A DNA stretch of 64,000 bases from contig OY755046.1 of the NCBI GenBank assembly GCA_963576565.1, forward strand, positions 62,903,379 to 62,967,378, read 5' to 3'. Made by a program: the position numbers and the translations under genes. The notes under the pieces were generated by a model, which was given only the letters and a program-made list of their open reading frames with translations, was not told the DNA's origin and ran no database searches. This DNA comes from Aspidapion aeneum. Its lineage: Eukaryota > Arthropoda > Insecta > Coleoptera > Brentidae. Positions 1 through 64,000 of the stretch are shown piece by piece. The stretch's first letter is position 1. Each line of letters begins with the position of its first letter.

Positions 1-74
1 AAAAAAATCTGTGTACAAAGTTACGCTAACTACAAAAACCACATTGAAATATTTTCTTTTTAGCCATTGCTTAA

Positions 75-1360
75 TACATGGGCGCACCCAGGAGACATAT
101 ATATGATATATTAGATATTTTCCACATATTTCTTGAACAAAAAAATAAAATAGGGTAAAAGAGGGAAAAGTTTGTTCTGCAGTTTTTCTAGACGTAGCAC
201 AAGCATTTGACAAAGTGTGGCATGAAGGCCTTACTTTTAAACTAAAACGGTTTCTGCCAAAAAAATATTCGGATATTTTGGCATCATACATATCTGATAG
301 ACATTTTAGAATAAAACAGGAAGACTCATACTCAAATTTAAGAGTAATTCAAGCAGGTGTGCCCCAGGGTAGCGTACTAGGCCCTTATCTATACTTATTA
401 TTCACTTGCGATATCCCAAAGCCAGAAAATTGTCACTTAGCAACATTTGCAGATGATACTGGTTTATTGACGGTAGAAAAATCTATTGAAAAATGCATAG
501 AAAAACTTCAGGATGCAGTCACCGAAGTTCACAGTTGGACAAGAAAGTGGCGAATAAAATTAAATGAAACCAAATCAATTCATGTTGATTTTACAAACAA
601 AAATATAAATCACATACAAATATCAAATAACAACATTCCCGTACCATATTCAAATCAGGCAAAATATCTCGGTATAACACTTGATGCCAAATTGCGCTGG
701 AAAGCACATGTTAAGAAAAAAAAGAAGTACTTCAGATAAGGTATAGAAAAATGAACTGGCTAATTGGAAGGAAGTCCAATTTAACAATTCATAATAAATT
801 ACTGCTTTATAGACAAATACTGAAACCAGTATGGACATATGGTATTCAACTATGGGGTTGTGCTAAAGAGAGTAACATTCTAGTTTTACAGAGATTTCAA
901 AATAAAGTATTAAGAAACATTGTGAATGCACCTTGGTACGTTCGAAATAGTGACCTTCATCGAGATCTAAAAATCGAAACTGTAGCATCGGCATGTGAAT
1001 GTGGAAGCAATTCAGCTTCTAGACAATACTATGCTAGTTCGAAGACTAAAAAGAGTGAAGCCGTTTGAGCTAGTAAACTAAGTGAATTACACATAAAACA
1101 AAATAATGCTATAAACACAACACAATTGTGAGTTACAGACTAAACAAAGCGGGGAGAACTGTTGAGTGAACCCTAAGTTTAAATCTGACTTTTCTAGTAA
1201 ATTACGTTAAAACAAAATTGGTAATTAGTCTTACTGACTAGATTGTAATACAATAAACACAGTGTGTTTGACAAATAAAAAAAAACAAAAAAAAACGAGG
1301 TCTCGCCCCCCCCCCCTCAAGAGGTCTTGCCCCCCCAAGACATATTCCTGGGTGCGCCAG
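75..1360. mobile_element. hAT-like MITE with poly-C/G tracts, hosting a LINE
   Basis: GGGCGCACCCAGG near the left and CCTGGGTGCGCC at the right form inverted ends, with TGCTTAA on both sides (68-74 and 1361-1367). The same end sequence, the CATATTTC.TGAA stretch and the poly-C blocks recur at 19721-23016 and partly at 37818 and 54698. The LINE below is nested in it. The left end is degraded, so its exact edge is approximate. Confidence 0.65.
175..1275 (+). pseudogene. Jockey-clade LINE reverse transcriptase fragment
   Basis: The frame opens upstream of the first ATG with FLDVAQAFDKVWHEGL, then GVPQGSVLGPYLYLLF and the catalytic FADDT box (around 450), and continues from 751 as the thumb/C-terminal region WTYGIQLWGCA. 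It is broken by a frameshift near 712-750 (poly-A/AAG run) and by a 44-bp deletion at about 985 relative to the copy at 16772, which shifts the terminal frame. The endonuclease domain and 5' end are missing. The 3' UTR ends near 1275 with an A-rich tail. Confidence 0.88.
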
Positions 1361-1367
1361 TGCTTAA

Positions 1368-1723
1368 AGGTAAGATATCAAAAAAGGAAACTTTATCTAG
1401 ATGGTTAAAAAAAGTTTTCCTTACCCCAAGTCATTGGATTTTGCACCGTGCTCACATAGTTATAGATTGGAATTTCCTTTTCGAATTTTTCTTCTCGACT
1501 TTGTTTGTCTTGTGTTTCTTTGTTATCATTTAAGGTCCTAAAAAATATTTACCATTCACAAATAAAAAAAAAAAGTTGCCATATACTTCTTTTCCCCAGA
1601 TCTGAATTTTTTTCAAAAAAAAATGTAGACAGTGACATACAAGGTCTATCTAGTTATACAGTGTTGTCAAATCTATTTCTTTTTCATGAAATCTTAGAAA
1701 ATACCTCGGCCCTTAATAGCAAA
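1368..1723. other. Unassigned A/T-rich stretch
   Basis: I see no coding, RNA or repeat signal that I can name here. Confidence 0.5.
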
Positions 1724-2010
1724 CTGGGTAGCAAACTCTGAGCGGTCGTGTGTTGTGCGAAAAGACTTGTCTTGACCAATGGCATAGTCGCCCGCTCTTC
1801 AGAGTTAGTGAATTTTACGCGTTTGAAGTGAAATCTGTTCTCCTGCCCCGTACCGACTGAACGTTTCTCGGTCGGATCGGAGGAGAAGCTTGCGCAATGG
1901 AGGTATTTTCACATATCACGTGACAGCTCGGAGCTAATTTAAGGCTTGCGATTGGCTAAAGCATGTGATGGAAACTACCACATCGTTCAACACTCAGAAT
2001 AGCTACCCAG
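1724..2010. mobile_element. Possible MITE with CTGGGTAGC ends
   Basis: CTGGGTAGC..A..CTCTGAG at the left is mirrored by CTGGGTAGC..TTCTGAG on the opposite strand at the right. The interior is unusually rich in GC and CpG for the window. No clear target-site duplication. Confidence 0.4.
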
Positions 2011-2068
2011 AGATCTGTTCCAGCAAGGACCGATTTCTGAGCGGTCGATAGCAGTGTTGAACGAAATA

Positions 2069-2411
2069 CTGTTACAAATTTAAGTTATTTAAATTTTATA
2101 GTTAGAATTTATTTAGGTTTAGTGTAGTATTAGGTTGACCTATCCTACGGTTCTATTATTAGTCTAGGTTTTAGTTGCGTTATCTATGCGTCACACTTGT
2201 ACTTGGACGCGAACCTTCTAGTATCGAAAAAGGATAGATTATTTGCGAAAGATCGAAGACCCCATATAAAAGCCGGACATCGCGCAACGAGAGTCAGTCA
2301 GAGATAACGAACTGTAGTAATCGCGAGTATTAACACGAATTTAAAAGGTCGCTTTCAGTAGTGAGTTATTAGTGAGTTGAGTCGAAATAAAATAATATAT
2401 TGTTTTTGACA
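2069..2411 (+). mobile_element. Possible solo LTR with core promoter
   Basis: A TGTTAC...GACA block holds a TATA box (2265-2270), an initiator-like TCAGT (2294-2298) with its A 31 nt downstream of the TATA start, and an A-rich AAATAAAATAAT stretch before the end. This U3-R-U5-like order suits an LTR. I found no internal retroviral-type ORF and no flanking duplication, so a stand-alone promoter is an alternative. Confidence 0.4.
2265..2300 (+). promoter_or_regulatory. TATA box plus initiator
   Basis: TATAAA at 2265-2270 and TCAGTCAG from 2294 have textbook spacing for an insect RNA polymerase II core promoter. Confidence 0.45.
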
Positions 2412-2439
2412 TTTATATATATATATCGTTTTTGACATT

Positions 2440-3265
2440 TATATATATATTTATCGGTTTCACAACGTTCTACGTCTTCCGATGCCCAATCTCCACTCGT
2501 TTCTGTTTGCCCATAATTCATCATCTAGGCCTCTTATTCTTATTTCACTGTCTATTCCTTCTCTCCAGCTTCTCCTCGGCCTTCCTCGTTTTCTTCGGCC
2601 AGTTGGTTTCCATTGTAATATTTGTTTACGTAGTCTTCCATCATCCATTCTTTGTACATGTCCGTACCACACCAGTTGATTTGTTCTTTTTGTTCTTATA
2701 TCATCCACTAAAGTACGTTCACCCACTGTCATAATTTCTCTTATTCTTTGTTTTGTAACTCTTTCTCTTTTTGATTTCCCGGCTGCTCTTCTCCAATAGT
2801 CCATCTCCGTAGCGGAAAGCATTTTTTCTGTTCTATCTTTGATTGGCCATACTTCTGAGCCGTATGTAATAATACTTTTTACAATGGTGTTATATATGGT
2901 GTTATATATAAGCTTTTTGTTATGCTTTGGTCCCAAATTATTCCATTTAATAAAGTTATTGCTTTTCTTCCTTGTACGTTTCTATCTTTTATAGCTTTGT
3001 CTAGTGTTCCTTCAGCTGTAATTTTTAGACCTAAGTATTTATACTCATCACAGGACTGACTTCGTTGCCCAGTATTTAAGATTATATCCTGTTTCGTTCC
3101 ACCAATACACATATACTCTGTCTTATTGATATTAACCTCTAGTCCCCACTTATTGTACTCTTCTATTAGTTTTCGTGTCATATATTCGAGGTCGTCATAA
3201 TCCTGAGCCACCACTATCTGATCATCGGCGAAACATAAAGTATACAAGGTGGTTTCATCCAACGG
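2440..3265 (-). pseudogene. RTE-like LINE, RT and C-terminal fragment
   Basis: Minus-strand frames give the reverse transcriptase FADDQIVVAQDYDDLEYM box (3232-3175 region), then EYKYLGLKI, and after a frameshift the C-terminal block ITYGSEVW, LVWYGHVQRM and GRRKRGRPRR typical of RTE-like non-LTR elements. The 3' end lies at the left, next to a short TA-rich repeat. The 5' part is missing and the frame is broken near 2890-2940. Confidence 0.82.
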
Positions 3266-3360
3266 AATTCATCCCCCCACATTGACAGTTGCTCGTTTTA
3301 TTTGTTGTTGTGAACCCGTAACAATATTTTTTGAGATGAGCTACAAATGCAAAAACTTAC

Positions 3361-3553
3361 TTAATCGTGGCTACATCCCAACAGGCCGCTAGACAGCTAT
3401 TAACCACAAAATCTGCAGGAACCATGTCAGCTTTATTTTCTTTTTTACCATACAAAGTTCTTAGTAAACCCATGGCAACTCCCAAGAGAACACCAGTGGC
3501 GCCATATATGTTATTAATCCATCCTGATACGGGTTCTCTTACTGTAGCTATAA
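3361..3553 (-). CDS. FAR coding exon 5 (last in window)
   Basis: Completes the Val codon of YRPSIV and encodes REPVSGWINNIYGATG, the GVAMGLLRTLYG segment and MVPADFVVNSCLAA, followed by donor ATTAA/gtaagt in phase 2. The remaining exons are outside the window. Confidence 0.92.
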
Positions 3554-6500
3554 CTGTAAAAAAATCGGTGTAAGGTTAGTGATAACTGATTTTTTCTTCT
3601 TGCTTGGTTTAAAGACAGTGATCTCTAATTTTTGAATGTTTTTATTCATATTGTGTGGAGTAATGGTAACGTTTAATGTATTAAATTTGCTTGGTACAAT
3701 GCAGTGAACTTTTAATTTTAAAATGATCTTTTCCTGCGAACAGAAAAATTCCATAAATAAAATAAATGAGAAAAAACCACCTATGTATGAATTCTTGAAA
3801 CGGGTGAGAGTAAGAATGACCATCTCCCAACGTCAGGACCAATAGACAAGACGCTAGCGCTACCACGTCCACTTTCAATCCCTGGCTTCGCAAGCGCAGA
3901 TCTACCAATATTATTTACCTCATGTCTTAGAATAGATGCATACAGGGTGATTTTCACTTGAATGATTCTAACCACATGAAAATAGAAAGTTTCAAAAACC
4001 TAACCTAACAAAACCTAATCAAATCTAACCGAACCGAAGGAAACTGAACCAATAATTTTTTTCAAAAAAAAACTTTCCTGACGTCCTGCCCGGGATCCTA
4101 GAGGATGTGAATCCGAACCGAACCGAACCTAACTAAACTGAACCAAACCTAACCTAACCAAACTAAACTACAACACGTACTGCTAATTAGGTTTAGTTGG
4201 GTAGGGTTAGGTTTGGATAGGTTCGGTTCGGTACGGTCCGGTTCGGATTCACATCCTCTAGCATCCCAGGTAGGAAGTCAGGAAAGTTTTTTTTTTGAAA
4301 AAAAATATTGGTTTAGTTTGCTTTGGTTCGGTTCGGTTAGATCTGATTAGGTTTCGTTAGGTTAGGTTTTTAAAACTTTCTATTTTCATATGGTTAGAAT
4401 CATTCAAGTGAAAATCACCCTGTACATCGATTCTAATACATGAGGTAAATAATATTAGTAGATCTACGCAGGCGAAGCCAGGGATTGGAAGTGGACTTGG
4501 TAGCGCTAGCGTCTTGTGGACCAATAGAGATGCAGAAATCAAGTGAGATCGCAGGCGCAGTTTGACTTTCACATTTTTTACATCTCAATTTTTTTTTCCG
4601 TTAAAAACACATTTTTGAATCTCTTGAATTTTTAAAACTTAAAAAGATTTTATTTTCTTGACCTTTAAATATTTCCGTTTTTGAGAAATACTCTCAAAGA
4701 GGAATTCTCGAGAATATAGGTGAGTTCAGCTTTACAAATTACATTAGATTAACTTAAATTAATTTACCCTATTCCAAATTAGACAAACTTGAGGAAAATT
4801 TTATTGATTTTTACAGATTTTTTTAAAGTTTTTTACTTGCATTTTCTGTAAAATGCCTTTTTGTAAAAAAATTCAAATTCCCTTGGTCTAATTTGGCTTA
4901 GTGTAAGTAAAATGACATTTGCGAAGCTGAACTGACCTTATTTATCTTCAATCAGGGCTATCAAAATGGACGGGCCACGATCATCCACTTTGTTGACGTC
5001 ACATCCGGGGCTGATTTTTTTTTGATGGTCACGTTAAGACACAGCTGATTGTCTTTAACATATTGAAGTTGGAATGACGGTTCATGGATATTTGATTTTT
5101 TTTTAAATAAAGCCGTTTTTGAGATTGTTTTTACTATATTCTCGCAGAACAATTTTTTTAAAATGTATAGTAAGCCGCTTCATTAGCTCACACAAAAATT
5201 AAGTTTAAAGTAGAAGCGAATGTGACAATCACATATGACAAATATAACAGTTGGCATGTGGTACATGGCGGGTAATTTGAATTCAAAATAAGGAATGCTA
5301 AATCTTGAAGATTTAAACCTTTTAATCATGTTGCTTCCTTACAAACGTTTGGTGGAATATCAGGATGGTGTCTGAGAATATTTCACTGAAATTTTCCGGA
5401 AATTTGTAGTGCCATTTTGAAAATATTATAAAAAAACGTCTGACCTCCCATAAGACCCAATGTAAAATTCAGCCCCGAAAGAACAGCTGATTTTTTCAGG
5501 GTCGTGGCCTCTATTTTTGTGTTGGCCTTGCTGCAATCAACCCCTACCTAGAGACCCTGAATGTGTGATATATTTTTAGAATATTAAAATATGTCATACA
5601 TACGGGGTCTCTATCCCCACCCAAGTACTAACCTATAGAAGGCCGATAAACTGCTATTGGCAAATTTGTGGCTTCTTTTCTTATAATATCTTCCGCAACA
5701 CATTTTGTGAAAGCGTATGTGTTTGGGAAATCTCCTAATACCCTAAAAAATACAAAATTCATTACTATGAAGAACTTCCAAACTTAGCACTTTTTTTTAA
5801 ACAAAACCTAAATTTGGGTGTCACAGGCCAAAAAAAATTGGAGGCTCTTATTTTTATCTATCTATTTAGCCTTCTTCGATCCATCTTTGGACATAGGCCT
5901 CCCCCAATATCTTCCATTCTTCCCTGGTTGTCGCCCTGTTCATCCATATTGTTCCCGCGTGTTTCTTCAAATCGTCCGCCCATCTCATTTAAGATCTTCC
6001 CCTACTTCTTTTATTTTACCAAGGTCTCCAGTTTAAGTGTCCAGGTCTGGGATCCATAGGTAAGTACAGGAAGGATACATTGGTTATACACTTTGGTTTT
6101 GAGGTACTGATATGTAGCTTAATTTTGCGAAAGCTGCTTCATCTGTGTTTGTTATGATTTTAGTTTTGGTGTAGTTCATACTCAAGCCTATATTTTTAGC
6201 TGCTGATCCAGTTCTTCAAGCATTTTTATCAGTTCTTCTTTCTTATCTGTTATTAAGGCGATATCATCAGCATATCTTAGGTGGTTCAAGTATTGTCCGT
6301 TTACTGTAATGCCTATTTCTTTCCAATCTAAGTTTTTAAAAACAAAAACTATTTGAAATTATTGAAATTTCCTGACCCAAACCAGAGAACATATAACATC
6401 TATATTTCTTCAATGCCCAAACTTTTAAGTTTCTTAAAATAATTTTTGTTTATTTTTTATTCATTGTATGTATAGGTATTTCTGTAAATTTTACTAACGT

Positions 6501-9500
6501 TTTTGTAATTTTGTCCAAGTGATCATCATCTAAACATTCTACTAGAGTCAGTAATTTGTCTCCTGAAATGGGAGGGTCGTAAAATTTTTCATCTATGTCT
6601 TTTCGATTGCAGTTTGAATATGCCGTAGATACGTGTAGAAATGCCTAAAAATAACCAATATTTTATTTTTATTACGACACCATAGTGACTAGAGTCCCTG
6701 TATGTTGACATATTTGATCCAAATATGTCAGCATACAGGGACTCTAATAGTGACGAAATAATAATTTATTTTTCTATCTAGTCCCCTTGTAAGATAATAC
6801 ATTTGGCCCAACGATGTTCAACTGATTTGATGCCATCACTGAAGTCTGATTTATCAAACTCGTCAACATAGGCGTTTGTAGGTGCAATGACTTCTAAATC
6901 TGAGGAATTTAGGTTTGGAAACAATAATAAAAGTCTGACGGGGTTAGGTCTGGCGAATAAGGTGGATGGTTTAACAGTTCAAAGCCTAGCTGATGGATTT
7001 TAGCCATTACAAGAGCGGACTTGTGGCAAGGTGCATTGTCCTGATGAAACAACATATTTTTTTTTGCCAAACCAGGGCGTTTTTCGTTTATATTCTGCTT
7101 GACCTGGTCTAGTAAGTCGCTGTAGTACTCTGAATTTATTGTTCTTCCTTTTTCGAGATAATCTATGAGGAGTATCCCTTTAAAATCCTAAACGACCGTT
7201 GCCATGACCTTTCCAGCTTTGGAACTGGTTCGTCCTTTGCCGTCCATTGTTTGGACTGTTGCTTATGGATCGTTCATACTCGTCTTTTGTCTAGTCTTTT
7301 GTCTTGGTTTAGTCATATGTATTGTCATGAGAAAGTTAAAACCACTGTTTCTTATGGGAGTGTTCATACAATGCTTTTGCTTTTGTTTTTGATTAGTCTT
7401 TGTCTTAAGAGTTGCCAACTTTCAATCCTTAGGACAACGACTAAGACGAGTGACAGACATCAGCTGATATTTGTTGTTTTTTTTACAGGGCGTCCGAAGA
7501 GCGGAAGCGCGCGGTCGAAATTTGGAATTTACCGTCATTAATCATGTTTTTAACAGAAAATCTCAACATAACCTCAAAATTTTATTTGTTTTTTTTTTCT
7601 TTTTCGCTTTTGTTCTTTCGTGTCTGTGTTTCGTGCACAGATTAGGTTAAATAAGATTGTTTTGTGTAGAAAATGACTTTTGAAGAGGGCCTTTTTATTG
7701 AAATTGAATGTTTTTTTCAGTGGGTTATGACTAAGACTAATCAAAAACAAAAGACGAGTATGAACAGCCGATTTTGTTTAAGACAGCTAAGACTAATCAA
7801 AGGACAAAGACTAATCAAAAACAAAAGACTAAGACGAGTATGAACAATACTTTAGTTTCAGGGGTATAATGATGAACCCATGTTTCATCAACCGTAATAA
7901 ATCTACGCAAAAATCCCTTGAATCACGTCTAAACAGTGCCAAATTCTCCTCTGAAATGGTTAGACGCACGAGCTTTTGATCTGGCGTGAGCAAACGCGGC
8001 ACCCATCGTGCGAATAGCTTTCTCATACCTAAAACTTCACATAAAATATGGTGAACTCGCTCTTTTGATATGCCCACAGCCTCAGCTACCTCTTCCAGTC
8101 TTAATCTGCGATCGTTTAGAATTAGTTTGTGAATGGTTTGCACCATTTCTTCAGAAGTTGCCGTTTTTGGCCTGCCAGAACGCGGATCATCATCAGTGCT
8201 AGGACGACCACGTTTAAAGTCCGATACCCAGGTTTTAACTGTGGGTATAGGAAGGAGGAGATTCCCCTAGTGTAGCATCTAGTTCAGCTTTTATTTCCGT
8301 CGGCGATATCATTTGAAAATATTTTATCACGGCTCTTATCTCGTTCTTTTCCATCATTTAAAATTGACACACTGTATAAACTTTCAAACTAAGCAGGACA
8401 CAAACTACTTGACGCACTCACTTTAAACTTCGAGCGTATACTGATCACAAGCAAGGCTACACAAACACGTTGGAACAAGAAAGCTAATCGGGCCTGCTAT
8501 AGGCTAGGCCGGAAACTTTTCATCCCATCCTCGTATGGATATCGTCACACAGATTACCAAGAAACCCAGGCGACCTAACCGAGCCGTTTACTGTGACCGG
8601 ACACTATTTCAATAATGGACGCAGGGCGCGCATTCTCTCGATATTTTTTGTTGTCTGCCTAATATAGACCGTCTCTTATCGGTAAATAGGTAATAAGGTG
8701 AACCGCTCGTTCGGTTTCGCTGACTTGGCGATTTTTAATTTTTTGTCCTATCTTAGATTCTTAGATTATTATATTTAGTCTGGAAGAAAGATATGAAGCA
8801 GCACTTTGACAAAGAATAAAGTGGAGAAGAAAAACATATTCATACCAACCCTCAGTTTTTTCATCTTAGTCGCGATTTTGATCAAATCTCGCACGCCCCT
8901 GACGTTTATATGCGTGGCCGTCCTCAGTGGCGCATCGAACCTCACAGTGGCGGCGAAATGAAGAATACAGTCCACTTCCTGGGTGAGTTTTTCTTTGTCT
9001 AACTCATTGAGTCCCAAATCTGGAAGGCTGACGTCGCCGACTATTGCGTGTACTTTTTCTGTGTAGTTTGGGTTTTTACGTCTTAGTGGATCAAATGTCT
9101 GGAAAAAAACAACAAATGGTTACTAAGGTCGCTAAAATTCAAAAAAAACGAAATTTCGAATTACTTTTTTTTTTCAAAAAGCAACTTTGTTAAATTAGAT
9201 ACATTTCTAAAAAAGTAAATACTTATTCTATAAACAAACTTTTCAAAAATCATTTTTTTGAAACTTAACTTTTTCAAAAAACATTTTTTTGAATGATATT
9301 TTTTTTTGAAAAAAGGAAGACAGTAAAGCTAGTTTAAGGGATATTAAAAAATATATAATTCAAAGAATAATTTTTAAAAAATTAAAAAACATGTTTTTCA
9401 GAAAAATTTTTGATTAAAAAAATTCTTATTTGAAAAAAGGAAGACAGCAAAGCTAGTTTAAAGAAATAATTTTACGCGGACTAGGAAGGTAAAAATAATT

Positions 9501-11031
9501 AAAAAATCGATTAAAAAATGTTTTTCAGAAAAATATCCGTTTTGAAAACTTTTTTGAAACAAAATTTTCCGGTTGAAAAAAAAGTTGTTTTTAAAGGGTC
9601 ACGGATATTTTTTGAAAATAATAGTTTCGACAAAAAAAAACTTTTTATTTGTTCTTTTTTGAATTATGTACATTTTTTCAAAAAGCAACTTTTTCGAAAA
9701 ACAAGTTTTTGAAAAACATTTTTTTTAAACAGCAAATTTTTTCAAAATGTTTTTCGATAAAATTGAGTTTTGAAAAAAAGAGGTTTGGAAAAATCTTTTG
9801 AAGAAGAAAGTTTTCAAAATCTTTGTTTTAGAAAAAGTTTCACAAAATTTGTTTTTTGAAAAAAATTGCTTTTCAAAAAAATGTACATAATTTAAAAAAA
9901 GCAATAAGAAATTGTATTATTTTGTATTATTTCTTCCACAAAATTTGTTTTTCCAAAAAACCAGCAATAAGAAATTTAGTTATTGTGTCAAAAAACAGTT
10001 TTTCGTAAAACAAATGCTTAAAAAAAGATTTGAAAAAACTTAAAAACAACTTTTTCAAAAAACAGTGATTTAAAAGCCATTTTTTAAATCCCTATTGTTT
10101 GAAAAAGTTCTTTGAAAAGGCGCGGAAATTTTGTCAAAAATAATACTTTTTAATTTTTTTCCAAATCGTTTTGTGATAAAAAAAAACAATTTGTTTTACT
10201 TTTTGTTTTAACTTTCTTCTCAAAAAACATTTTTTTCAAATAAGTTAAGTCAAAAAAATTAGTTTAAAAAAAAAATAATTTTGTTTTTTAAAAAAAGCAA
10301 TAAGAAATTTAGTTATTTTGTTGAAAAACAATTTTTTGGAAAAAATATGCATTCAAAAATTTATTTTCGAAAAAATTTTGGCGACCCTTTAAAACGATTT
10401 TTTTAAATAACAATTTTTGTCAATAGCCATTTTTTCAAAAAAACATTTTTTTAATAAATTTTTTTGAAAAGCTACTTTTTCCATCCCAAGTTTTAAAATA
10501 ACATTTTTTCCAAACGAATTTTTTTTTTTTTAATATTATTTTTATACCAAATCAAAAGAATTAATTTTAAAAAACTGTTTTCGAAAGAAATATTTTTTGA
10601 AAAATTGTGTTTTTTCACAAAAATTTGTTTTGGGAAAAAGTATTCGAAAAAATGGAACTCGAAAGAAAAGTTATTAAAATTTAGTTTTCTCAAAAAATTC
10701 TTCATTAAATAGAAAAATCGAAAACTTTTTTTCAAAAAAATTTTCCATGACCTAGTTTGTTTTAACTTACAGGTTCATTAAATATGTCCTCAAATCTACT
10801 TCGTGCATCCAGGCCCTTTTTTGCCCTCATTAAAATGTAAATCCTTTTAAGTTCAGGACACGTCCTTAGCAGTTTTTCGATGCACAATTTTCCAATAAAT
10901 CCAGTGGCCCCCGTCACAAATATGGTCGAGTTTTTGTAGAAATTTTGAATTTCGCTGTCCTCATCAGGTGAGATCATGTCTGAGGCTGTTATGTCGCCCC
11001 CTTGCTGCTCGAAGAGGTCTTGATGTAGCAT
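3361..11031 (-). CDS. Fatty acyl-CoA reductase, N-terminal part (five exons, runs off left edge)
   Basis: Fatty acyl-CoA reductases reduce acyl-CoA to fatty alcohol with NADPH, usually at the ER or peroxisome membrane, for wax, hydrocarbon or pheromone synthesis. Five exons join in frame: 11031-10771, 9098-8850, 6644-6499, 5742-5633 and 3553-3361, giving 959 nt (319 residues plus 2 nt). All four introns have GT donors and AG acceptors. The product shows an extended short-chain dehydrogenase Rossmann motif TGATGFIG (residues 40-47), VHVSTAYSN-type strand (here FLHVSTAYSN), the active-site YAFTK (Y228, K232) and the YRPSIV segment. The usual family length is about 500 residues, so the C-terminal 'sterile' domain must lie left of position 3361. 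The start has a good insect context (CAAAATG) and sits 6 nt after a splice acceptor (AG at 11038-11039), so the 5' UTR has at least one more exon upstream. Introns hold a MULE-like foldback, an RTE fragment and a mariner. Family call is secure; I cannot assign a paralogue. Confidence 0.93.
3846..4517. mobile_element. MULE-like foldback element with 10-bp target-site duplication
   Basis: Two arms of roughly 300 bp are inverted copies of each other, starting ACAAGACGCTAGCGCTACC on each strand. GGACCAATAG flanks both sides (3836-3845 and 4518-4527). Long inverted repeats with a 9-10 bp duplication are characteristic of Mutator-like elements. No transposase is present. It sits in FAR intron 4. 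Confidence 0.75.
4528..5632. other. FAR intron 4, remainder
   Basis: A/T-rich intron sequence without recognisable coding or repeat structure. Confidence 0.5.
5633..5742 (-). CDS. FAR coding exon 4 (YxxxK active site)
   Basis: Encodes VLGDFPNTYAFTK with the catalytic Tyr and Lys of the extended SDR fold, then AEDIIRKEA and AVYRPSI. It is 110 nt, ends in phase 1 with donor ATAG/gttagt, and has a T-rich acceptor. Confidence 0.93.
5845..6340 (-). pseudogene. RTE-like LINE fragment in FAR intron 3
   Basis: Read on the minus strand it contains RYADDIALITDKKEE (reverse transcriptase box, near 6280) and, after several stops, the LTYGSQTW-like and RW-D-L-KH-like end of an endonuclease/reverse-transcriptase ORF. 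It is related to the plus-strand fragment at 33050. The 3' end carries a short (ATAG)n tail at about 5845-5855. Confidence 0.7.
6499..6644 (-). CDS. FAR coding exon 3
   Basis: Encodes AFLHVSTAYSNCNRKDIDEK and the following FYDPPIS/LDKITK stretch. The exon is 146 nt and ends in phase 2 at AAAAC/gttagt. I chose this donor over a nearby GTAAAA because only it restores the frame into VLGDFPNTYAFTK of the next exon. Confidence 0.9.
6690..6746. mobile_element. 57-bp hAT-like micro-MITE
   Basis: A near-perfect palindrome starting TAGAGTCCCTGTATG and ending in its complement, flanked by ATAGTGAC on both sides (6682-6689 and 6747-6754). The 8-bp duplication and TAGAG start fit hAT. A second copy is at 53452. 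Confidence 0.85.
7272..7845. mobile_element. MITE inserted in the mariner transposase
   Basis: Ends GTTCATACTCGTCTT are inverted copies and the interior repeats the ACTAATCAAAAACAAAAGAC motif. Joining the mariner sequence across the insert restores an open HHYTPETKVLIHKQQSKQW frame, so the insertion edges are well placed. No obvious target-site duplication. Confidence 0.75.
8850..9098 (-). CDS. FAR coding exon 2
   Basis: Encodes residues 88-170 (83 codons, phase 0 at both ends): FDPLRRKNPNY, the GDVSLPDLGL segment, and CILHFAATVRFDAPL, all family-typical. Acceptor ttttttccag and donor AGG/gttggt are visible on the minus strand. Confidence 0.93.
9150..10750. repeat. Degenerate TTTTTGAAAAA-rich tract in FAR intron 1
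   Basis: About 1.6 kb of irregular T-run/GAAA/A-run sequence with frequent short palindromes, very low G+C and no ORF of interest. A shorter tract of the same kind lies at 21670-21900. Confidence 0.7.
10771..11031 (-). CDS. FAR coding exon 1
   Basis: Encodes residues 1-87, from an acidic N-terminus to the nucleotide-binding motif TGATGFIGK and the ILMRAKKG segment typical of insect FARs. It ends with the donor CCT/gtaagtt in phase 0. The exon continues 6 nt upstream of the ATG to an AG acceptor after a T-rich tract. Confidence 0.93.
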
Positions 11032-11134
11032 TTTGATCTACAAAAATCCAACATTTAAATATTTATTTTATTTTCGACGAAAAAATTTTTGAGATAACTC
11101 CGAAGATGTGTTATTTTGGTGTATTTTGACCTAT

Positions 11135-11505
11135 TTTGGCAATATCGTCATGATGTCTGTCTGTGTGTGTATATTATTTATAGCTCCTAATCCGCTGAAC
11201 CGATTTTCATAAAATTTTCAGATAAAATCGACACTCTTACGAGCTGATTAGATTATCCATTAATGCTAATAACAGTTTTTCGACAATTAAAAATTTTTAA
11301 AAATGCTAACTTTTTAACGAAGAATTTCGTCAATATGCGGTTTTCGGAATATAGAAGATTACATTTTGCGCAATAATTTGTGTTAGAACCAAAAACTTTG
11401 TAAGAGCTTTAGTTTGTGAGATATCTACAAAAACTGTTTTCACTTGAAGTGTGCTAATAGGTTAGCTAAGAGGGTATCGGATCCGTCATGGATCCATTAA
11501 TTTTT
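11135..11505 (+). mobile_element. Repeat with GTCTGT start and ACCGATTTTCAT motif
   Basis: The segment shares with 61868-62192 the phrases CCGCTGAACCGATTTTCAT, a GACAGTT/GACAATT stretch, CTAACTTTTTAACG and GTCATGGATCCAT at the end. The motif CCGATTTT.ATGAAATTT also occurs in the (CTGT)n family, suggesting related elements. Confidence 0.6.
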
Positions 11506-11735
11506 CCTATGAATAGGTTTCTAAATTTTCTATTTGTTCTTGAAAAAAAAGACAAAGGAGATACCTACATATATAGAAAAAAAGCGTTTTTTTTTTCAAC
11601 TTATTTCATTATTATATGCCTTTTAATAATTAAAAAAGCAAAATTTTAAATAAGTTTAATAAAGTGTTTTTTAAGTTGTTTAAAGAAAAAAAGATTTTGT
11701 TAGAAGGCAACAAAGAAAAACAAGATCGTTTTAAA

Positions 11736-12343
11736 AAATACTCTGCCAATATATGGGCCCCTAAGCTCACACTAGGTACTATAGTTATAGTGTACGTGCG
11801 AGCTAATAAAACTAAGACCTGAAATATATCTTATTCAACTCCAGACTAAATTACCTTTTGTTTGATACCACACAAGCCATGTTTTGACTTAAACTCAAAT
11901 TTTTGAAATCTACCCCCACCCTTAAAAAAACAAAAACCAAAATGCATTTTGTTTAACTCCGGACTTAATTACCTTTCGTTTGATATCACACACGCCATAT
12001 TTTCACATAAACTCTAATTTTTAAAATCTTCCCCCACCCTTTTATTTGGCTTGTGTTCGGTGGATTTTGTTCATTTTTAAATGGGACCATCTCGACCCAA
12101 GACCCAGCCTAGGTACTAAATTTCAGTAAAATCGGCCTAGCAGTTTTTGAGTTATGCGCGTTGGTCGTTACAGACAGACATACAGACAGACAGACAGACA
12201 GACGGCGCGACATAAAAGTTTCAAAATCATCTGAAACGCAAAGATATATAAAAATTTTTGAAATCGGAGCAACTTTTTTTTTCTCGAAAAAATTAGGATC
12301 ACCATAGCTCACACTACTATAGTATAGTATATGTGTGAGCTAA
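11736..12343 (-). mobile_element. Terminally palindromic (CTGT)n element, short copy
   Basis: Same family as 17631-18656, reversed: AGCTCACAC palindromes near both ends, a short CAGA array (12172-12203), and the CGCATAACTCAAAAACTGCT / CCGATTTTACTGAAATTT block. It lies upstream of the first FAR coding exon. Confidence 0.82.
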
Positions 12344-12373
12344 TACATTTTAGTTTACATTTATTACCATATT

Positions 12374-12651
12374 AGGGACTTATTGCAATAAAGCCAGGCA
12401 CTAATTTTGCCGGGCACTATTCTGACAGTTTCGCATTATAATAACAGCTGTCTTCTTTCAAAACTAGACCTTTGTGTATTATAAGAGTCGGAATTAATAG
12501 TGCCGCCATTATTAATGAAAAATAGACGACTGGCTTTATAAATTCGACATTGGTATGTCAATTTTGAAAGATCAACTGTCAGTTTTCAATGGAAAACTGT
12601 CAAAAAAGTGCCCGGCACTATTATTGCCTACCTTTATTGCAATAACTCCCT
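12374..12651. mobile_element. MITE with AGGGACTTATTGCAATAAAG ends
   Basis: The terminal inverted repeat AGGGA(C/G)TTATTGCAATAAAG is found at both ends, with ATT on both sides. Relatives lie at 34011-34239 and 34256-34535. A 3-bp duplication points to PIF/Harbinger-like mobilisation (inference). Confidence 0.75.
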
Positions 12652-12908
12652 ATTATCGTAAATGGTTCCATTAATAAGACATGTCCACATAATTTTAATA
12701 TTTTTACTATTAATGAAGTTAAGAAGACAAACATCGAAAATTTTACTTTAATAAACAAAGAATTTACTAATTGGGTACTTTCATAGTAGGTATTAGAAAA
12801 AACTAATGAAGTGATTTTTAGTCCAATCATGAGAGATATTAAAACAGGCGCGGACCTACGGAAGTGGAGAAAGAAAAATTTACCTCTCCCAAATCTCAAA
12901 CTATATAC

Positions 12909-13489
12909 AGTGAAACCTCTCCTTGCGGACACCTCTAGTAAGCGGACACTACCTTTAGCCGGACAAATTTATTAGAACCAAGCTTTTCCCTATTCCTTTC
13001 AATGTAAAGTTCACTCCCATAGCCGGACACTCTAATGACCGTACGCGGACAATTTTTTTTGTTCAAAAATTCTGAAACCTCCCTTAACCGGACGGAAACC
13101 TCTGCCAACGAAATGAGCATTAATATTATGTAGTATGTTAGCAACAACGCACTCTGGAGCCGGGGAATTACCTTTTTTCGTTTTAATGCGGAGACCAAAT
13201 ACTGTCGTATTTACAAAATATTTTATTCGGCGGGACTGCTGTGTTTTATTTTTATTGTTCAGTTGGGTAGTAAAAGATCTCTTTGAAATTGCGCCTAGAA
13301 CATTTCGGAGAAGGAACATCTATCAGCACGAAAAATCGCTGAAAATTTTAATATCGGAAAAACTCAACCAGCGGAAATTGTTAATAAATATATATTAAAA
13401 TTTGGAGTTCCCTCTCATAAGCGGACACCTCCAATAAGCGGACAAAATCGAGCAAACCGTGAGTGTCCGCTTATAGGAGGTTTCACTTT
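12909..13489 (+). mobile_element. Pogo/Tigger-like deletion derivative with CENP-B-type HTH remnant
   Basis: Ends read CAGTGAAACCTC (left) and AAGTGAAACCTC (right, reversed), with TA on both sides and several GCGGACACY repeats inside each end. At 13308-13400 a plus-strand frame reads EKEHLSARKIAENFNIGKTQ, the N-terminal helix-turn-helix of pogo/Tigger/CENP-B proteins, with a stop just upstream. The DDE domain is absent. A related end is at 63800. Confidence 0.75.
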
Positions 13490-13520
13490 ACACAGATAAG
13501 GTGGCTCATCGTAAAGCAAG

Positions 13521-13525
13521 CAGCG
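13521..13525. repeat. Left target-site duplication of Transib (CAGCG)
   Basis: CAGCG directly abuts the CACAGTG terminus and is repeated at 16711-16715. Confidence 0.92.
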
Positions 13526-16500
13526 CACAGTGGTTTCGTATATATGAACGATGGCGTCAAAAATATGTATTTTGCTTATTTTCCAAATCTACAATATAAT
13601 TTTTTGGATGAAGGTCTAAAACCATTGGAGCATCCATTTTGGTAAAAATTTTCATCAAAATATCTACAGAGTGTTCCACGAGAAGTGAGCGCGGTCGGTT
13701 TTTCTAGAAATAAAATAGAATTTTTTCAGATTTTGACAGCATTGGATAATAGTTGCAAAATATTTTAACTAATGCGATGTTGCCGCTTTTTCGTAATACC
13801 GACAACGTTGCTTGTATTCTAAATGGAAAGAATGGCTTTGCGATACCTCATTTTAAAGTTCTTAGCGAGTACTTTGCAATGCCAGAATAAAACATTTTTA
13901 ATTTATATCTAAAAGAAAACTGCGTGTCAAAAATTGCAATATGCAGTTTGGAGATGATATAGAACCAAATAGGAAAATGCTGTTTTCCTTTTTCTATGAT
14001 GGTCGTTTGTCGTCGCACTCCTTTTTTGTATGTAATTTTAGTAGATGCGTTTTTTAATTTTATATAACCGTAAGTATAAACGTAATCAAAAAAATCTGGA
14101 AAAACACTAAATAATTTTCAGGAACGTCTATTTGAAATTGTAATCATGGACAACAATACTATTTACATAAAAACTGAAGCTACTTTAAAAAAATATATAT
14201 TTTTATTTAGAAAGTAAAGCCTTAGTCTTTAGATAAAGTAACTTTTTTTTTCTTTGGTAGTTTTCGTAGTCCTGTAATGTACGGATCGGAACTGAGAAGT
14301 CTATTAAGTACAAGTTAATAACTGTCCTGGAAAATTTTCGAGTGTGGTTGAGTTTGAAAGACCTAATATCTTTATTTTTAGCCTCAGCAGCTTCTTCTGA
14401 AAGCTCACCAATAGGTAAAATGGCGTTATCTATTACCTCTGATCCATGGATTAATATTTTATGAACAGAGGCTGGCAGGTAAAACCAGGGATAAGTTTGA
14501 ACTAAGTTACGCGCAGTCTCCAAAGCAAATTCTTTAAAGTTCAGAATGTTAATCCTATATCCGGAAGACATCGATTTTAAAATCGTAGCACATTTATCGA
14601 TGAGACACTTGTTTAGACCTGTTATTTCAGCAGATAATGCACTATTTTCAAAGAACCTTCGTGCTGTGTTGCCATCGTTAGATGTTCCACCACCTTGCTG
14701 TGGCTGATCCACGATTAATCCTAACTTATCTCTAAATTGACTTTGAATATGTTTTTTTCTTTCAGAAAATAGATCCTTATCCTCTGTTGATTTTACTTGC
14801 CATGTTTTGATTTGGAGCCTATATGCAACGTGGATGAAATATTCAAAAAAACGAATCCATGCATGAAGCGTAGATAATCCAAACTCAAACCTATCGACAT
14901 GAACTGGTTTTTCTAAACATTTATCTATGTTGTTCATTTCTGCAGGCTTTGCCTCACAAATATAACATCTGGCAGAACTTGTCTCGGAAAGAGCCGAACA
15001 AACCTTCCCATCTACCATTGTCAACTGGAGTTCGTGAACAATAGAAATATCCTCTAGATCAATCTTCGTTTTAGTGGGGATTAACGATAATATTTTGTTT
15101 TTAAAATATTTTGCTTCATCGCAAGAAACCTCCGGGATTTCTTTTATAACTTGAAAACGTATGGGCCTACAATATCTCGTAGAACAAGGTCTTGGATTCT
15201 TCCATACTATATTGGTTTTGTCTGAAGCAACAACAAGTCGCAGTGGAACATACGAAGTAACAAATAGACTACTTTCGTTACTACTGGATTGGAAAGGTTT
15301 TTGTTTGTATTCTTTATAACTCGAACTTCCATCAAACCCCCACTCACCATATAAAACTAAATCTTTTAAAGACGGTGACAAGTTTTCTAATTTATGGTCT
15401 AGAAGGTTTTGAAGTTCAACTTCTGCTAAATTTTCTGTAACCCTAATTTCAGCTGGATAACATTTTTTTTTGGCATTCATTTCTTGTTTGTAAGATGGCA
15501 GCAGTTTTACTGGTAACTTACTATTTATAAAATCTTTAAGTAGTAGATATTGATGTTTGGTTAGTTTGGTTTCCACAATAAGGGACACAACTTCCTCTGG
15601 ATCGATTGGTGGAATTTCTGAAGAATGGGATGCCTCACGAAGGGAATCTGTAAGAGTCTTATCTAGTCCAGAAAGTTCAGCCAATCTTCTTTCCTTTGTT
15701 CTTATACTGCCACTAAATCCTATTCTCGGCCTGCCACGCTTTTGGTTACTGACAGTTGTGGATGAATTTTCGAATTCCAAAAGAATTTGTTCTAACACAC
15801 TCAGCCAATCGGAAAACTTTTTTAAAAAGTAAGATTTGTTTCCCTTGCACTCCTTTAGTGTTACATATATACGTTTACAAATATAATCCACTTGTAATTT
15901 TAACTTCTTGAGCATTAAATTTTCTTTATTTGGAATATTTGGTATATTCTGTTCAATAGCCCGAAAATCTTCTGTCGCTTTCTCACACATGCTACCCTTT
16001 TTAGTAATCCAAATGTTATATATATATTTTCTTTCCAATTTACATTCATAAAAATTACCTAAAAAATAAGGTGGAAATGTAGTAAGGTACACCCTGTATA
16101 CAGGTGATGGTAGTTTAATAAATAAGAGAGCACAAGAGCATTTCAAACATACATTTTTACAGTGTGAATTTAGTAAATTGCGCTTCAATAATTCAACGAG
16201 TAGATGATTGTAAGGCCCAAACTAACTTTTTTTTTAAAAACTCGAACCCCATTTAATACTTTGACTTAAAAATGGTAATTAACTGAGGTTGACAAATACT
16301 TTAAAACTTTACACATTTCTAGAAATACCATAAAACAATTTGTAAAATCTGCTTTGCAGTTTTATACTCATACTGTAGAAATTATTAAATTTATCTCAAC
16401 TCTTTAACAGTTAATTAAATATACATACCTTGCCTTTGAAACACCATCATCAAAAATCCAACTTAAAGGCACTTTTGATATTTTTTTTGCAACAAAAACT

Positions 16501-16710
16501 TACACAATAACATACGTTAAAAAATCTGTAATAGCTTTTGTGGAAAATGTGACAGATTTGACTCACAAAACAAGAGTTTTATTGTTACCTAGACAACATG
16601 CATTGTTTTCAACGCCAACTTTAGACTTTTTTTGACATGTATTAGATAATAGCGGTAAAAAATTGGGAGGCTGTATTTTTTATTTTTGTCATTACGGTGA
16701 AACCACCGTG
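13526..16710 (-). mobile_element. Complete Transib (RAG1-related) DNA transposon
   Basis: The left end reads CACAGTGGTTTC and the right end, on the opposite strand, CACGGTGGTTTC: a 12-bp inverted repeat with one mismatch. Both ends are flanked by the same 5-mer CAGCG (13521-13525 and 16711-16715). A CAC-start terminus with a 5-bp GC-rich duplication is the signature of the Transib superfamily. The 3185-bp element encloses one long minus-strand transposase ORF. No RAG2-like reading frame is visible on either strand inside it. A 5'-truncated LINE lies 57 bp beyond the right duplication. Confidence 0.93.
14203..16188 (-). CDS. Transib/RAG1-like DDE transposase (661 codons, no stops)
   Basis: This protein would cut and paste the enclosing Transib by a DDE mechanism with hairpin chemistry like RAG1. 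Candidate catalytic residues by likeness to RAG1 are D286 in WGFDGSSSYKEYKQ, D393 in MVDGKV just before a CYIC pair (C408/C411, matching the RAG1 YICTLC zinc site), and E602 in SEEAAEAKNK (RAG1 NESGNK). H442 in LHAWIRFFEYFIH and the DGNTARRFF segment (RAG1 NGNFARKLM) also align in order. An RGRPR basic patch (151-155) could bind DNA. The ORF is uninterrupted, which suggests a recent copy. The N-terminus is uncertain: M67 is an alternative start, and a donor-like AAGGCAAG/gtatgt at 16429 hints at an upstream exon. The superfamily call is strong; activity is not shown. Confidence 0.88.
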   Translation of the reverse strand: MKRNLLNSHCKNVCLKCSCALLFIKLPSPVYRVYLTTFPPYFLGNFYECKLERKYIYNIWITKKGSMCEKATEDFRAIEQNIPNIPNKENLMLKKLKLQVDYICKRIYVTLKECKGNKSYFLKKFSDWLSVLEQILLEFENSSTTVSNQKRGRPRIGFSGSIRTKERRLAELSGLDKTLTDSLREASHSSEIPPIDPEEVVSLIVETKLTKHQYLLLKDFINSKLPVKLLPSYKQEMNAKKKCYPAEIRVTENLAEVELQNLLDHKLENLSPSLKDLVLYGEWGFDGSSSYKEYKQKPFQSSSNESSLFVTSYVPLRLVVASDKTNIVWKNPRPCSTRYCRPIRFQVIKEIPEVSCDEAKYFKNKILSLIPTKTKIDLEDISIVHELQLTMVDGKVCSALSETSSARCYICEAKPAEMNNIDKCLEKPVHVDRFEFGLSTLHAWIRFFEYFIHVAYRLQIKTWQVKSTEDKDLFSERKKHIQSQFRDKLGLIVDQPQQGGGTSNDGNTARRFFENSALSAEITGLNKCLIDKCATILKSMSSGYRINILNFKEFALETARNLVQTYPWFYLPASVHKILIHGSEVIDNAILPIGELSEEAAEAKNKDIRSFKLNHTRKFSRTVINLYLIDFSVPIRTLQDYENYQRKKKLLYLKTKALLSK

Positions 16711-16715
16711 CAGCG
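16711..16715. repeat. Right target-site duplication of Transib (CAGCG)
   Basis: CAGCG follows the right terminus ...CACCGTG and matches 13521-13525 exactly. Confidence 0.92.
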
Positions 16716-16771
16716 AAGCCTGACATTGATTTTCTATTTTTTGGTTATAATTGTTGGCATGTTTTCCTCGG

Positions 16772-17287
16772 CAGACAAATACTGAAACCAGTATGGACAT
16801 ATGGTATTCAACTATGGGGTTGTGCTAAAGAGAGTAACATTCTAGTTGTACAGAGATTTCAAAATAAAGTATTAATAAACATTGTGAATGCACCTTGGTA
16901 CGTTCGAAATAGTGACCTTCATCGAGATCTAAAAATCGAAACTGTAGCAGAGACTATAAAAAAGTACGCAAAAAGCCATGAAGATAGACTCCATCGGCAT
17001 GTGAATGTGGAAGCAATTCAGCTTCTAGACAATACTATGCTAGTTCGAAGGCTAAAAAGAGTGAAGCCGTTTGAGCTAGTAAACTAAGTGAATTACACAT
17101 AAAACAAAATAATGCTATAAACACAACACAATTGTGAGTTACAGACTAAACAAAGCGGGGAGAACTGTTGAGTGAACCCTAAGTTTAAATCTGACTTTTC
17201 TAGTAAATTAAGTTAAAGCAAAATTGCTAATTAGTCTTACTGACTAGATTGTAATACAATAAACACAGTGTGTTTGACAAAAAAAGA
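16772..17287 (+). mobile_element. 5'-truncated Jockey-like LINE with 13-bp target-site duplication
   Basis: The 3' end of a non-LTR retrotransposon is nearly identical to 771-1270. It encodes the LKPVWTYGIQLWGCA region at the end of the reverse transcriptase ORF, then a 3' UTR ending GTGTGTTTGAC and a short A run. ATGTTTTCCTCGG occurs at 16759-16771 and again at 17288-17300, so both insertion edges are exact. The copy lacks the 44-bp deletion seen in the other copy. Confidence 0.92.
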
Positions 17288-17300
17288 ATGTTTTCCTCGG

Positions 17301-17630
17301 TTTCGCATTTTAAAAATGTGGTTTTAGCACAGATTTAACTGACTGGCCTATTTTAGAATCTTATAAATCTTTACAATATTTGTAAATAATTATTACTAAA
17401 CTTCAGCTGCTTACTGTAACCTTCAGCAACTAAAAACATAAACTAGTGTTATGTCAATTTTTTATTTACCAAACCATATATTGTGGTTTTTGAACCAAAG
17501 ACAACAGCTTTGTTATTTATTTGTAGTAAAAAAATTAAATTATGCAACAATAAGAATTTTAAAATAGATTTCTATTTCCGCAAATTAGGAAAAAACATAC
17601 TACGTAGTTTACAATATATCGGTCTATTTT
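17301..17630. other. Unassigned A/T-rich stretch
   Basis: Nothing recognisable between the LINE duplication and the next element. Confidence 0.5.
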
Positions 17631-18656
<1,026 letters not shown>

Positions 18657-18835
18657 TTAAAATGAGCAACAGACTTAATTTTAGTACATAGCTTTATTTT
18701 TAACGAGCTGCCGAACTTTTTTTTTGCGTTTTTCATAGAAATTGATTTTAAGCAGATACTGCATTTTTGCTTTATGTTGCCTCAAAGTTTTTTGTGTGAT
18801 TTTTGTCATAAAAACTGCAAATAAAACTAAAATAA

Positions 18836-18895
18836 ATGGATCCATGACGGATCTGATACTTTCCTAGCTAGCCTATTAGCACACTTCAAGTGAAG
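18836..18895 (-). mobile_element. Fragment of the GTCATGGATCCAT repeat
   Basis: ATGGATCCATGACGGATC and AGCACACTTCAAGTGAA match, in reverse, the end of the repeat at 11440-11505. Confidence 0.55.
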
Positions 18896-19004
18896 CCATG
18901 ATATATCCAATGAATTATATACGAAGTAACTGGAACGGCCATGGCTATCCATTAAGTAATTGGGATACTAAGGCAAAAATTTAAAGAGTTTTTTAGAGTG
19001 AGAA

Positions 19005-19440
19005 CATACAATGAATGCTAAGCATTTTTTAAGCAAGCCAGACAAACACAGAACGAACCAACTCCTGGAATTAAACAGGAATAGCCTAAGAATAATCACA
19101 GGGCTATACACAGGCCGATGCCGACTCAACAAACACATAAACAGACTGGGAGTAAGCAACACACCAGCGTGTAGGTTCTGTGGTTTTGAGTAGGAAACGC
19201 CACTTCATCTAATCTGCCACTGCGTAGCAAGATAGAGAACTAGGGCAAAAATATTCGGACCCGGACAGATAGAGCCTCAAGATCTTGAGGAAATATCACC
19301 AAACAAACTGATCTGCTTCATAAAGGAGATAGGTATTGGTGATATTTAAGTTGGGATAAGCCACAATAGACCACTTGAGTCGCAGTGGAGGGGCGACATT
19401 CGCACCACTCATAGTCAAACCTAACCTAACCTAACCTACT
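19005..19440 (+). pseudogene. LINE C-terminal fragment with CCTAA-rich tail
   Basis: Encodes LRIITGLYTGRCRLNKHI and CRFCGFE, then a stop and ETPLHLICHC: the zinc-knuckle end of an R1/I-type non-LTR ORF2. The 3' end carries an ACCTAACCTAACCTAACCT tail (about 19421-19438), reminiscent of the insect telomere repeat. Confidence 0.7.
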
Positions 19441-21131
19441 TAATCGCAGTAAAAATCTAGTTATAGATTAAAAATCATCAAACGTCCGCGAACTTTCAAA
19501 ACCACAGAATATCAACGGAGAGTAAAATTTAAAAAGGAAAGGTAGCACCTCCTGCGCAACGTGCTCTCTCTACAAAAAATATCTATATGTATATATGTAA
19601 AGGTCTATCCTATCCAATTATTATAAATATAGGTTAAGGTATGCGGGCGATAATAAATATTTTTTTAAAAAATTTTAATATTTAAAAAAAAAATTAATTA
19701 GAGTAAACATTTATTGGTAGCAGTGGCGCACCCAGGAATATGTCTTGGGGGGGGCCGAGACCTCTTGGGGGGGGGCCGAGACCTCATTATGTCGTATTTT
19801 ATACTATTTTATCTTTTTATTCTCTTTTTCTCTTTTTATCTCATTATGTCGTATTTTATACTATTACTACTACTACTACTACTATGTCGGTTTAGAACGT
19901 TTTTCTACGTCGTCCGACGCCTATCCTCCACCTCCTTCGATCCTGACAATCATCTTCTGTCAGATTCTTTTGACTCATTGATCTTTGGATTGACTGTTGC
20001 CATTCTAGTTTAGGACGTCCTCTTTTTCTGCGCCCTACTGGTTGCCACTCTAGGACCTGTTTTGGTAATCTTTCGTCGTTCATCCGTTGTACATGGCCGT
20101 ACCATATCAATTGCCTTTTAGTGATGTCATCCGTTATGCTTCCTTCGATTCCCATTCTTTCTTTTATGATCTCATTTCTTATGTGATCTAATCTAGATAT
20201 TCTCATTGATCTTCTTATTGCATCCATTTCGACACTTTCCATTTTTGTTTTGTATTTTTCTGTTACGCGACAAGTCTCTATTCCATACAACACCGTGCTT
20301 TTTACCATTGTTTCATATATGTTAAATTCTACATTCTTTCTTATCTCTCTGCTCCATAAAATACTGTTAAGACATCCAATAACCTTTTTTGCTTTTAATA
20401 TTCTTTTTTCCAATTCTTTACAGTCTGTTCCTGTCTTATCAAATGTGACACCCAAGTATACATACTCATTGCATGGAGATATTGTTTGTCCATTGTCTAG
20501 TTCTAACTCACTGGGTTCGTTTCCAATTCATAAGTACTGTGTCTTGTCCACGTTCACTGTTAGTCCCCACTTTTGGTATTCTTCCGTTAACTTTCTCATC
20601 ATATACTCCATGTCTTCTTTATCATTAGCTACAATTACTTGGTCGTCAGCAAACTGTAGTGTGTATATAGTAAATCGGTCGTTAAGTTGTATTCCCATGC
20701 CGTGCACTTTACGTTTCCAGTTTTTTAGAGCCACTGCGATATATATTTTAAAAGGAATTGGAGAGGTACAACATCCCTGTCTTAAGCCTTTTGTTACCAG
20801 GAATTCTTTCGAAAGTCGATTTCCAATTTTAATTTTAGATTTTGATCCTTTGTATAGTTCTTTTATCGCTTTTATGTATGTATGATTGATATTAGTTTGT
20901 TCCAACACCGCTTTTTGTAGGTCCACAAAGGTAACATGAGTCTCTATATTTCTGGCGCTTCTTTTCTCATGCCGTATTCCATTGGGGAAATGAGTGCAGC
21001 ACTAGTGCACAACTGGCTCGGTGTTTGCATTCCATTGACATGCACTTTTTCAGTTTTCGTATTCCATTGAGGAACTTATGAATTCAGTTTTGCACTGAGT
21101 GCGGCTTTTTTGACACCGGCTCTGAGGGCTC

Positions 21132-21371
21132 GTGCCGCACCGAAAACTTTTTCCCGCCATTAATTTTAAACGCTTATTATTGTCGTGGGACGTAAAAATA
21201 AGTGAAAATAAAGTTGTTGGCGATTTTTTATTATTTTCTTCGCTGCTAAGTAGTAGCAGCGATAAAGATGAAGAAGAACAGTTCTCTGCAATAAAAACAA
21301 TGAGAAAGGAAACCCCAAAAATAAAAAACTTTATTGAAAATGTGGTTACCGATTTAACAACAAACCGGTAA
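21132..21371 (+). pseudogene. Possible first exon of a Harbinger-type nuclease
   Basis: Up to the splice donor CCG/gtaagt it encodes about 79 residues ending PKIKNFIENVV, a pattern known from Harbinger-like transposases. No matching downstream exon with the DDE nuclease is visible before 22603. Confidence 0.5.
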
Positions 21372-22424
21372 GTAGATTTGTATGGATTTGGTTGACTGGG
21401 GCCCTGGGGCTAATTTTCCGACAGTTGGGGTTTTCTGGCAGCTATGATTATAAGTAAAAATAAATGTATTTTTTAGATCAAGAAACACTTTCGGCTCGAG
21501 CTGAGCACTGCAGAATTTCTCATAAATAAATTCAAGTAGCCTCAATTATTTGTCCAAAAAAAAACAAGGGGGACGAAACCCCATTAGCGCTGAGGCACAT
21601 GTCTTGCCATTTTTATGGTATGTTAAAACACCCTTACGTTTAGCTGTTAGGTTAGGTTATGTTCTTGTTGAATGGAAATTTGTTCAAAAATATTTTCTTC
21701 AAAAACTTTTTTGAACAATTTTCCTTATGAAAAAAAATGACTTTCAAAGAAAATGTTTTTGAACAAAAAAAATTTAATAAAATGTTTTCAAACAATTTTT
21801 TGTTTGAAGGAAATGTTTTTAAATAATTTTCCTTTTCAAGAAAATGTTATTGAAGTATTAATATTACTTTCGAACAAATGGATTTTGAACAACATGTTTT
21901 TGACCAAATTCTGCAAGGCAGGAAAGTTAGGTTTAGTTGAAAGAAACTTGTGAAATATTATATATGTATACAAGGTGTTTCGAATACTTATGTTCAAATT
22001 TTGGGAGCATAAAGTACAGTGGTTAGGGTTTTTTGAAAAACAAGCGCGAAATATAGATAACTACTCTATCTGTTGGTATACGAGCACAAGCCTGCATTCA
22101 ACAAGGAGGTGGCCATTTTTAAAATATTCTTATTAACTTTTTTTAAATAAAATCATTATTTATTTATTTGACGAATTTTATTTATCTGAGGATAATATTT
22201 ATCGGCGTGTAACTTTGAAACAAATAAAAATGGATATCGTCGTTGGCCTGATAAAACTACATGTTGGGTGACATTTTTTTCAACAATGAGATTTTTGCAT
22301 AATCAATTTGCGCTATTCATAATGGATATACTATAAAAAATTATTTGCAAGAAAATGTTATATTAACGTTGCTTAAAGCAAGAATAAAAAAGAAGTTCTA
22401 CAGCTCATAATGGCATACCACACT

Positions 22425-22474
22425 AAGATCACTATATCACGATGTTAGGAACTTCGTGATATAGTGACCTTATA
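22425..22474. repeat. Short palindrome AAGATCACTATATCACGA
   Basis: Imperfect inverted repeat inside the Harbinger-like element. Its right half (AACTTCGTGATATAGTGACC) recurs at 53532 beside a micro-MITE. Confidence 0.5.
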
Positions 22475-23016
22475 CCACACGAGTGCGATTTTTCATTTTC
22501 CGCGTGTTCCATTGAAACTGCACTCGGTGCAAATTTATGACAGCACCGTTTCAGTGTCAGTGCACCACCAGTGCTGCACTCATTTTCCCAATGGAATACG
22601 GCATCAATTACTTGTTTAAGACAAAAAACATTATCATAACAAGATCTGCCTGCACGAAACCCACTTTGCTCTTCTTCTTCTTGTTCATGAAAATCATTCT
22701 CTATTAGATCTCTAAGAATCCTACCGTACAATCTACTTAGAGTGCTGGTGACTGAAATTCCTCTGTAATTGTTACAATCCAGCTTGTTTCCTTTTTTATG
22801 TATTGAGGATATAAATGCAATTTTCCAATCATTAGGTACTGGATGTCCGTTTATGCATTGATTGAAAATATATGTGAGATTTTCGAGTAGTTTCTCTGAT
22901 CCATATTTTATACTATTCTATCTTTTTATTCATGAAATATGTGGAAAATATGTAAAAAATCTTAGGCTTGGGGGGGGGGGGCGGGCCCCGTCCCCCCTCA
23001 CCTGGGTGCGCCCCTG

Positions 23017-23265
23017 TTGGTAGGGTAGCTAATGTCGTACATTATGAATAAAATTCCACTTATTAATTTACTGCAAAACGAAAGTTAATAACTGTCAAAA
23101 TTTTTCCATGTAAATTCCCATAATGCATGATAAGAATATTTCAATTTATCGGTACCTAAGCTCTCATGATTAATGTATAATGCAATTTTTACCCATTTTG
23201 ATGCGCGAAAATATCCCCCTGGGTAGCGTCCGATTGAAGATTCAAAAACAAACTACAATGTATTT
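23017..23265. other. Unassigned stretch
   Basis: No recognisable feature. Confidence 0.4.
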
Positions 23266-23269
23266 TTTT

Positions 23270-24218
23270 ATCTTCATGCACAGTCACTTTAAATATAGTA
23301 CCACACTACATAGCAATATTTTTGCCAAAACTCTAATTTTTGAAATCTTCCTGCACCTTTTTTTAAAATTTATTAAGATCTAGATCCAAAACCCAACCTA
23401 GTAATCGAATTTCATTAAAATCGAGCAAGTAGTTTTTGAGTTATACGCGTTGGTCATTACAGACAGATAGACATAGATAGGGTCATGTGGCGTAAAAATC
23501 AGACGAATTTTTTTTGAATATAAGCGATAATTAGGCAAATATTGCAAACGTTAAAACATAAAAATTTGACCATAATATAGGTCAAATTTTTATTTAAATT
23601 TTAACTGTGTCTCATATTTTACCTTGAAAAAGTCCAAAAATGAGACAAGACAGGCGAAATATGAGACAGTCTATACCAAAAATAAGAGATTCAGGGTAAA
23701 ATTGAGCCATAAGTTTTTGTTTTATTTTTACTTAAATACAACAAATGATAAATGTTGGGTCAAAAGCAAGCTAACACACTAATTCGTTTACGAATTTTTA
23801 TTTAAATTATTCAAAAATTGTTACAATTATTAGTGACAAAAACGTTCACTATCAAAAACTGACTTTGTCATATCTACTATTTAAATATTACAAGTGTCCT
23901 AATAAAAATTATAACAGTGTTCCTAACATAATATTTTAAATCAATACTTACAACAAATAAGTGCAAAAATATTTATCTATAGGAAAACCGATCTACGAAC
24001 TCACACAACAAAAGTTTCGGTAATGTTTTTAAAAGTTTTATATCACAAAGTGTCTTATTTTTGGACGATACATACGAACAGAGGGCGCGACAAAAAAGAT
24101 TCAAAATCATCTGAAATGCAAAGATATATAAATTTTTTTGAAATCGGAGCAACTTTTTTTTTGAGACGCTCACCATAGCACACTGCTGACACTATTATTG
24201 TTATAGTGTACGTGTCAG
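23270..24218 (-). mobile_element. Old, interrupted copy of the palindromic (CTGT)n family
   Basis: Two parts match the family in reverse: 23330-23500 (AAATCGAGCAAGTAGTTTTT, TTACAGACAGATAGACA) and 24070-24218 (AGATTCAAAATCATCTGAAA, TCGGAGCAACTTTTTT). About 560 bp of unrelated A/T-rich sequence lies between them. Confidence 0.6.
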
Positions 24219-24374
24219 CTAAAAATACACTATATATGCGTAACTCACTAGTAAGTCTAGATGATAACCAAAACTTGTAGCCGTTTTTTTAAATTCAAAT
24301 TGCTGAATTATTTTAGACAGGGTAGCTAAGTTCAAATACAACTAAGCATTTATATTACAAAAAACAAAGTACAT

Positions 24375-25440
24375 ACATTTTAATTATACTGACGTAATAT
24401 TAAAGACGCATAAAATATGTCATGTGGTTTTTTATTTACTTATTCTATGAAACAATTATTCAAAAAATAAAAGCAGTTTTTTATCATAAAATATAAGTAA
24501 TTAATAATAGAATTGAACAAGTGTGAAATACTAAATAAATAATTTTTTGGGAAGTTTAAAACTTGTTAAAAAAATAGAAATAAAAAATGGGTTTTGAATT
24601 ACGTATATGGTTTTTTGGCTGAGGGTCAAGGGGTTTTTAAGAAACTTATTCCTTCTTTTTTTGAATGAAATTTTATAGTTTTTTTATAAACTAATGCTAT
24701 ACCAATATAATTTATTATGATCGGAAATTTTGAATACTAAAAGAACTGGTTTCTACGTTGAATCATTGGTATGTTTTTAAATATTTCTTTGTTTTCATTG
24801 CTTTTAATTTTAAAAACATCCTTATTTGCTTCGTTTTATTGTGGTTAGGGGAAAGGCGGGCAAAACAGGGTACTTAATTTTGAAAGTAGGATTTTAAATG
24901 TTTTTCTTAAAAAAAAAAGAAATTGTTGCAAATTAATTATACTGACGTAATATTAAAGACGCATAAAATATGTCATGTGGTTTTATATTTACTTATTCTA
25001 TGAAACAATTATTCAAAAAATAAAAGCAGTTTTTTATCATAAAATATAATAAATTAGTAATAGAATTGAACAAGTGTGAAATACTGAATAAATAATTTTT
25101 TGGGAACTTTAAAACTTGGGTTTTGAATTACGTATATGGTTTTTTGGCTGAGGGTCAACGGGTTTTTATAGAACTTCTTCCTTCTTTTTTTGAATGAAAT
25201 TTTATAGTTTTTTTATAAACTAATACCAATATAATTTATTATGGTCGGAAATTTTGGGTACCAAACGAACTGGTTTCTAAGTGGAATGATTGGTATTTTT
25301 TTAAATATTTCTTTGTTTTCATTAATTTTAATCGTAAAAACATCCTTATTTGCTTCGTTTTATTGTGGTTAGAGGAAAGGCGGGCAAAACAGGGTACATA
25401 ATTTTGAAAGTAGGATTTAAAAAAAAAGAAATTAATGCAA
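24375..25440. repeat. Tandem duplication of a ~556-bp A/T-rich segment
   Basis: TAATTATACTGACGTAATAT starts at about 24376 and again at 24931, with collinear matching sequence (GCATAAAATATGTCATGTGG, GGCGGGCAAAACAGGGTAC) in both units and small indels between them. Confidence 0.85.
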
Positions 25441-26430
25441 ATTTCATGATTATGCCCGTTGAATATGGCAAAATGGAGTACCAAACCTAAACCAAGAAAA
25501 GCCTAGAGTTGGGGATGGTCAATTGATTGGAAAAAATCTATTTTTTTTTGTTTTAATGGAGATTTGAAATCAAACTGTTTAGGTATTTTATTATAATTGA
25601 TAATCTATTGTTTACATTTTTTTACATTATGATGTGTTTAATTTATTACAAGGATTTATTTTATTTTATACAACTACAAAGAAACTCTTTAGAAATCATT
25701 CACTGTTAGTTCTTAATAATGTAATTTAATAATATATTGGTTTACTGATAGTTACTTACTTATAATTCTCGGGCAATCTACAACTGTGTTGCACATTTGT
25801 TTCTCACAGGGATCGACACGCCTATATGTATAATATAATTTAATTAATAGTCGTATAGATAGAGCGACTGGTATTGAAAATGAGATTTTAGGGACCTACT
25901 TGGATTTTCCCGCCTGCCTCTGTTACCTTACTGTTTCAAATTCAACCAATGGCAAAATATTATATCTATCGGTCCTGCGCAGAAACTCTCTAAAATTAGT
26001 TGCAATAGACTTATTGGAGATTGGATATTTCCTTTTCTCTTTTTTGGCTTAAAAATATTTATTTGCCAAAATTTTCTACTTTATTTATTTTTATTTCCGA
26101 TAAACTCTATTTAATATTTTAATCTAATTATATATTGTTTAGTTTGTTTTGAATTTTCTCAAGTTTACAAATAAAAAATTATATTACTTGATTTACGAAA
26201 AATATTCCTAGCCCTATTTTCCAAAACTATACTTCTGGTTTCCTAACTCTTTTAATTGGTTCGGATTTCATAGAACTGGCGAACTGCATCAGTAATTTAT
26301 ACGAATTTCTCATTTAGCTTTTCAATTAAATTATACTGATTTGTTTTAATGCATTTTACAACACATCAAAATGGGTTTACGCAAAAATCTTTATTTATTA
26401 CTAAGTTAAAAAATTCACGGAAATCAATGG
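25441..26430. other. Unassigned A/T-rich stretch
   Basis: No gene, RNA or named repeat seen. Confidence 0.5.
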
Positions 26431-26649
26431 CGCACGCAGAAATAAATCCTGGGGGGGGAGGGGTGTTAAGCGCAGATCGATACACAGAGATGCATCCTGG
26501 GGGGTGCATTAGCACAGATTGACACATCTTAATCTTGATTTTTGTTTAAGGAGTCAATACTTATTTTAAATTTATTTTATTTTATTTTATTAGGCAATCA
26601 ACAGGTCTTCCAATAACAGATTACCAAATAATAATAACAACAAACGGTT

Positions 26650-27120
26650 GTTAGTATTATTTAGCTCAAAAATTCCGCTGATTGATGCTCACGTGTCTAA
26701 TGGCGGGTAAAAACGCAATACGCGTTGATCTGGCCTGAAAGGCAGAAGAGCTGTCGTAGGTCACGGATTAGTTTGTTTCTTTTTATTTTTAATCGATCTT
26801 TTCATTGATCGATATGTATAGCAGTTTATTTTTGCCTGTTCTTGTTCTGGTTTTCTCGTATCTCGGTAGATGCCGCTTCTTGCGAGAGTTTTCTCACTAT
26901 TTACATCGGATTAGAGACAAAACCGTCTAATTAACTTCGCAAGAGTGTCCCATTGACCAAGGAGTATTCTGAGGAGTCCCATAAGGACGAAACAGTTAAC
27001 TGTCAACACTTATTAGGCGTCCAATACATCTTGGACCCCCGTAAGGTTGAGCTTTCAAGCTACCCACGGAAAGATATGAGAGAAACAAAAACTCCTTTTT
27101 ACCCGATTAGCCACGAAACT
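26650..27120 (+). mobile_element. Hammerhead-ribozyme repeat (retrozyme-like), copy 1
   Basis: A single, diverged unit matching the 515-nt repeat at 38415-38929 over its length: GTTAGTATTATTT start, TCATTGATCGATAT hairpin, CTCGGTAGATG, the hammerhead and the CTTGGACCCCCGT / CTACCCACGG hairpin. It is a circular permutation relative to the ribozyme cleavage site. Confidence 0.8.
26963..27010 (+). ncRNA. Type I hammerhead ribozyme, copy 1
   Basis: Core CTGAGGA (26969-26975), stem II GTCC/GGAC with CATAA loop, GAAA, stem III CAG/CTG with TTAA loop, cleavage GTC after 27004, then AACACT. Stem I here is AGTATT against AACACT with one A-C mismatch; stem III is fully Watson-Crick. Confidence 0.87.
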
Positions 27121-27365
27121 TGTTTGATATGTATTACATAAAATTGTAATTTATTTATAGAACGATCCCTTTATTTCTCTCTATTTTTTTTTAGATTTTA
27201 TTTATTATTTTAATTTTTTAACCAGGTTCAAAATATTTTCAAATAATCAAATTACAAAAATAATTAAAAATCAAAAAGGTAATTTAAAAAAATATAAAAA
27301 CACTATGCAAATCTAATAAAAAAAACTGTAATTCCACCAGAAACGTACCAAATTTTTGTAATATA

Positions 27366-27550
27366 CAGTCGAACCTCTATAACTCGAACCTGAAGGGACA
27401 ACCAAAATAGTTCGAGTTATGTAGAGTTCGAGTTATAGAAACTCGAGTTAAAAAGGTTTAAATACATGTAAAAAGTGCAGGGACCACTTAAAAGGTTCGA
27501 GTTATAGAGAGGTTCGAGTTATAGAGGTTCGAGTAAGAGAGGTTCGACTG
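27366..27550. mobile_element. Pogo-like MITE
   Basis: The 185-bp element has ends CAGTCGAACCTCT, repeated TTCGAGTTATAGA blocks, and TA on both sides. Typical Tc1/mariner-pogo non-autonomous element; no ORF. Confidence 0.88.
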
Positions 27551-28114
27551 TATCTCAAAAACTAAAAATGATAAAAAAATTTAATTTAACATTTGAATTT
27601 TTTATAAATAGGTCTATAAAAAACTAATTTACACCAAATTTTTTATATATAAAAAAGTTGTAGGCTTCAAGAACATGGAATTATAGTTTATTTTTATAAC
27701 AAAAGTTTCATAATTATAAGCTATTTTTGTAATTGAAGAGAAAATAAAATATAATACAATTTTCAGGCCAGGTTGAAATTGTTTTTAGCGGTTAACAAAT
27801 GCGCAAGAACCCCTTTACTTATTGATAAATGCAATTCCGACAAAATATCAAACCACTTTTATTAAAATAATTTATAAATGCAAAATTTGAAAGTTTCTAT
27901 CATGTGGTTGGGTTTGCCACAGTTTAAAGAAAATATTTTTAAAAAATGATTTTGACATATCAACTTTTAATTTTTATTAGCTCCTATCGATACAGGGTGC
28001 TATTTAATAAAATAAGTTTTTTTTTAAGTATTTTTTTTCTACGACCACATAATATGAACATAACGAAATTTGTACTATTTTCTGTTTTAGAAAGGTGCAT
28101 ATTCCAATACTCCT
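27551..28114. other. Unassigned A/T-rich stretch
   Basis: No recognisable feature. Confidence 0.5.
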
Positions 28115-28791
28115 CCAGGTAGCAAAGGGTCATCAAATGACGTCTTTTTTTCGTCGAAAAGTGGTCGTTTGGATGACCAGCAGGTCATCTACCAAAAAAT
28201 GTTATCTTTAAGGCGTCAGTTACTTGACGTCTTTTCGTAGTGTAGTTTTTGACGTCTGAAAAACGTCATATATTGTTCACTACCCACACTGCACACTTTG
28301 TCCAAGGGACATACACTTATACTTACATAGATGGTGCCTCAGTCAGTACTTGACCGGATTTATACGGAATGTGGGGGTACGTATGTAAAATAAATTAAAT
28401 ATTAAATCAGGACAAACTTCGAGGCTTCTTTCGCTTCAAGGTGGAGATGTGTATGTCTAGGTATAGGTTTATTTTGATCTGTACCTCACAGACGAACACC
28501 GCTGTACCTATTCCAGTACTTCCAGGTCTAAGTCACAGAAGAGTCACCTTCTGTGTCTAAGTTTCCTTCAGTGTTCTGAACTGCAGGGAATATTTCATAT
28601 ATTCAGACGAGTTTAAAAAAAGTCATAAATAGGTTTGTGTCTGTGTGGGTGTCTGATGTTCTAATTTGGTCCCAAATACGTCATATTGCTGACGTCTTTA
28701 AAACGTCTAAAAATACGTCAGGTTAGAGACGTCAATGGTCATTAAAAATGACCTGTTTTTGACGTTTAAAAAACGTGATCTTGCTACCTGG
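28115..28791. mobile_element. Possible MITE with CCAGGTAGCAA ends
   Basis: Both ends carry CCAGGTAGCAA as an inverted repeat followed by GACGTC/ACGTC-rich sub-terminal motifs. No coding sequence and no certain target duplication. The superfamily is unclear. Confidence 0.6.
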
Positions 28792-30049
28792 GCCAATTCC
28801 AATAGCCTTGTCAATGCCAATGTCACTGTCAAAAACCAATGTTTTGACAACCATATTTTTCTCTCTGGAGAAGAAGATAATTTCGTCTTGGAAGGAATGA
28901 AAATAATTTGATATACAAAAATAAAATATCGTGTGGTCGTAGGAAAAATAGCGTTCTACATAACTCGTTACAAAGTGAATTCCTTACAGTCGTGCGATTT
29001 TCGCACTCGACTAACGGCTCCCGCCAAAACTTTTACACGTGAAATATGTCCATTTCCCTTCACTTGTTATGTGATATACTATTTCTGAAATATTTGTTAT
29101 TTTGAGGTCCGAAAATAAAGCAGTTTTGTTTTTCAAATTAATTTTTTTTATGCATTTGAGGCAGTCTGCAGTGGCGGCAGGTGACGTTATAAATTAGGGG
29201 GGGGGGGCAGAAATTTATATTGCATGGAAAAGAAGATAAAAATACTTAAACATTTTTATTTTAGCATTTTACAAACAAGCAGCTACTTGCTATAGTTTTT
29301 AGTTTATTTTTTTATAGATAAAGTCTATTCGCCCTTCTTTTACATGCACAAACTGCTCAGATTAGCACCAGTTTCAGACTCATTTATTTTTATTTATTTA
29401 TTCAACGGACTAGCACCCATTTTACAAAAAGAGTTACATGTGTAGTCAATTAAAATTTAAAAATTATAAAAAATATGTTTTAGACCACTACTTATTTCTA
29501 ACTTCATCAAGAATGATTAAAAACGTATCAAATTTAAAAAATTATGCACATCACAATATAAATCTCTAAAGGTCAAGTTAAAACAAAAAATATGACTAAC
29601 AAACAAAAAACTAAAAGAAAAAGAAAGTTAGTTAACATTACTAGGTCTTTTACGCAGGAAACTTTTTAATTTGTTAATAGTAGAATTAAAAATATCAAGT
29701 TTAACTTTGTTAGAATTTGACATCATTCTGTCTATTGGAGATTGTTGGCCATACAAAGTATGATGAAAATTATTATAAAAAGTAAAAGTATTTCTAAGTG
29801 TGACAGTGGGAGTATGAAAGTTTAATAGTTATTTAAACAACAAGGTTTGAAAACGACTCTTTGCACACGATCGAGACAGTTTGGTAGACTGAGCCGAAGG
29901 CGAGGTCTACAAGTCGAGGGAGTGTGCAAAGAGGTTTTCAAACGAGTTTTTTACAATATTTTTTATACGACTGCTAATAAAGAAAGAAAAATCAAATTTT
30001 AATTTAACTTGTTTTTATTTCCGACATTTTTTCAACAAAACTTAAAAAT

Positions 30050-30330
30050 TCAACAATTTTTTGTTCTCCGGGCGCAAAACCCCCTTTTACAAGACAGTCG
30101 TATAAAAAAGTAATAAAAGATCTGGCGAGTCAATAATACCATTACAAGTTTCCACAGAAAAACTATGTCAAAATTAAACTTGCGTTTCTGAAGTGTTTCC
30201 AGATTTAAAAGTTTCAACAAATCGTCACAATTTGTATGTTCTTTAGGTATATGGAGTTTAAAGGCTACGTAATACAGAAATTTTTTCTGAACGCTCTGAC
30301 TCATCATGGCCCCGTAGAGCAACCTCAAAA
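30050..30330 (-). pseudogene. LINE ORF2 C-terminal remnant
   Basis: Reads HTNCDDLLKLLNLETLQKRK and FNFDIVFLWKLV, phrases usual near the end of insect non-LTR reverse transcriptases, before drifting out of frame. Confidence 0.65.
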
Positions 30331-31188
30331 ATCAAATGTCTATTTTTTGCCACATTTTCATTATGTTTGGTAATGTTTTGCCTATAGGCACTATTCAATT
30401 GGCACCTCATATCAGTCTTGCCTAGCATAAAAAAATTCTATGTGGTTATTTAAATAAGTAACACTTACTTTTCACTAAAGTACTTAAAAACACACATTCC
30501 GTTTGCTACCCACGCAGCATCACTTCGTGGATTGTTCATAATAAGACAAATAAAGCAAAAAAAAACATTTTGCACAACCAGGTTTCAGCATCGTGTAATT
30601 TTTTATTACTTGCACTAAAATTTTGGGTAATTTTTAGGATTTTTGGGTTCGTTCTATGTGGCCCTAAAGACTTTATTTGTAATCGAAGTTCATATGTCAA
30701 CGTATTTAAATTTGCACAATTAATTATATAATCGACGGTATTTATTTCAATTTTGAAAACAAACAAAAACAAACAATGGACACGCGACCGGCAAGGATTT
30801 TAACTACTGACCTACCCCAAATCAAAACAAACTCATACGTCTTCACTAAGAATAAAACCGGCAACACGTGGGAAGAGCAACAAACGTTTTCGCACGATGA
30901 ATATGGCCGACGTTAACAAAAACAAATATTTCCCCCGCTCCCGCGCGAGAACAGCCACCCACAAATAATTTTTTTTTGGAAACAAATGTATAAAAATTAA
31001 AATAAGATGTTTTTTCCTTTTCATAGGTCGTACACACCGTATGTCACCACCAATCTCTATATATCGTATATTATTCATTGGTCACCACTCGCGGGTTAAC
31101 TAGGCACAGGCTTTTTTCTGAATTTAAGTATGTTTTTTTCTACTATTTAGTGTTTTTTTTAAGACTTTGCTATTTATTTTTATACATG

Positions 31189-31192
<4 letters not shown>

Positions 31193-31234
<42 letters not shown>
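31193..31234. repeat. (TA)n tract
   Basis: Simple TA repeat abutting the foldback element. Confidence 0.95.
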
Positions 31235-31237
<3 letters not shown>

Positions 31238-31866
31238 TGTGTCCACGTAAGTTGGCGGCATATGGGAAACTTTTTTATTATTAGCTTTACGAAAAAAAGT
31301 TATTCTTCATAAAAAGTTCTGCATGGTCCAAAACCTAAAATGCAACCATCAGATGTTAAATTTTTTCAGTCATATAACGAGGTTTGTCAAAAAATGTGAT
31401 TTTTGCTCTAGAGTAAAGTACCTTTCTTTTTGACAATATCGAAAATTGTTATAAAGAAAAGATGTTTAGAATTAAAAATAGCTTTCAAATATTCAACATT
31501 GTTTATTTACATTATTATTATTTGCATCCTAGATTAATTATGCATTAATGTGCAAACTTAAAAAAATAAAAAATAAAAATATTTTTTTAATGTAAATAAA
31601 CAATGTTAACATTTGAAAGCTATTTTTAATTCTAAACATCTTTTCTTTATAACAATTTTCGATATTGTCAAAAAGAAAGGTACTTTACTCTAGAACAAAA
31701 ATCACATTTTTTGACAAACCTCGTAATATGACTGAAAAAATTTAACATCTGATGGTTGCATTTTAGGTTTTGGACCATGCAGAACTTTTTATGAAGAATA
31801 ACTTTTTTTCGTAAAGCTAATAATAAAAAAGTTTCCCATATGCCGCCAACTTACGTGGACACACTG
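31235..31866. mobile_element. Tc1/mariner-type foldback element, 632 bp
   Basis: Almost the whole element is one palindrome: CAGTGTGTCCACGTAAGTTG at both ends, arms of roughly 290 bp that match nearly perfectly, a short unique centre, and TA on both sides. It lies directly after a (TA)n run. Confidence 0.92.
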
Positions 31867-32383
31867 TATATTAAATAAGCATGGCTTTGTCAATGTTCAC
31901 TGTATCTATGACACTAAAGCTACTACGCCTTTTGTTAACTAAGATTAACTTTTTTTCCATAAATCAATTAAAAATACTGTTTGTTGTCTAGTTTTGGGAG
32001 AGCACCCGTTGCCCGCCCTGTAGACGCCGTCACTGGCAGTCTGTCATATAAAACATATGATGTCAAAGTTTTTAAATTTTAAATTTATTTGACCTGTTTT
32101 TGAACTTTTTCATAACGGTAATAAAGTATGTTTAGGTATACACGTCGTTTTCAAAATGAGTTTTAATTTTAAAAAAATTTAAATAGTCGTCTGAGACTTA
32201 CAACTAATTAAACGTCATTTAACAAAAATTGATTTTTAATGTTTTATTAGAAAGATACCTAACCTCACGTTGCTTCAAAACCTTCTGGAACTTTCCTAGT
32301 TGTTGTTCATTATAAGGGTGCGTGCCTTCATTACGAGATCGTTGTGATAGCCTCTATCAAACAAGAAGTCTTTTCTCAGCAAT

Positions 32384-32989
32384 GTAGTAGTAGTAGTAGT
32401 AGTAGTGGGGGGGTTGACCCGCAGGTCTGACAAGTAGGCCAGAGTAGGACCTTTTTGCCATGCCGCAAGTCTGTCCCTTAACCCACTCTCTGCACTTCCC
32501 TTTGATGGTTGGGTAACTCATTGGGCCTTCCTGTTCTCTTTACAAAGTCCAGTAAGTCTGCCCATTTGAGCATGTGCAGTTCCTCCTCGCTTAGAGTTGG
32601 CGCTCCGAGTGCCTGTTGTCTCATCCTTGCGTAGGCCTCGCATTCTGCCACGAGGTGTCTTGATGTCTCTTCTTCCTGTCCACAGGCTGGGCAGGTAGGG
32701 TCATTCTCGACTCCTATACGTGTCATGTGCCTCCTCAACCGGTTATGTCCGGTTAGAGTACCTATCAGCAGTCCGAGGTCTTTTCGTGTCCGTCCCAGCA
32801 TCCATCTAATTCTGGACTTTTGGACGATCTACGAATTCTCTGGTCTGTCTGCAACCCGTTCCTGTTTCCCAGGAGTTTAATAGCGCGTCCCTGGCCCATT
32901 TGTTGAGTCCGCTTTGCACTTGTCTTTTTGTCACGCCCAAAGTGGCTCCGGTCCTACATAGGCGGTTCCTGCCCCGAGTCGTGCGAGTG
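32384..32989 (-). mobile_element. R1/I-type LINE 3' fragment with 14-bp duplication
   Basis: CTTTTCTCAGCAAT flanks both sides (32370-32383, 32990-33003) and an (AGT)n tail marks the 3' end at the left. The minus-strand ORF at 32801-32478 reads GTLTGHNRLRRHM, CPACGQEEETSRHLVAECEA: the CCHC-like knuckle after the RNase H domain. Confidence 0.88.
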
Positions 32990-33049
32990 CTTTTCTCAGC
33001 AATTATATACTTTTAAATTTTTGTCTACTTGAGAGTACTATTGTAAATT

Positions 33050-33570
33050 ACTTGATTCAAATCAAGAGACGAGTAAGATTGGCCAGGGCAGCATTAAGTA
33101 AATTAAGCTACATATTAAAAAATAAAAAATATCCTCAGTACCTCAAAACAAAAGTGTATAACCAATGTATCCTTCCTGTACTTACCTATGAATCCCAGAC
33201 CTGAACACTTACAAAATCAAACATGGATAAGGTAACAAAAGCCCAAAGATCAATTGAAAGACAAATGTTACATGTAAAGCTAACAGATAAAAAAAGGAAT
33301 GAATGGATAAGAAATAAAACAAAATTAAGGGATGTCAGAGGAGAAGTAGCAAAGTTAAAATGAAAATTTGCCGGTCATAATATCAGACAGAAAGACGATC
33401 GATGGAACAAATGTATTGTAAACTGGAGACCTTGGGAAAATAAAAGAAGTAGGGGAAGATCCCAAATAAGATGGGCGGAAGATTTGAAAAAGCATGCGGG
33501 AACTAAATGGATAAACACAGCGACAGACAGAAAAAAGATGGATCGAAGAAGGCTAAATAGATAGATAGAC
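33050..33570 (+). pseudogene. RTE-like LINE C-terminal fragment
   Basis: Reads ILPVLTYESQT, KAQRSIERQML, KWINTATDRKKMDRRRLNR with several stops, and ends in an (ATAG)n tail. Same family as the fragment at 5845; a 50-bp remnant is at 59855. Confidence 0.8.
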
Positions 33571-34008
33571 CTTATTTGAAAGATTATTAAAAAATAAAAA
33601 CAAAACAAATTAAACATTTTTTTTGAAATTTGAATTACCCTATGACAAAAACAAATTATACCATTGTTTTTTATTGAAAAAATATTTTTTTCTTACATTT
33701 GATTTAAGGTATGTGAAAAAAAATTACTTTATTGTTTTTCTTTTCTCTTCCTCGGGTGTCCGACCAAAGTTTTTTGCGGCAGACAGAAAGCTCATTAAAG
33801 ACTTAGTTGACGTGTTTTTGTTTTTCTCCAAAAACCCAAATAATAACCCGCTTGAAGCAATATTTCATTAAAAATCGCCACCCTGTATATTATAAACTAA
33901 ACTTTTTACTTTTAAAATGTGAAATATTTTCCTGATTTTGATTTAAGTATTTTTAAATGAAAAAGGTAAAACAAATATTAAATCTTGACGAAATGTAGTC
34001 CTAGAAAT
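33571..34008. other. Unassigned A/T-rich stretch
   Basis: No recognisable feature. Confidence 0.5.
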
Positions 34009-34010
34009 AA

Positions 34011-34239
34011 TAGGGACCGGCTTATTGGAATAAAACCTGACCTTTTTTTCAAATCGACCGTATTGTGACAGATTTACATATAAAAAGCAGCTGCTTTCTC
34101 TCAAAATTCGGCCTTTGTGTATTTAAGAACCGGATTTATCAGTGACTGTTTTTACTAAATGAAAGTTAGCGTGTTTATTTTTAAATTTGACTTTGGTGTG
34201 TCAATTTTCCGAGGTCAGGCTTTATTCCAATAAGTCCCT
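34011..34239. mobile_element. MITE, AGGGAC...GTCCCT family (variant)
   Basis: Ends AGGGACCGGCTTATTGGAAT and AGGGACTTATTGGAATAAAG, with AAT on both sides; interior similar to the next copy. Confidence 0.75.
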
Positions 34240-34255
34240 AATAACTGCCAATTTT

Positions 34256-34535
34256 GGGGGGACTTATTGCAAAAAACCCAGGCAATAATTGTGCCGGGCA
34301 CTATTCTGACAGTTTCGCATTATAATAACAGCTGTCTTCTTTCAAAATTAGGCCTTTGTGTATTATATGAGCCAGAATTAATAGTGCCGTCATTATTAAT
34401 GGAAAATGAACGACTGGATTTAGAAATTCGACTTTGGTATGTCAATTTTGAAAGATCAACTGTCAGTTTTCAATGGAAAACTGTCAGAATAGTGCTCGAC
34501 ACTATTATTGCCTGGCTTTATTGCAATCGGTCCCG
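34256..34535. mobile_element. MITE, AGGGACTTATTGCAATAAAG family
   Basis: About 85-90% like 12374-12651 by eye, including TCTGACAGTTTCGCATTATA and TTTCAATGGAAAACTGTCA. The ends are slightly eroded. Confidence 0.78.
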
Positions 34536-34539
34536 AATA

Positions 34540-35260
34540 TTATACTATTTAACTTACCTTTCTTTTCTTCACAGAATACAAAAAAAATAAAAATAAGAAA
34601 AACTTGCGCGTTACCAAAAATTATTTTTCGAGTTTTTGAACGCGTGGGAATTTAGAGGTACAACAAAAAAACTCGTCAGTACGGGGTGTCACCAGAACGC
34701 GCGCCAAACATAGAAGTCAGTCAACAATGAACTAACCGTGTCCGCGACTAAAATTCGCTACCTGTAGTAGGTACCTAATCAACAATGTAAAAGAACCACA
34801 TATTATAGTAGGTATCAAAGCTAGTCGATTTAGCAAGAAAATGGCTTTGAAATGTGGTCACTACATCTGACCGCTGTCCGTATGTTTTCCGAAGATAACA
34901 ATCATAACAAAAACATTTCATGTAAAAAAAAGTCAAGCACGCGAAAATGATATTCCGAAAAAAGAACTGAGATAAAAGTAAACTCAAGTTCTATAATACA
35001 AATTTCAAAATGAAAGGTGCTAACTAGCTTGAAGCTGAAACGAACACATTATTTTGTTTAAATTTTAATTTTTGTGTACAGAAAAATGACGCGGGCTAAA
35101 AAAAATAACTGGTATATCTCAAAACTAATACTTTATAAGAATATACTAAAAAACTGTAGGAAAATTGCCTTAGTTTTCAAAAAATTCAAAGATATTAGTT
35201 GTTCATATCATATCTAACTTTTGTTTTCAAAAATCAGCTGGACCACCAGTGACGTGAAAA
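34540..35260. other. Unassigned stretch
   Basis: No recognisable feature. Confidence 0.4.
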
Positions 35261-35507
35261 ATTTCCGAAGACCCATCTAATTCTAGGGTCCGTGGTCCAC
35301 TTTGCAAAGATATGTCGTATAGCGCAGAATAGGGTGTTTGACAGTAGGAAAAATAAAATATTTATTTATTTTTAGTATCTCTTTAGGTCTCGGGAATGCT
35401 AAAAACAAACTTTTTTGTATAATTTTTTCTCAAATTCTAAGTCCTTTTAATTAAATAAATTCATTGAATTAAAACAATTAGACACGTGATTCAAACCAGG
35501 CGGTCTA

Positions 35508-35530
35508 CCAATCAGCTGCGAGTGACGTCA
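35508..35530 (+). promoter_or_regulatory. CCAAT box and CRE (TGACGTCA)
   Basis: CCAAT at 35508-35512 and a perfect palindromic TGACGTCA at 35523-35530 lie about 160 bp before the small plus-strand ORF, a plausible promoter. In A/T-rich DNA a perfect CRE is unlikely by chance but not decisive. Confidence 0.4.
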
Positions 35531-35687
35531 CAAAACAGTAAACGCCTCGAACGAACCTATTTTCTGTGTTATTTTCTTATGGATGGTAATGTTTGCTTTG
35601 GTTTAAAGTGCGAATTATCATCCTAAATTAGATTTTATTTTGTGTTTTCTTTAAAAAAAAATTTATTTCTTATAAAAAACATTTTCA

Positions 35688-35822
35688 ATGGAAAACGGAT
35701 TCTCCAAGGCCGATAGCTCCAACTTGCCAATGCTGAATTCCTTTATGGGGGCAAGCTTCTTTGCCAACAACAGTGATTTTTGTTCTGCGAAATTTAGAAA
35801 CGTTGATATAAGTATTCGATGA
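35688..35822 (+). CDS. Short ORF resembling the start of SWIM/YqaJ-type insect proteins
   Basis: The 44-codon ORF reads MENGFSKADSSNLPMLNSFM and FFANNSDFCSAKFRNV. The K-ADSSNLP-...-CSAEFRNV pattern recalls the N-termini of insect proteins with SWIM zinc finger and YqaJ-like nuclease domains (remembered likeness only). A splice near the end (ATAA/gtattc) would be needed to reach the rest, which I do not see. It may be a first exon, or a pseudogene. The CCAAT/CRE pair lies upstream. Confidence 0.45.
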   Translation: MENGFSKADSSNLPMLNSFMGASFFANNSDFCSAKFRNVDISIR

Positions 35823-36019
35823 GCTGTTTTGTAATAACTTTACGATATTCTTCGCCTACTTTTACTCATTTAGATTTTGAAGTTAGGTTATATGTTTTGC
35901 TTTTTTGTTTAATATGCCACTTACAATAGATTCAATTAAATACCCAATCATTATTATTTTAAGCATTAAGAAACAATAAATTGCTTTTTTAAAACAAAAT
36001 TTTCTAAATACATTTTGCA

Positions 36020-36185
36020 TAGGTTACACTGCATAGTCCTGCGTAGGTACTGCCTAGACCTGTCTATGCACTGCCTAGTCTTGCATATGCACTGCTCAGT
36101 CCTACATTTAGCCTGCATGTGCACTGCCTAAGCCTGCATTTAGAGGTACTCCCTGGTTCTGCCTAGCACCGCCTAAAAATTTGTA
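36020..36185. repeat. CTGCATATGCACTGCCTAG-type minisatellite
   Basis: Irregular repeats of a roughly 30-bp unit containing CACTGCCTAG and CCTGCAT. Its G+C content stands out from the surroundings. Confidence 0.6.
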
Positions 36186-36263
36186 CACCTTTCTGCCTAT
36201 TATAGTTGTTGACCCCTTGTAATAAACATAACCACAAAAATTTGATCGTCATTTACGAAATAG

Positions 36264-36345
36264 TTATATATTGAAATAAAATTTCGGACTTCCATTGTCT
36301 TTATTTATTTTAAACACGACGTTTCGGTTAGTCATAAATGTGAGA
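36264..36345 (-). mobile_element. Fragment shared with the Penelope-like element tail
   Basis: Read on the minus strand, CTAACCGAAACGTCGTGTTT and AAATAAATAAAGACAA match the stretch at 46981-47040 downstream of the Penelope-like ORF. Confidence 0.55.
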
Positions 36346-36377
36346 AAAATTAATAGAAACAATTTAGTTATACTCAC

Positions 36378-36560
36378 ATCAAAGTGATCTTCACAAATTA
36401 AAAGTGAACATGTATTAGATAAGGCCCTTGGGTCTCTTCGAGCAAGTTCTAGCCACTTTTTCCGTTCTTTTACTGCTGTAGGCACATGAATAAATAGTTT
36501 TTCAGGTGTTTTTATGCTAGTATTCAAACACTGAGGCACTACACACCACTTATAGGACAT
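36378..36560 (-). CDS. THAP zinc-finger exon
   Basis: From ATG at 36560, 61 codons encode a near-complete THAP domain, a C2CH zinc module that binds DNA in the nucleus: C6 and C11 (WCVVPQC), KLFIHVP, the WLELARRDP helix and C56-x2-H59 (ICEDHF). The exon ends at a strong donor GAT/gtgagt in phase 0. THAP domains occur in cellular regulators and in P-element-type transposases; no downstream exon is visible, so the parent protein is unknown. Confidence 0.75.
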
Positions 36561-36660
36561 TTTTTTACATAAAAAACAGTAAAAACTCAGACCAAAAACA
36601 AATAAACACTTGAATGCCGTGTATCTGTCCGCGAATTTACTGCGCTGTGACATCATTGCA

Positions 36661-37810
36661 AAGCCATGCTAGAAATGAGCGTTTTCGCGGCAAATTCAAA
36701 TCGGATATTAGAAAACTTGATTTTAAATGTAGTCATGATAAAATATACTATTTTAATAATGTTGCGTAGCAAATAAGGGACCTATGTATCATTCTAAACA
36801 CTTTTCTAAAATTTGTCAGAATTCTTAACAATACCCCCGGATAGTTTTTTAAATTCATTTGAAAGGATGCTGTGACCCCATAGTTTTAATAGGTAGGTGC
36901 TAAGAAGTTGTTAATTATATTACCTACAAATTATAAACAAAAGAGTTCAACTTTGGTCTAACATAATGTATTTTTTTCTTTAAAAAGAAATATAGGGTTT
37001 TTTTTCGGTTTACCGTCAAAAGTGTGACTTAAAATTTAAAGTAAAATTTATAGTCATTATAGTACAAAGGGTTTTTGGGTATTCGACCTTGGTTTCGGAA
37101 AAAATTTTTTAACAAAACTTGAAGACAATAAAATTTCCTACAATTTCCTTTGGATTTTGACCAATTTTTTTATTTAGTTGCCTTTAACTTCGAAAGTGCT
37201 TATTTTTGAGAAAATCTGTAATAACATAAAATAAAGACCAACTAATAGCCTATAAAATGCGGTATCACCGAGTTCTCTGGGTAGTACCTTTGCTGAGATA
37301 CGAACCCTGAAGTGTTATCAGTACACCCGTTTCCTATGTATTTTCTTAGTATATGCAAAATAAACCGAAATTATTCAGTTTTATGTCATTTTTTTAAAAG
37401 GTAAGCAGTTTCGAAGTTATAGGCCACCATAACTGTCACAAGTACATTATGGAAGTACTTGATTTTCCCCAAGTCTTTTACTTTTTTTTAAATGCCAGAA
37501 ATTTTAAAAAAATATCAAATATGTAAAAACATTTACAAAATTTTTAACCTGAAAGGTTTTATTTTTTGGAATATTATTGTATGTAAATATCTTCTATACC
37601 TAAATTTTTACATACAAATGCCATAAAAAGGTAATTGGGAGATAATTTAATTACAAAAAAAGCTGCAAAATTGACCCAGTCGCATCAACATGTTTTATAG
37701 TTTTGCAATAGGGGTGTCGCAGTTACCCCGAACTCCGGGGTAAATAAGACCTACCCCAAAATACAAACATTTTTAAATATATTAAGTTTTTCTGTCTCAA
37801 ATTGCATACG
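36661..37810. other. Unassigned A/T-rich stretch
   Basis: No recognisable gene or repeat. Confidence 0.5.
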
Positions 37811-37815
37811 GTTGC

Positions 37816-38141
37816 AGTGGCGCACCCAGGAATGTGTCTTGGGGGGGGGGGCCGACAGCTACAAAGCGCGCCCTCAAAAAACTTGCGACCAAAAAAAAAA
37901 GGTCATGGTGTGTGGGGGAGGCCGACAGGTACAAAGCGCGCCCTCAAAAAACTTGCGACTAAAGAAACAAAAAAAAAAAAAAACAAGGTCATTATGTCTT
38001 TTCGCAACTACGCCACTGCTTGGGGTTGGGGGGGCCCGAAGCCTCCTGATGTCAAATTTTAAGGTATTTTTCATGTTTTATCATCAAATATGTAGAAAAT
38101 ATATTAAAAAACTAAGGCTTGGGGGGGCCCGGGCAGTTTTG
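37816..38141. mobile_element. Partial hAT-like poly-G MITE
   Basis: Starts CAGTGGCGCACCCAGGAAT and contains internal duplicated AAAGCGCGCCCTC / ACTTGCGAC(C/T)AAA units. The right end is missing: the sequence passes straight into the hammerhead repeat at about 38142. Confidence 0.7.
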
Positions 38142-38372
38142 TCTCTAATCAAATGTAATTAGTGAGCGAACTATAGCAAGAGGCGCCATCTACTGAGATA
38201 CGAGAGAAACAAAAAACCAACAGCAGGCAAAAACACTGCTATACAATATCGATCAATGAAAAGATCGAATGCAAATAAAAGAAAACAACTATAGTCCGTG
38301 ACCTACGATAGCTCTTTGTCTTTTCTTCAAAACCGTCTGATTAACTTCGCAAGATTTGTCACATTGACCAGC

Positions 38373-38420
38373 AGTGTTCTGAGGAGTCCCATAAGGACGA
38401 AACGGTTAACTGTCAACACT
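38373..38420 (+). ncRNA. Type I hammerhead ribozyme, copy 2
   Basis: Stem I AGTGTT/AACACT, core CTGAGGA, stem II GTCC/GGAC (loop CATAA), GAAA, stem III CGG/CTG (one G-U pair, loop TTAA), predicted cleavage after GTC at 38414. Confidence 0.92.
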
Positions 38421-38887
38421 TATTAGGTGTCCATTAGATCTTGGACCCCCGTGAGTTTAAGCTTTCGGGCTACCCACGGAAAAATATGAGAGAAACAAAA
38501 AACTCCTTTTTGCCCGATTAGCCATGAAACTTAATTGATTTTTAAATTCACGGGTACGAAATTTCACGTTTGTTAGTATTATTTGGCTTAAAAATTCCGT
38601 TGATTGACGCTCACTGTCTTGATGACGGGTAAAAATGCAAAATGCGTTGATCCGGCCTGAAAAGACAAAGAGCTGTCGTAGGTCACGGATTATAGTTGTT
38701 TTCTTTTATTTGCATTCGATCTTTTCATTGATCGATATTGTATAGCAGTGTTTTTGCCTGCTGTTGGTTTTTTGTTTCTCTCGTATCTCGGTAGATGGCG
38801 CCTCTTGCTATAGTTCGCTCACTAATTACATTTAATTAGAGACAAAACCGTCTGATTAACTTCGCAAGATTTGTCACATTGACCAGC

Positions 38888-38935
38888 AGTGTTCTGAGGA
38901 GTCCCATAAGGACGAAACGGTTAACTGTCAACACT
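38888..38935 (+). ncRNA. Type I hammerhead ribozyme, copy 3
   Basis: Identical to copy 2 in every core and stem position; predicted cleavage after 38929. Confidence 0.92.
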
Positions 38936-39214
38936 TATTAGGTGTCCATTAGATCTTGGACCCCCGTGAGGTTAAGCTTTCGGGCTACCCACGGAAAAAT
39001 ATGAGAGAAACAAAAAACTCCTTTTTGCCCGATTAGCCATGAAACTTAATTGATTTGTAGGCATTATTCTTTGGATAAATGTGTACCTAATATTACGATT
39101 TTTGGGCGATTATTAAAGAAGTACCTATCAAGTCTGCTAATATAACGGACTTCCCTACCAAGTCGATAAAAAAACCGGACAGGTGGTAACCCTAAAATTA
39201 CCACTTGTCTAAGG

Positions 39215-39465
39215 CGCACGTACTTTTAATGTACTTGAATTACTTCGAATGTACTTGAAGTACTTTGAATGTACTTAAAGTACTTTGAATGTACTTGAAG
39301 TACTTATAATGTACTTGACAAAATCAAGTACATTTCCAAGTACATTATTAAAAGTACTTCAAGTACCAAGTACAATTACCGCATTGTAGATGTACTTCAA
39401 GCACAGTACTTGAAGTACTTGTGAGTACTTGAAGTACAATTTCAAGTACTGTACTTGAAGTACCT
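39215..39465. repeat. GTACTTGAA-type low-complexity repeat
   Basis: Many copies of GTACTTGAAGTACTTTGAAT-like units, self-complementary through GTAC. No known function. Confidence 0.85.
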
Positions 39466-39621
39466 GACAGCTCTGTAGGCCCCTAAAAAAAATTTGGTCA
39501 AATTCCAAAATGCCGGCGAAATATTTTGCGTCATAACTCGAAAACCATACGTCTGACAAAAAAATGTATTACAGCGTTTTTGTAGAAAATTTTATTGTAT
39601 TTAACTATCGCCAAAATTTTT

Positions 39622-41372
<1,751 letters not shown>

Positions 41373-42106
41373 TTAGCTCACACATATACTATACTATAGT
41401 AGTGTGAGCTATAGTGATCCTAATTTTTTCGAGAAAAAAAGTTGCTCCGATTTCAAAAATTTTTATATATCTTTGCGTTTCAGATGATTTTGAAACTTTT
41501 TTGTTGCGCCGTCTGTCTGTCTGTCTGTCTGTATGTCTGTCTGTATGTCTGTAACGACCAACGCGCATAACTCAAAAACCGCTTGGCCGATTTAATGAAA
41601 TTTGGTACCTAGGCTGGGTTTTGGGTCGAGATGGTCCCATTTAAAAATGAACAAAATCCACCGAACAGAAACCAAATAAAAGGGTGGGGATAGATTTCAA
41701 AAATTAGAGTTTAGGTGAAAATATGGTGTGTGTGATATTAAACGAAAGGTAATTGAGTCTGCAGTTAAACAAAATACATTTTAATTTATTTAAAAAAAAA
41801 GGGTGGGGTATATTTTAAAAATTAGAGTTTAAGTGAAAATATGGCGTGTGTGATATCAAACGAAAGGTAATTGAGTCCGGAGTTTAACAAAATACATTTT
41901 AGTTTTTTGTTTTTTTTAAGGGTGGGGGTAGATTTCAAAAATTTGAGTTTAAGTCAAAACATGGCTTGTGTCGTATCAAACAAAAGGTAATTTAGTGTGG
42001 AGTTAAATAAAATATATTTCAGTTTTTAGTTATATTAGCTCACAAGTACACTATAACTATAGTACCTAGTGTGAGCTTAGGGGCCCATATATTGGCAGAG
42101 TATTCT
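41373..42106 (+). mobile_element. Terminally palindromic (CTGT)n element, tandem partner
   Basis: Head-to-tail neighbour of the previous copy with only about 40 nt of array. The conserved CGCATAACTC block and internal ATATCAAACGAAAGG repeats are intact. Confidence 0.87.
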
Positions 42107-43240
42107 AAAATGTAATGATTTAAAAAAATTATTGTGTTTGCTTAAGACCACACGGCAGGAGTGTAAACTTCAACAAGGCGAAATTAATAATATTGACCCA
42201 TAACATATTCTGCAACGCGGACCGAACCGAACTCTTCTGTGTACTGGCCTTCATCTGCATCATCAAATCGCTCGCTGAATGTTTCTCACAGTTAGTCGAC
42301 TCGAGCCGATTTCACCCGAATGAGCGTTACATATCCGAGCCTGACGGCTCAGTTCAATTCACTACCCACAAAAACTGCTAAACGCGCCTAAAGAAGTTGA
42401 CACTTCAAAAAAAACATTTTTGTGCACACTAAATCCAGAGGGTGAGCGGAGCCGGCCTCCCCTCAAGATCAAAAAGTCACAACATATGTGAAAATCGCTA
42501 CTACACCTCCTATTGCAAGCTGGGGGTCTTTTTGGTATTTTGAACAAGGCGTCATCTTAGAAACTCTCGGGAAAATCACCACTAAAAAATGGTTTTTGTG
42601 GCTATTCCGCTTTTTATCCCGCACACTAATCAAGTTAAAATGATAACCTTTTAGGTGCACATGTCCTTTTTTAATACGCTCAACCGCAGTTTAACACAGA
42701 CAGACATCAAACATAAATTTTGAGAAGTGGGACCACCCTGCTTTGGGGTTGTAAGGACAAATCCCCAGACAGATAAAATTTAGAGATAAAGAAAAAGGCC
42801 TTTCTTGTTCCTTCGGTTCATTTGATATGCTCTTCAACATTCAAAAAAAACTTTTTAACATATTAGTTATAATTGATGAAATTGGATATTTTCCTTAGTA
42901 TAAAAACATGTTTTATCTGTGTTTTAGTTTGTTTTTTAATTATTTCTGATTTTGGTTTTTTGATAACTTTATTTAGACTAGAACAAACACTTTTTGAAAA
43001 ATGTTTCTTATGATATTTTTGCACAAACCTACCGTGCAAAGCAAAAACCTAGTAACTCAACTTACTCGAGATGATATTTTTATATCATTGAAATCACCGT
43101 AAAAAAATGACACCAGCCAGTTTTTCTAGAATGTGTCTTGAAAAATAACGAAGTTATTTAGTTAGTATGTAGTTAAATAATCTATAGTTAGTATGTAGTT
43201 AAATAAACTTCAAACTCTATTCCCAAAATGCACGGCAGAA
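42107..43240. other. Unassigned stretch with a CpG-richer patch
   Basis: Positions 42205-42370 are richer in CG dinucleotides than the surroundings and keep a 62-codon plus-strand ORF (42193-42381) that I do not recognise. The rest is A/T-rich and empty. Confidence 0.4.
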
Positions 43241-43862
43241 AACCACACCCTGAGTTAAGATTCGGAAAAACGTCATTTAGCGAATTTAAGGATAGTAAAT
43301 CCCATAAGATCAAAATGGCCAAATTTTGAAAATTCATATTTTAAAAACTGTACAGCTTGTCAGCAAAAGCACCGAGTTGCAGTATTGTAGGGCCATAGAG
43401 ATAAGAAAAAACCACACCCTGAGTTAAGATTCGGAAAAACGTCATTTAGGGAATTTTAGGATAGGAAATCCCATAAGACCAAAATGGCCAAATTTTGAAA
43501 ATTCATATTTTAAAAACCATACAGCTTATCAGAAAAAGTACCGAGTTGCAGTATGGTAGGGCCATAGAGATGGGAAAAAACCACACCCTGAGTTAAGATT
43601 TGGAAAAACGTCATTTAGCGAATTTTAGGATAGGAAATCCCATAAGATCAAGATGACCAAATTTTGAAAATTCATATTTTAAAAACTATACAGCTTATCA
43701 GCAAAAGCACCGAGTTGCAGTATTGTAGGGCCATAGAGATAATAAAAAACCACACCCTGAGTTAAGATTCGGAAAAACGTCATTTAGCGAATTTTAGGAT
43801 AGGAAATCTATACAGTTTATCAACAAAAGCACCGAGTTGTAGTATGATAAGGCCATAGAGAT
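43241..43862 (+). repeat. Satellite-like tandem repeat, 169-bp unit
   Basis: ACCACACCCTGAGTTAAGAT recurs at 43242, 43411, 43580 and 43749, exactly 169 bp apart; the last unit is shortened by an internal deletion. Confidence 0.93.
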
Positions 43863-44700
43863 GCGTTGAGAGACGCTTGTAGAAAAATAATTGTTCCTTA
43901 CGATTGCAGAAACCTGTCGATATTCTGCACTTGTTAGGAAAATAGCTATAATGTCTTTTAACAATTCTTTTGTATATGTTTTGCTTAAAAACTAAAATGC
44001 ACATTTTAAGAAAAAAATGAGCCAAACATTTTTTTTAACATTTTTGTTTAAATATCAAATAAACATGAACTGTAATTTTAGATTACAAAATATCATCGTT
44101 AAACAGCATCGTGTCACCTTGCTCTACAAAAATTTGTCATTTTATGGTCATAATGGCTTTGTACCTAACTATTCTTGTTCTTGGGTCACCGTGCTTTGAC
44201 CAATAAATACTATTTTTTTTTTCTTTAATAGTTTATAGTAAACAGTGCCATTCCTGCAGTATTTTGCACCTAGGGCATTCTTACGCTCTTTAGTAAACAA
44301 GGAATATGCAGATATTTACAAATTTATCTTTTTTCTAAGAATAAGAGAAGCAACAAGAACAAAGTTTCAAATTTCGTATTATTTGTTATTCTTATGAATC
44401 AGGAACAGAAATAGTTTTTAAAAAATCCATTAAATACAGGGTCTTTAATATTTAATTGAGATTCAAATAATACAAAATTATTTAAATTAAAATAGATTAA
44501 TTCATATTTGTTAGTTTCCGTTATGTACGTTTCTGTTGATTTTTATTTTAATTGTAGTAAAAATATCTAACATTTTCAAAATCTTTATGAGAGGCTAATA
44601 TTTTACATCTGAATACTACACATACAATGTCAAACTGACAAAAAATCACACTTGTTGCCATGGGTGAGAGTCAAGAATACATTTGCAAAATGTTTATTAT
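43863..44700. other. Unassigned A/T-rich stretch
   Basis: No recognisable feature. Confidence 0.5.
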
Positions 44701-44706
44701 GTAGAA

Positions 44707-44709
<3 letters not shown>

Positions 44710-44747
<38 letters not shown>

Positions 44748-45380
44748 TGGGGTAGGCTCTAGGCCTGGCGACTAGGCACATGAAGCGCCCTTTTCGCCAA
44801 CCCCCGGGCATCCCCCCTACTGCGTCCTTCCCTCGCTAAGGAATCTGCCCGTCTTCTGTACAGAGGCCAGAATATCAGGCCACCTCAGATTCAGAAGGTC
44901 CTCCGTCTCAAAGGCCTCCTCTTCGAATACCTCTCTTCTTGCCTCCTTGTATGCTTCACATGATGAGAGAAAATGCGCCGAGGTCTCGTCCTCGGCCCAA
45001 CATCGCTCGCACGTCGCGTCCTCCTTCACTCTCATCTTTGCCAGGTGTCCTTGTAGGACGCAGTGTCCGGTCAGGACTCCCACTATGGCTCCCACCTCTC
45101 TTCGTGTTCTACGGAGCAGCCAGTCCCTACAGGATTTGCTGTAGCCTGTCACATACTCCTTCGCCTGTCTGGCGTTTCCTGTGTTGGTCCACTCCCTTTG
45201 TATCTCTTTCTGGGTCCACTCTGTTAGGGCCGACTTCATTTGCCCTCTTGTGAACCCCAGGAACGGTTCTGGCCCGACGCATTTCTGCTGGGATCCTCCC
45301 CTGGCGAGTCTGTCCGCTTTCTCGTTTCCGGGGACTCCCACGTGACCTGGGACCCATACGAGCTCTACCTCTCTTACGCC
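44710..45380 (-). mobile_element. R1/I-type LINE 3' fragment with RNase H
   Basis: The minus-strand frame reads VWVPGHVGVPGNEKADRLAR (RNase H end), GVLTGHCVLQGHLAKM and CERCWAEDETSAHFLSSCEA (zinc knuckle). An (AGT)n tail lies at 44710-44746 and GTAGAATAG flanks both sides (44701-44709, 45381-45389). The 5' part is truncated. Confidence 0.9.
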
Positions 45381-45389
45381 GTAGAATAG

Positions 45390-46600
45390 AAAAATTCTTA
45401 AAAAAATCTCGAAAAATTTCAAAATTCTCAAAGGTGTCATAGGAAGTTCAAAATTCGTATCTACACATAACTTTAACCTCTGCAGGTTAAAGTAAATGAA
45501 CATCTAAAAAGTACCCCAACAAACAATTAAAGTTGTAACGACGAAACCCCAACTAGAAAGAATTTCTTAAAAGTAACCGCAACGTACTCCCGCTACGTCT
45601 CAGTATACCATACAGCGACGTTATAATTCCCTAAGTGGGGAACCAATTTCTGGTTATAACTACTTGACCAAGTGTTTAAAGTCACTGTAGTAACAACTAC
45701 ACTACTACGTCGTAGCCAGGTATCTACTACGTCGTAGAGGCTGTTTTTTTTCCGTAATGGCATAAAAGTTGCGATGTAGTTGCAAATAATATAATCGTTT
45801 CTTTTTGGTAGAATTGTTACACAATATGGTGGACACAACAGTAAACAGACTCGCTTAGTTTTTTTGTTTGGTTATGGTTATAATATGAACTATGTTATCC
45901 AAAAGTGTGAGAATTTACGAGCAGAGGATCAAAATTCGAGTGCGACGCAAAGTTTTTTGTATAACATGCATTATATATATTGCAAAAAACCGGTGCGCCC
46001 GTAAAATTGAGCCGTTTTTTGGTAGCTGATGGAATTTTTGTGTTGTGATTTTGGAGGTTATGTTTTCATAATCGACAGTTAACTACAACAAATGGTGCTT
46101 AAGAAGAGCATTTTTGGTAAGCTTCAACTAATTTGTTTATAAAATAGTATGGCTCTTTAATATGAGCTCATAAAACGACAACAAAAATATTAAATTTTCT
46201 TTCTTACATAAAAACATGGCGTCCCAAACTATATTCCCTGATAGTCGAAAAGGTTACTTGAAAGTAGTTGCGACTTCAAAGTTGATCCAGAAAGTTATTT
46301 TGTCTACATTATTACATCAGATGTTACTATGATGGCACAAACTTTTGTGGTAAAAATTAAAGTTATAATGTAGTTGTCGGATACACTTGTTTGGGACTCC
46401 AATGAAGCTTAACTTTCTAGTGGTAATTAAGTAGGATATAAAAGTCAGGGCGACTACGAAATAACGACTAAAAAGAAAGTAAAACTTTAGCAACGTCCTA
46501 TTGTGGTAGAGAAGACTATCAGAATCGACTATCAAGAAACAATCCTATGAAGTAGTTTAGAGGGTCGTTTTTACGAAACATCTACTATTTCCTGATACTA
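45390..46600. other. Region before the Penelope-like ORF, unassigned
   Basis: Contains CTACTACGTCGTAG repeats near 45700 and may include 5' parts of the Penelope-like element, but no reverse transcriptase motif is visible. Confidence 0.35.
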
Positions 46601-46635
46601 AATAGTAGTTAGGACTAAAAAGTAACAAATTTTGG

Positions 46636-47050
46636 TTGGGATCACCACATTTCTACTATAAGGAAGTAGCAAAGCCTTTAGAACATGTAGCCGCTACTAT
46701 AAATGTTAGTTGGGACCCAGAAGCTAAAGTTTTGTATAAGGAGTCGCATTCGCGAAAACGAAAGTTTATTGAAGCTGCGTTTATAATGCAGAATAAAGAA
46801 GTTTTTAGTCAACCAAGCACAGACATACCAAACATATGGAAACCACTCCTTAAGGAAAACAGGCGTCTTAGGACTAAAAAGGGGGCGGGCCGCCACACCT
46901 CACTGCACACTAAGTAGTGTAAGTAGTAGCATAGAGACTAGATTGTTTAGTTTACACTTGAAAACAGTTAGAGATACTTACTAACCGAAACGACGTGTTT
47001 AAAATAAATAAAGACAATAAAAGTCCGAAATTTTAACGGATTTCAAACAA
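46636..47050 (+). pseudogene. Penelope-like element, C-terminal fragment and tail
   Basis: The 93-codon ORF reads ESHSRKRKFIEAAFIMQNKE and FSQPSTDIPNIWKPLL, phrases typical of the GIY-YIG-side C-terminus of Penelope-like retroelements. The tail CTAACCGAAACGACGTGTTT is shared with 36264-36345. The reverse transcriptase part is absent. Confidence 0.65.
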
Positions 47051-48326
47051 AAAATCTCTATTTGTTAAGTACATTTTCGCACACACTGTATATAAGAAAA
47101 TAAATAAATAAAATAAATTTAAAGTTATTTAGGTAATTAAACCAAAAGTGAGTTATTGCCCTGTTCAACCACTGACTCACTGCGACCCTGTAAATTGTTA
47201 GATGGGTTTTACACACATTTATTTTGTAACATCTACAACTTGACTTAAGGTGGTTTATGTGGTTTACTCTTATGGAATTTACAATAACTAACTTGGTGCC
47301 ATCAACTACGGGTTTTGTAACAATTATAGGGGAATTCGGGGTAACAGAGGATCTTTGGATAATTAAAGCCAGGTTTATATTTCAATCAAAATCCGAAAGC
47401 ATATAAGAAACTTATTAAACGCTGCTTTTAGCATACACAGTGTGCCTGACTCTTTGCTGACTTCAGAGCCATATCCATATAAATCCTAGCTGATCCTCTT
47501 CTCGCAATTTTGTCAATTTTTTGCTTTTTTTCTAGTTAGTCTAGGCGCTGGCTCCTGTCACGTGTGCACTAATATGTGCGCTCATTTTGACTGCGGGGCT
47601 TTGATAAGCACCCATAGCAGTATAAAAAAAGTTTTTTTGAATTTGCCGCCATCTTTGAAAATGGCCGCCTATTTAAGAGATTTTTTGTTTAAGCGTATCT
47701 CCCTACCCAGTCATCCGATTTTAATTTTTTAAAGCTTGTTTTACTTCCTTTGGAAAGGCAAACAAATTTTATCATAACATATTTTTTGATAAATTACGTA
47801 GTTTTTGAGATATACCAATATTATTACTATTTCCGCTCGCAAACTAGTTAACATAATACCCATTCTCATTTTATTTTAGCTACAATATTATTGACATTTG
47901 TTTTTTTTTTTGGTATATGGAAGGCTTTAAACCATTCACACAAGGGGATATTGACTATACTTTTTTAAAGCTCGTTGGATGGTACTTCTAAAGAATGCCT
48001 TAAAGAGGGTGGCTTCTGAAACTGTTCACAATAATATAGAAAAAGTGAATTTGAAGCGAAACGATGCATCCTAGCGAAAAACGGTAAAATTAATTTTTTA
48101 TAGTACTTTTAATTTCGCTTCTTTTGGTGTATCACTTAACATCCGAGTTTGATGGTAAGCTGTACAAGCCAGCTAAAATATACAATTTTGTAAACATTCC
48201 CACCAGTATTTACTAACGCGTAAGTTTAAGTCTAGGTTTTGGTTTAAGTTTAAGGTTTAAAATTTAAATGTGCATTGGTTTGGAAAAATTGATTTTTTGC
48301 AGAAACAGGCAGCAACTGATTTGGTA
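47051..48326. other. Unassigned stretch
   Basis: No recognisable gene or repeat. Confidence 0.45.
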
Positions 48327-49285
<959 letters not shown>

Positions 49286-50486
49286 ACCTGTATGGACGAT
49301 AAAATGTCCTAAAAATTGAAATTTTAGACGATTTGTTCTTGAAATGGACCATATAGACCGGAAAAAAGAAGAAAACATGGAAAACTGATTTTTCTACAAC
49401 TGTCTAATTTAGACTCCTACGTCACTTTAAACCCCTAGGTCATGGGATTCCGACTAAAAATCGTCCTAAATTTTAAACTATTTACGGGGGGTAGTTTCTC
49501 TCCTTGTAACTTGAAAACAATCACGTTTTTGTTAATTTATTTCTTAAAAATATAAAATTTGATCATATTTAGGAACGATACGACAAAATTTTATACGATT
49601 TTTAGCTTCAATTAACTATTAGAGCGAGTTTTTTAGGGCAATGTACACAAGGCTGGATAAACCGTTTAGTACTAAATTCTCATATCTCTTTTATATTTTA
49701 TTATTATTATATTATTCTACCTCAAATGAATACGCGGCTTAAGGTCCGGCGGCTAATCGTAGGCGGTGAATTGTCGCATTCCCTGTCTGATTACCTATAG
49801 GTATGCGATATTTCATACAAAACCATTTTTTTTCTTTTGTTTACTTTTTCTTACCTGATTTTGTGGTGCTTCATTTAGATTGTTGTTCTTTAACTATACC
49901 ATCTTTCCCACACAACTAGAGTAATATTCCGATCCAAATATGTATTCATTATCAATATTAATAATTGTGCCATGTTTGTTTCTGCAAAATGCAAATATTT
50001 TGCTACCGACTCGTATCAACTCGCAGCGAAAAGCAACTAATGGCGATGTTCAAGTAGTGGGACTGCTATACTATAGAGGGCGCTGCCATCGCGCCCTCTA
50101 TAGTATCATTCCTTTTAATGTTCAAAAAACAAAACATTTATTAGCTTCATATATCTTAAATTCAACGTTAGAAATGAGATCTAGGTAAAACATTATAAAA
50201 ATAACCATATATTGATGGTATTATTTTTAATATTAGTGAATTTATGTTTTTTTTTAATGCTGGTTTCTTAATGTTATTAAGAAATATATTTTTGGTAATA
50301 CTTTTACATGAAATTTTCGTTAGGATTTTCTACATGTTTTTTTAATGTCAAAAGTTGACTTCATTTTAACACAAATTTGTGTTAGAAAAAAAAAACATTT
50401 TTTTTCAACATTTATTTTCAACGTTTTTTACGATTTTGTGCTTAGTGGGCACAAGCATGTGTTCACACCAGCGCGAGTCTACTGTA
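49286..50486. other. Unassigned stretch with one strong hairpin
   Basis: A/T-rich sequence with no ORF of interest, except for the perfect hairpin listed separately at 50068. Confidence 0.45.
50068..50106. repeat. Perfect 16-bp stem hairpin
   Basis: ATACTATAGAGGGCGC is followed, after the 7-nt loop TGCCATC, by its exact complement. Could be a very small foldback element. Confidence 0.85.
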
Positions 50487-52010
50487 CAGCGTGTCCCATT
50501 TTCGATGGGATTAAATGGGAAACTCGGTTGTTATTAATGATATCGATTTTCTGATTGCACCTTACCGTGCTCTCTTTTGGAGCCCTTAAAAATGGTGTAA
50601 TCAGATTTTTGCTATACCCCGTGGTTTCGCTAATACAGGGAGTTTTTGAAAAAATTGCATTTTAATTAATTCCTTGTATCTCGCTTATTTTGCAAGATAT
50701 TTTTATTCTGTAAAAACCTTTCTATGGCAACTTTTTTAGAGCAAAATAATGACGTTGTCAATTTTTAAAAATATTGTTTAGTTTTTGAGATATGGTATTT
50801 ATCATAAAAAAATTAAATACGGACCTGGATTTTTTTTAATACTACTTTGATTAGTTCCATGCTATTATTACCTTAAAATGATAAAACTTTAATATTTTTT
50901 TGATTTAAGGTTAAAAAAAGCTATTTAATATTTGAAAAAAAAAATATAGTCCGAACCTGGAAATTTCCAACGTAATTATAAATTAAAAATTGCAAGACAC
51001 ACTAGTTAAACGATTTTTAGTTTATCTGTTTTGAAATGATAATTAAAAGATTTATAAATAAAGTAAAAAAACGTTAAAAAGTTACAAAAATAATATCATA
51101 CTAATTATTTGATAACCGAACAGCAGGTCGTGAAATTTACAAAACAAAAGCGTGGAATTGACATTGTCATTTTACTTGTCATTTTTGTAAATGGCTTACA
51201 ATTATTTTAAACTGGTTAGAAATCGACCATATCCAGATTTTGAAAAATGTGATATGTTTGACTGCTTCATTCAAGCAACAAAATCCCAATATTTAAATGG
51301 CAGAAATATTTTTATGCAAAATGCGTTAAGAAAAATTACTTATGTCTTACACATAATGTCTTACACATAATGATAATCAGAAAGATTAGTTCTTTTTTAT
51401 AATTTGTTTTTTTTTGTATTTTTCGTAGACTTTGTTTCAAATAAATCTGTAAATTAACGTAAAACCATTTTAATATCAAAACAGTTAAATTAAAAATTGT
51501 TTCACTAGCAATTTTTAGTTTATATTTATGTTGGAAATATCCAGTTTCGGACTAATTTTTTTTTTAAATATTAAATTTTTTTTTTACCCTAAAACAAAAT
51601 TTTTTTAAATGTTTATTATTTTATGATAATACTAGCATGAAACCAATCAAAAAAATAATTAAAAAAATCCAGGTCCGTATTTAATTTTTTTATGATAAAT
51701 ACCATATCTCAAAAACTAAACAATATTTTAAAAAATTGACACCGTCATTATTTTCTTCTAAAAAAGTTGCCATAAAAATGTTTTTACAGAATAAAAGTAT
51801 CTCGCAAAATAAGCGAGATACAAGGGATTATTAAAAATACAATTTTTTCAAAAACTCCCTGTATTAGCGAAACTACGGGGTATAGCAAAAATCTGATTAC
51901 GCCATTTTTAAGGGCTCAAAAAAAGAGCACGGTAAGGTGCAATCAGAAAATCAATATCTTTAATAATAACCGAGTTTCCCATTTAATCCCATCGAAAATG
52001 GGACACGCTG
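50487..52010. mobile_element. Large Tc1/mariner-type foldback element, 1.5 kb
   Basis: CAGCGTGTCCCATTTTCGAT occurs at both ends as an inverted repeat, with TA on both sides. The arms match inwards for roughly 550-600 bp with increasing divergence, leaving a unique centre of about 350 bp at 51070-51410. Confidence 0.88.
51191..51370 (+). CDS. Small ORF in the unique centre of the foldback element
   Basis: A 59-codon ORF starting MAYNYFKLVRNRPYPDFEKC, lying between the arms. It vaguely resembles N-terminal segments found before insect mariner-type HTH domains, but I do not recognise it firmly. It could be a remnant of the parental transposase or captured host sequence. Confidence 0.3.
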   Translation: MAYNYFKLVRNRPYPDFEKCDMFDCFIQATKSQYLNGRNIFMQNALRKITYVLHIMSYT

Positions 52011-52012
52011 TA

Positions 52013-52597
52013 TAATAAAAAAGGGAAAATATCAAAAATACCGTACGTAAAAAACCCACATACTGTGCTATAAATCATAAAGGCACACTTTTTGAGTCCA
52101 AAAAGAAAAAGTCTCATAATTTTCAATTTTCTAAAGCAACAAAAGACTTTAGAAAAACAACAATGCTTTTATTTCTGCTTCAGTGACCACGGAAGGACTT
52201 TAAACGCTAAGAATAAAAAACCCACATTAAGCATACCTATTTTGTTCCATTGAAATCCATACATTCGATATGTGGACACCGGGGATTTTGTTTAGAGTAT
52301 TTTTGTCCTAAAAGCAGCTGTTTTTTGAAATAATCTCCTATCACCTGGAGTATCAAATTAAAGGTGTAACAAAGAAAAACAAAATCGTGTGCCCGAAGGT
52401 TCTGACCATAAGTCCCTTCCCGCTTAGGTTGAGTTTCAGTTTGTTTTTGTATTTTTATTTTAAAAATAATATTATATCATAACAAAAACATTTCATGTTA
52501 AAAAAAGCCAAATTCGCGGAAATGGTATTCCGTAAAAAGAATTGAGATAAAAGTAAAGCCAAGTTCTCCAATACAAATTCCAAAATCAAAGGTTTGG
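52013..52597. other. Unassigned stretch
   Basis: No recognisable feature. Confidence 0.45.
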
Positions 52598-53430
52598 AAA
52601 TGTTTTTTAAACTTTATCATCATATACTCCATGTCTTCTTTATCATTAGCTACAATAGCTTGGTCGTCAGCAAACTGTAGTGTGTATATGGTAAATCGGT
52701 CGCTAAATTGTATTCCCATGTCGTGCACTTTACGTATCCAGTTTTTTAGAGCTACTGCGATATATATTTTAAAAAGAGTTCGAAAAATACAACATCCCGA
52801 CTTCAGCCTTTCGTTACCGGGAATTCCTTTGAAAGTCGATTTCCAATTTTGATTTTAGATTTTGACCTCTTGTATAGTTCTTGCTTTCACACTGTCCATA
52901 ATTTTTCTTCTGGAACAGTATCATATGCTTTTTGTAGGTCCAAAAAGATGTATGTCTCTATATTTCTGGCGCTCCTTTTCTCAATTACTTGTTTAAGAGA
53001 AAAAATATTATTACTACAAGATCTGCCTGCACGAAAGCCACTTTGCTCTTCTTCTTCTTCTTGTTCATGAAAATCATTCTCTATTAGATCTCTAAGAATC
53101 CTACCGTACAATCTACTTAGAGTGCTGGTGACTGAAATTCCACTGTAATTGTTACAATCCAGCTTGTTTGCTTTTTTATGTATTGAGGATATGAATGCAA
53201 TTTTCCAATCATTAGGTATTGGATGTCCGTTTATGCATTGATTGATAATATATGTGAGATTTTCGAGTAGTTTCTCTGATCCATATTTGAGCATTTCAAC
53301 ATATATTTCCTCAGGTCCGCTTGCTTTTCCGGATTTAAGCTTTATGAGACTATTCTGTATCATTTCTTTTTGATGATCACTTCCTCTCCATATACTTCTA
53401 TGTCTCTCCTCGGAGAGGCTGACAGATATT
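52598..53430 (-). pseudogene. RTE-like LINE reverse transcriptase fragment
   Basis: The minus-strand ORF at 53363-52887 reads GKASGPEEIYVEML, WKIAFISSIHKK, SGFRAGRSC and FLDLQKAYDTVP; after a frame change LQFADDQAIVANDKEDMEYM follows. Same family as 19866-22903, and it preserves the empty site for the Harbinger-like insertion. No C-terminal part. Confidence 0.85.
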
Positions 53431-53451
53431 TTAGGATAACGAAGTTAGAAG

Positions 53452-53521
53452 TAGAGTCCCTGTATGTTGACATATTTGGATATATTAATATATCCAAATA
53501 TGTCAACATACAGGGACTCTA
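53452..53521. mobile_element. 70-bp hAT-like micro-MITE, second copy
   Basis: A perfect palindrome starting TAGAGTCCCTGTATGTTGAC, flanked by GTTAGAAG at 53444-53451 and 53522-53529. Same family as 6690-6746. Confidence 0.9.
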
Positions 53522-53663
53522 GTTAGAAGGAACTTCGTGATATAGTGACCTTAAGATATTCGGGTCTCGTATAACTATAACCTTTATTACATTTAAAAAA
53601 ATCTAAGCCCTGTAAGAAAAAAACGTGATACTTTGGAGTCCGCTATATTTTTTCATACGAACT

Positions 53664-53740
<77 letters not shown>
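53664..53740. repeat. (TA)n tract
   Basis: Simple TA repeat broken by a short CATACAAA segment. Confidence 0.95.
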
Positions 53741-53742
<2 letters not shown>

Positions 53743-54126
53743 GCAATAATACTGATCGTGTGAGGATCGCTTAATATTTCTTTACTTAAGTAACCTTTGC
53801 AATAATCACAAAATTGTTTCAGGCAAAATTAGTTGTTCCTATGCAAAAGTAAAGTCTTATTTCTAATTTATCGTAAAAGGGAAGTACACACGGGTCCAGA
53901 AAAATTAAATTGCCACCTACATGACTTTTGTCCGAGGATAGGGATATCCGCTTCCTGTTTTTTTGCAGAAAAAATGCCGCTCTGTAAAACGTACAATAAG
54001 TAACTTCCGCCCTTAAATCGACTGCCACCCGTTTCAATCCTCTTTTGAAGAGGAAACAAAAATAAATTTACTAAATACATATTAAGAATCTGGTGCATAA
54101 GCAAATAATTGCCTTTTGGCTATGGG

Positions 54127-54510
54127 TTCACTAAAGTAGACCGGATCATTTGGTAAAGATACATTTAGTGACGATCATTGTGTGTAGATAAAAAACCTTC
54201 GGCCGTTTTGGCAAAGGTTTACTAAAGTAGACCGGGGCCATTGGTAAAGAAACATTTAAAAAAGATCATGATGTGTAGGAAAAGAACCTTCGGCGATTTT
54301 GGCAAAGGTTTCCTAAAGTAGACCGGGGCTTTGACAAAAGAAACATTTAAAGACAATCATGGTCTTGCATAGGTTCTTGAAAGTTGACCGGGGCTTTTGA
54401 TAAAGATACATTTAAAGACGATCATGGTGTGTAGGAAAATAACCTCCGGCTTTTTTGGTAACGGTACACCAAAGTTGACCGAGTCTTTTGCTTAAAAGAA
54501 ACGTTTAAAA
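54127..54510 (+). repeat. 91-bp tandem repeat, about four units
   Basis: The phrase (A/C)CTAAAGTAGACCGG recurs at about 54130, 54221, 54311 and 54466, with an extra partial unit near 54375. Units share GATCATG.TGTGTAG and CCTTCGGC. Confidence 0.85.
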
Positions 54511-54697
54511 ACGATCAATTGTGAATTGTGCTCTGTCTTAGGAAAGATAAGCGACTAAGTTTTAAATAAGACTTTCCCAGTTTTAAGGGCTATTTCCGGT
54601 GATCTCATTTGGGCCTTTTTTTTGTAATAAAAATTGGTTGAAACTAATGGGTTCACACTTCCTTCACGGAGAAGATTAAAGATCCCGGTAATAGACA

Positions 54698-55014
54698 GTG
54701 GCGGCGCGTGAGGTTCAAAAGTAGCGGTTCTGCAAAGTAGGGAACAAAGACAAATTTAAAAAATAATAAAAACTTAGCCAATTTTTAGATTTTGTTAAGT
54801 CACAATAATCGGGCGTAAAACACAGATTTTTAAGTTTTATTTTTAAAGTGTCCCCCCCCCTCCCGAAGCTAAGATTTTTTTAGATATTTGCCACATATTT
54901 CATGAATACAAACATAAAATGGGATAAAATACGGCCTCATGCGGTCTCGCCCCCCCCCCCCCTTCCCAAAACTATCTCGGCCCCCCCCCTTCGAAACTAT
55001 TTCTATATACGCCA
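54698..55014. mobile_element. hAT-like poly-C MITE, degraded
   Basis: CAGTGGCGG at the left and ACGCCACTG at the right with poly-C blocks and the CATATTTCATGAATA stretch shared with 75-1360. No clear target duplication. Confidence 0.55.
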
Positions 55015-55434
55015 CTGTACATAGGTAATAGATGGTCTTTTTATTTTTATATACATATATAGTTCACTGCGTCTGTCTTTTTTATTGGCAAAGCATTCAA
55101 TCACTTTTTATCACTAAATATTACAAAATTAAAAATGCCTTTGCTTTGGCAAAAAATATAATAAACATTCGCTCATAAACGTAACGTAATTTGTTTAAAA
55201 CTACCCCGATTTTCTAAGATTTTGCATAGCTGTGACGTCAGTTGAATCGTTCTATCCTTTTTAATAATAATATGTGGTACAATCTGTATTAATCCGTACT
55301 TTATTCAGGGGAGTGTGATTAACAGATCCGACAAAATCCACTGCGCTTATACACAGCGCACAACGGCCACCACACCACGACAAGAGACCAAATAGCAAAC
55401 AAGGATATTAAAAACGTAGGCTTGCACCTCGTAC

Positions 55435-55804
55435 CAGCGGCGTAGCGTGCCCGAAAGGGCGGGGGGGGGCGACAGCTAAAAAGGGCGCCTCTGAAAACTG
55501 ATGAAAAATCTTACGGCAAAAAAAAAACCAAAAGGTCAAAAAGGCGCCTCTCACAAATCTTGCGACCAAAACAAAAAAAAAAAAAAAGGTCATCATATGT
55601 CAGGGGGCGGCCGATAAGTCACCAGGGCGCCTCTGACGAATCTTGCAACTAAAAAAAAAAAAAAAAACAAAAAAAAAAAAAGGTCATCATGTATGAGGGG
55701 GCGGCCGATACGTCACAAGGGCGCCTCTCCCACCTATGGGGCGCCACTACCCTCGGGACGGGGGGGGCGACGAACCCCCCGCGCCCCCCCACGCTACGCC
55801 GCTG
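55435..55804. mobile_element. hAT MITE, CAGCGGCGTAGCG family, copy 1
   Basis: Ends CAGCGGCGTAGCG(T) as inverted repeats, perfect 8-bp duplication CCTCGTAC (55427-55434, 55805-55812), and internal repeats of GGGCGCCTCTCACAAATCTT followed by A-runs and GGTCATCATG. Confidence 0.93.
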
Positions 55805-55812
55805 CCTCGTAC

Positions 55813-57290
55813 CAATTGTACAAATGTTGTAGGCATGTACCTTCCCAAGTGCGGATTGGAGGGGGGTAACGTGGTAATTACCCCCTCCCCTAGAAAAAAA
55901 AAGCACTTTTTATTAATGATTAAAGGGAAAATAGGAGAACTACCCCCCTAGAAAAAAAATTTATATTACAAATAATTTTTTTGTAGACTATTACCCCCCC
56001 CTAGATTTTGACCCAGATCCATGCTTGTACCTTCCTAACTCCACCGGCTTACACATGGGGGGGTACTGGGGGTAATTACCCCCCAAGATTGATGGAAGGA
56101 TTTTTTCACAAAAATTCAAAGTTTTTGCCTCTCACCTGCCCCATCCTGGCTTTAGCTCATTTAGTAATACGAGAATTAAAGGGAAAATAAATATTTGATT
56201 GTATATTTTTTGCTTTTTTGCCCTACCCTGAGCGAGACCCTAACTACGCCCATGACCCTTAGTGATATTTGTTTAAAATTAACTAAATTACCTAAATTTG
56301 TAGAGTAACACAGATAATATGTGCTCCTATTTAGCAAGTGTTGCAAACTGTTGTTTGACTAAATTACCCCTCCGAAGATCAGGGTCTGGATACGCCACTG
56401 CTTACCTCTCTCAAAATGTGCCTAGATTGCCTAATTTTTAGTAATTTTTTTGATAGATTTTTTGCCTAGAACCATTTTACTTATGGCAATGGAGTTTTAA
56501 ATGCGTCTCTTCTTAAAAGTGCAAAAAAGATTATTTCAAAATTTGCAAACCTTTGCCCAAACAAGTGTTATTTCAAAACCCTTACAATTAAACTTTTGCC
56601 TACAATATATAATATTTTAATTCCGATATAACTCTGCACCGCCTCCACAGGAAATTTTAATTATTTTATAGTTCCCCTGTATATTAAATACTTTTCCCAT
56701 AAAATAGTTATTTCAAAAGCTGTCAAATTTTTTAAGCAAAGGTCTTCAGTTGAATCTCGCGTACTACCTAATAAATAAAGAAGAAAGAAAACAAAAATTT
56801 TCATATAGTAATAGGCAAGATTTCGAAAAATTCACTTTCTAGTTGCATTTGATATTACTTTTTGGCAAATGGGCAGTTCCCCCGATTTTAACCCCGCTGA
56901 ATCCGAATATCCCTGTTGCCAACTCGAAATATTGACAGGGGCTGAGATATTCAAGATGGCGTTTGATATGGCGGCGAAATTTTAAATTGCTGTAAAGCTC
57001 AAATTGCCACAGGTGTACATGTAAAAATTTTAAAAAAATATATTTTTTGGAGCGTCCATTTTACTCAATGGAGGAGTATTTTGAGCAAGGCTGAGTCATT
57101 GACTTATTTTATTTTATTTGTTTTTTTTTTATTTGGGTGTAATAAGTATGTATATTGTTCTTTTTAATCTAATTGTAATTAAATTATTCTAACTAGGAAT
57201 CCAATGTTGTATACCAAATCTAGTTTTGGCATTGAAATGTAACCATTTGAAAGCTTTCAATAAAATACATGGTTAGACAGAGAGCCACTT
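55813..57290. other. Unassigned stretch with poly-C/G patches
   Basis: Contains GTAATTACCCCC-type patches (55870-56090) and a GATACGCCACTGC end-like motif at 56391 that may be hAT MITE debris; otherwise nothing. Confidence 0.4.
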
Positions 57291-57299
57291 TGGTTTGCG

Positions 57300-57571
57300 A
57301 TAAAAATGTATATTTAAAGTTACATTTAAAGTTCCTTTTCTCTTTGGATCTATTTGATATCATTAGGTGAAATTTATTTATTTTTTAATTTATTTTTGCT
57401 TTATTTTATTTATTTATTTTTTGTTTAGGTTGATTAGGTACTGTATATTTTATGTTCCTGTACTTGATTATACATTTTTAACTTATTTAGACTAATTACT
57501 ATTGCAATTGACGTTTTCCATACAGTTTCTAAATTGTCGAAGGAAAATAAAGATTTATTTATTTATTTATT
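57300..57571 (+). mobile_element. Possible LINE 3' UTR with (ATTT)n tail
   Basis: The sequence ends AATAAAGATTTATTTATTT, the usual polyadenylation-like end plus short-repeat tail of several insect non-LTR families. No ORF is attached. Confidence 0.4.
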
Positions 57572-58690
57572 TAAAATATATATTTATATAACTAAAAAAT
57601 AATATCATAGATTTTTTTTATTGGCTGCAAAGACCTTCAAAAACCACCCCAGACCCCCCAAAATCTGAAAGTTTGAGGTTTTTTTTTAATTTTCTTTAAA
57701 ACTGAGCTTCTAAGAGTAAGTAAAATGTCCTTTTTAATAAGGTATAACTCAATGCAGTTAGATTGTTAACAAACTCTTCAGCGGCGTCCGTTAGTTAAAA
57801 TAGTTTAAAAAAGTTAAAAAATTAAAATGTTTTTTCCAAGATTTATTCATTTTTTTAAAAGCTAATATCTACAGAAAAACATGTGGTATGCTTTGTTATA
57901 GACAAGGAAATTGCCTTTTTAACAGAGTAAATTTTGGTGGTGTTTGACTTATTGCAAACTTTACAGTTACGTCCGTAAATGGCGGTGGTGATTTAAAAAA
58001 TTCACTAAAAAAAACATGTTTTTCACACGTTTTATTCAATTTTCTAAAAAACCAAGCTCTTTATCAGAAAATGTGTGTTACACTTCGTCATAGACAATAA
58101 ACTTTTCTTTCAAACGATGTACAACAAAGCAATAGTTATTTTATAGTTTTCGCTCCAGTGGGGTCCTTATAATAAAGTAATTATTTAAAAACACCAAAAT
58201 AATCAATTTTTTTACAAACTAAGCTTTGTACGACAAAATCTCTTCTAAACCTTTTGGTGGATAAAGAAATTTTGTTTTAAATGACGCCTAACAAAATGTG
58301 ATAGAAAATATGGCTAACCCTCTAGGGACGTCCGTATTTTAGGGTCACTATTAAAAATTACCAAAAAAACATTTTTGTAAAATTTTCTTTCAAACTAATG
58401 TCTATAGGATAGAACAAGTTAAAAAGTTATTTTTTTCCTAATAAGCTTATATTTAAAATTAAAGAAAGAAAAATTATAAAAATTAATTTTACTTGTTGTT
58501 ATATTGGCAATCGCTCACTGCGATCAGAAATTTTGACACACGAAAAAGGTGATCTCATGTTTTCAGAAGTTGAAACTTTACGTCTAATTTGAGTTTTCGT
58601 ACCTTCGACAGTGGGAAAGAAGAATTATAGAAATCAGTTGAATGGCTTATTCGAGTTAATACCCTGAGAATTTCTCGTTCTTGTATTCAG
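57572..58690. other. Unassigned A/T-rich stretch
   Basis: No recognisable feature. Confidence 0.5.
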
Positions 58691-58691
58691 A

Positions 58692-59107
58692 CACCTACGG
58701 TAGGTCACGGACTATAGTTGTTTTCTTTTATTTGCATTCGATCTTTTCATTGATCGATATTGTATAGCAGTGTTTTTCCCCGCTTTTGGTTTTTTTGTTT
58801 CTCTTGTATCTCGGTAGATGGCGCCTCTTGCTATAGTTCGCTCACTAATTACATTTAATTATAGACAAAACCCTCTGATTAACTTCGCAAGATTTGTCAC
58901 GTGACCAGCAGTGTTCTGAGGAGTCCCATAAGGACGAAACGGTTAACTGTCAACACTTATTAGGTGTCCATTAGATCTTGGACCCCCGTGAGGTTAAGCT
59001 TTCAAGCTACCCACGGAAAAATATAAGGAAAACAAAAAACTCCTTTTTGCCCGATTAGCCATGAAACTTGTTTGATTTTTAAATTCACGGGTACGAAATT
59101 TCACGTT
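58692..59107 (+). mobile_element. Hammerhead-ribozyme repeat, copy with single ribozyme
   Basis: Matches the 515-nt unit from GTAGGTCACGGACTATAGTT through the ribozyme to AAATTTCACGTTTG, about 80% of one unit. Confidence 0.82.
58910..58957 (+). ncRNA. Type I hammerhead ribozyme, copy 4
   Basis: Stem I AGTGTT/AACACT, CTGAGGA, GTCC-CATAA-GGAC, GAAA, CGG-TTAA-CTG; cleavage predicted after 58951. Same sequence as copies 2 and 3. Confidence 0.92.
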
Positions 59108-60041
59108 TGTATGTGATATTAAAAAAAAAATCACAAAATATTGAAGACAATTTTGTTTCACCAAAAATTTTTATAAAATCAAAAAAGGAGTCTCTGGGCT
59201 ATAATATAGTACTAATCTGATCCCCCAACCCCCTCTGATAATGTAGCAGAATAAACTAAAACACTCTAGAACTTTTAAAATTGAGTAAAATTTTTACTAA
59301 AAATAGGCGATCTTTTTTTCTAAAATAAAACAAAGTTTTTTAAATTGCAGAGATTTTTTTTATTTATTTTTTATATTTTCATTCTTAAGCTTAATACCCA
59401 AATTCTTAATTTTAACATCTAGATTATAATAACATTATATTTAATGTCTTACTAATATGACTAGTGAACCACTATTTACAAATAGGTTTAAGAGACAAAA
59501 ATTATCAGTCTAAAAAGTGCAAAAAACTATTTAAAATTTTACTTAAACCTAGAACTAATTTAATAATTTCTGACACTGTGCCATACTCAAGAATTTTTGG
59601 CATAAATTCATTTAAAACAAATAAATCTACAATATGGTATGATAAAAGTTTTTGGTAAAAATAAATAGTTAAACTAAACATAAATTTTAATTTACAAAGG
59701 AGGTAGCTTACGAGAAACATGTACTTTCACAAAAGAAAAACTAAACTAAAAATATTTATAAAAAATTTGCTCATAATCCAAAATATATTAGGATAGTCTC
59801 TTTTATAAATTAATCACATTTTTGAAGCTTTTGAATTAAGAGTCTTGTACTTATTTAATTGGATAAGAAATAAATCAAAAGTAAGGGACGTCATAAGAAG
59901 TAGTATCTAAAATCTTTTTTTTAGGCATCTCTTGTGCTAACAGAAAAGAAAGGCCAAATTATTTTAAAAAAGAAATGGACTCTTAATTCTAAAACTTTTA
60001 TACATATAAAACAAAAATTAATTCGCAATAATTTTTTAGGC
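59108..60041. other. Region downstream of the edl-like stop
   Basis: A/T-rich; holds a ~50-bp LINE remnant at 59855-59907 (ATTGGATAAGAAATAAATCA) and presumably the 3' UTR of the edl-like gene. Confidence 0.4.
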
Positions 60042-60180
60042 TTAGCAGGTCGTGTTAGAGTACATAGCTGCACATAACCTCAACTGGAAATCTTTGTAAA
60101 GTAGTTTTCCTCCTAGAGGCACTCTGGATAGGAACATGCTTGGAGACATAAGACATAGGGCTTTACCATTCATGAGGAAT
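60042..60180 (-). CDS. edl: edl-like exon 3 (second half of Pointed domain, stop)
   Basis: The exon encodes FLMNGKALCLMSPSMFLSRV and the PLGGKLLYKDFQLRL helix and stops shortly after at TAA (60044-60042). It sits after an AG acceptor. I see no clear AATAAA signal close downstream. Confidence 0.82.
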
Positions 60181-60596
60181 CTAAAAAAAATTAAAAAAAA
60201 AACATTAATTTTAATTTACAAGTAAAATAAACAGAAAGGGCAAGATTCACAATTTTAGATAAATAAAAAAATCTAAAAAATCTTTACAAAATTTTGAAAA
60301 TCCATCGATTAGTTTTAACATGGAAGAATAAAATAAAAATTAAATTCAAAAAATATAAAATTTTGATAAAATTTTTATTTTATCAGTCCATGTTAAAGTT
60401 GAAAGTTTGAAGGCAATTATCTCAAAAACTAATTTTTGAAATTTTTACACGGTTGTAAAGACCTTCAAAAGGCCTTCAAAACAAGGTATCACTAGATCAA
60501 CTTTCCCTATTCAAAATATATCGACGTGTCCGAACATTTCTCCAAATTCGCACGAAAAATACTCGAAAACACATGTGTCACCTTTTAGTTGAAACC

Positions 60597-60673
<77 letters not shown>

Positions 60674-62348
60674 AGTTTTTCAAAATATTAAGTAAAAACA
60701 AAATTTTTTATTTCAAAAAAATTTAAATATCGTCGTTATCTTGTAAAAACAAAATAATAAAATTTGCTAGTATTAGAAACTACAGCCAAACGAATGACGT
60801 TAACAATTTTTTTCTAGATCTTCTGTTTTTTTTTTAAACCGTTTTCGAAATTTCCTTATAGTTACTTTTATTCGGAAAACCCTGTATACATTTAAAGACA
60901 CACAAAAAAAATATATCTACCTTGATGGTGGTACTTCTGGGAGACCATGGAGGGTAGTGGTGTGCTGCAACCATTGAAGAACGTGCTCTCTTGACCATTG
61001 CCTTGGGTCTGAAAAAAAAGTTATTTATTTATTTTAATAGCAATATCTTAAAAATGTATTTTTTTAAGAGAGACTTGCACCATTTTTAGCTCACACATAT
61101 ACTATACTATAGTAGTGTGAGCTATAGTGATCCTAATTTTTTCGAGAAAAAAAAAGTTTTTTGTTGCGCCGTCTGTCTGTCTGTATGTCTGTATGTCTGT
61201 ATGTCTGTATGTCTGTATGTCTATATGTCTGTATGTCTGTATATCTGTATGTCTGTATGTCTGTATGTCTGTATGTCTGTATGTCTGTATGTCTGTATGT
61301 CTGTATGTCTGTATGTCTGTATGTCTGTATGTCTGTATGTCTGTATGTCTGTATGTCTGTATGTCTGTATGTCTGTATGTCTGTATGTCTGTATGTCTGT
61401 ATGTCTGTATGTCTGTATGTCTGTCTGTAACGACCAACGCGCACAACTCAAAAACCGCTTGGCCGATTTTAATGAAATTTGGTACCTAGGCTGGGTCGTG
61501 GGTCGACATGGCCCCATTTAAAAATGAACAAAACCCACCGAACACAAACCAAATAAAAGGGTGAGGGTAGATTTCAAAAATTAGAGTTTATATGAAAATA
61601 TGGCGTGTGTGATATCAAACGAAAGGTAATTGAAGCCGGACTTTCACAAAATACATTTTAGTTTTTGTTTTTTTTGTAAGGGTGGGGGTAGATTTCAAAA
61701 ATTTGAGTTTAAGTCAAAACATGGCTTGTGTGGTATCAAACAAAAGGTAATTTAGTCTGGAGTTGAATAAAATATATTTCAGTTTTTAGTTATATTAGCT
61801 CACACGTACACTATAACTATAGGACCTAGTGTGAGCTTAGGGGCCCATATATTGGCAGAGTATTTTTGTATGTCTGTTCGTAACACGATAGCTCCCAAAC
61901 CGCTGAACCGATTTTCATGAAATTTTCAGGCAGCGTAGTGTTCGACCCTATAACGAGCTGATTTAATTTTGGTCAAAATTCATTAATGCTAATGACAGTT
62001 TTTTGACAGTTTTTTGACAGTTAAAAAATTTAAGAAACTAACTTTTTAACGGAGCGTCGCATCAATATCCGGGTTTCAAAATATAGTAAAGCATATTTTT
62101 CTAAAAAATTGTGTTATAACCAAAAAAACTGTAAGAACTTTAGTTTCGGAGTTATTTATTTGGGAAGGTATTAGATCCGTCATGGATCCATTTATCTTTT
62201 TATTACCTTTTGGCAAGTTTTCCTCTCCGTCATCCGAGGGAGTTGGGGAAACCGGTAGACCCCTTCTTTCCAAATAGGCAGGAAACCGGTCCCATTCTGT
62301 TGACAAACTGTAGTTGACGGGTCCTGCGGTGCTAGCTTGAAGGGCCAT
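60042..62348 (-). CDS. edl: Pointed/SAM-domain protein without ETS domain, Mae/EDL-like (three exons)
   Basis: Mae/EDL is a nuclear regulator downstream of EGFR/MAPK signalling: its Pointed (SAM) domain binds the SAM domains of Yan and Pointed and breaks Yan polymers. Exons 62348-62207 (142 nt), 61008-60921 (88 nt) and 60180-60042 (139 nt) sum to 369 nt, exactly 122 codons plus TAA. Junctions are canonical: AAAAG/gtaata, cag/ACCC, TCAAG/gtagat and tag/ATTC. Residues 46-118 read as a Pointed domain: DPRQWSREHVLQWLQ at the start, then FLMNGKALCLMSPSMF and RVPLGGKLLYKDFQLRL. The stop follows the domain directly, so no ETS domain can be attached; Drosophila EDL has the same C-terminal placement. 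The first coding exon begins at an acceptor (62424-62426), so a 5' UTR exon lies further right. The orthologue call rests on architecture and remembered motif likeness; another SAM_PNT-only protein is possible. Confidence 0.8.
60600..60668. repeat. (TA)n tract in edl-like intron 2
   Basis: About 69 nt of pure TA repeat. Confidence 0.96.
60921..61008 (-). CDS. edl: edl-like exon 2 (first half of Pointed domain)
   Basis: The 88-nt exon encodes DPRQWSREHVLQWLQ and a short loop ending PEVPPSR. The W-(S/T)-REHV-QWL pattern is diagnostic for Pointed domains. Both splice sites are canonical. Confidence 0.82.
61086..61867 (+). mobile_element. Terminally palindromic element with (GTCTGTAT)n array, in edl-like intron 1
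   Basis: Same family, but the lead segment between TTTTTTCGAG and TTGTTGCGCC is shortened and the array is an 8-mer GTCTGTAT (61171-61429), a higher-order variant of GTCT. It ends GGCAGAGTATTTTT. Confidence 0.88.
61868..62192 (+). mobile_element. GTCTGT/ACCGATTTTCAT repeat, in edl-like intron 1
   Basis: Matches 11135-11505 (CCGCTGAACCGATTTTCATG, CTAACTTTTTAACG, GTCATGGATCCAT). It ends about 15 nt from the exon 1 donor. Confidence 0.65.
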
Positions 62349-62423
62349 ATTGATTTTTGATTTTCGTAGGTAGTAGCCTATTTTGAGAAGTGAAGGGGAG
62401 TTTCTTTAAGGAGTGTTGAAAAT
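62207..62423 (-). CDS. edl: edl-like exon 1 (5' UTR end plus residues 1-47)
   Basis: The exon starts after the acceptor tttcttgcag and holds 75 nt of 5' UTR, then ATG at 62348 (context CAATATGGC). It encodes a short N-terminus with an SPTPSDDGEE stretch; the SP/TP pairs are possible proline-directed kinase sites (inference). Donor AAAAG/gtaata lies only about 15 nt from a repeat that fills most of the intron. Confidence 0.8.
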
Positions 62424-62548
62424 CTGCAAGAAAAAAAAATAATATTAACTATTGTAGGTTCTTTGTTGTTTCAAATCTTATTTGCATTTTCTTCATCAAG
62501 AAATTGTAGCTATCGCAATGCTCAGGGAAAATTGGCATCCTTGGGGTT

Positions 62549-62594
62549 AAGGACACTCATCGTAGAGCAAGCTTGCTTTACAATGAGTGTCCTT
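62549..62594. repeat. 46-bp palindrome upstream of edl-like exon 1
   Basis: AAGGACACTCAT and ATGAGTGTCCTT enclose the self-complementary centre AGCAAGCTTGCT. Possibly a tiny MITE. Confidence 0.75.
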
Positions 62595-62618
62595 ATTTGG
62601 GGTAATATCGTGGGTTTA

Positions 62619-63430
62619 GTACTACTACTATGTCGGTTTAGAACGTTTTTCTACGATGTCCGACGCCTATTCTCTACCTCCTTCGATCCTGACAACCACC
62701 TTCTGTCAGGTTTTTTTGACTTATTGATCTTTGGTTTTACTGTTGCCATTCCAGTTAAGGACGCCCTCTTTCTCTGCGCCCTATTGGTTGCCATTGTCTA
62801 GTCAGCGGCGTAGCGTGCCCGAAAGCGCGGGGGGGGGGCGACAGCTAAAAAGGGCGCCTCTGAAAACTGATGAAAAATCTTGTGACAAAGAAAAAGGTCA
62901 AAAGGGCGCCTCACAAATTTTGTGACAAAAAAAAAAGGTCAAAAGGGCACCTCTCACAAATCTTGCGACAAAAAAAAAAACAAAAAAAAAAACGGTCATC
63001 ATGTGTGAGGGGGCGGCCGATAGGTCACAAGGGCGCCTCTCACGAATCTTGCGACCAAAAAAAAAAGGTCACTACCCTCGGGGAGGGGAGGGGGGGCGAC
63101 GAACCCCCCGCGCCCCCCCCCACGCTACGCCGCTGTGTCTAGTTCTCTACTTGATTCGTTTCCAATACATAATTACTGAGTCTTGTCCACGTTCACTGTT
63201 AACCCACCCTTTTCGTATTCTTTTATTAACATTCTTATCATATACTCCATGTCTTCTTCATCATTAGCATATGGTAAATCGGTCGTTAAGTTGTATTTCC
63301 ATGCCGTGTACTTTACGTTTGCAGTTTTTTAGAGCCACTGCGATAAATATTTTAAAAAGAGTTGGAGAGATACAACATCCGTGTCTTATGCCTTTCGTTA
63401 CCAGGAATTCTTTTGAAAGTTGTACGAAAA
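62619..63430 (-). pseudogene. RTE-like LINE, internally deleted, split by a MITE
   Basis: The (ACT)n 3' tail is at 62619; 62630-62802 is the C-terminal end and 63136-63430 gives STPTLFKI-like and RKVHGMEIQLNDRF reverse transcriptase sequence. The FADD box itself is lost in a small deletion. The MITE at 62803 lies between the halves. Confidence 0.78.
62803..63135. mobile_element. hAT MITE, CAGCGGCGTAGCG family, copy 2
   Basis: Same family as 55435-55804, with perfect 8-bp duplication TGTCTAGT at 62795-62802 and 63136-63143, and three GGGCGCCTC-unit internal repeats. Confidence 0.94.
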
Positions 63431-63795
63431 CGTATGTTGAGACTAAAAAATATTTTTTGATAGGAAAAAGGCTTAAGTTAAAAATATGTAACACATCCTG
63501 AGCACTTAAAAAAATCCATAAATGAAACAGGAAACATATTAAAACATGAACGAAATATCTGTTAATTGTATTGAAAACATATGTTTTTTGTGTCGGCATA
63601 AAACTATTTTTTACTTTGTAGATACAGTTTATCCGACCCTCATTTCCTATTTTCTACAAAATGGGGGATGGGCAACCGCGCCATATTATGTAACAAAATA
63701 GTTAGGTGTCGTTTTACTAGGAAACATTGGTTTATCCTAAAATAAAGGATAAAGTATTGTTTTTGTAACTCAGTTTTTCATAAAAATCCAATAAA
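63431..63795. other. Unassigned stretch
   Basis: No recognisable feature. Confidence 0.4.
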
Positions 63796-63798
63796 TTA

Positions 63799-63962
63799 CA
63801 GTGAAACATCCCCTTGCGGACACCTGTGTTAAGCGGACACTCTAATAACCGGACGCGGACAATTTTTTTTTGTTAAAAAATTGTGAAACCTCTCTTAACC
63901 GGACGCGAACCTCTGACAACGGAACGGAGCGCTGCACGACATGGTCATAAATATTATGTAGT
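63799..63962 (+). mobile_element. Left end of a pogo-like element (as at 12909)
   Basis: CAGTGAAACATCCCCTTGCG, repeated GCGGACACT and CCGGACGCG, and AAATATTATGTAGTA match 12909-13138. The match stops at the hammerhead fragment. Confidence 0.75.
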
Positions 63963-63998
63963 AGTCCCATAAGGACGAAACGGTTAACTGTCAACACT
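63963..63998 (+). ncRNA. Partial hammerhead ribozyme, copy 5 (5' part missing)
   Basis: Stem II GTCC-CATAA-GGAC, GAAA, stem III and GTC/AACACT are present, but stem I's 5' strand and CTGAGG are replaced by pogo-like sequence, so this copy cannot self-cleave as a unit. The repeat runs off the right edge. Confidence 0.75.
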
Positions 63999-64000
63999 TA

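Follow-up and report, generated by a model that had tools for sequence, protein, structure and literature searches.

An abundant hammerhead repeat without a reading frame has Penelope-type insertion anatomy in Aspidapion aeneum

What carries the hammerhead motifs found in a 64,000-nt stretch of the Aspidapion aeneum genome (contig OY755046.1, positions 62,903,379 to 62,967,378; hereafter the window), and how does that carrier move? As helpers that would move animal retrozymes, the available text of one survey (PMC7229834) puts forward Penelope elements, which it names as strong candidates. A related question, in the parts of the sources available to us, is the origin of the inverted copies and one-sided tail of Penelope elements themselves (PMC3846280, PMC11167929). 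A short element with about 10,000 copies gives statistical power on both questions.

The first-pass annotation of the window described complete type I hammerhead motifs that form a family within a dispersed repeat, and this description stands. The core CTGAGGAGTCCCATAAGGACGAAA has exact matches at 26969, 38379, 38894 and 58916, every one on the plus strand, and 9,968 exact matches in the 1.29 Gb genome, where the reversed pattern, used as a control, has none. A complete motif was defined as the core, a stem II of at least 4 bp, a stem III of at least 3 bp, GUC, and a stem I of at least 5 bp. When both strands of the window are scanned, complete motifs are found on the plus strand at 38379, 38894 and 58916, and none on the minus strand. 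Dinucleotide shuffling of the window, repeated 400 times and scanned on both strands, produced one complete motif in total; the full motif is far commoner in the window than by chance. The motifs are as follows.

26963..27010, plus strand: type I hammerhead motif with an A-C mismatch in stem I (5 of 6 pairs); predicted cut 27004/27005
38373..38420, plus strand: type I hammerhead motif, 14 of 14 stem pairs; predicted cut 38414/38415
38888..38935, plus strand: type I hammerhead motif, 14 of 14 stem pairs; predicted cut 38929/38930
58910..58957, plus strand: type I hammerhead motif, 14 of 14 stem pairs; predicted cut 58951/58952

Judged by the type I consensus (CUGANGA, GAAA, (G)UH, three stems and an open stem I), three of the four copies are complete and one has the stem I mismatch. 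The annotation had credited full stem I pairing to the same three loci (38373, 38888 and 58910) and by implication a lesser pairing to 26963, and had placed two of the cuts, 38414/38415 and 58951/58952, correctly as positions in the motif. The Rfam model RF00163 matches all four copies in place at 24.7, 24.7, 24.7 and 23.6 bits (E 0.13–0.31 over the whole window), the last being the 26963 copy (26964–27027). No match in the window reaches the gathering score of 34 bits, which is a library cut-off and not a structural definition. The annotation had named a score below threshold as grounds for dismissal; the scores are indeed below it, yet the genome has 9,968 exact cores against zero for the reversed pattern. 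On a 241-nt search sequence, RF00163 finds one copy at E 0.00049 with 0 non-standard pairs. Among 81 copies projected from the genome, found mostly via the exact core, 79 are full length, and 64 of these 79 carry a complete hammerhead. The RNA of the unit is predicted from these motifs to cleave itself at the C17 sites.

The host element had been overlooked by the annotation: a retrozyme-like unit of about 515 nt, arranged both in tandem and head-to-head, with two alternative 3′ ends and with target site duplications (TSDs). The short end, S, lies at about unit position 490 and the long end, L, at about 523, that is, 33 nt apart. Self-blast and alignment place the following insertions in the window.

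26644..27133, plus strand: monomer insertion with one arm, its 5′ end close to unit position 1, S 3′ end
38136..38325, minus strand: inverted arm of 190 nt, reverse complement of 38659–38848 (98%), head-to-head with the plus arm
38328..38573, plus strand: 5′-truncated unit of the plus arm, passing S into the tail (L), then directly the next unit
38545..38573, plus strand: last 29 nt of the optional 33-nt tail between the S and L ends
38566..39059, plus strand: complete unit (reference unit positions 1–494), S 3′ end at about 39055
58700..59110, plus strand: one-armed 5′-truncated insertion, L (tailed) 3′ end
63960..64000, plus strand: opening part of a fifth insertion, a dimer whose truncation falls within the first core (from unit 332)

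The first insertion is 86% identical to the main unit of the window, and a search for flanking repeats found no TSD for it. The four motifs annotated as four loci are all present, but those at 38373 and 38888 lie in successive units of a single dimeric insertion, 38136–39059, whose inverted arm has an internal outer end (unit 283), neither S nor L. The copy at the window edge, from about 63960, is additional to the annotated four; past the edge it continues into a complete second unit terminating at S. None of the three complete insertions in the window has both ends at S or L, and none has a convincing TSD. Their longest stop-free stretches are 66, 82 and 48 amino acids, non-coding as in retrozymes, and an open reading frame (ORF) with reverse transcriptase (RT) and GIY-YIG domains is absent from them, such domains lying elsewhere in the genome. 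The GC content of the unit is low (39–40%), and its circular fold has a z of −4.2 against 60 shuffles.

Most of these traits match metazoan non-LTR retrozymes as described in the available text of Cervera and de la Pena (2020, PMC7229834): a type I hammerhead, no coding capacity, low GC, tandem units, TSDs of more than 4 bp and co-existing Penelope-type genes. Units there span about 170–400 nt, a descriptive range that the 515-nt monomer exceeds, and we file it as a variant. Stem III of the 26963 copy, ACAG-UUAA-CUGU, is perfectly palindromic. It recalls the newt and axolotl hammerhead repeats, in which a short helix III capped by a palindromic tetraloop permits dimeric ribozymes, though at 4 bp the unit's helix III exceeds that of the amphibian motifs given in the same text (PMC7229834). 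The Dolichopoda pDo500 repeat, compared by description only, is likewise an insect repeat with a hammerhead, of 463–505 bp; it is termed satellite DNA in the text available (PMC2837043), whereas the present unit forms dispersed, TSD-flanked insertions beside tandem arrays.

Genome-wide, a core search with stem II left free gives 11,660 sites and a search for exact tandem junctions gives 1,052, both with a control of 0. One tandem run, for example, has 15 plus-strand junctions (C1:126458171–126466302), and same-strand core spacings are 513–532, the tandem arrangement of retrozymes. The annotation's statement that all copies lie on the plus strand is true within the window and fails in the genome, where 4,909 exact cores are forward and 5,059 reverse. 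Close opposite-strand neighbors in the sites sampled are exclusively divergent. Among the first 100 core sites, adjacent pairs within 700 bp comprise 14 divergent and 0 convergent, and among the first 100 junction sites, pairs within 2 kb comprise 11 divergent and 0 convergent. A single convergent core pair, 934 bp apart, consists of cores of two separate elements. Searches with the core in collections of viral contigs and of genome contigs gave 0 matches each.

In its layout the unit, which has no reading frame, reproduces the anatomy published for Penelope retrotransposons. As far as the available text goes, the pLTRs of Penelope elements lie inverted and head-to-head, one of them may carry a 31-bp tail (a qualitative statement in the source), and the TSDs measure 8–10 bp (PMC3846280). 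The ends were scored in 62 element rows (55 + 7), of which 32 are two-armed, an inverted terminal copy head-to-head with a direct copy, and 30 are one-armed or fragments. Of the loci behind these rows, L009–L051 cover every one of the 43 successive core clusters on C1 as far as 3.2 Mb, L070–L074 were chosen as divergent pairs (5 of the 6 remaining on the list), and L069 was chosen as the convergent pair. In 24 of the 32 two-armed insertions each outer end coincides with S or L, and all 24 combine one S with one L; S/S and L/L each number 0 (binomial p 1.2e-7; shuffling the 48 ends 20,000 times gave at most 22 of 24). This scoring counts L010, L036 and L070 as L although their alignments overran 523 into unit 1–17, 1–29 and 1–15, and counts the left end of L038, at 480, as S. 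The 33 nt between S and L parallel the optional tail of about 31 bp.

TSDs, for which the best exact repeat was sought up to 14 nt from each border, reach 8 bp or more in 22 of the 24 S/L insertions, with a mean over the 24 of 11.1. Several are AT-rich, which is covered by a swapped-flank control (mean 2.1; 5.6% of 552 at 8 bp or more). In the other eight two-armed insertions, the window dimer included, one outer end is internal (76, 286, 429, 62, 284, 242, 234, 283), and only one of the eight has a TSD of at least 8 bp. Thus, paired S/L priming is not the sole route. Of the one-armed insertions, 22 were examined and four have a repeat of at least 8 bp.

Could such insertions arise by LINE-like 5′ inversion, in which one RNA is copied by twin priming and the second cDNA is primed internally? 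The eight insertions with an internal outer end suit this process, among them the window dimer 38136–39059, whose arms abut with a 6-nt overlap. Twin priming should scatter the ends of the second arm, yet both outer ends sit at S or L in 24 of 32 insertions, for which reason we reject it as the general mechanism and consider it unlikely to explain the family.

Self-priming on an antisense template has been suggested as the origin of inverted Penelope copies, in A. vaga, in the text available (PMC3846280). It would account for long inverted repeats and for close pairs that are exclusively head-to-head. A fold-back copy should, however, have equal termini on its two arms, whereas S stands on one and L on the other in 24 of 24. 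Moreover, the two arms of L016 differ at 0.35 of shared variable sites, as much as unrelated copies do (between-copy mean 0.32; segments of about 150 nt or more at an identity of at least 88%, n = 68). We regard self-priming as highly improbable.

The genome does contain Penelope-type genes. GIY-YIG matches that could be scored number at least 91. One locus, traced over adjoining stretches, has both RVT_1 (E 2.8e-7) and GIY-YIG (E 1.7e-7) domains, and tblastn with its endonuclease matches 14 of the 16 GIY-YIG loci fetched; RT is verified at that one locus, and GIY-YIG by itself is not Penelope-specific. A scan with a relaxed core places a hammerhead-like motif at 11 of the 16 loci, with CTGANGA intact in nine and the helix III loop absent, whereas a scan forbidding an unpaired base before stem II gave 1 of 16. 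Of these 11, L055 and L056 lack an intact core, and L067 has G where cleavage would occur. L055 and L056 also share about 38 nt, tail-like, past the stop point of several others.

These genes raise the possibility that the unit is simply the pLTR of an autonomous Penelope family that lost its ORF, that is, a solo-pLTR family and no independent retrozyme. The insertion anatomy equals that of Penelope, and in some copies (e.g., L069, by eye) a short frame that begins at an ATG runs uninterrupted past S into the tail, which is suggestive in that the start of the Penelope ORF lies within pLTR plus tail, according to the available text (PMC3846280). Against this, blast of the unit against the 16 sampled GIY-YIG loci (of the at least 91 scored) matched none, that is, no Penelope sharing the unit's 3′ end was found there, and the hammerhead-like motifs at 11 of these loci are of the minimal form, typical of Penelope, without a helix III loop, whereas helix III of the unit has 4 bp and UUAA. 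In addition, tblastn with the RT and endonuclease of one Penelope family, run on the window and on 50 loci that bear the unit, gave coding remnants at three of the 50 (L019, L023 and L046), and none of these three, with that family as query, has the pLTR-then-ORF order and direction. The RT match of L023 that runs into the unit was set aside as a decayed remnant beside the insertion, its alignment carried over into the unit. This reading is possible but doubtful.

We instead hold, with a probability of roughly 75%, that the unit is a non-autonomous, non-coding retrozyme of the animal type, moved in trans by a Penelope-like RT/GIY-YIG endonuclease. With GIY-YIG Penelope elements, as described in the available texts (PMC3846280, PMC11167929), it shares inverted head-to-head arms, an optional tail of about 30–40 nt at one end, TSDs of 8–10 bp, partial tandems and a hammerhead upstream of the RT start. 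It departs from them in lacking an ORF, in having a real helix III and about 10,000 copies, and in combining S with L at all 24 insertions whose outer ends both lie at these sites. The available text of PMC7229834 does not describe metazoan retrozymes whose arms lie head-to-head and end at S on one side and L on the other, and among open-licence papers we found neither strict S/L pairing nor head-to-head retrozymes.

The layout of the copies in DNA suggests that a Penelope-type element copies the unit into both strands of its target, as follows. Tandem copies would be transcribed, and the hammerhead would cut the transcript to 515-nt monomers, some of which would probably circularise, circular RNA being the form in which metazoan retrozymes accumulate. 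A Penelope-type protein acting in trans would bind conserved hairpins 3′ of the ribozyme, and the two target strands would be cut about 12 bp apart. The resulting DNA ends would each prime one reverse transcription, one from S and the other from L. Both cDNAs, one per strand, would extend until stopping, and their inner ends would be joined head-to-head. One Penelope protein has two adjacent RT start sites and cleaves and extends both strands in vitro (PMC11167929).

S/L pairing and TSDs connect a retrozyme carrying a hammerhead with Penelope-type insertion; they favor a single priming per strand at different start sites. We lean, by a small measure, towards a stronger claim: every complete insertion would be two reverse transcriptions, one per strand of a staggered break, with obligatorily different start sites (S, and L 33 nt downstream). 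This would be asymmetric two-primer target-primed reverse transcription by Penelope-type machinery, sometimes on two RNAs, revealed by a ribozyme-bearing parasite of that machinery.

The hairpins invoked above belong to a conserved block.

38874..38993, plus strand: conserved block, unit 309–428, hammerhead and downstream hairpins 38941–38963 and 38964–38994 (identity profile, fold)

This block of about 120 nt is 97% identical between two subfamilies, against 71–72% elsewhere, with limits chosen after viewing the identity profile and gaps excluded from the count. That it is an artefact of the exact-core search was rejected, as it reaches far past the 24-nt search word. In four less divergent lineages, the conservation is weak or nil (Fisher p 0.0007, 0.025, 0.14 and 0.21). 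The annotation's claim that the motif is probably under selection as RNA is thus supported for a block larger than the ribozyme in the two subfamilies, and finds little or no echo in the four lineages. Sequence comparison supports selection on the block as RNA, and exchange of the block between lineages may alternatively be the source of its similarity.

Might the hammerhead nonetheless be an inert relic, carried by a repeat that spreads without using it? The Rfam scores under the cut-off would agree with this, as would stem II, where variants look largely neutral: by eye, 12 of the first 100 free-stem sites have stem changes, of which six keep all pairs and six break one. The single full motif in 400 shuffles, the conservation of the block between subfamilies, and two sites at which a stem II pair has changed on both sides from C-G to U-A speak against inertness, which we consider quite improbable.

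The repeat under study is a unit of about 515 nt, as determined by self-comparison of the window, with two alternative 3′ ends. The S end (...TTGAT) lies at unit position ~490 and the L end (...TTTCACGTTTGT) at ~523, 33 nt beyond S; the tail is the stretch between them. The longest stop-free stretch among the three complete window insertions is 82 aa. The copies are as follows.

Copies of the unit in the window (self-comparison; for the last, also adjoining sequence)
26644-27133: monomer
38136-39059: inverted 190-nt arm, then ~1.5 direct units
58700-59110: 5′-truncated copy
63960 onward: truncated dimer, extending beyond the window edge

The first-pass annotation had proposed four plus-strand hammerheads, and exact pattern searching finds the four cores in the motifs that start at 26963, 38373, 38888 and 58910, all on the plus strand. 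All four motifs align to the covariance model RF00163, with scores below its gathering cut-off. Scanning for the full motif gives 3 matches in the window versus 1 in 400 shuffles; a single stem I mismatch is the sole cause of failure of the copy at 26963. Stem III is AC(G/A)G-UUAA-CUGU. Its A form is a 12-nt palindrome and so would permit dimeric ribozymes, by analogy with the amphibian repeats described in PMC7229834.

The window is located in contig C9 of a 1.286 Gb assembly of 149 contigs. Genome-wide, the core occurs 4,909 times on the plus and 5,059 times on the minus strand (5,742 and 5,918 with stem II unconstrained), and the exact tandem junction 498 and 554 times; control patterns, reversed in the case of the core, give 0. 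Close opposite-strand neighbors in the listed samples are divergent, with 14 divergent and 0 convergent core pairs within 700 bp among the first 100 listed core sites, and 11 and 0 junction pairs within 2 kb among the first 100 listed junction sites. The cores of the single convergent pair, spaced 934 bp apart, belong to two separate elements.

Insertion anatomy was defined in 62 element rows, drawn from every core cluster in the first 3.2 Mb of contig C1 (43 in a row, L009-L051), from six later loci, chosen rather than consecutive (L069-L074), and from the window itself. Thirty-two are two-armed and head-to-head: the left arm is minus, the right arm plus, and the 3′ ends face outward. Both outer ends fall at S or L in 24 of the 32, and every one of these 24 pairs one S with one L (17 S-left, 7 L-left). 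Most of them are flanked by target-site duplications: a border direct repeat of at least 8 bp is present in 22/24 (mean over the 24, 11.1) versus 5.6% in a swapped-flank control. In the remaining eight, one outer end is internal and the intact end is S (6) or L (2); a repeat of at least 8 bp is found in 1/8. Three of these internal ends (L011, L024 and window 38136) fall within a few nucleotides of one another in the unit, at 283-286. Among 22 one-armed elements examined, four have such a repeat (L027, L041, L046, L049), that of L041 sitting 20 nt off the border.

In 17 of 18 within-insertion comparisons (12 of opposite arms, 6 of tandem units), the difference at variable sites is 0.00-0.17, whereas separate insertions differ by 0.32 on average; single cases are weak proof, since identity is also seen in 7% of between-insertion pairs. 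The exception is the L016 arm pair, which differs by 0.35. These sequence comparisons suggest that both cDNAs usually derive from the same or sister RNAs, and sometimes from two different RNAs.

Type I hammerhead retrozymes and the anatomy of Penelope elements are already known. The unit resembles Penelope in these genomic features but differs by having no ORF, and it is larger than the published retrozyme size. In the open-licence literature searched, we found neither a retrozyme family with Penelope-style ends nor strict S/L pairing. A lizard Penelope protein cleaves and extends both strands and starts reverse transcription at two adjacent internal sites, accounting for the tail of Penelope elements (PMC11167929). 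On the proposed pathway, the unit would be transcribed, the transcript would self-cleave via the predicted hammerhead, RNA circles would form, and a Penelope protein may act on the unit in trans, with one priming event per strand. Two sources would account equally well for the 515-nt tandems being seamless: a circular monomer reverse-transcribed by a rolling-circle mechanism, or transcripts read from DNA that is already tandem. When the monomer is folded in circular form, its predicted stability exceeds that of 60 shuffles (z -4.2), which agrees with published descriptions of self-paired retrozyme circles.

The complete motif is kept in 64/79 projected copies, an upper estimate since copies were mostly picked by exact core. 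By eye, stem II is changed in 12 of the first 100 free-stem sites; six variants retain all four pairs and six lose one. Two of the six sites that retain all pairs, C1:2823358 and C1:4262617, carry a C-G to U-A double change. In subfamily Y (L032, L033, L048), unit 309-428, a block whose limits were set after viewing the identity profile, is 97% identical to the main family versus 71-72% for the rest (Fisher p 2e-10 or less). Block conservation is weaker in L044 (p 0.0007) and L041 (p 0.025) and not significant in the copy at 26644 (p 0.21) and L069 (p 0.14). Subfamily Y is 76% identical overall to the main unit by blast, and is also tandem, with both S and L ends. The predicted fold of the block comprises the hammerhead and two hairpins (z -2.8). 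The lizard Penelope protein also depends on sequence that surrounds the ribozyme and extends downstream from it (PMC11167929), and we infer from this that the hairpins are a putative helper-protein recognition site.

Judged by sequence matches, Penelope genes are present in the genome. GIY-YIG scored at least 91 matches, and in the one locus inspected for RT, RVT_1 and GIY-YIG lie in adjoining stretches; its endonuclease part matches 14/16 fetched GIY-YIG loci (L052-L067). A relaxed-core hammerhead-like motif occurs in 11 of the 16, with CTGANGA intact in 9. In these motifs the cleavage triplet almost directly follows GAAA, without a helix III loop, whereas the unit has that loop. No sequence common to the unit was found in any of the 16. 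These loci bear several kinds of minimal hammerhead-like motif and often end beside TA-rich repeats. Coding remnants of that locus's Penelope family occur in 3/50 unit-bearing loci, none of the three with a terminal repeat (pLTR)-then-ORF arrangement. At L023, the L end of the unit insertion directly adjoins what is left of a Penelope RT, decayed and interrupted by stops in frame, and further RT and endonuclease remnants lie 3 kb upstream.

The window also holds RT fragments and one RNase H, probably from non-LTR retrotransposons; RVT_1 is found in four of the five, one slightly under cut-off.

RT or RNase H fragments in the window
149-739
20528-21001
22432-22917
44817-45503
52887-53444

Two near-perfect ~70-nt palindromes (6682-6753 and 53453-53520) have AGAGTCCCTGTATGTTGACATATTTG in common and probably represent one small inverted-repeat element family; their Rfam miRNA matches are sub-threshold. 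A hairpin of more than 200 nt at 4048-4311, with a sub-threshold MIR841 match at 80.9 bits, is probably a foldback element. Long tetranucleotide (CTGT) arrays at 17635-18236 and 39626-40908 leave several frames open on both strands. An open frame of 672 aa (14203-16221, minus strand), with no Pfam match, points to an insect as host: it has 412 related proteins; among the 120 listed, the 8 named by organism are uncharacterised insect proteins.
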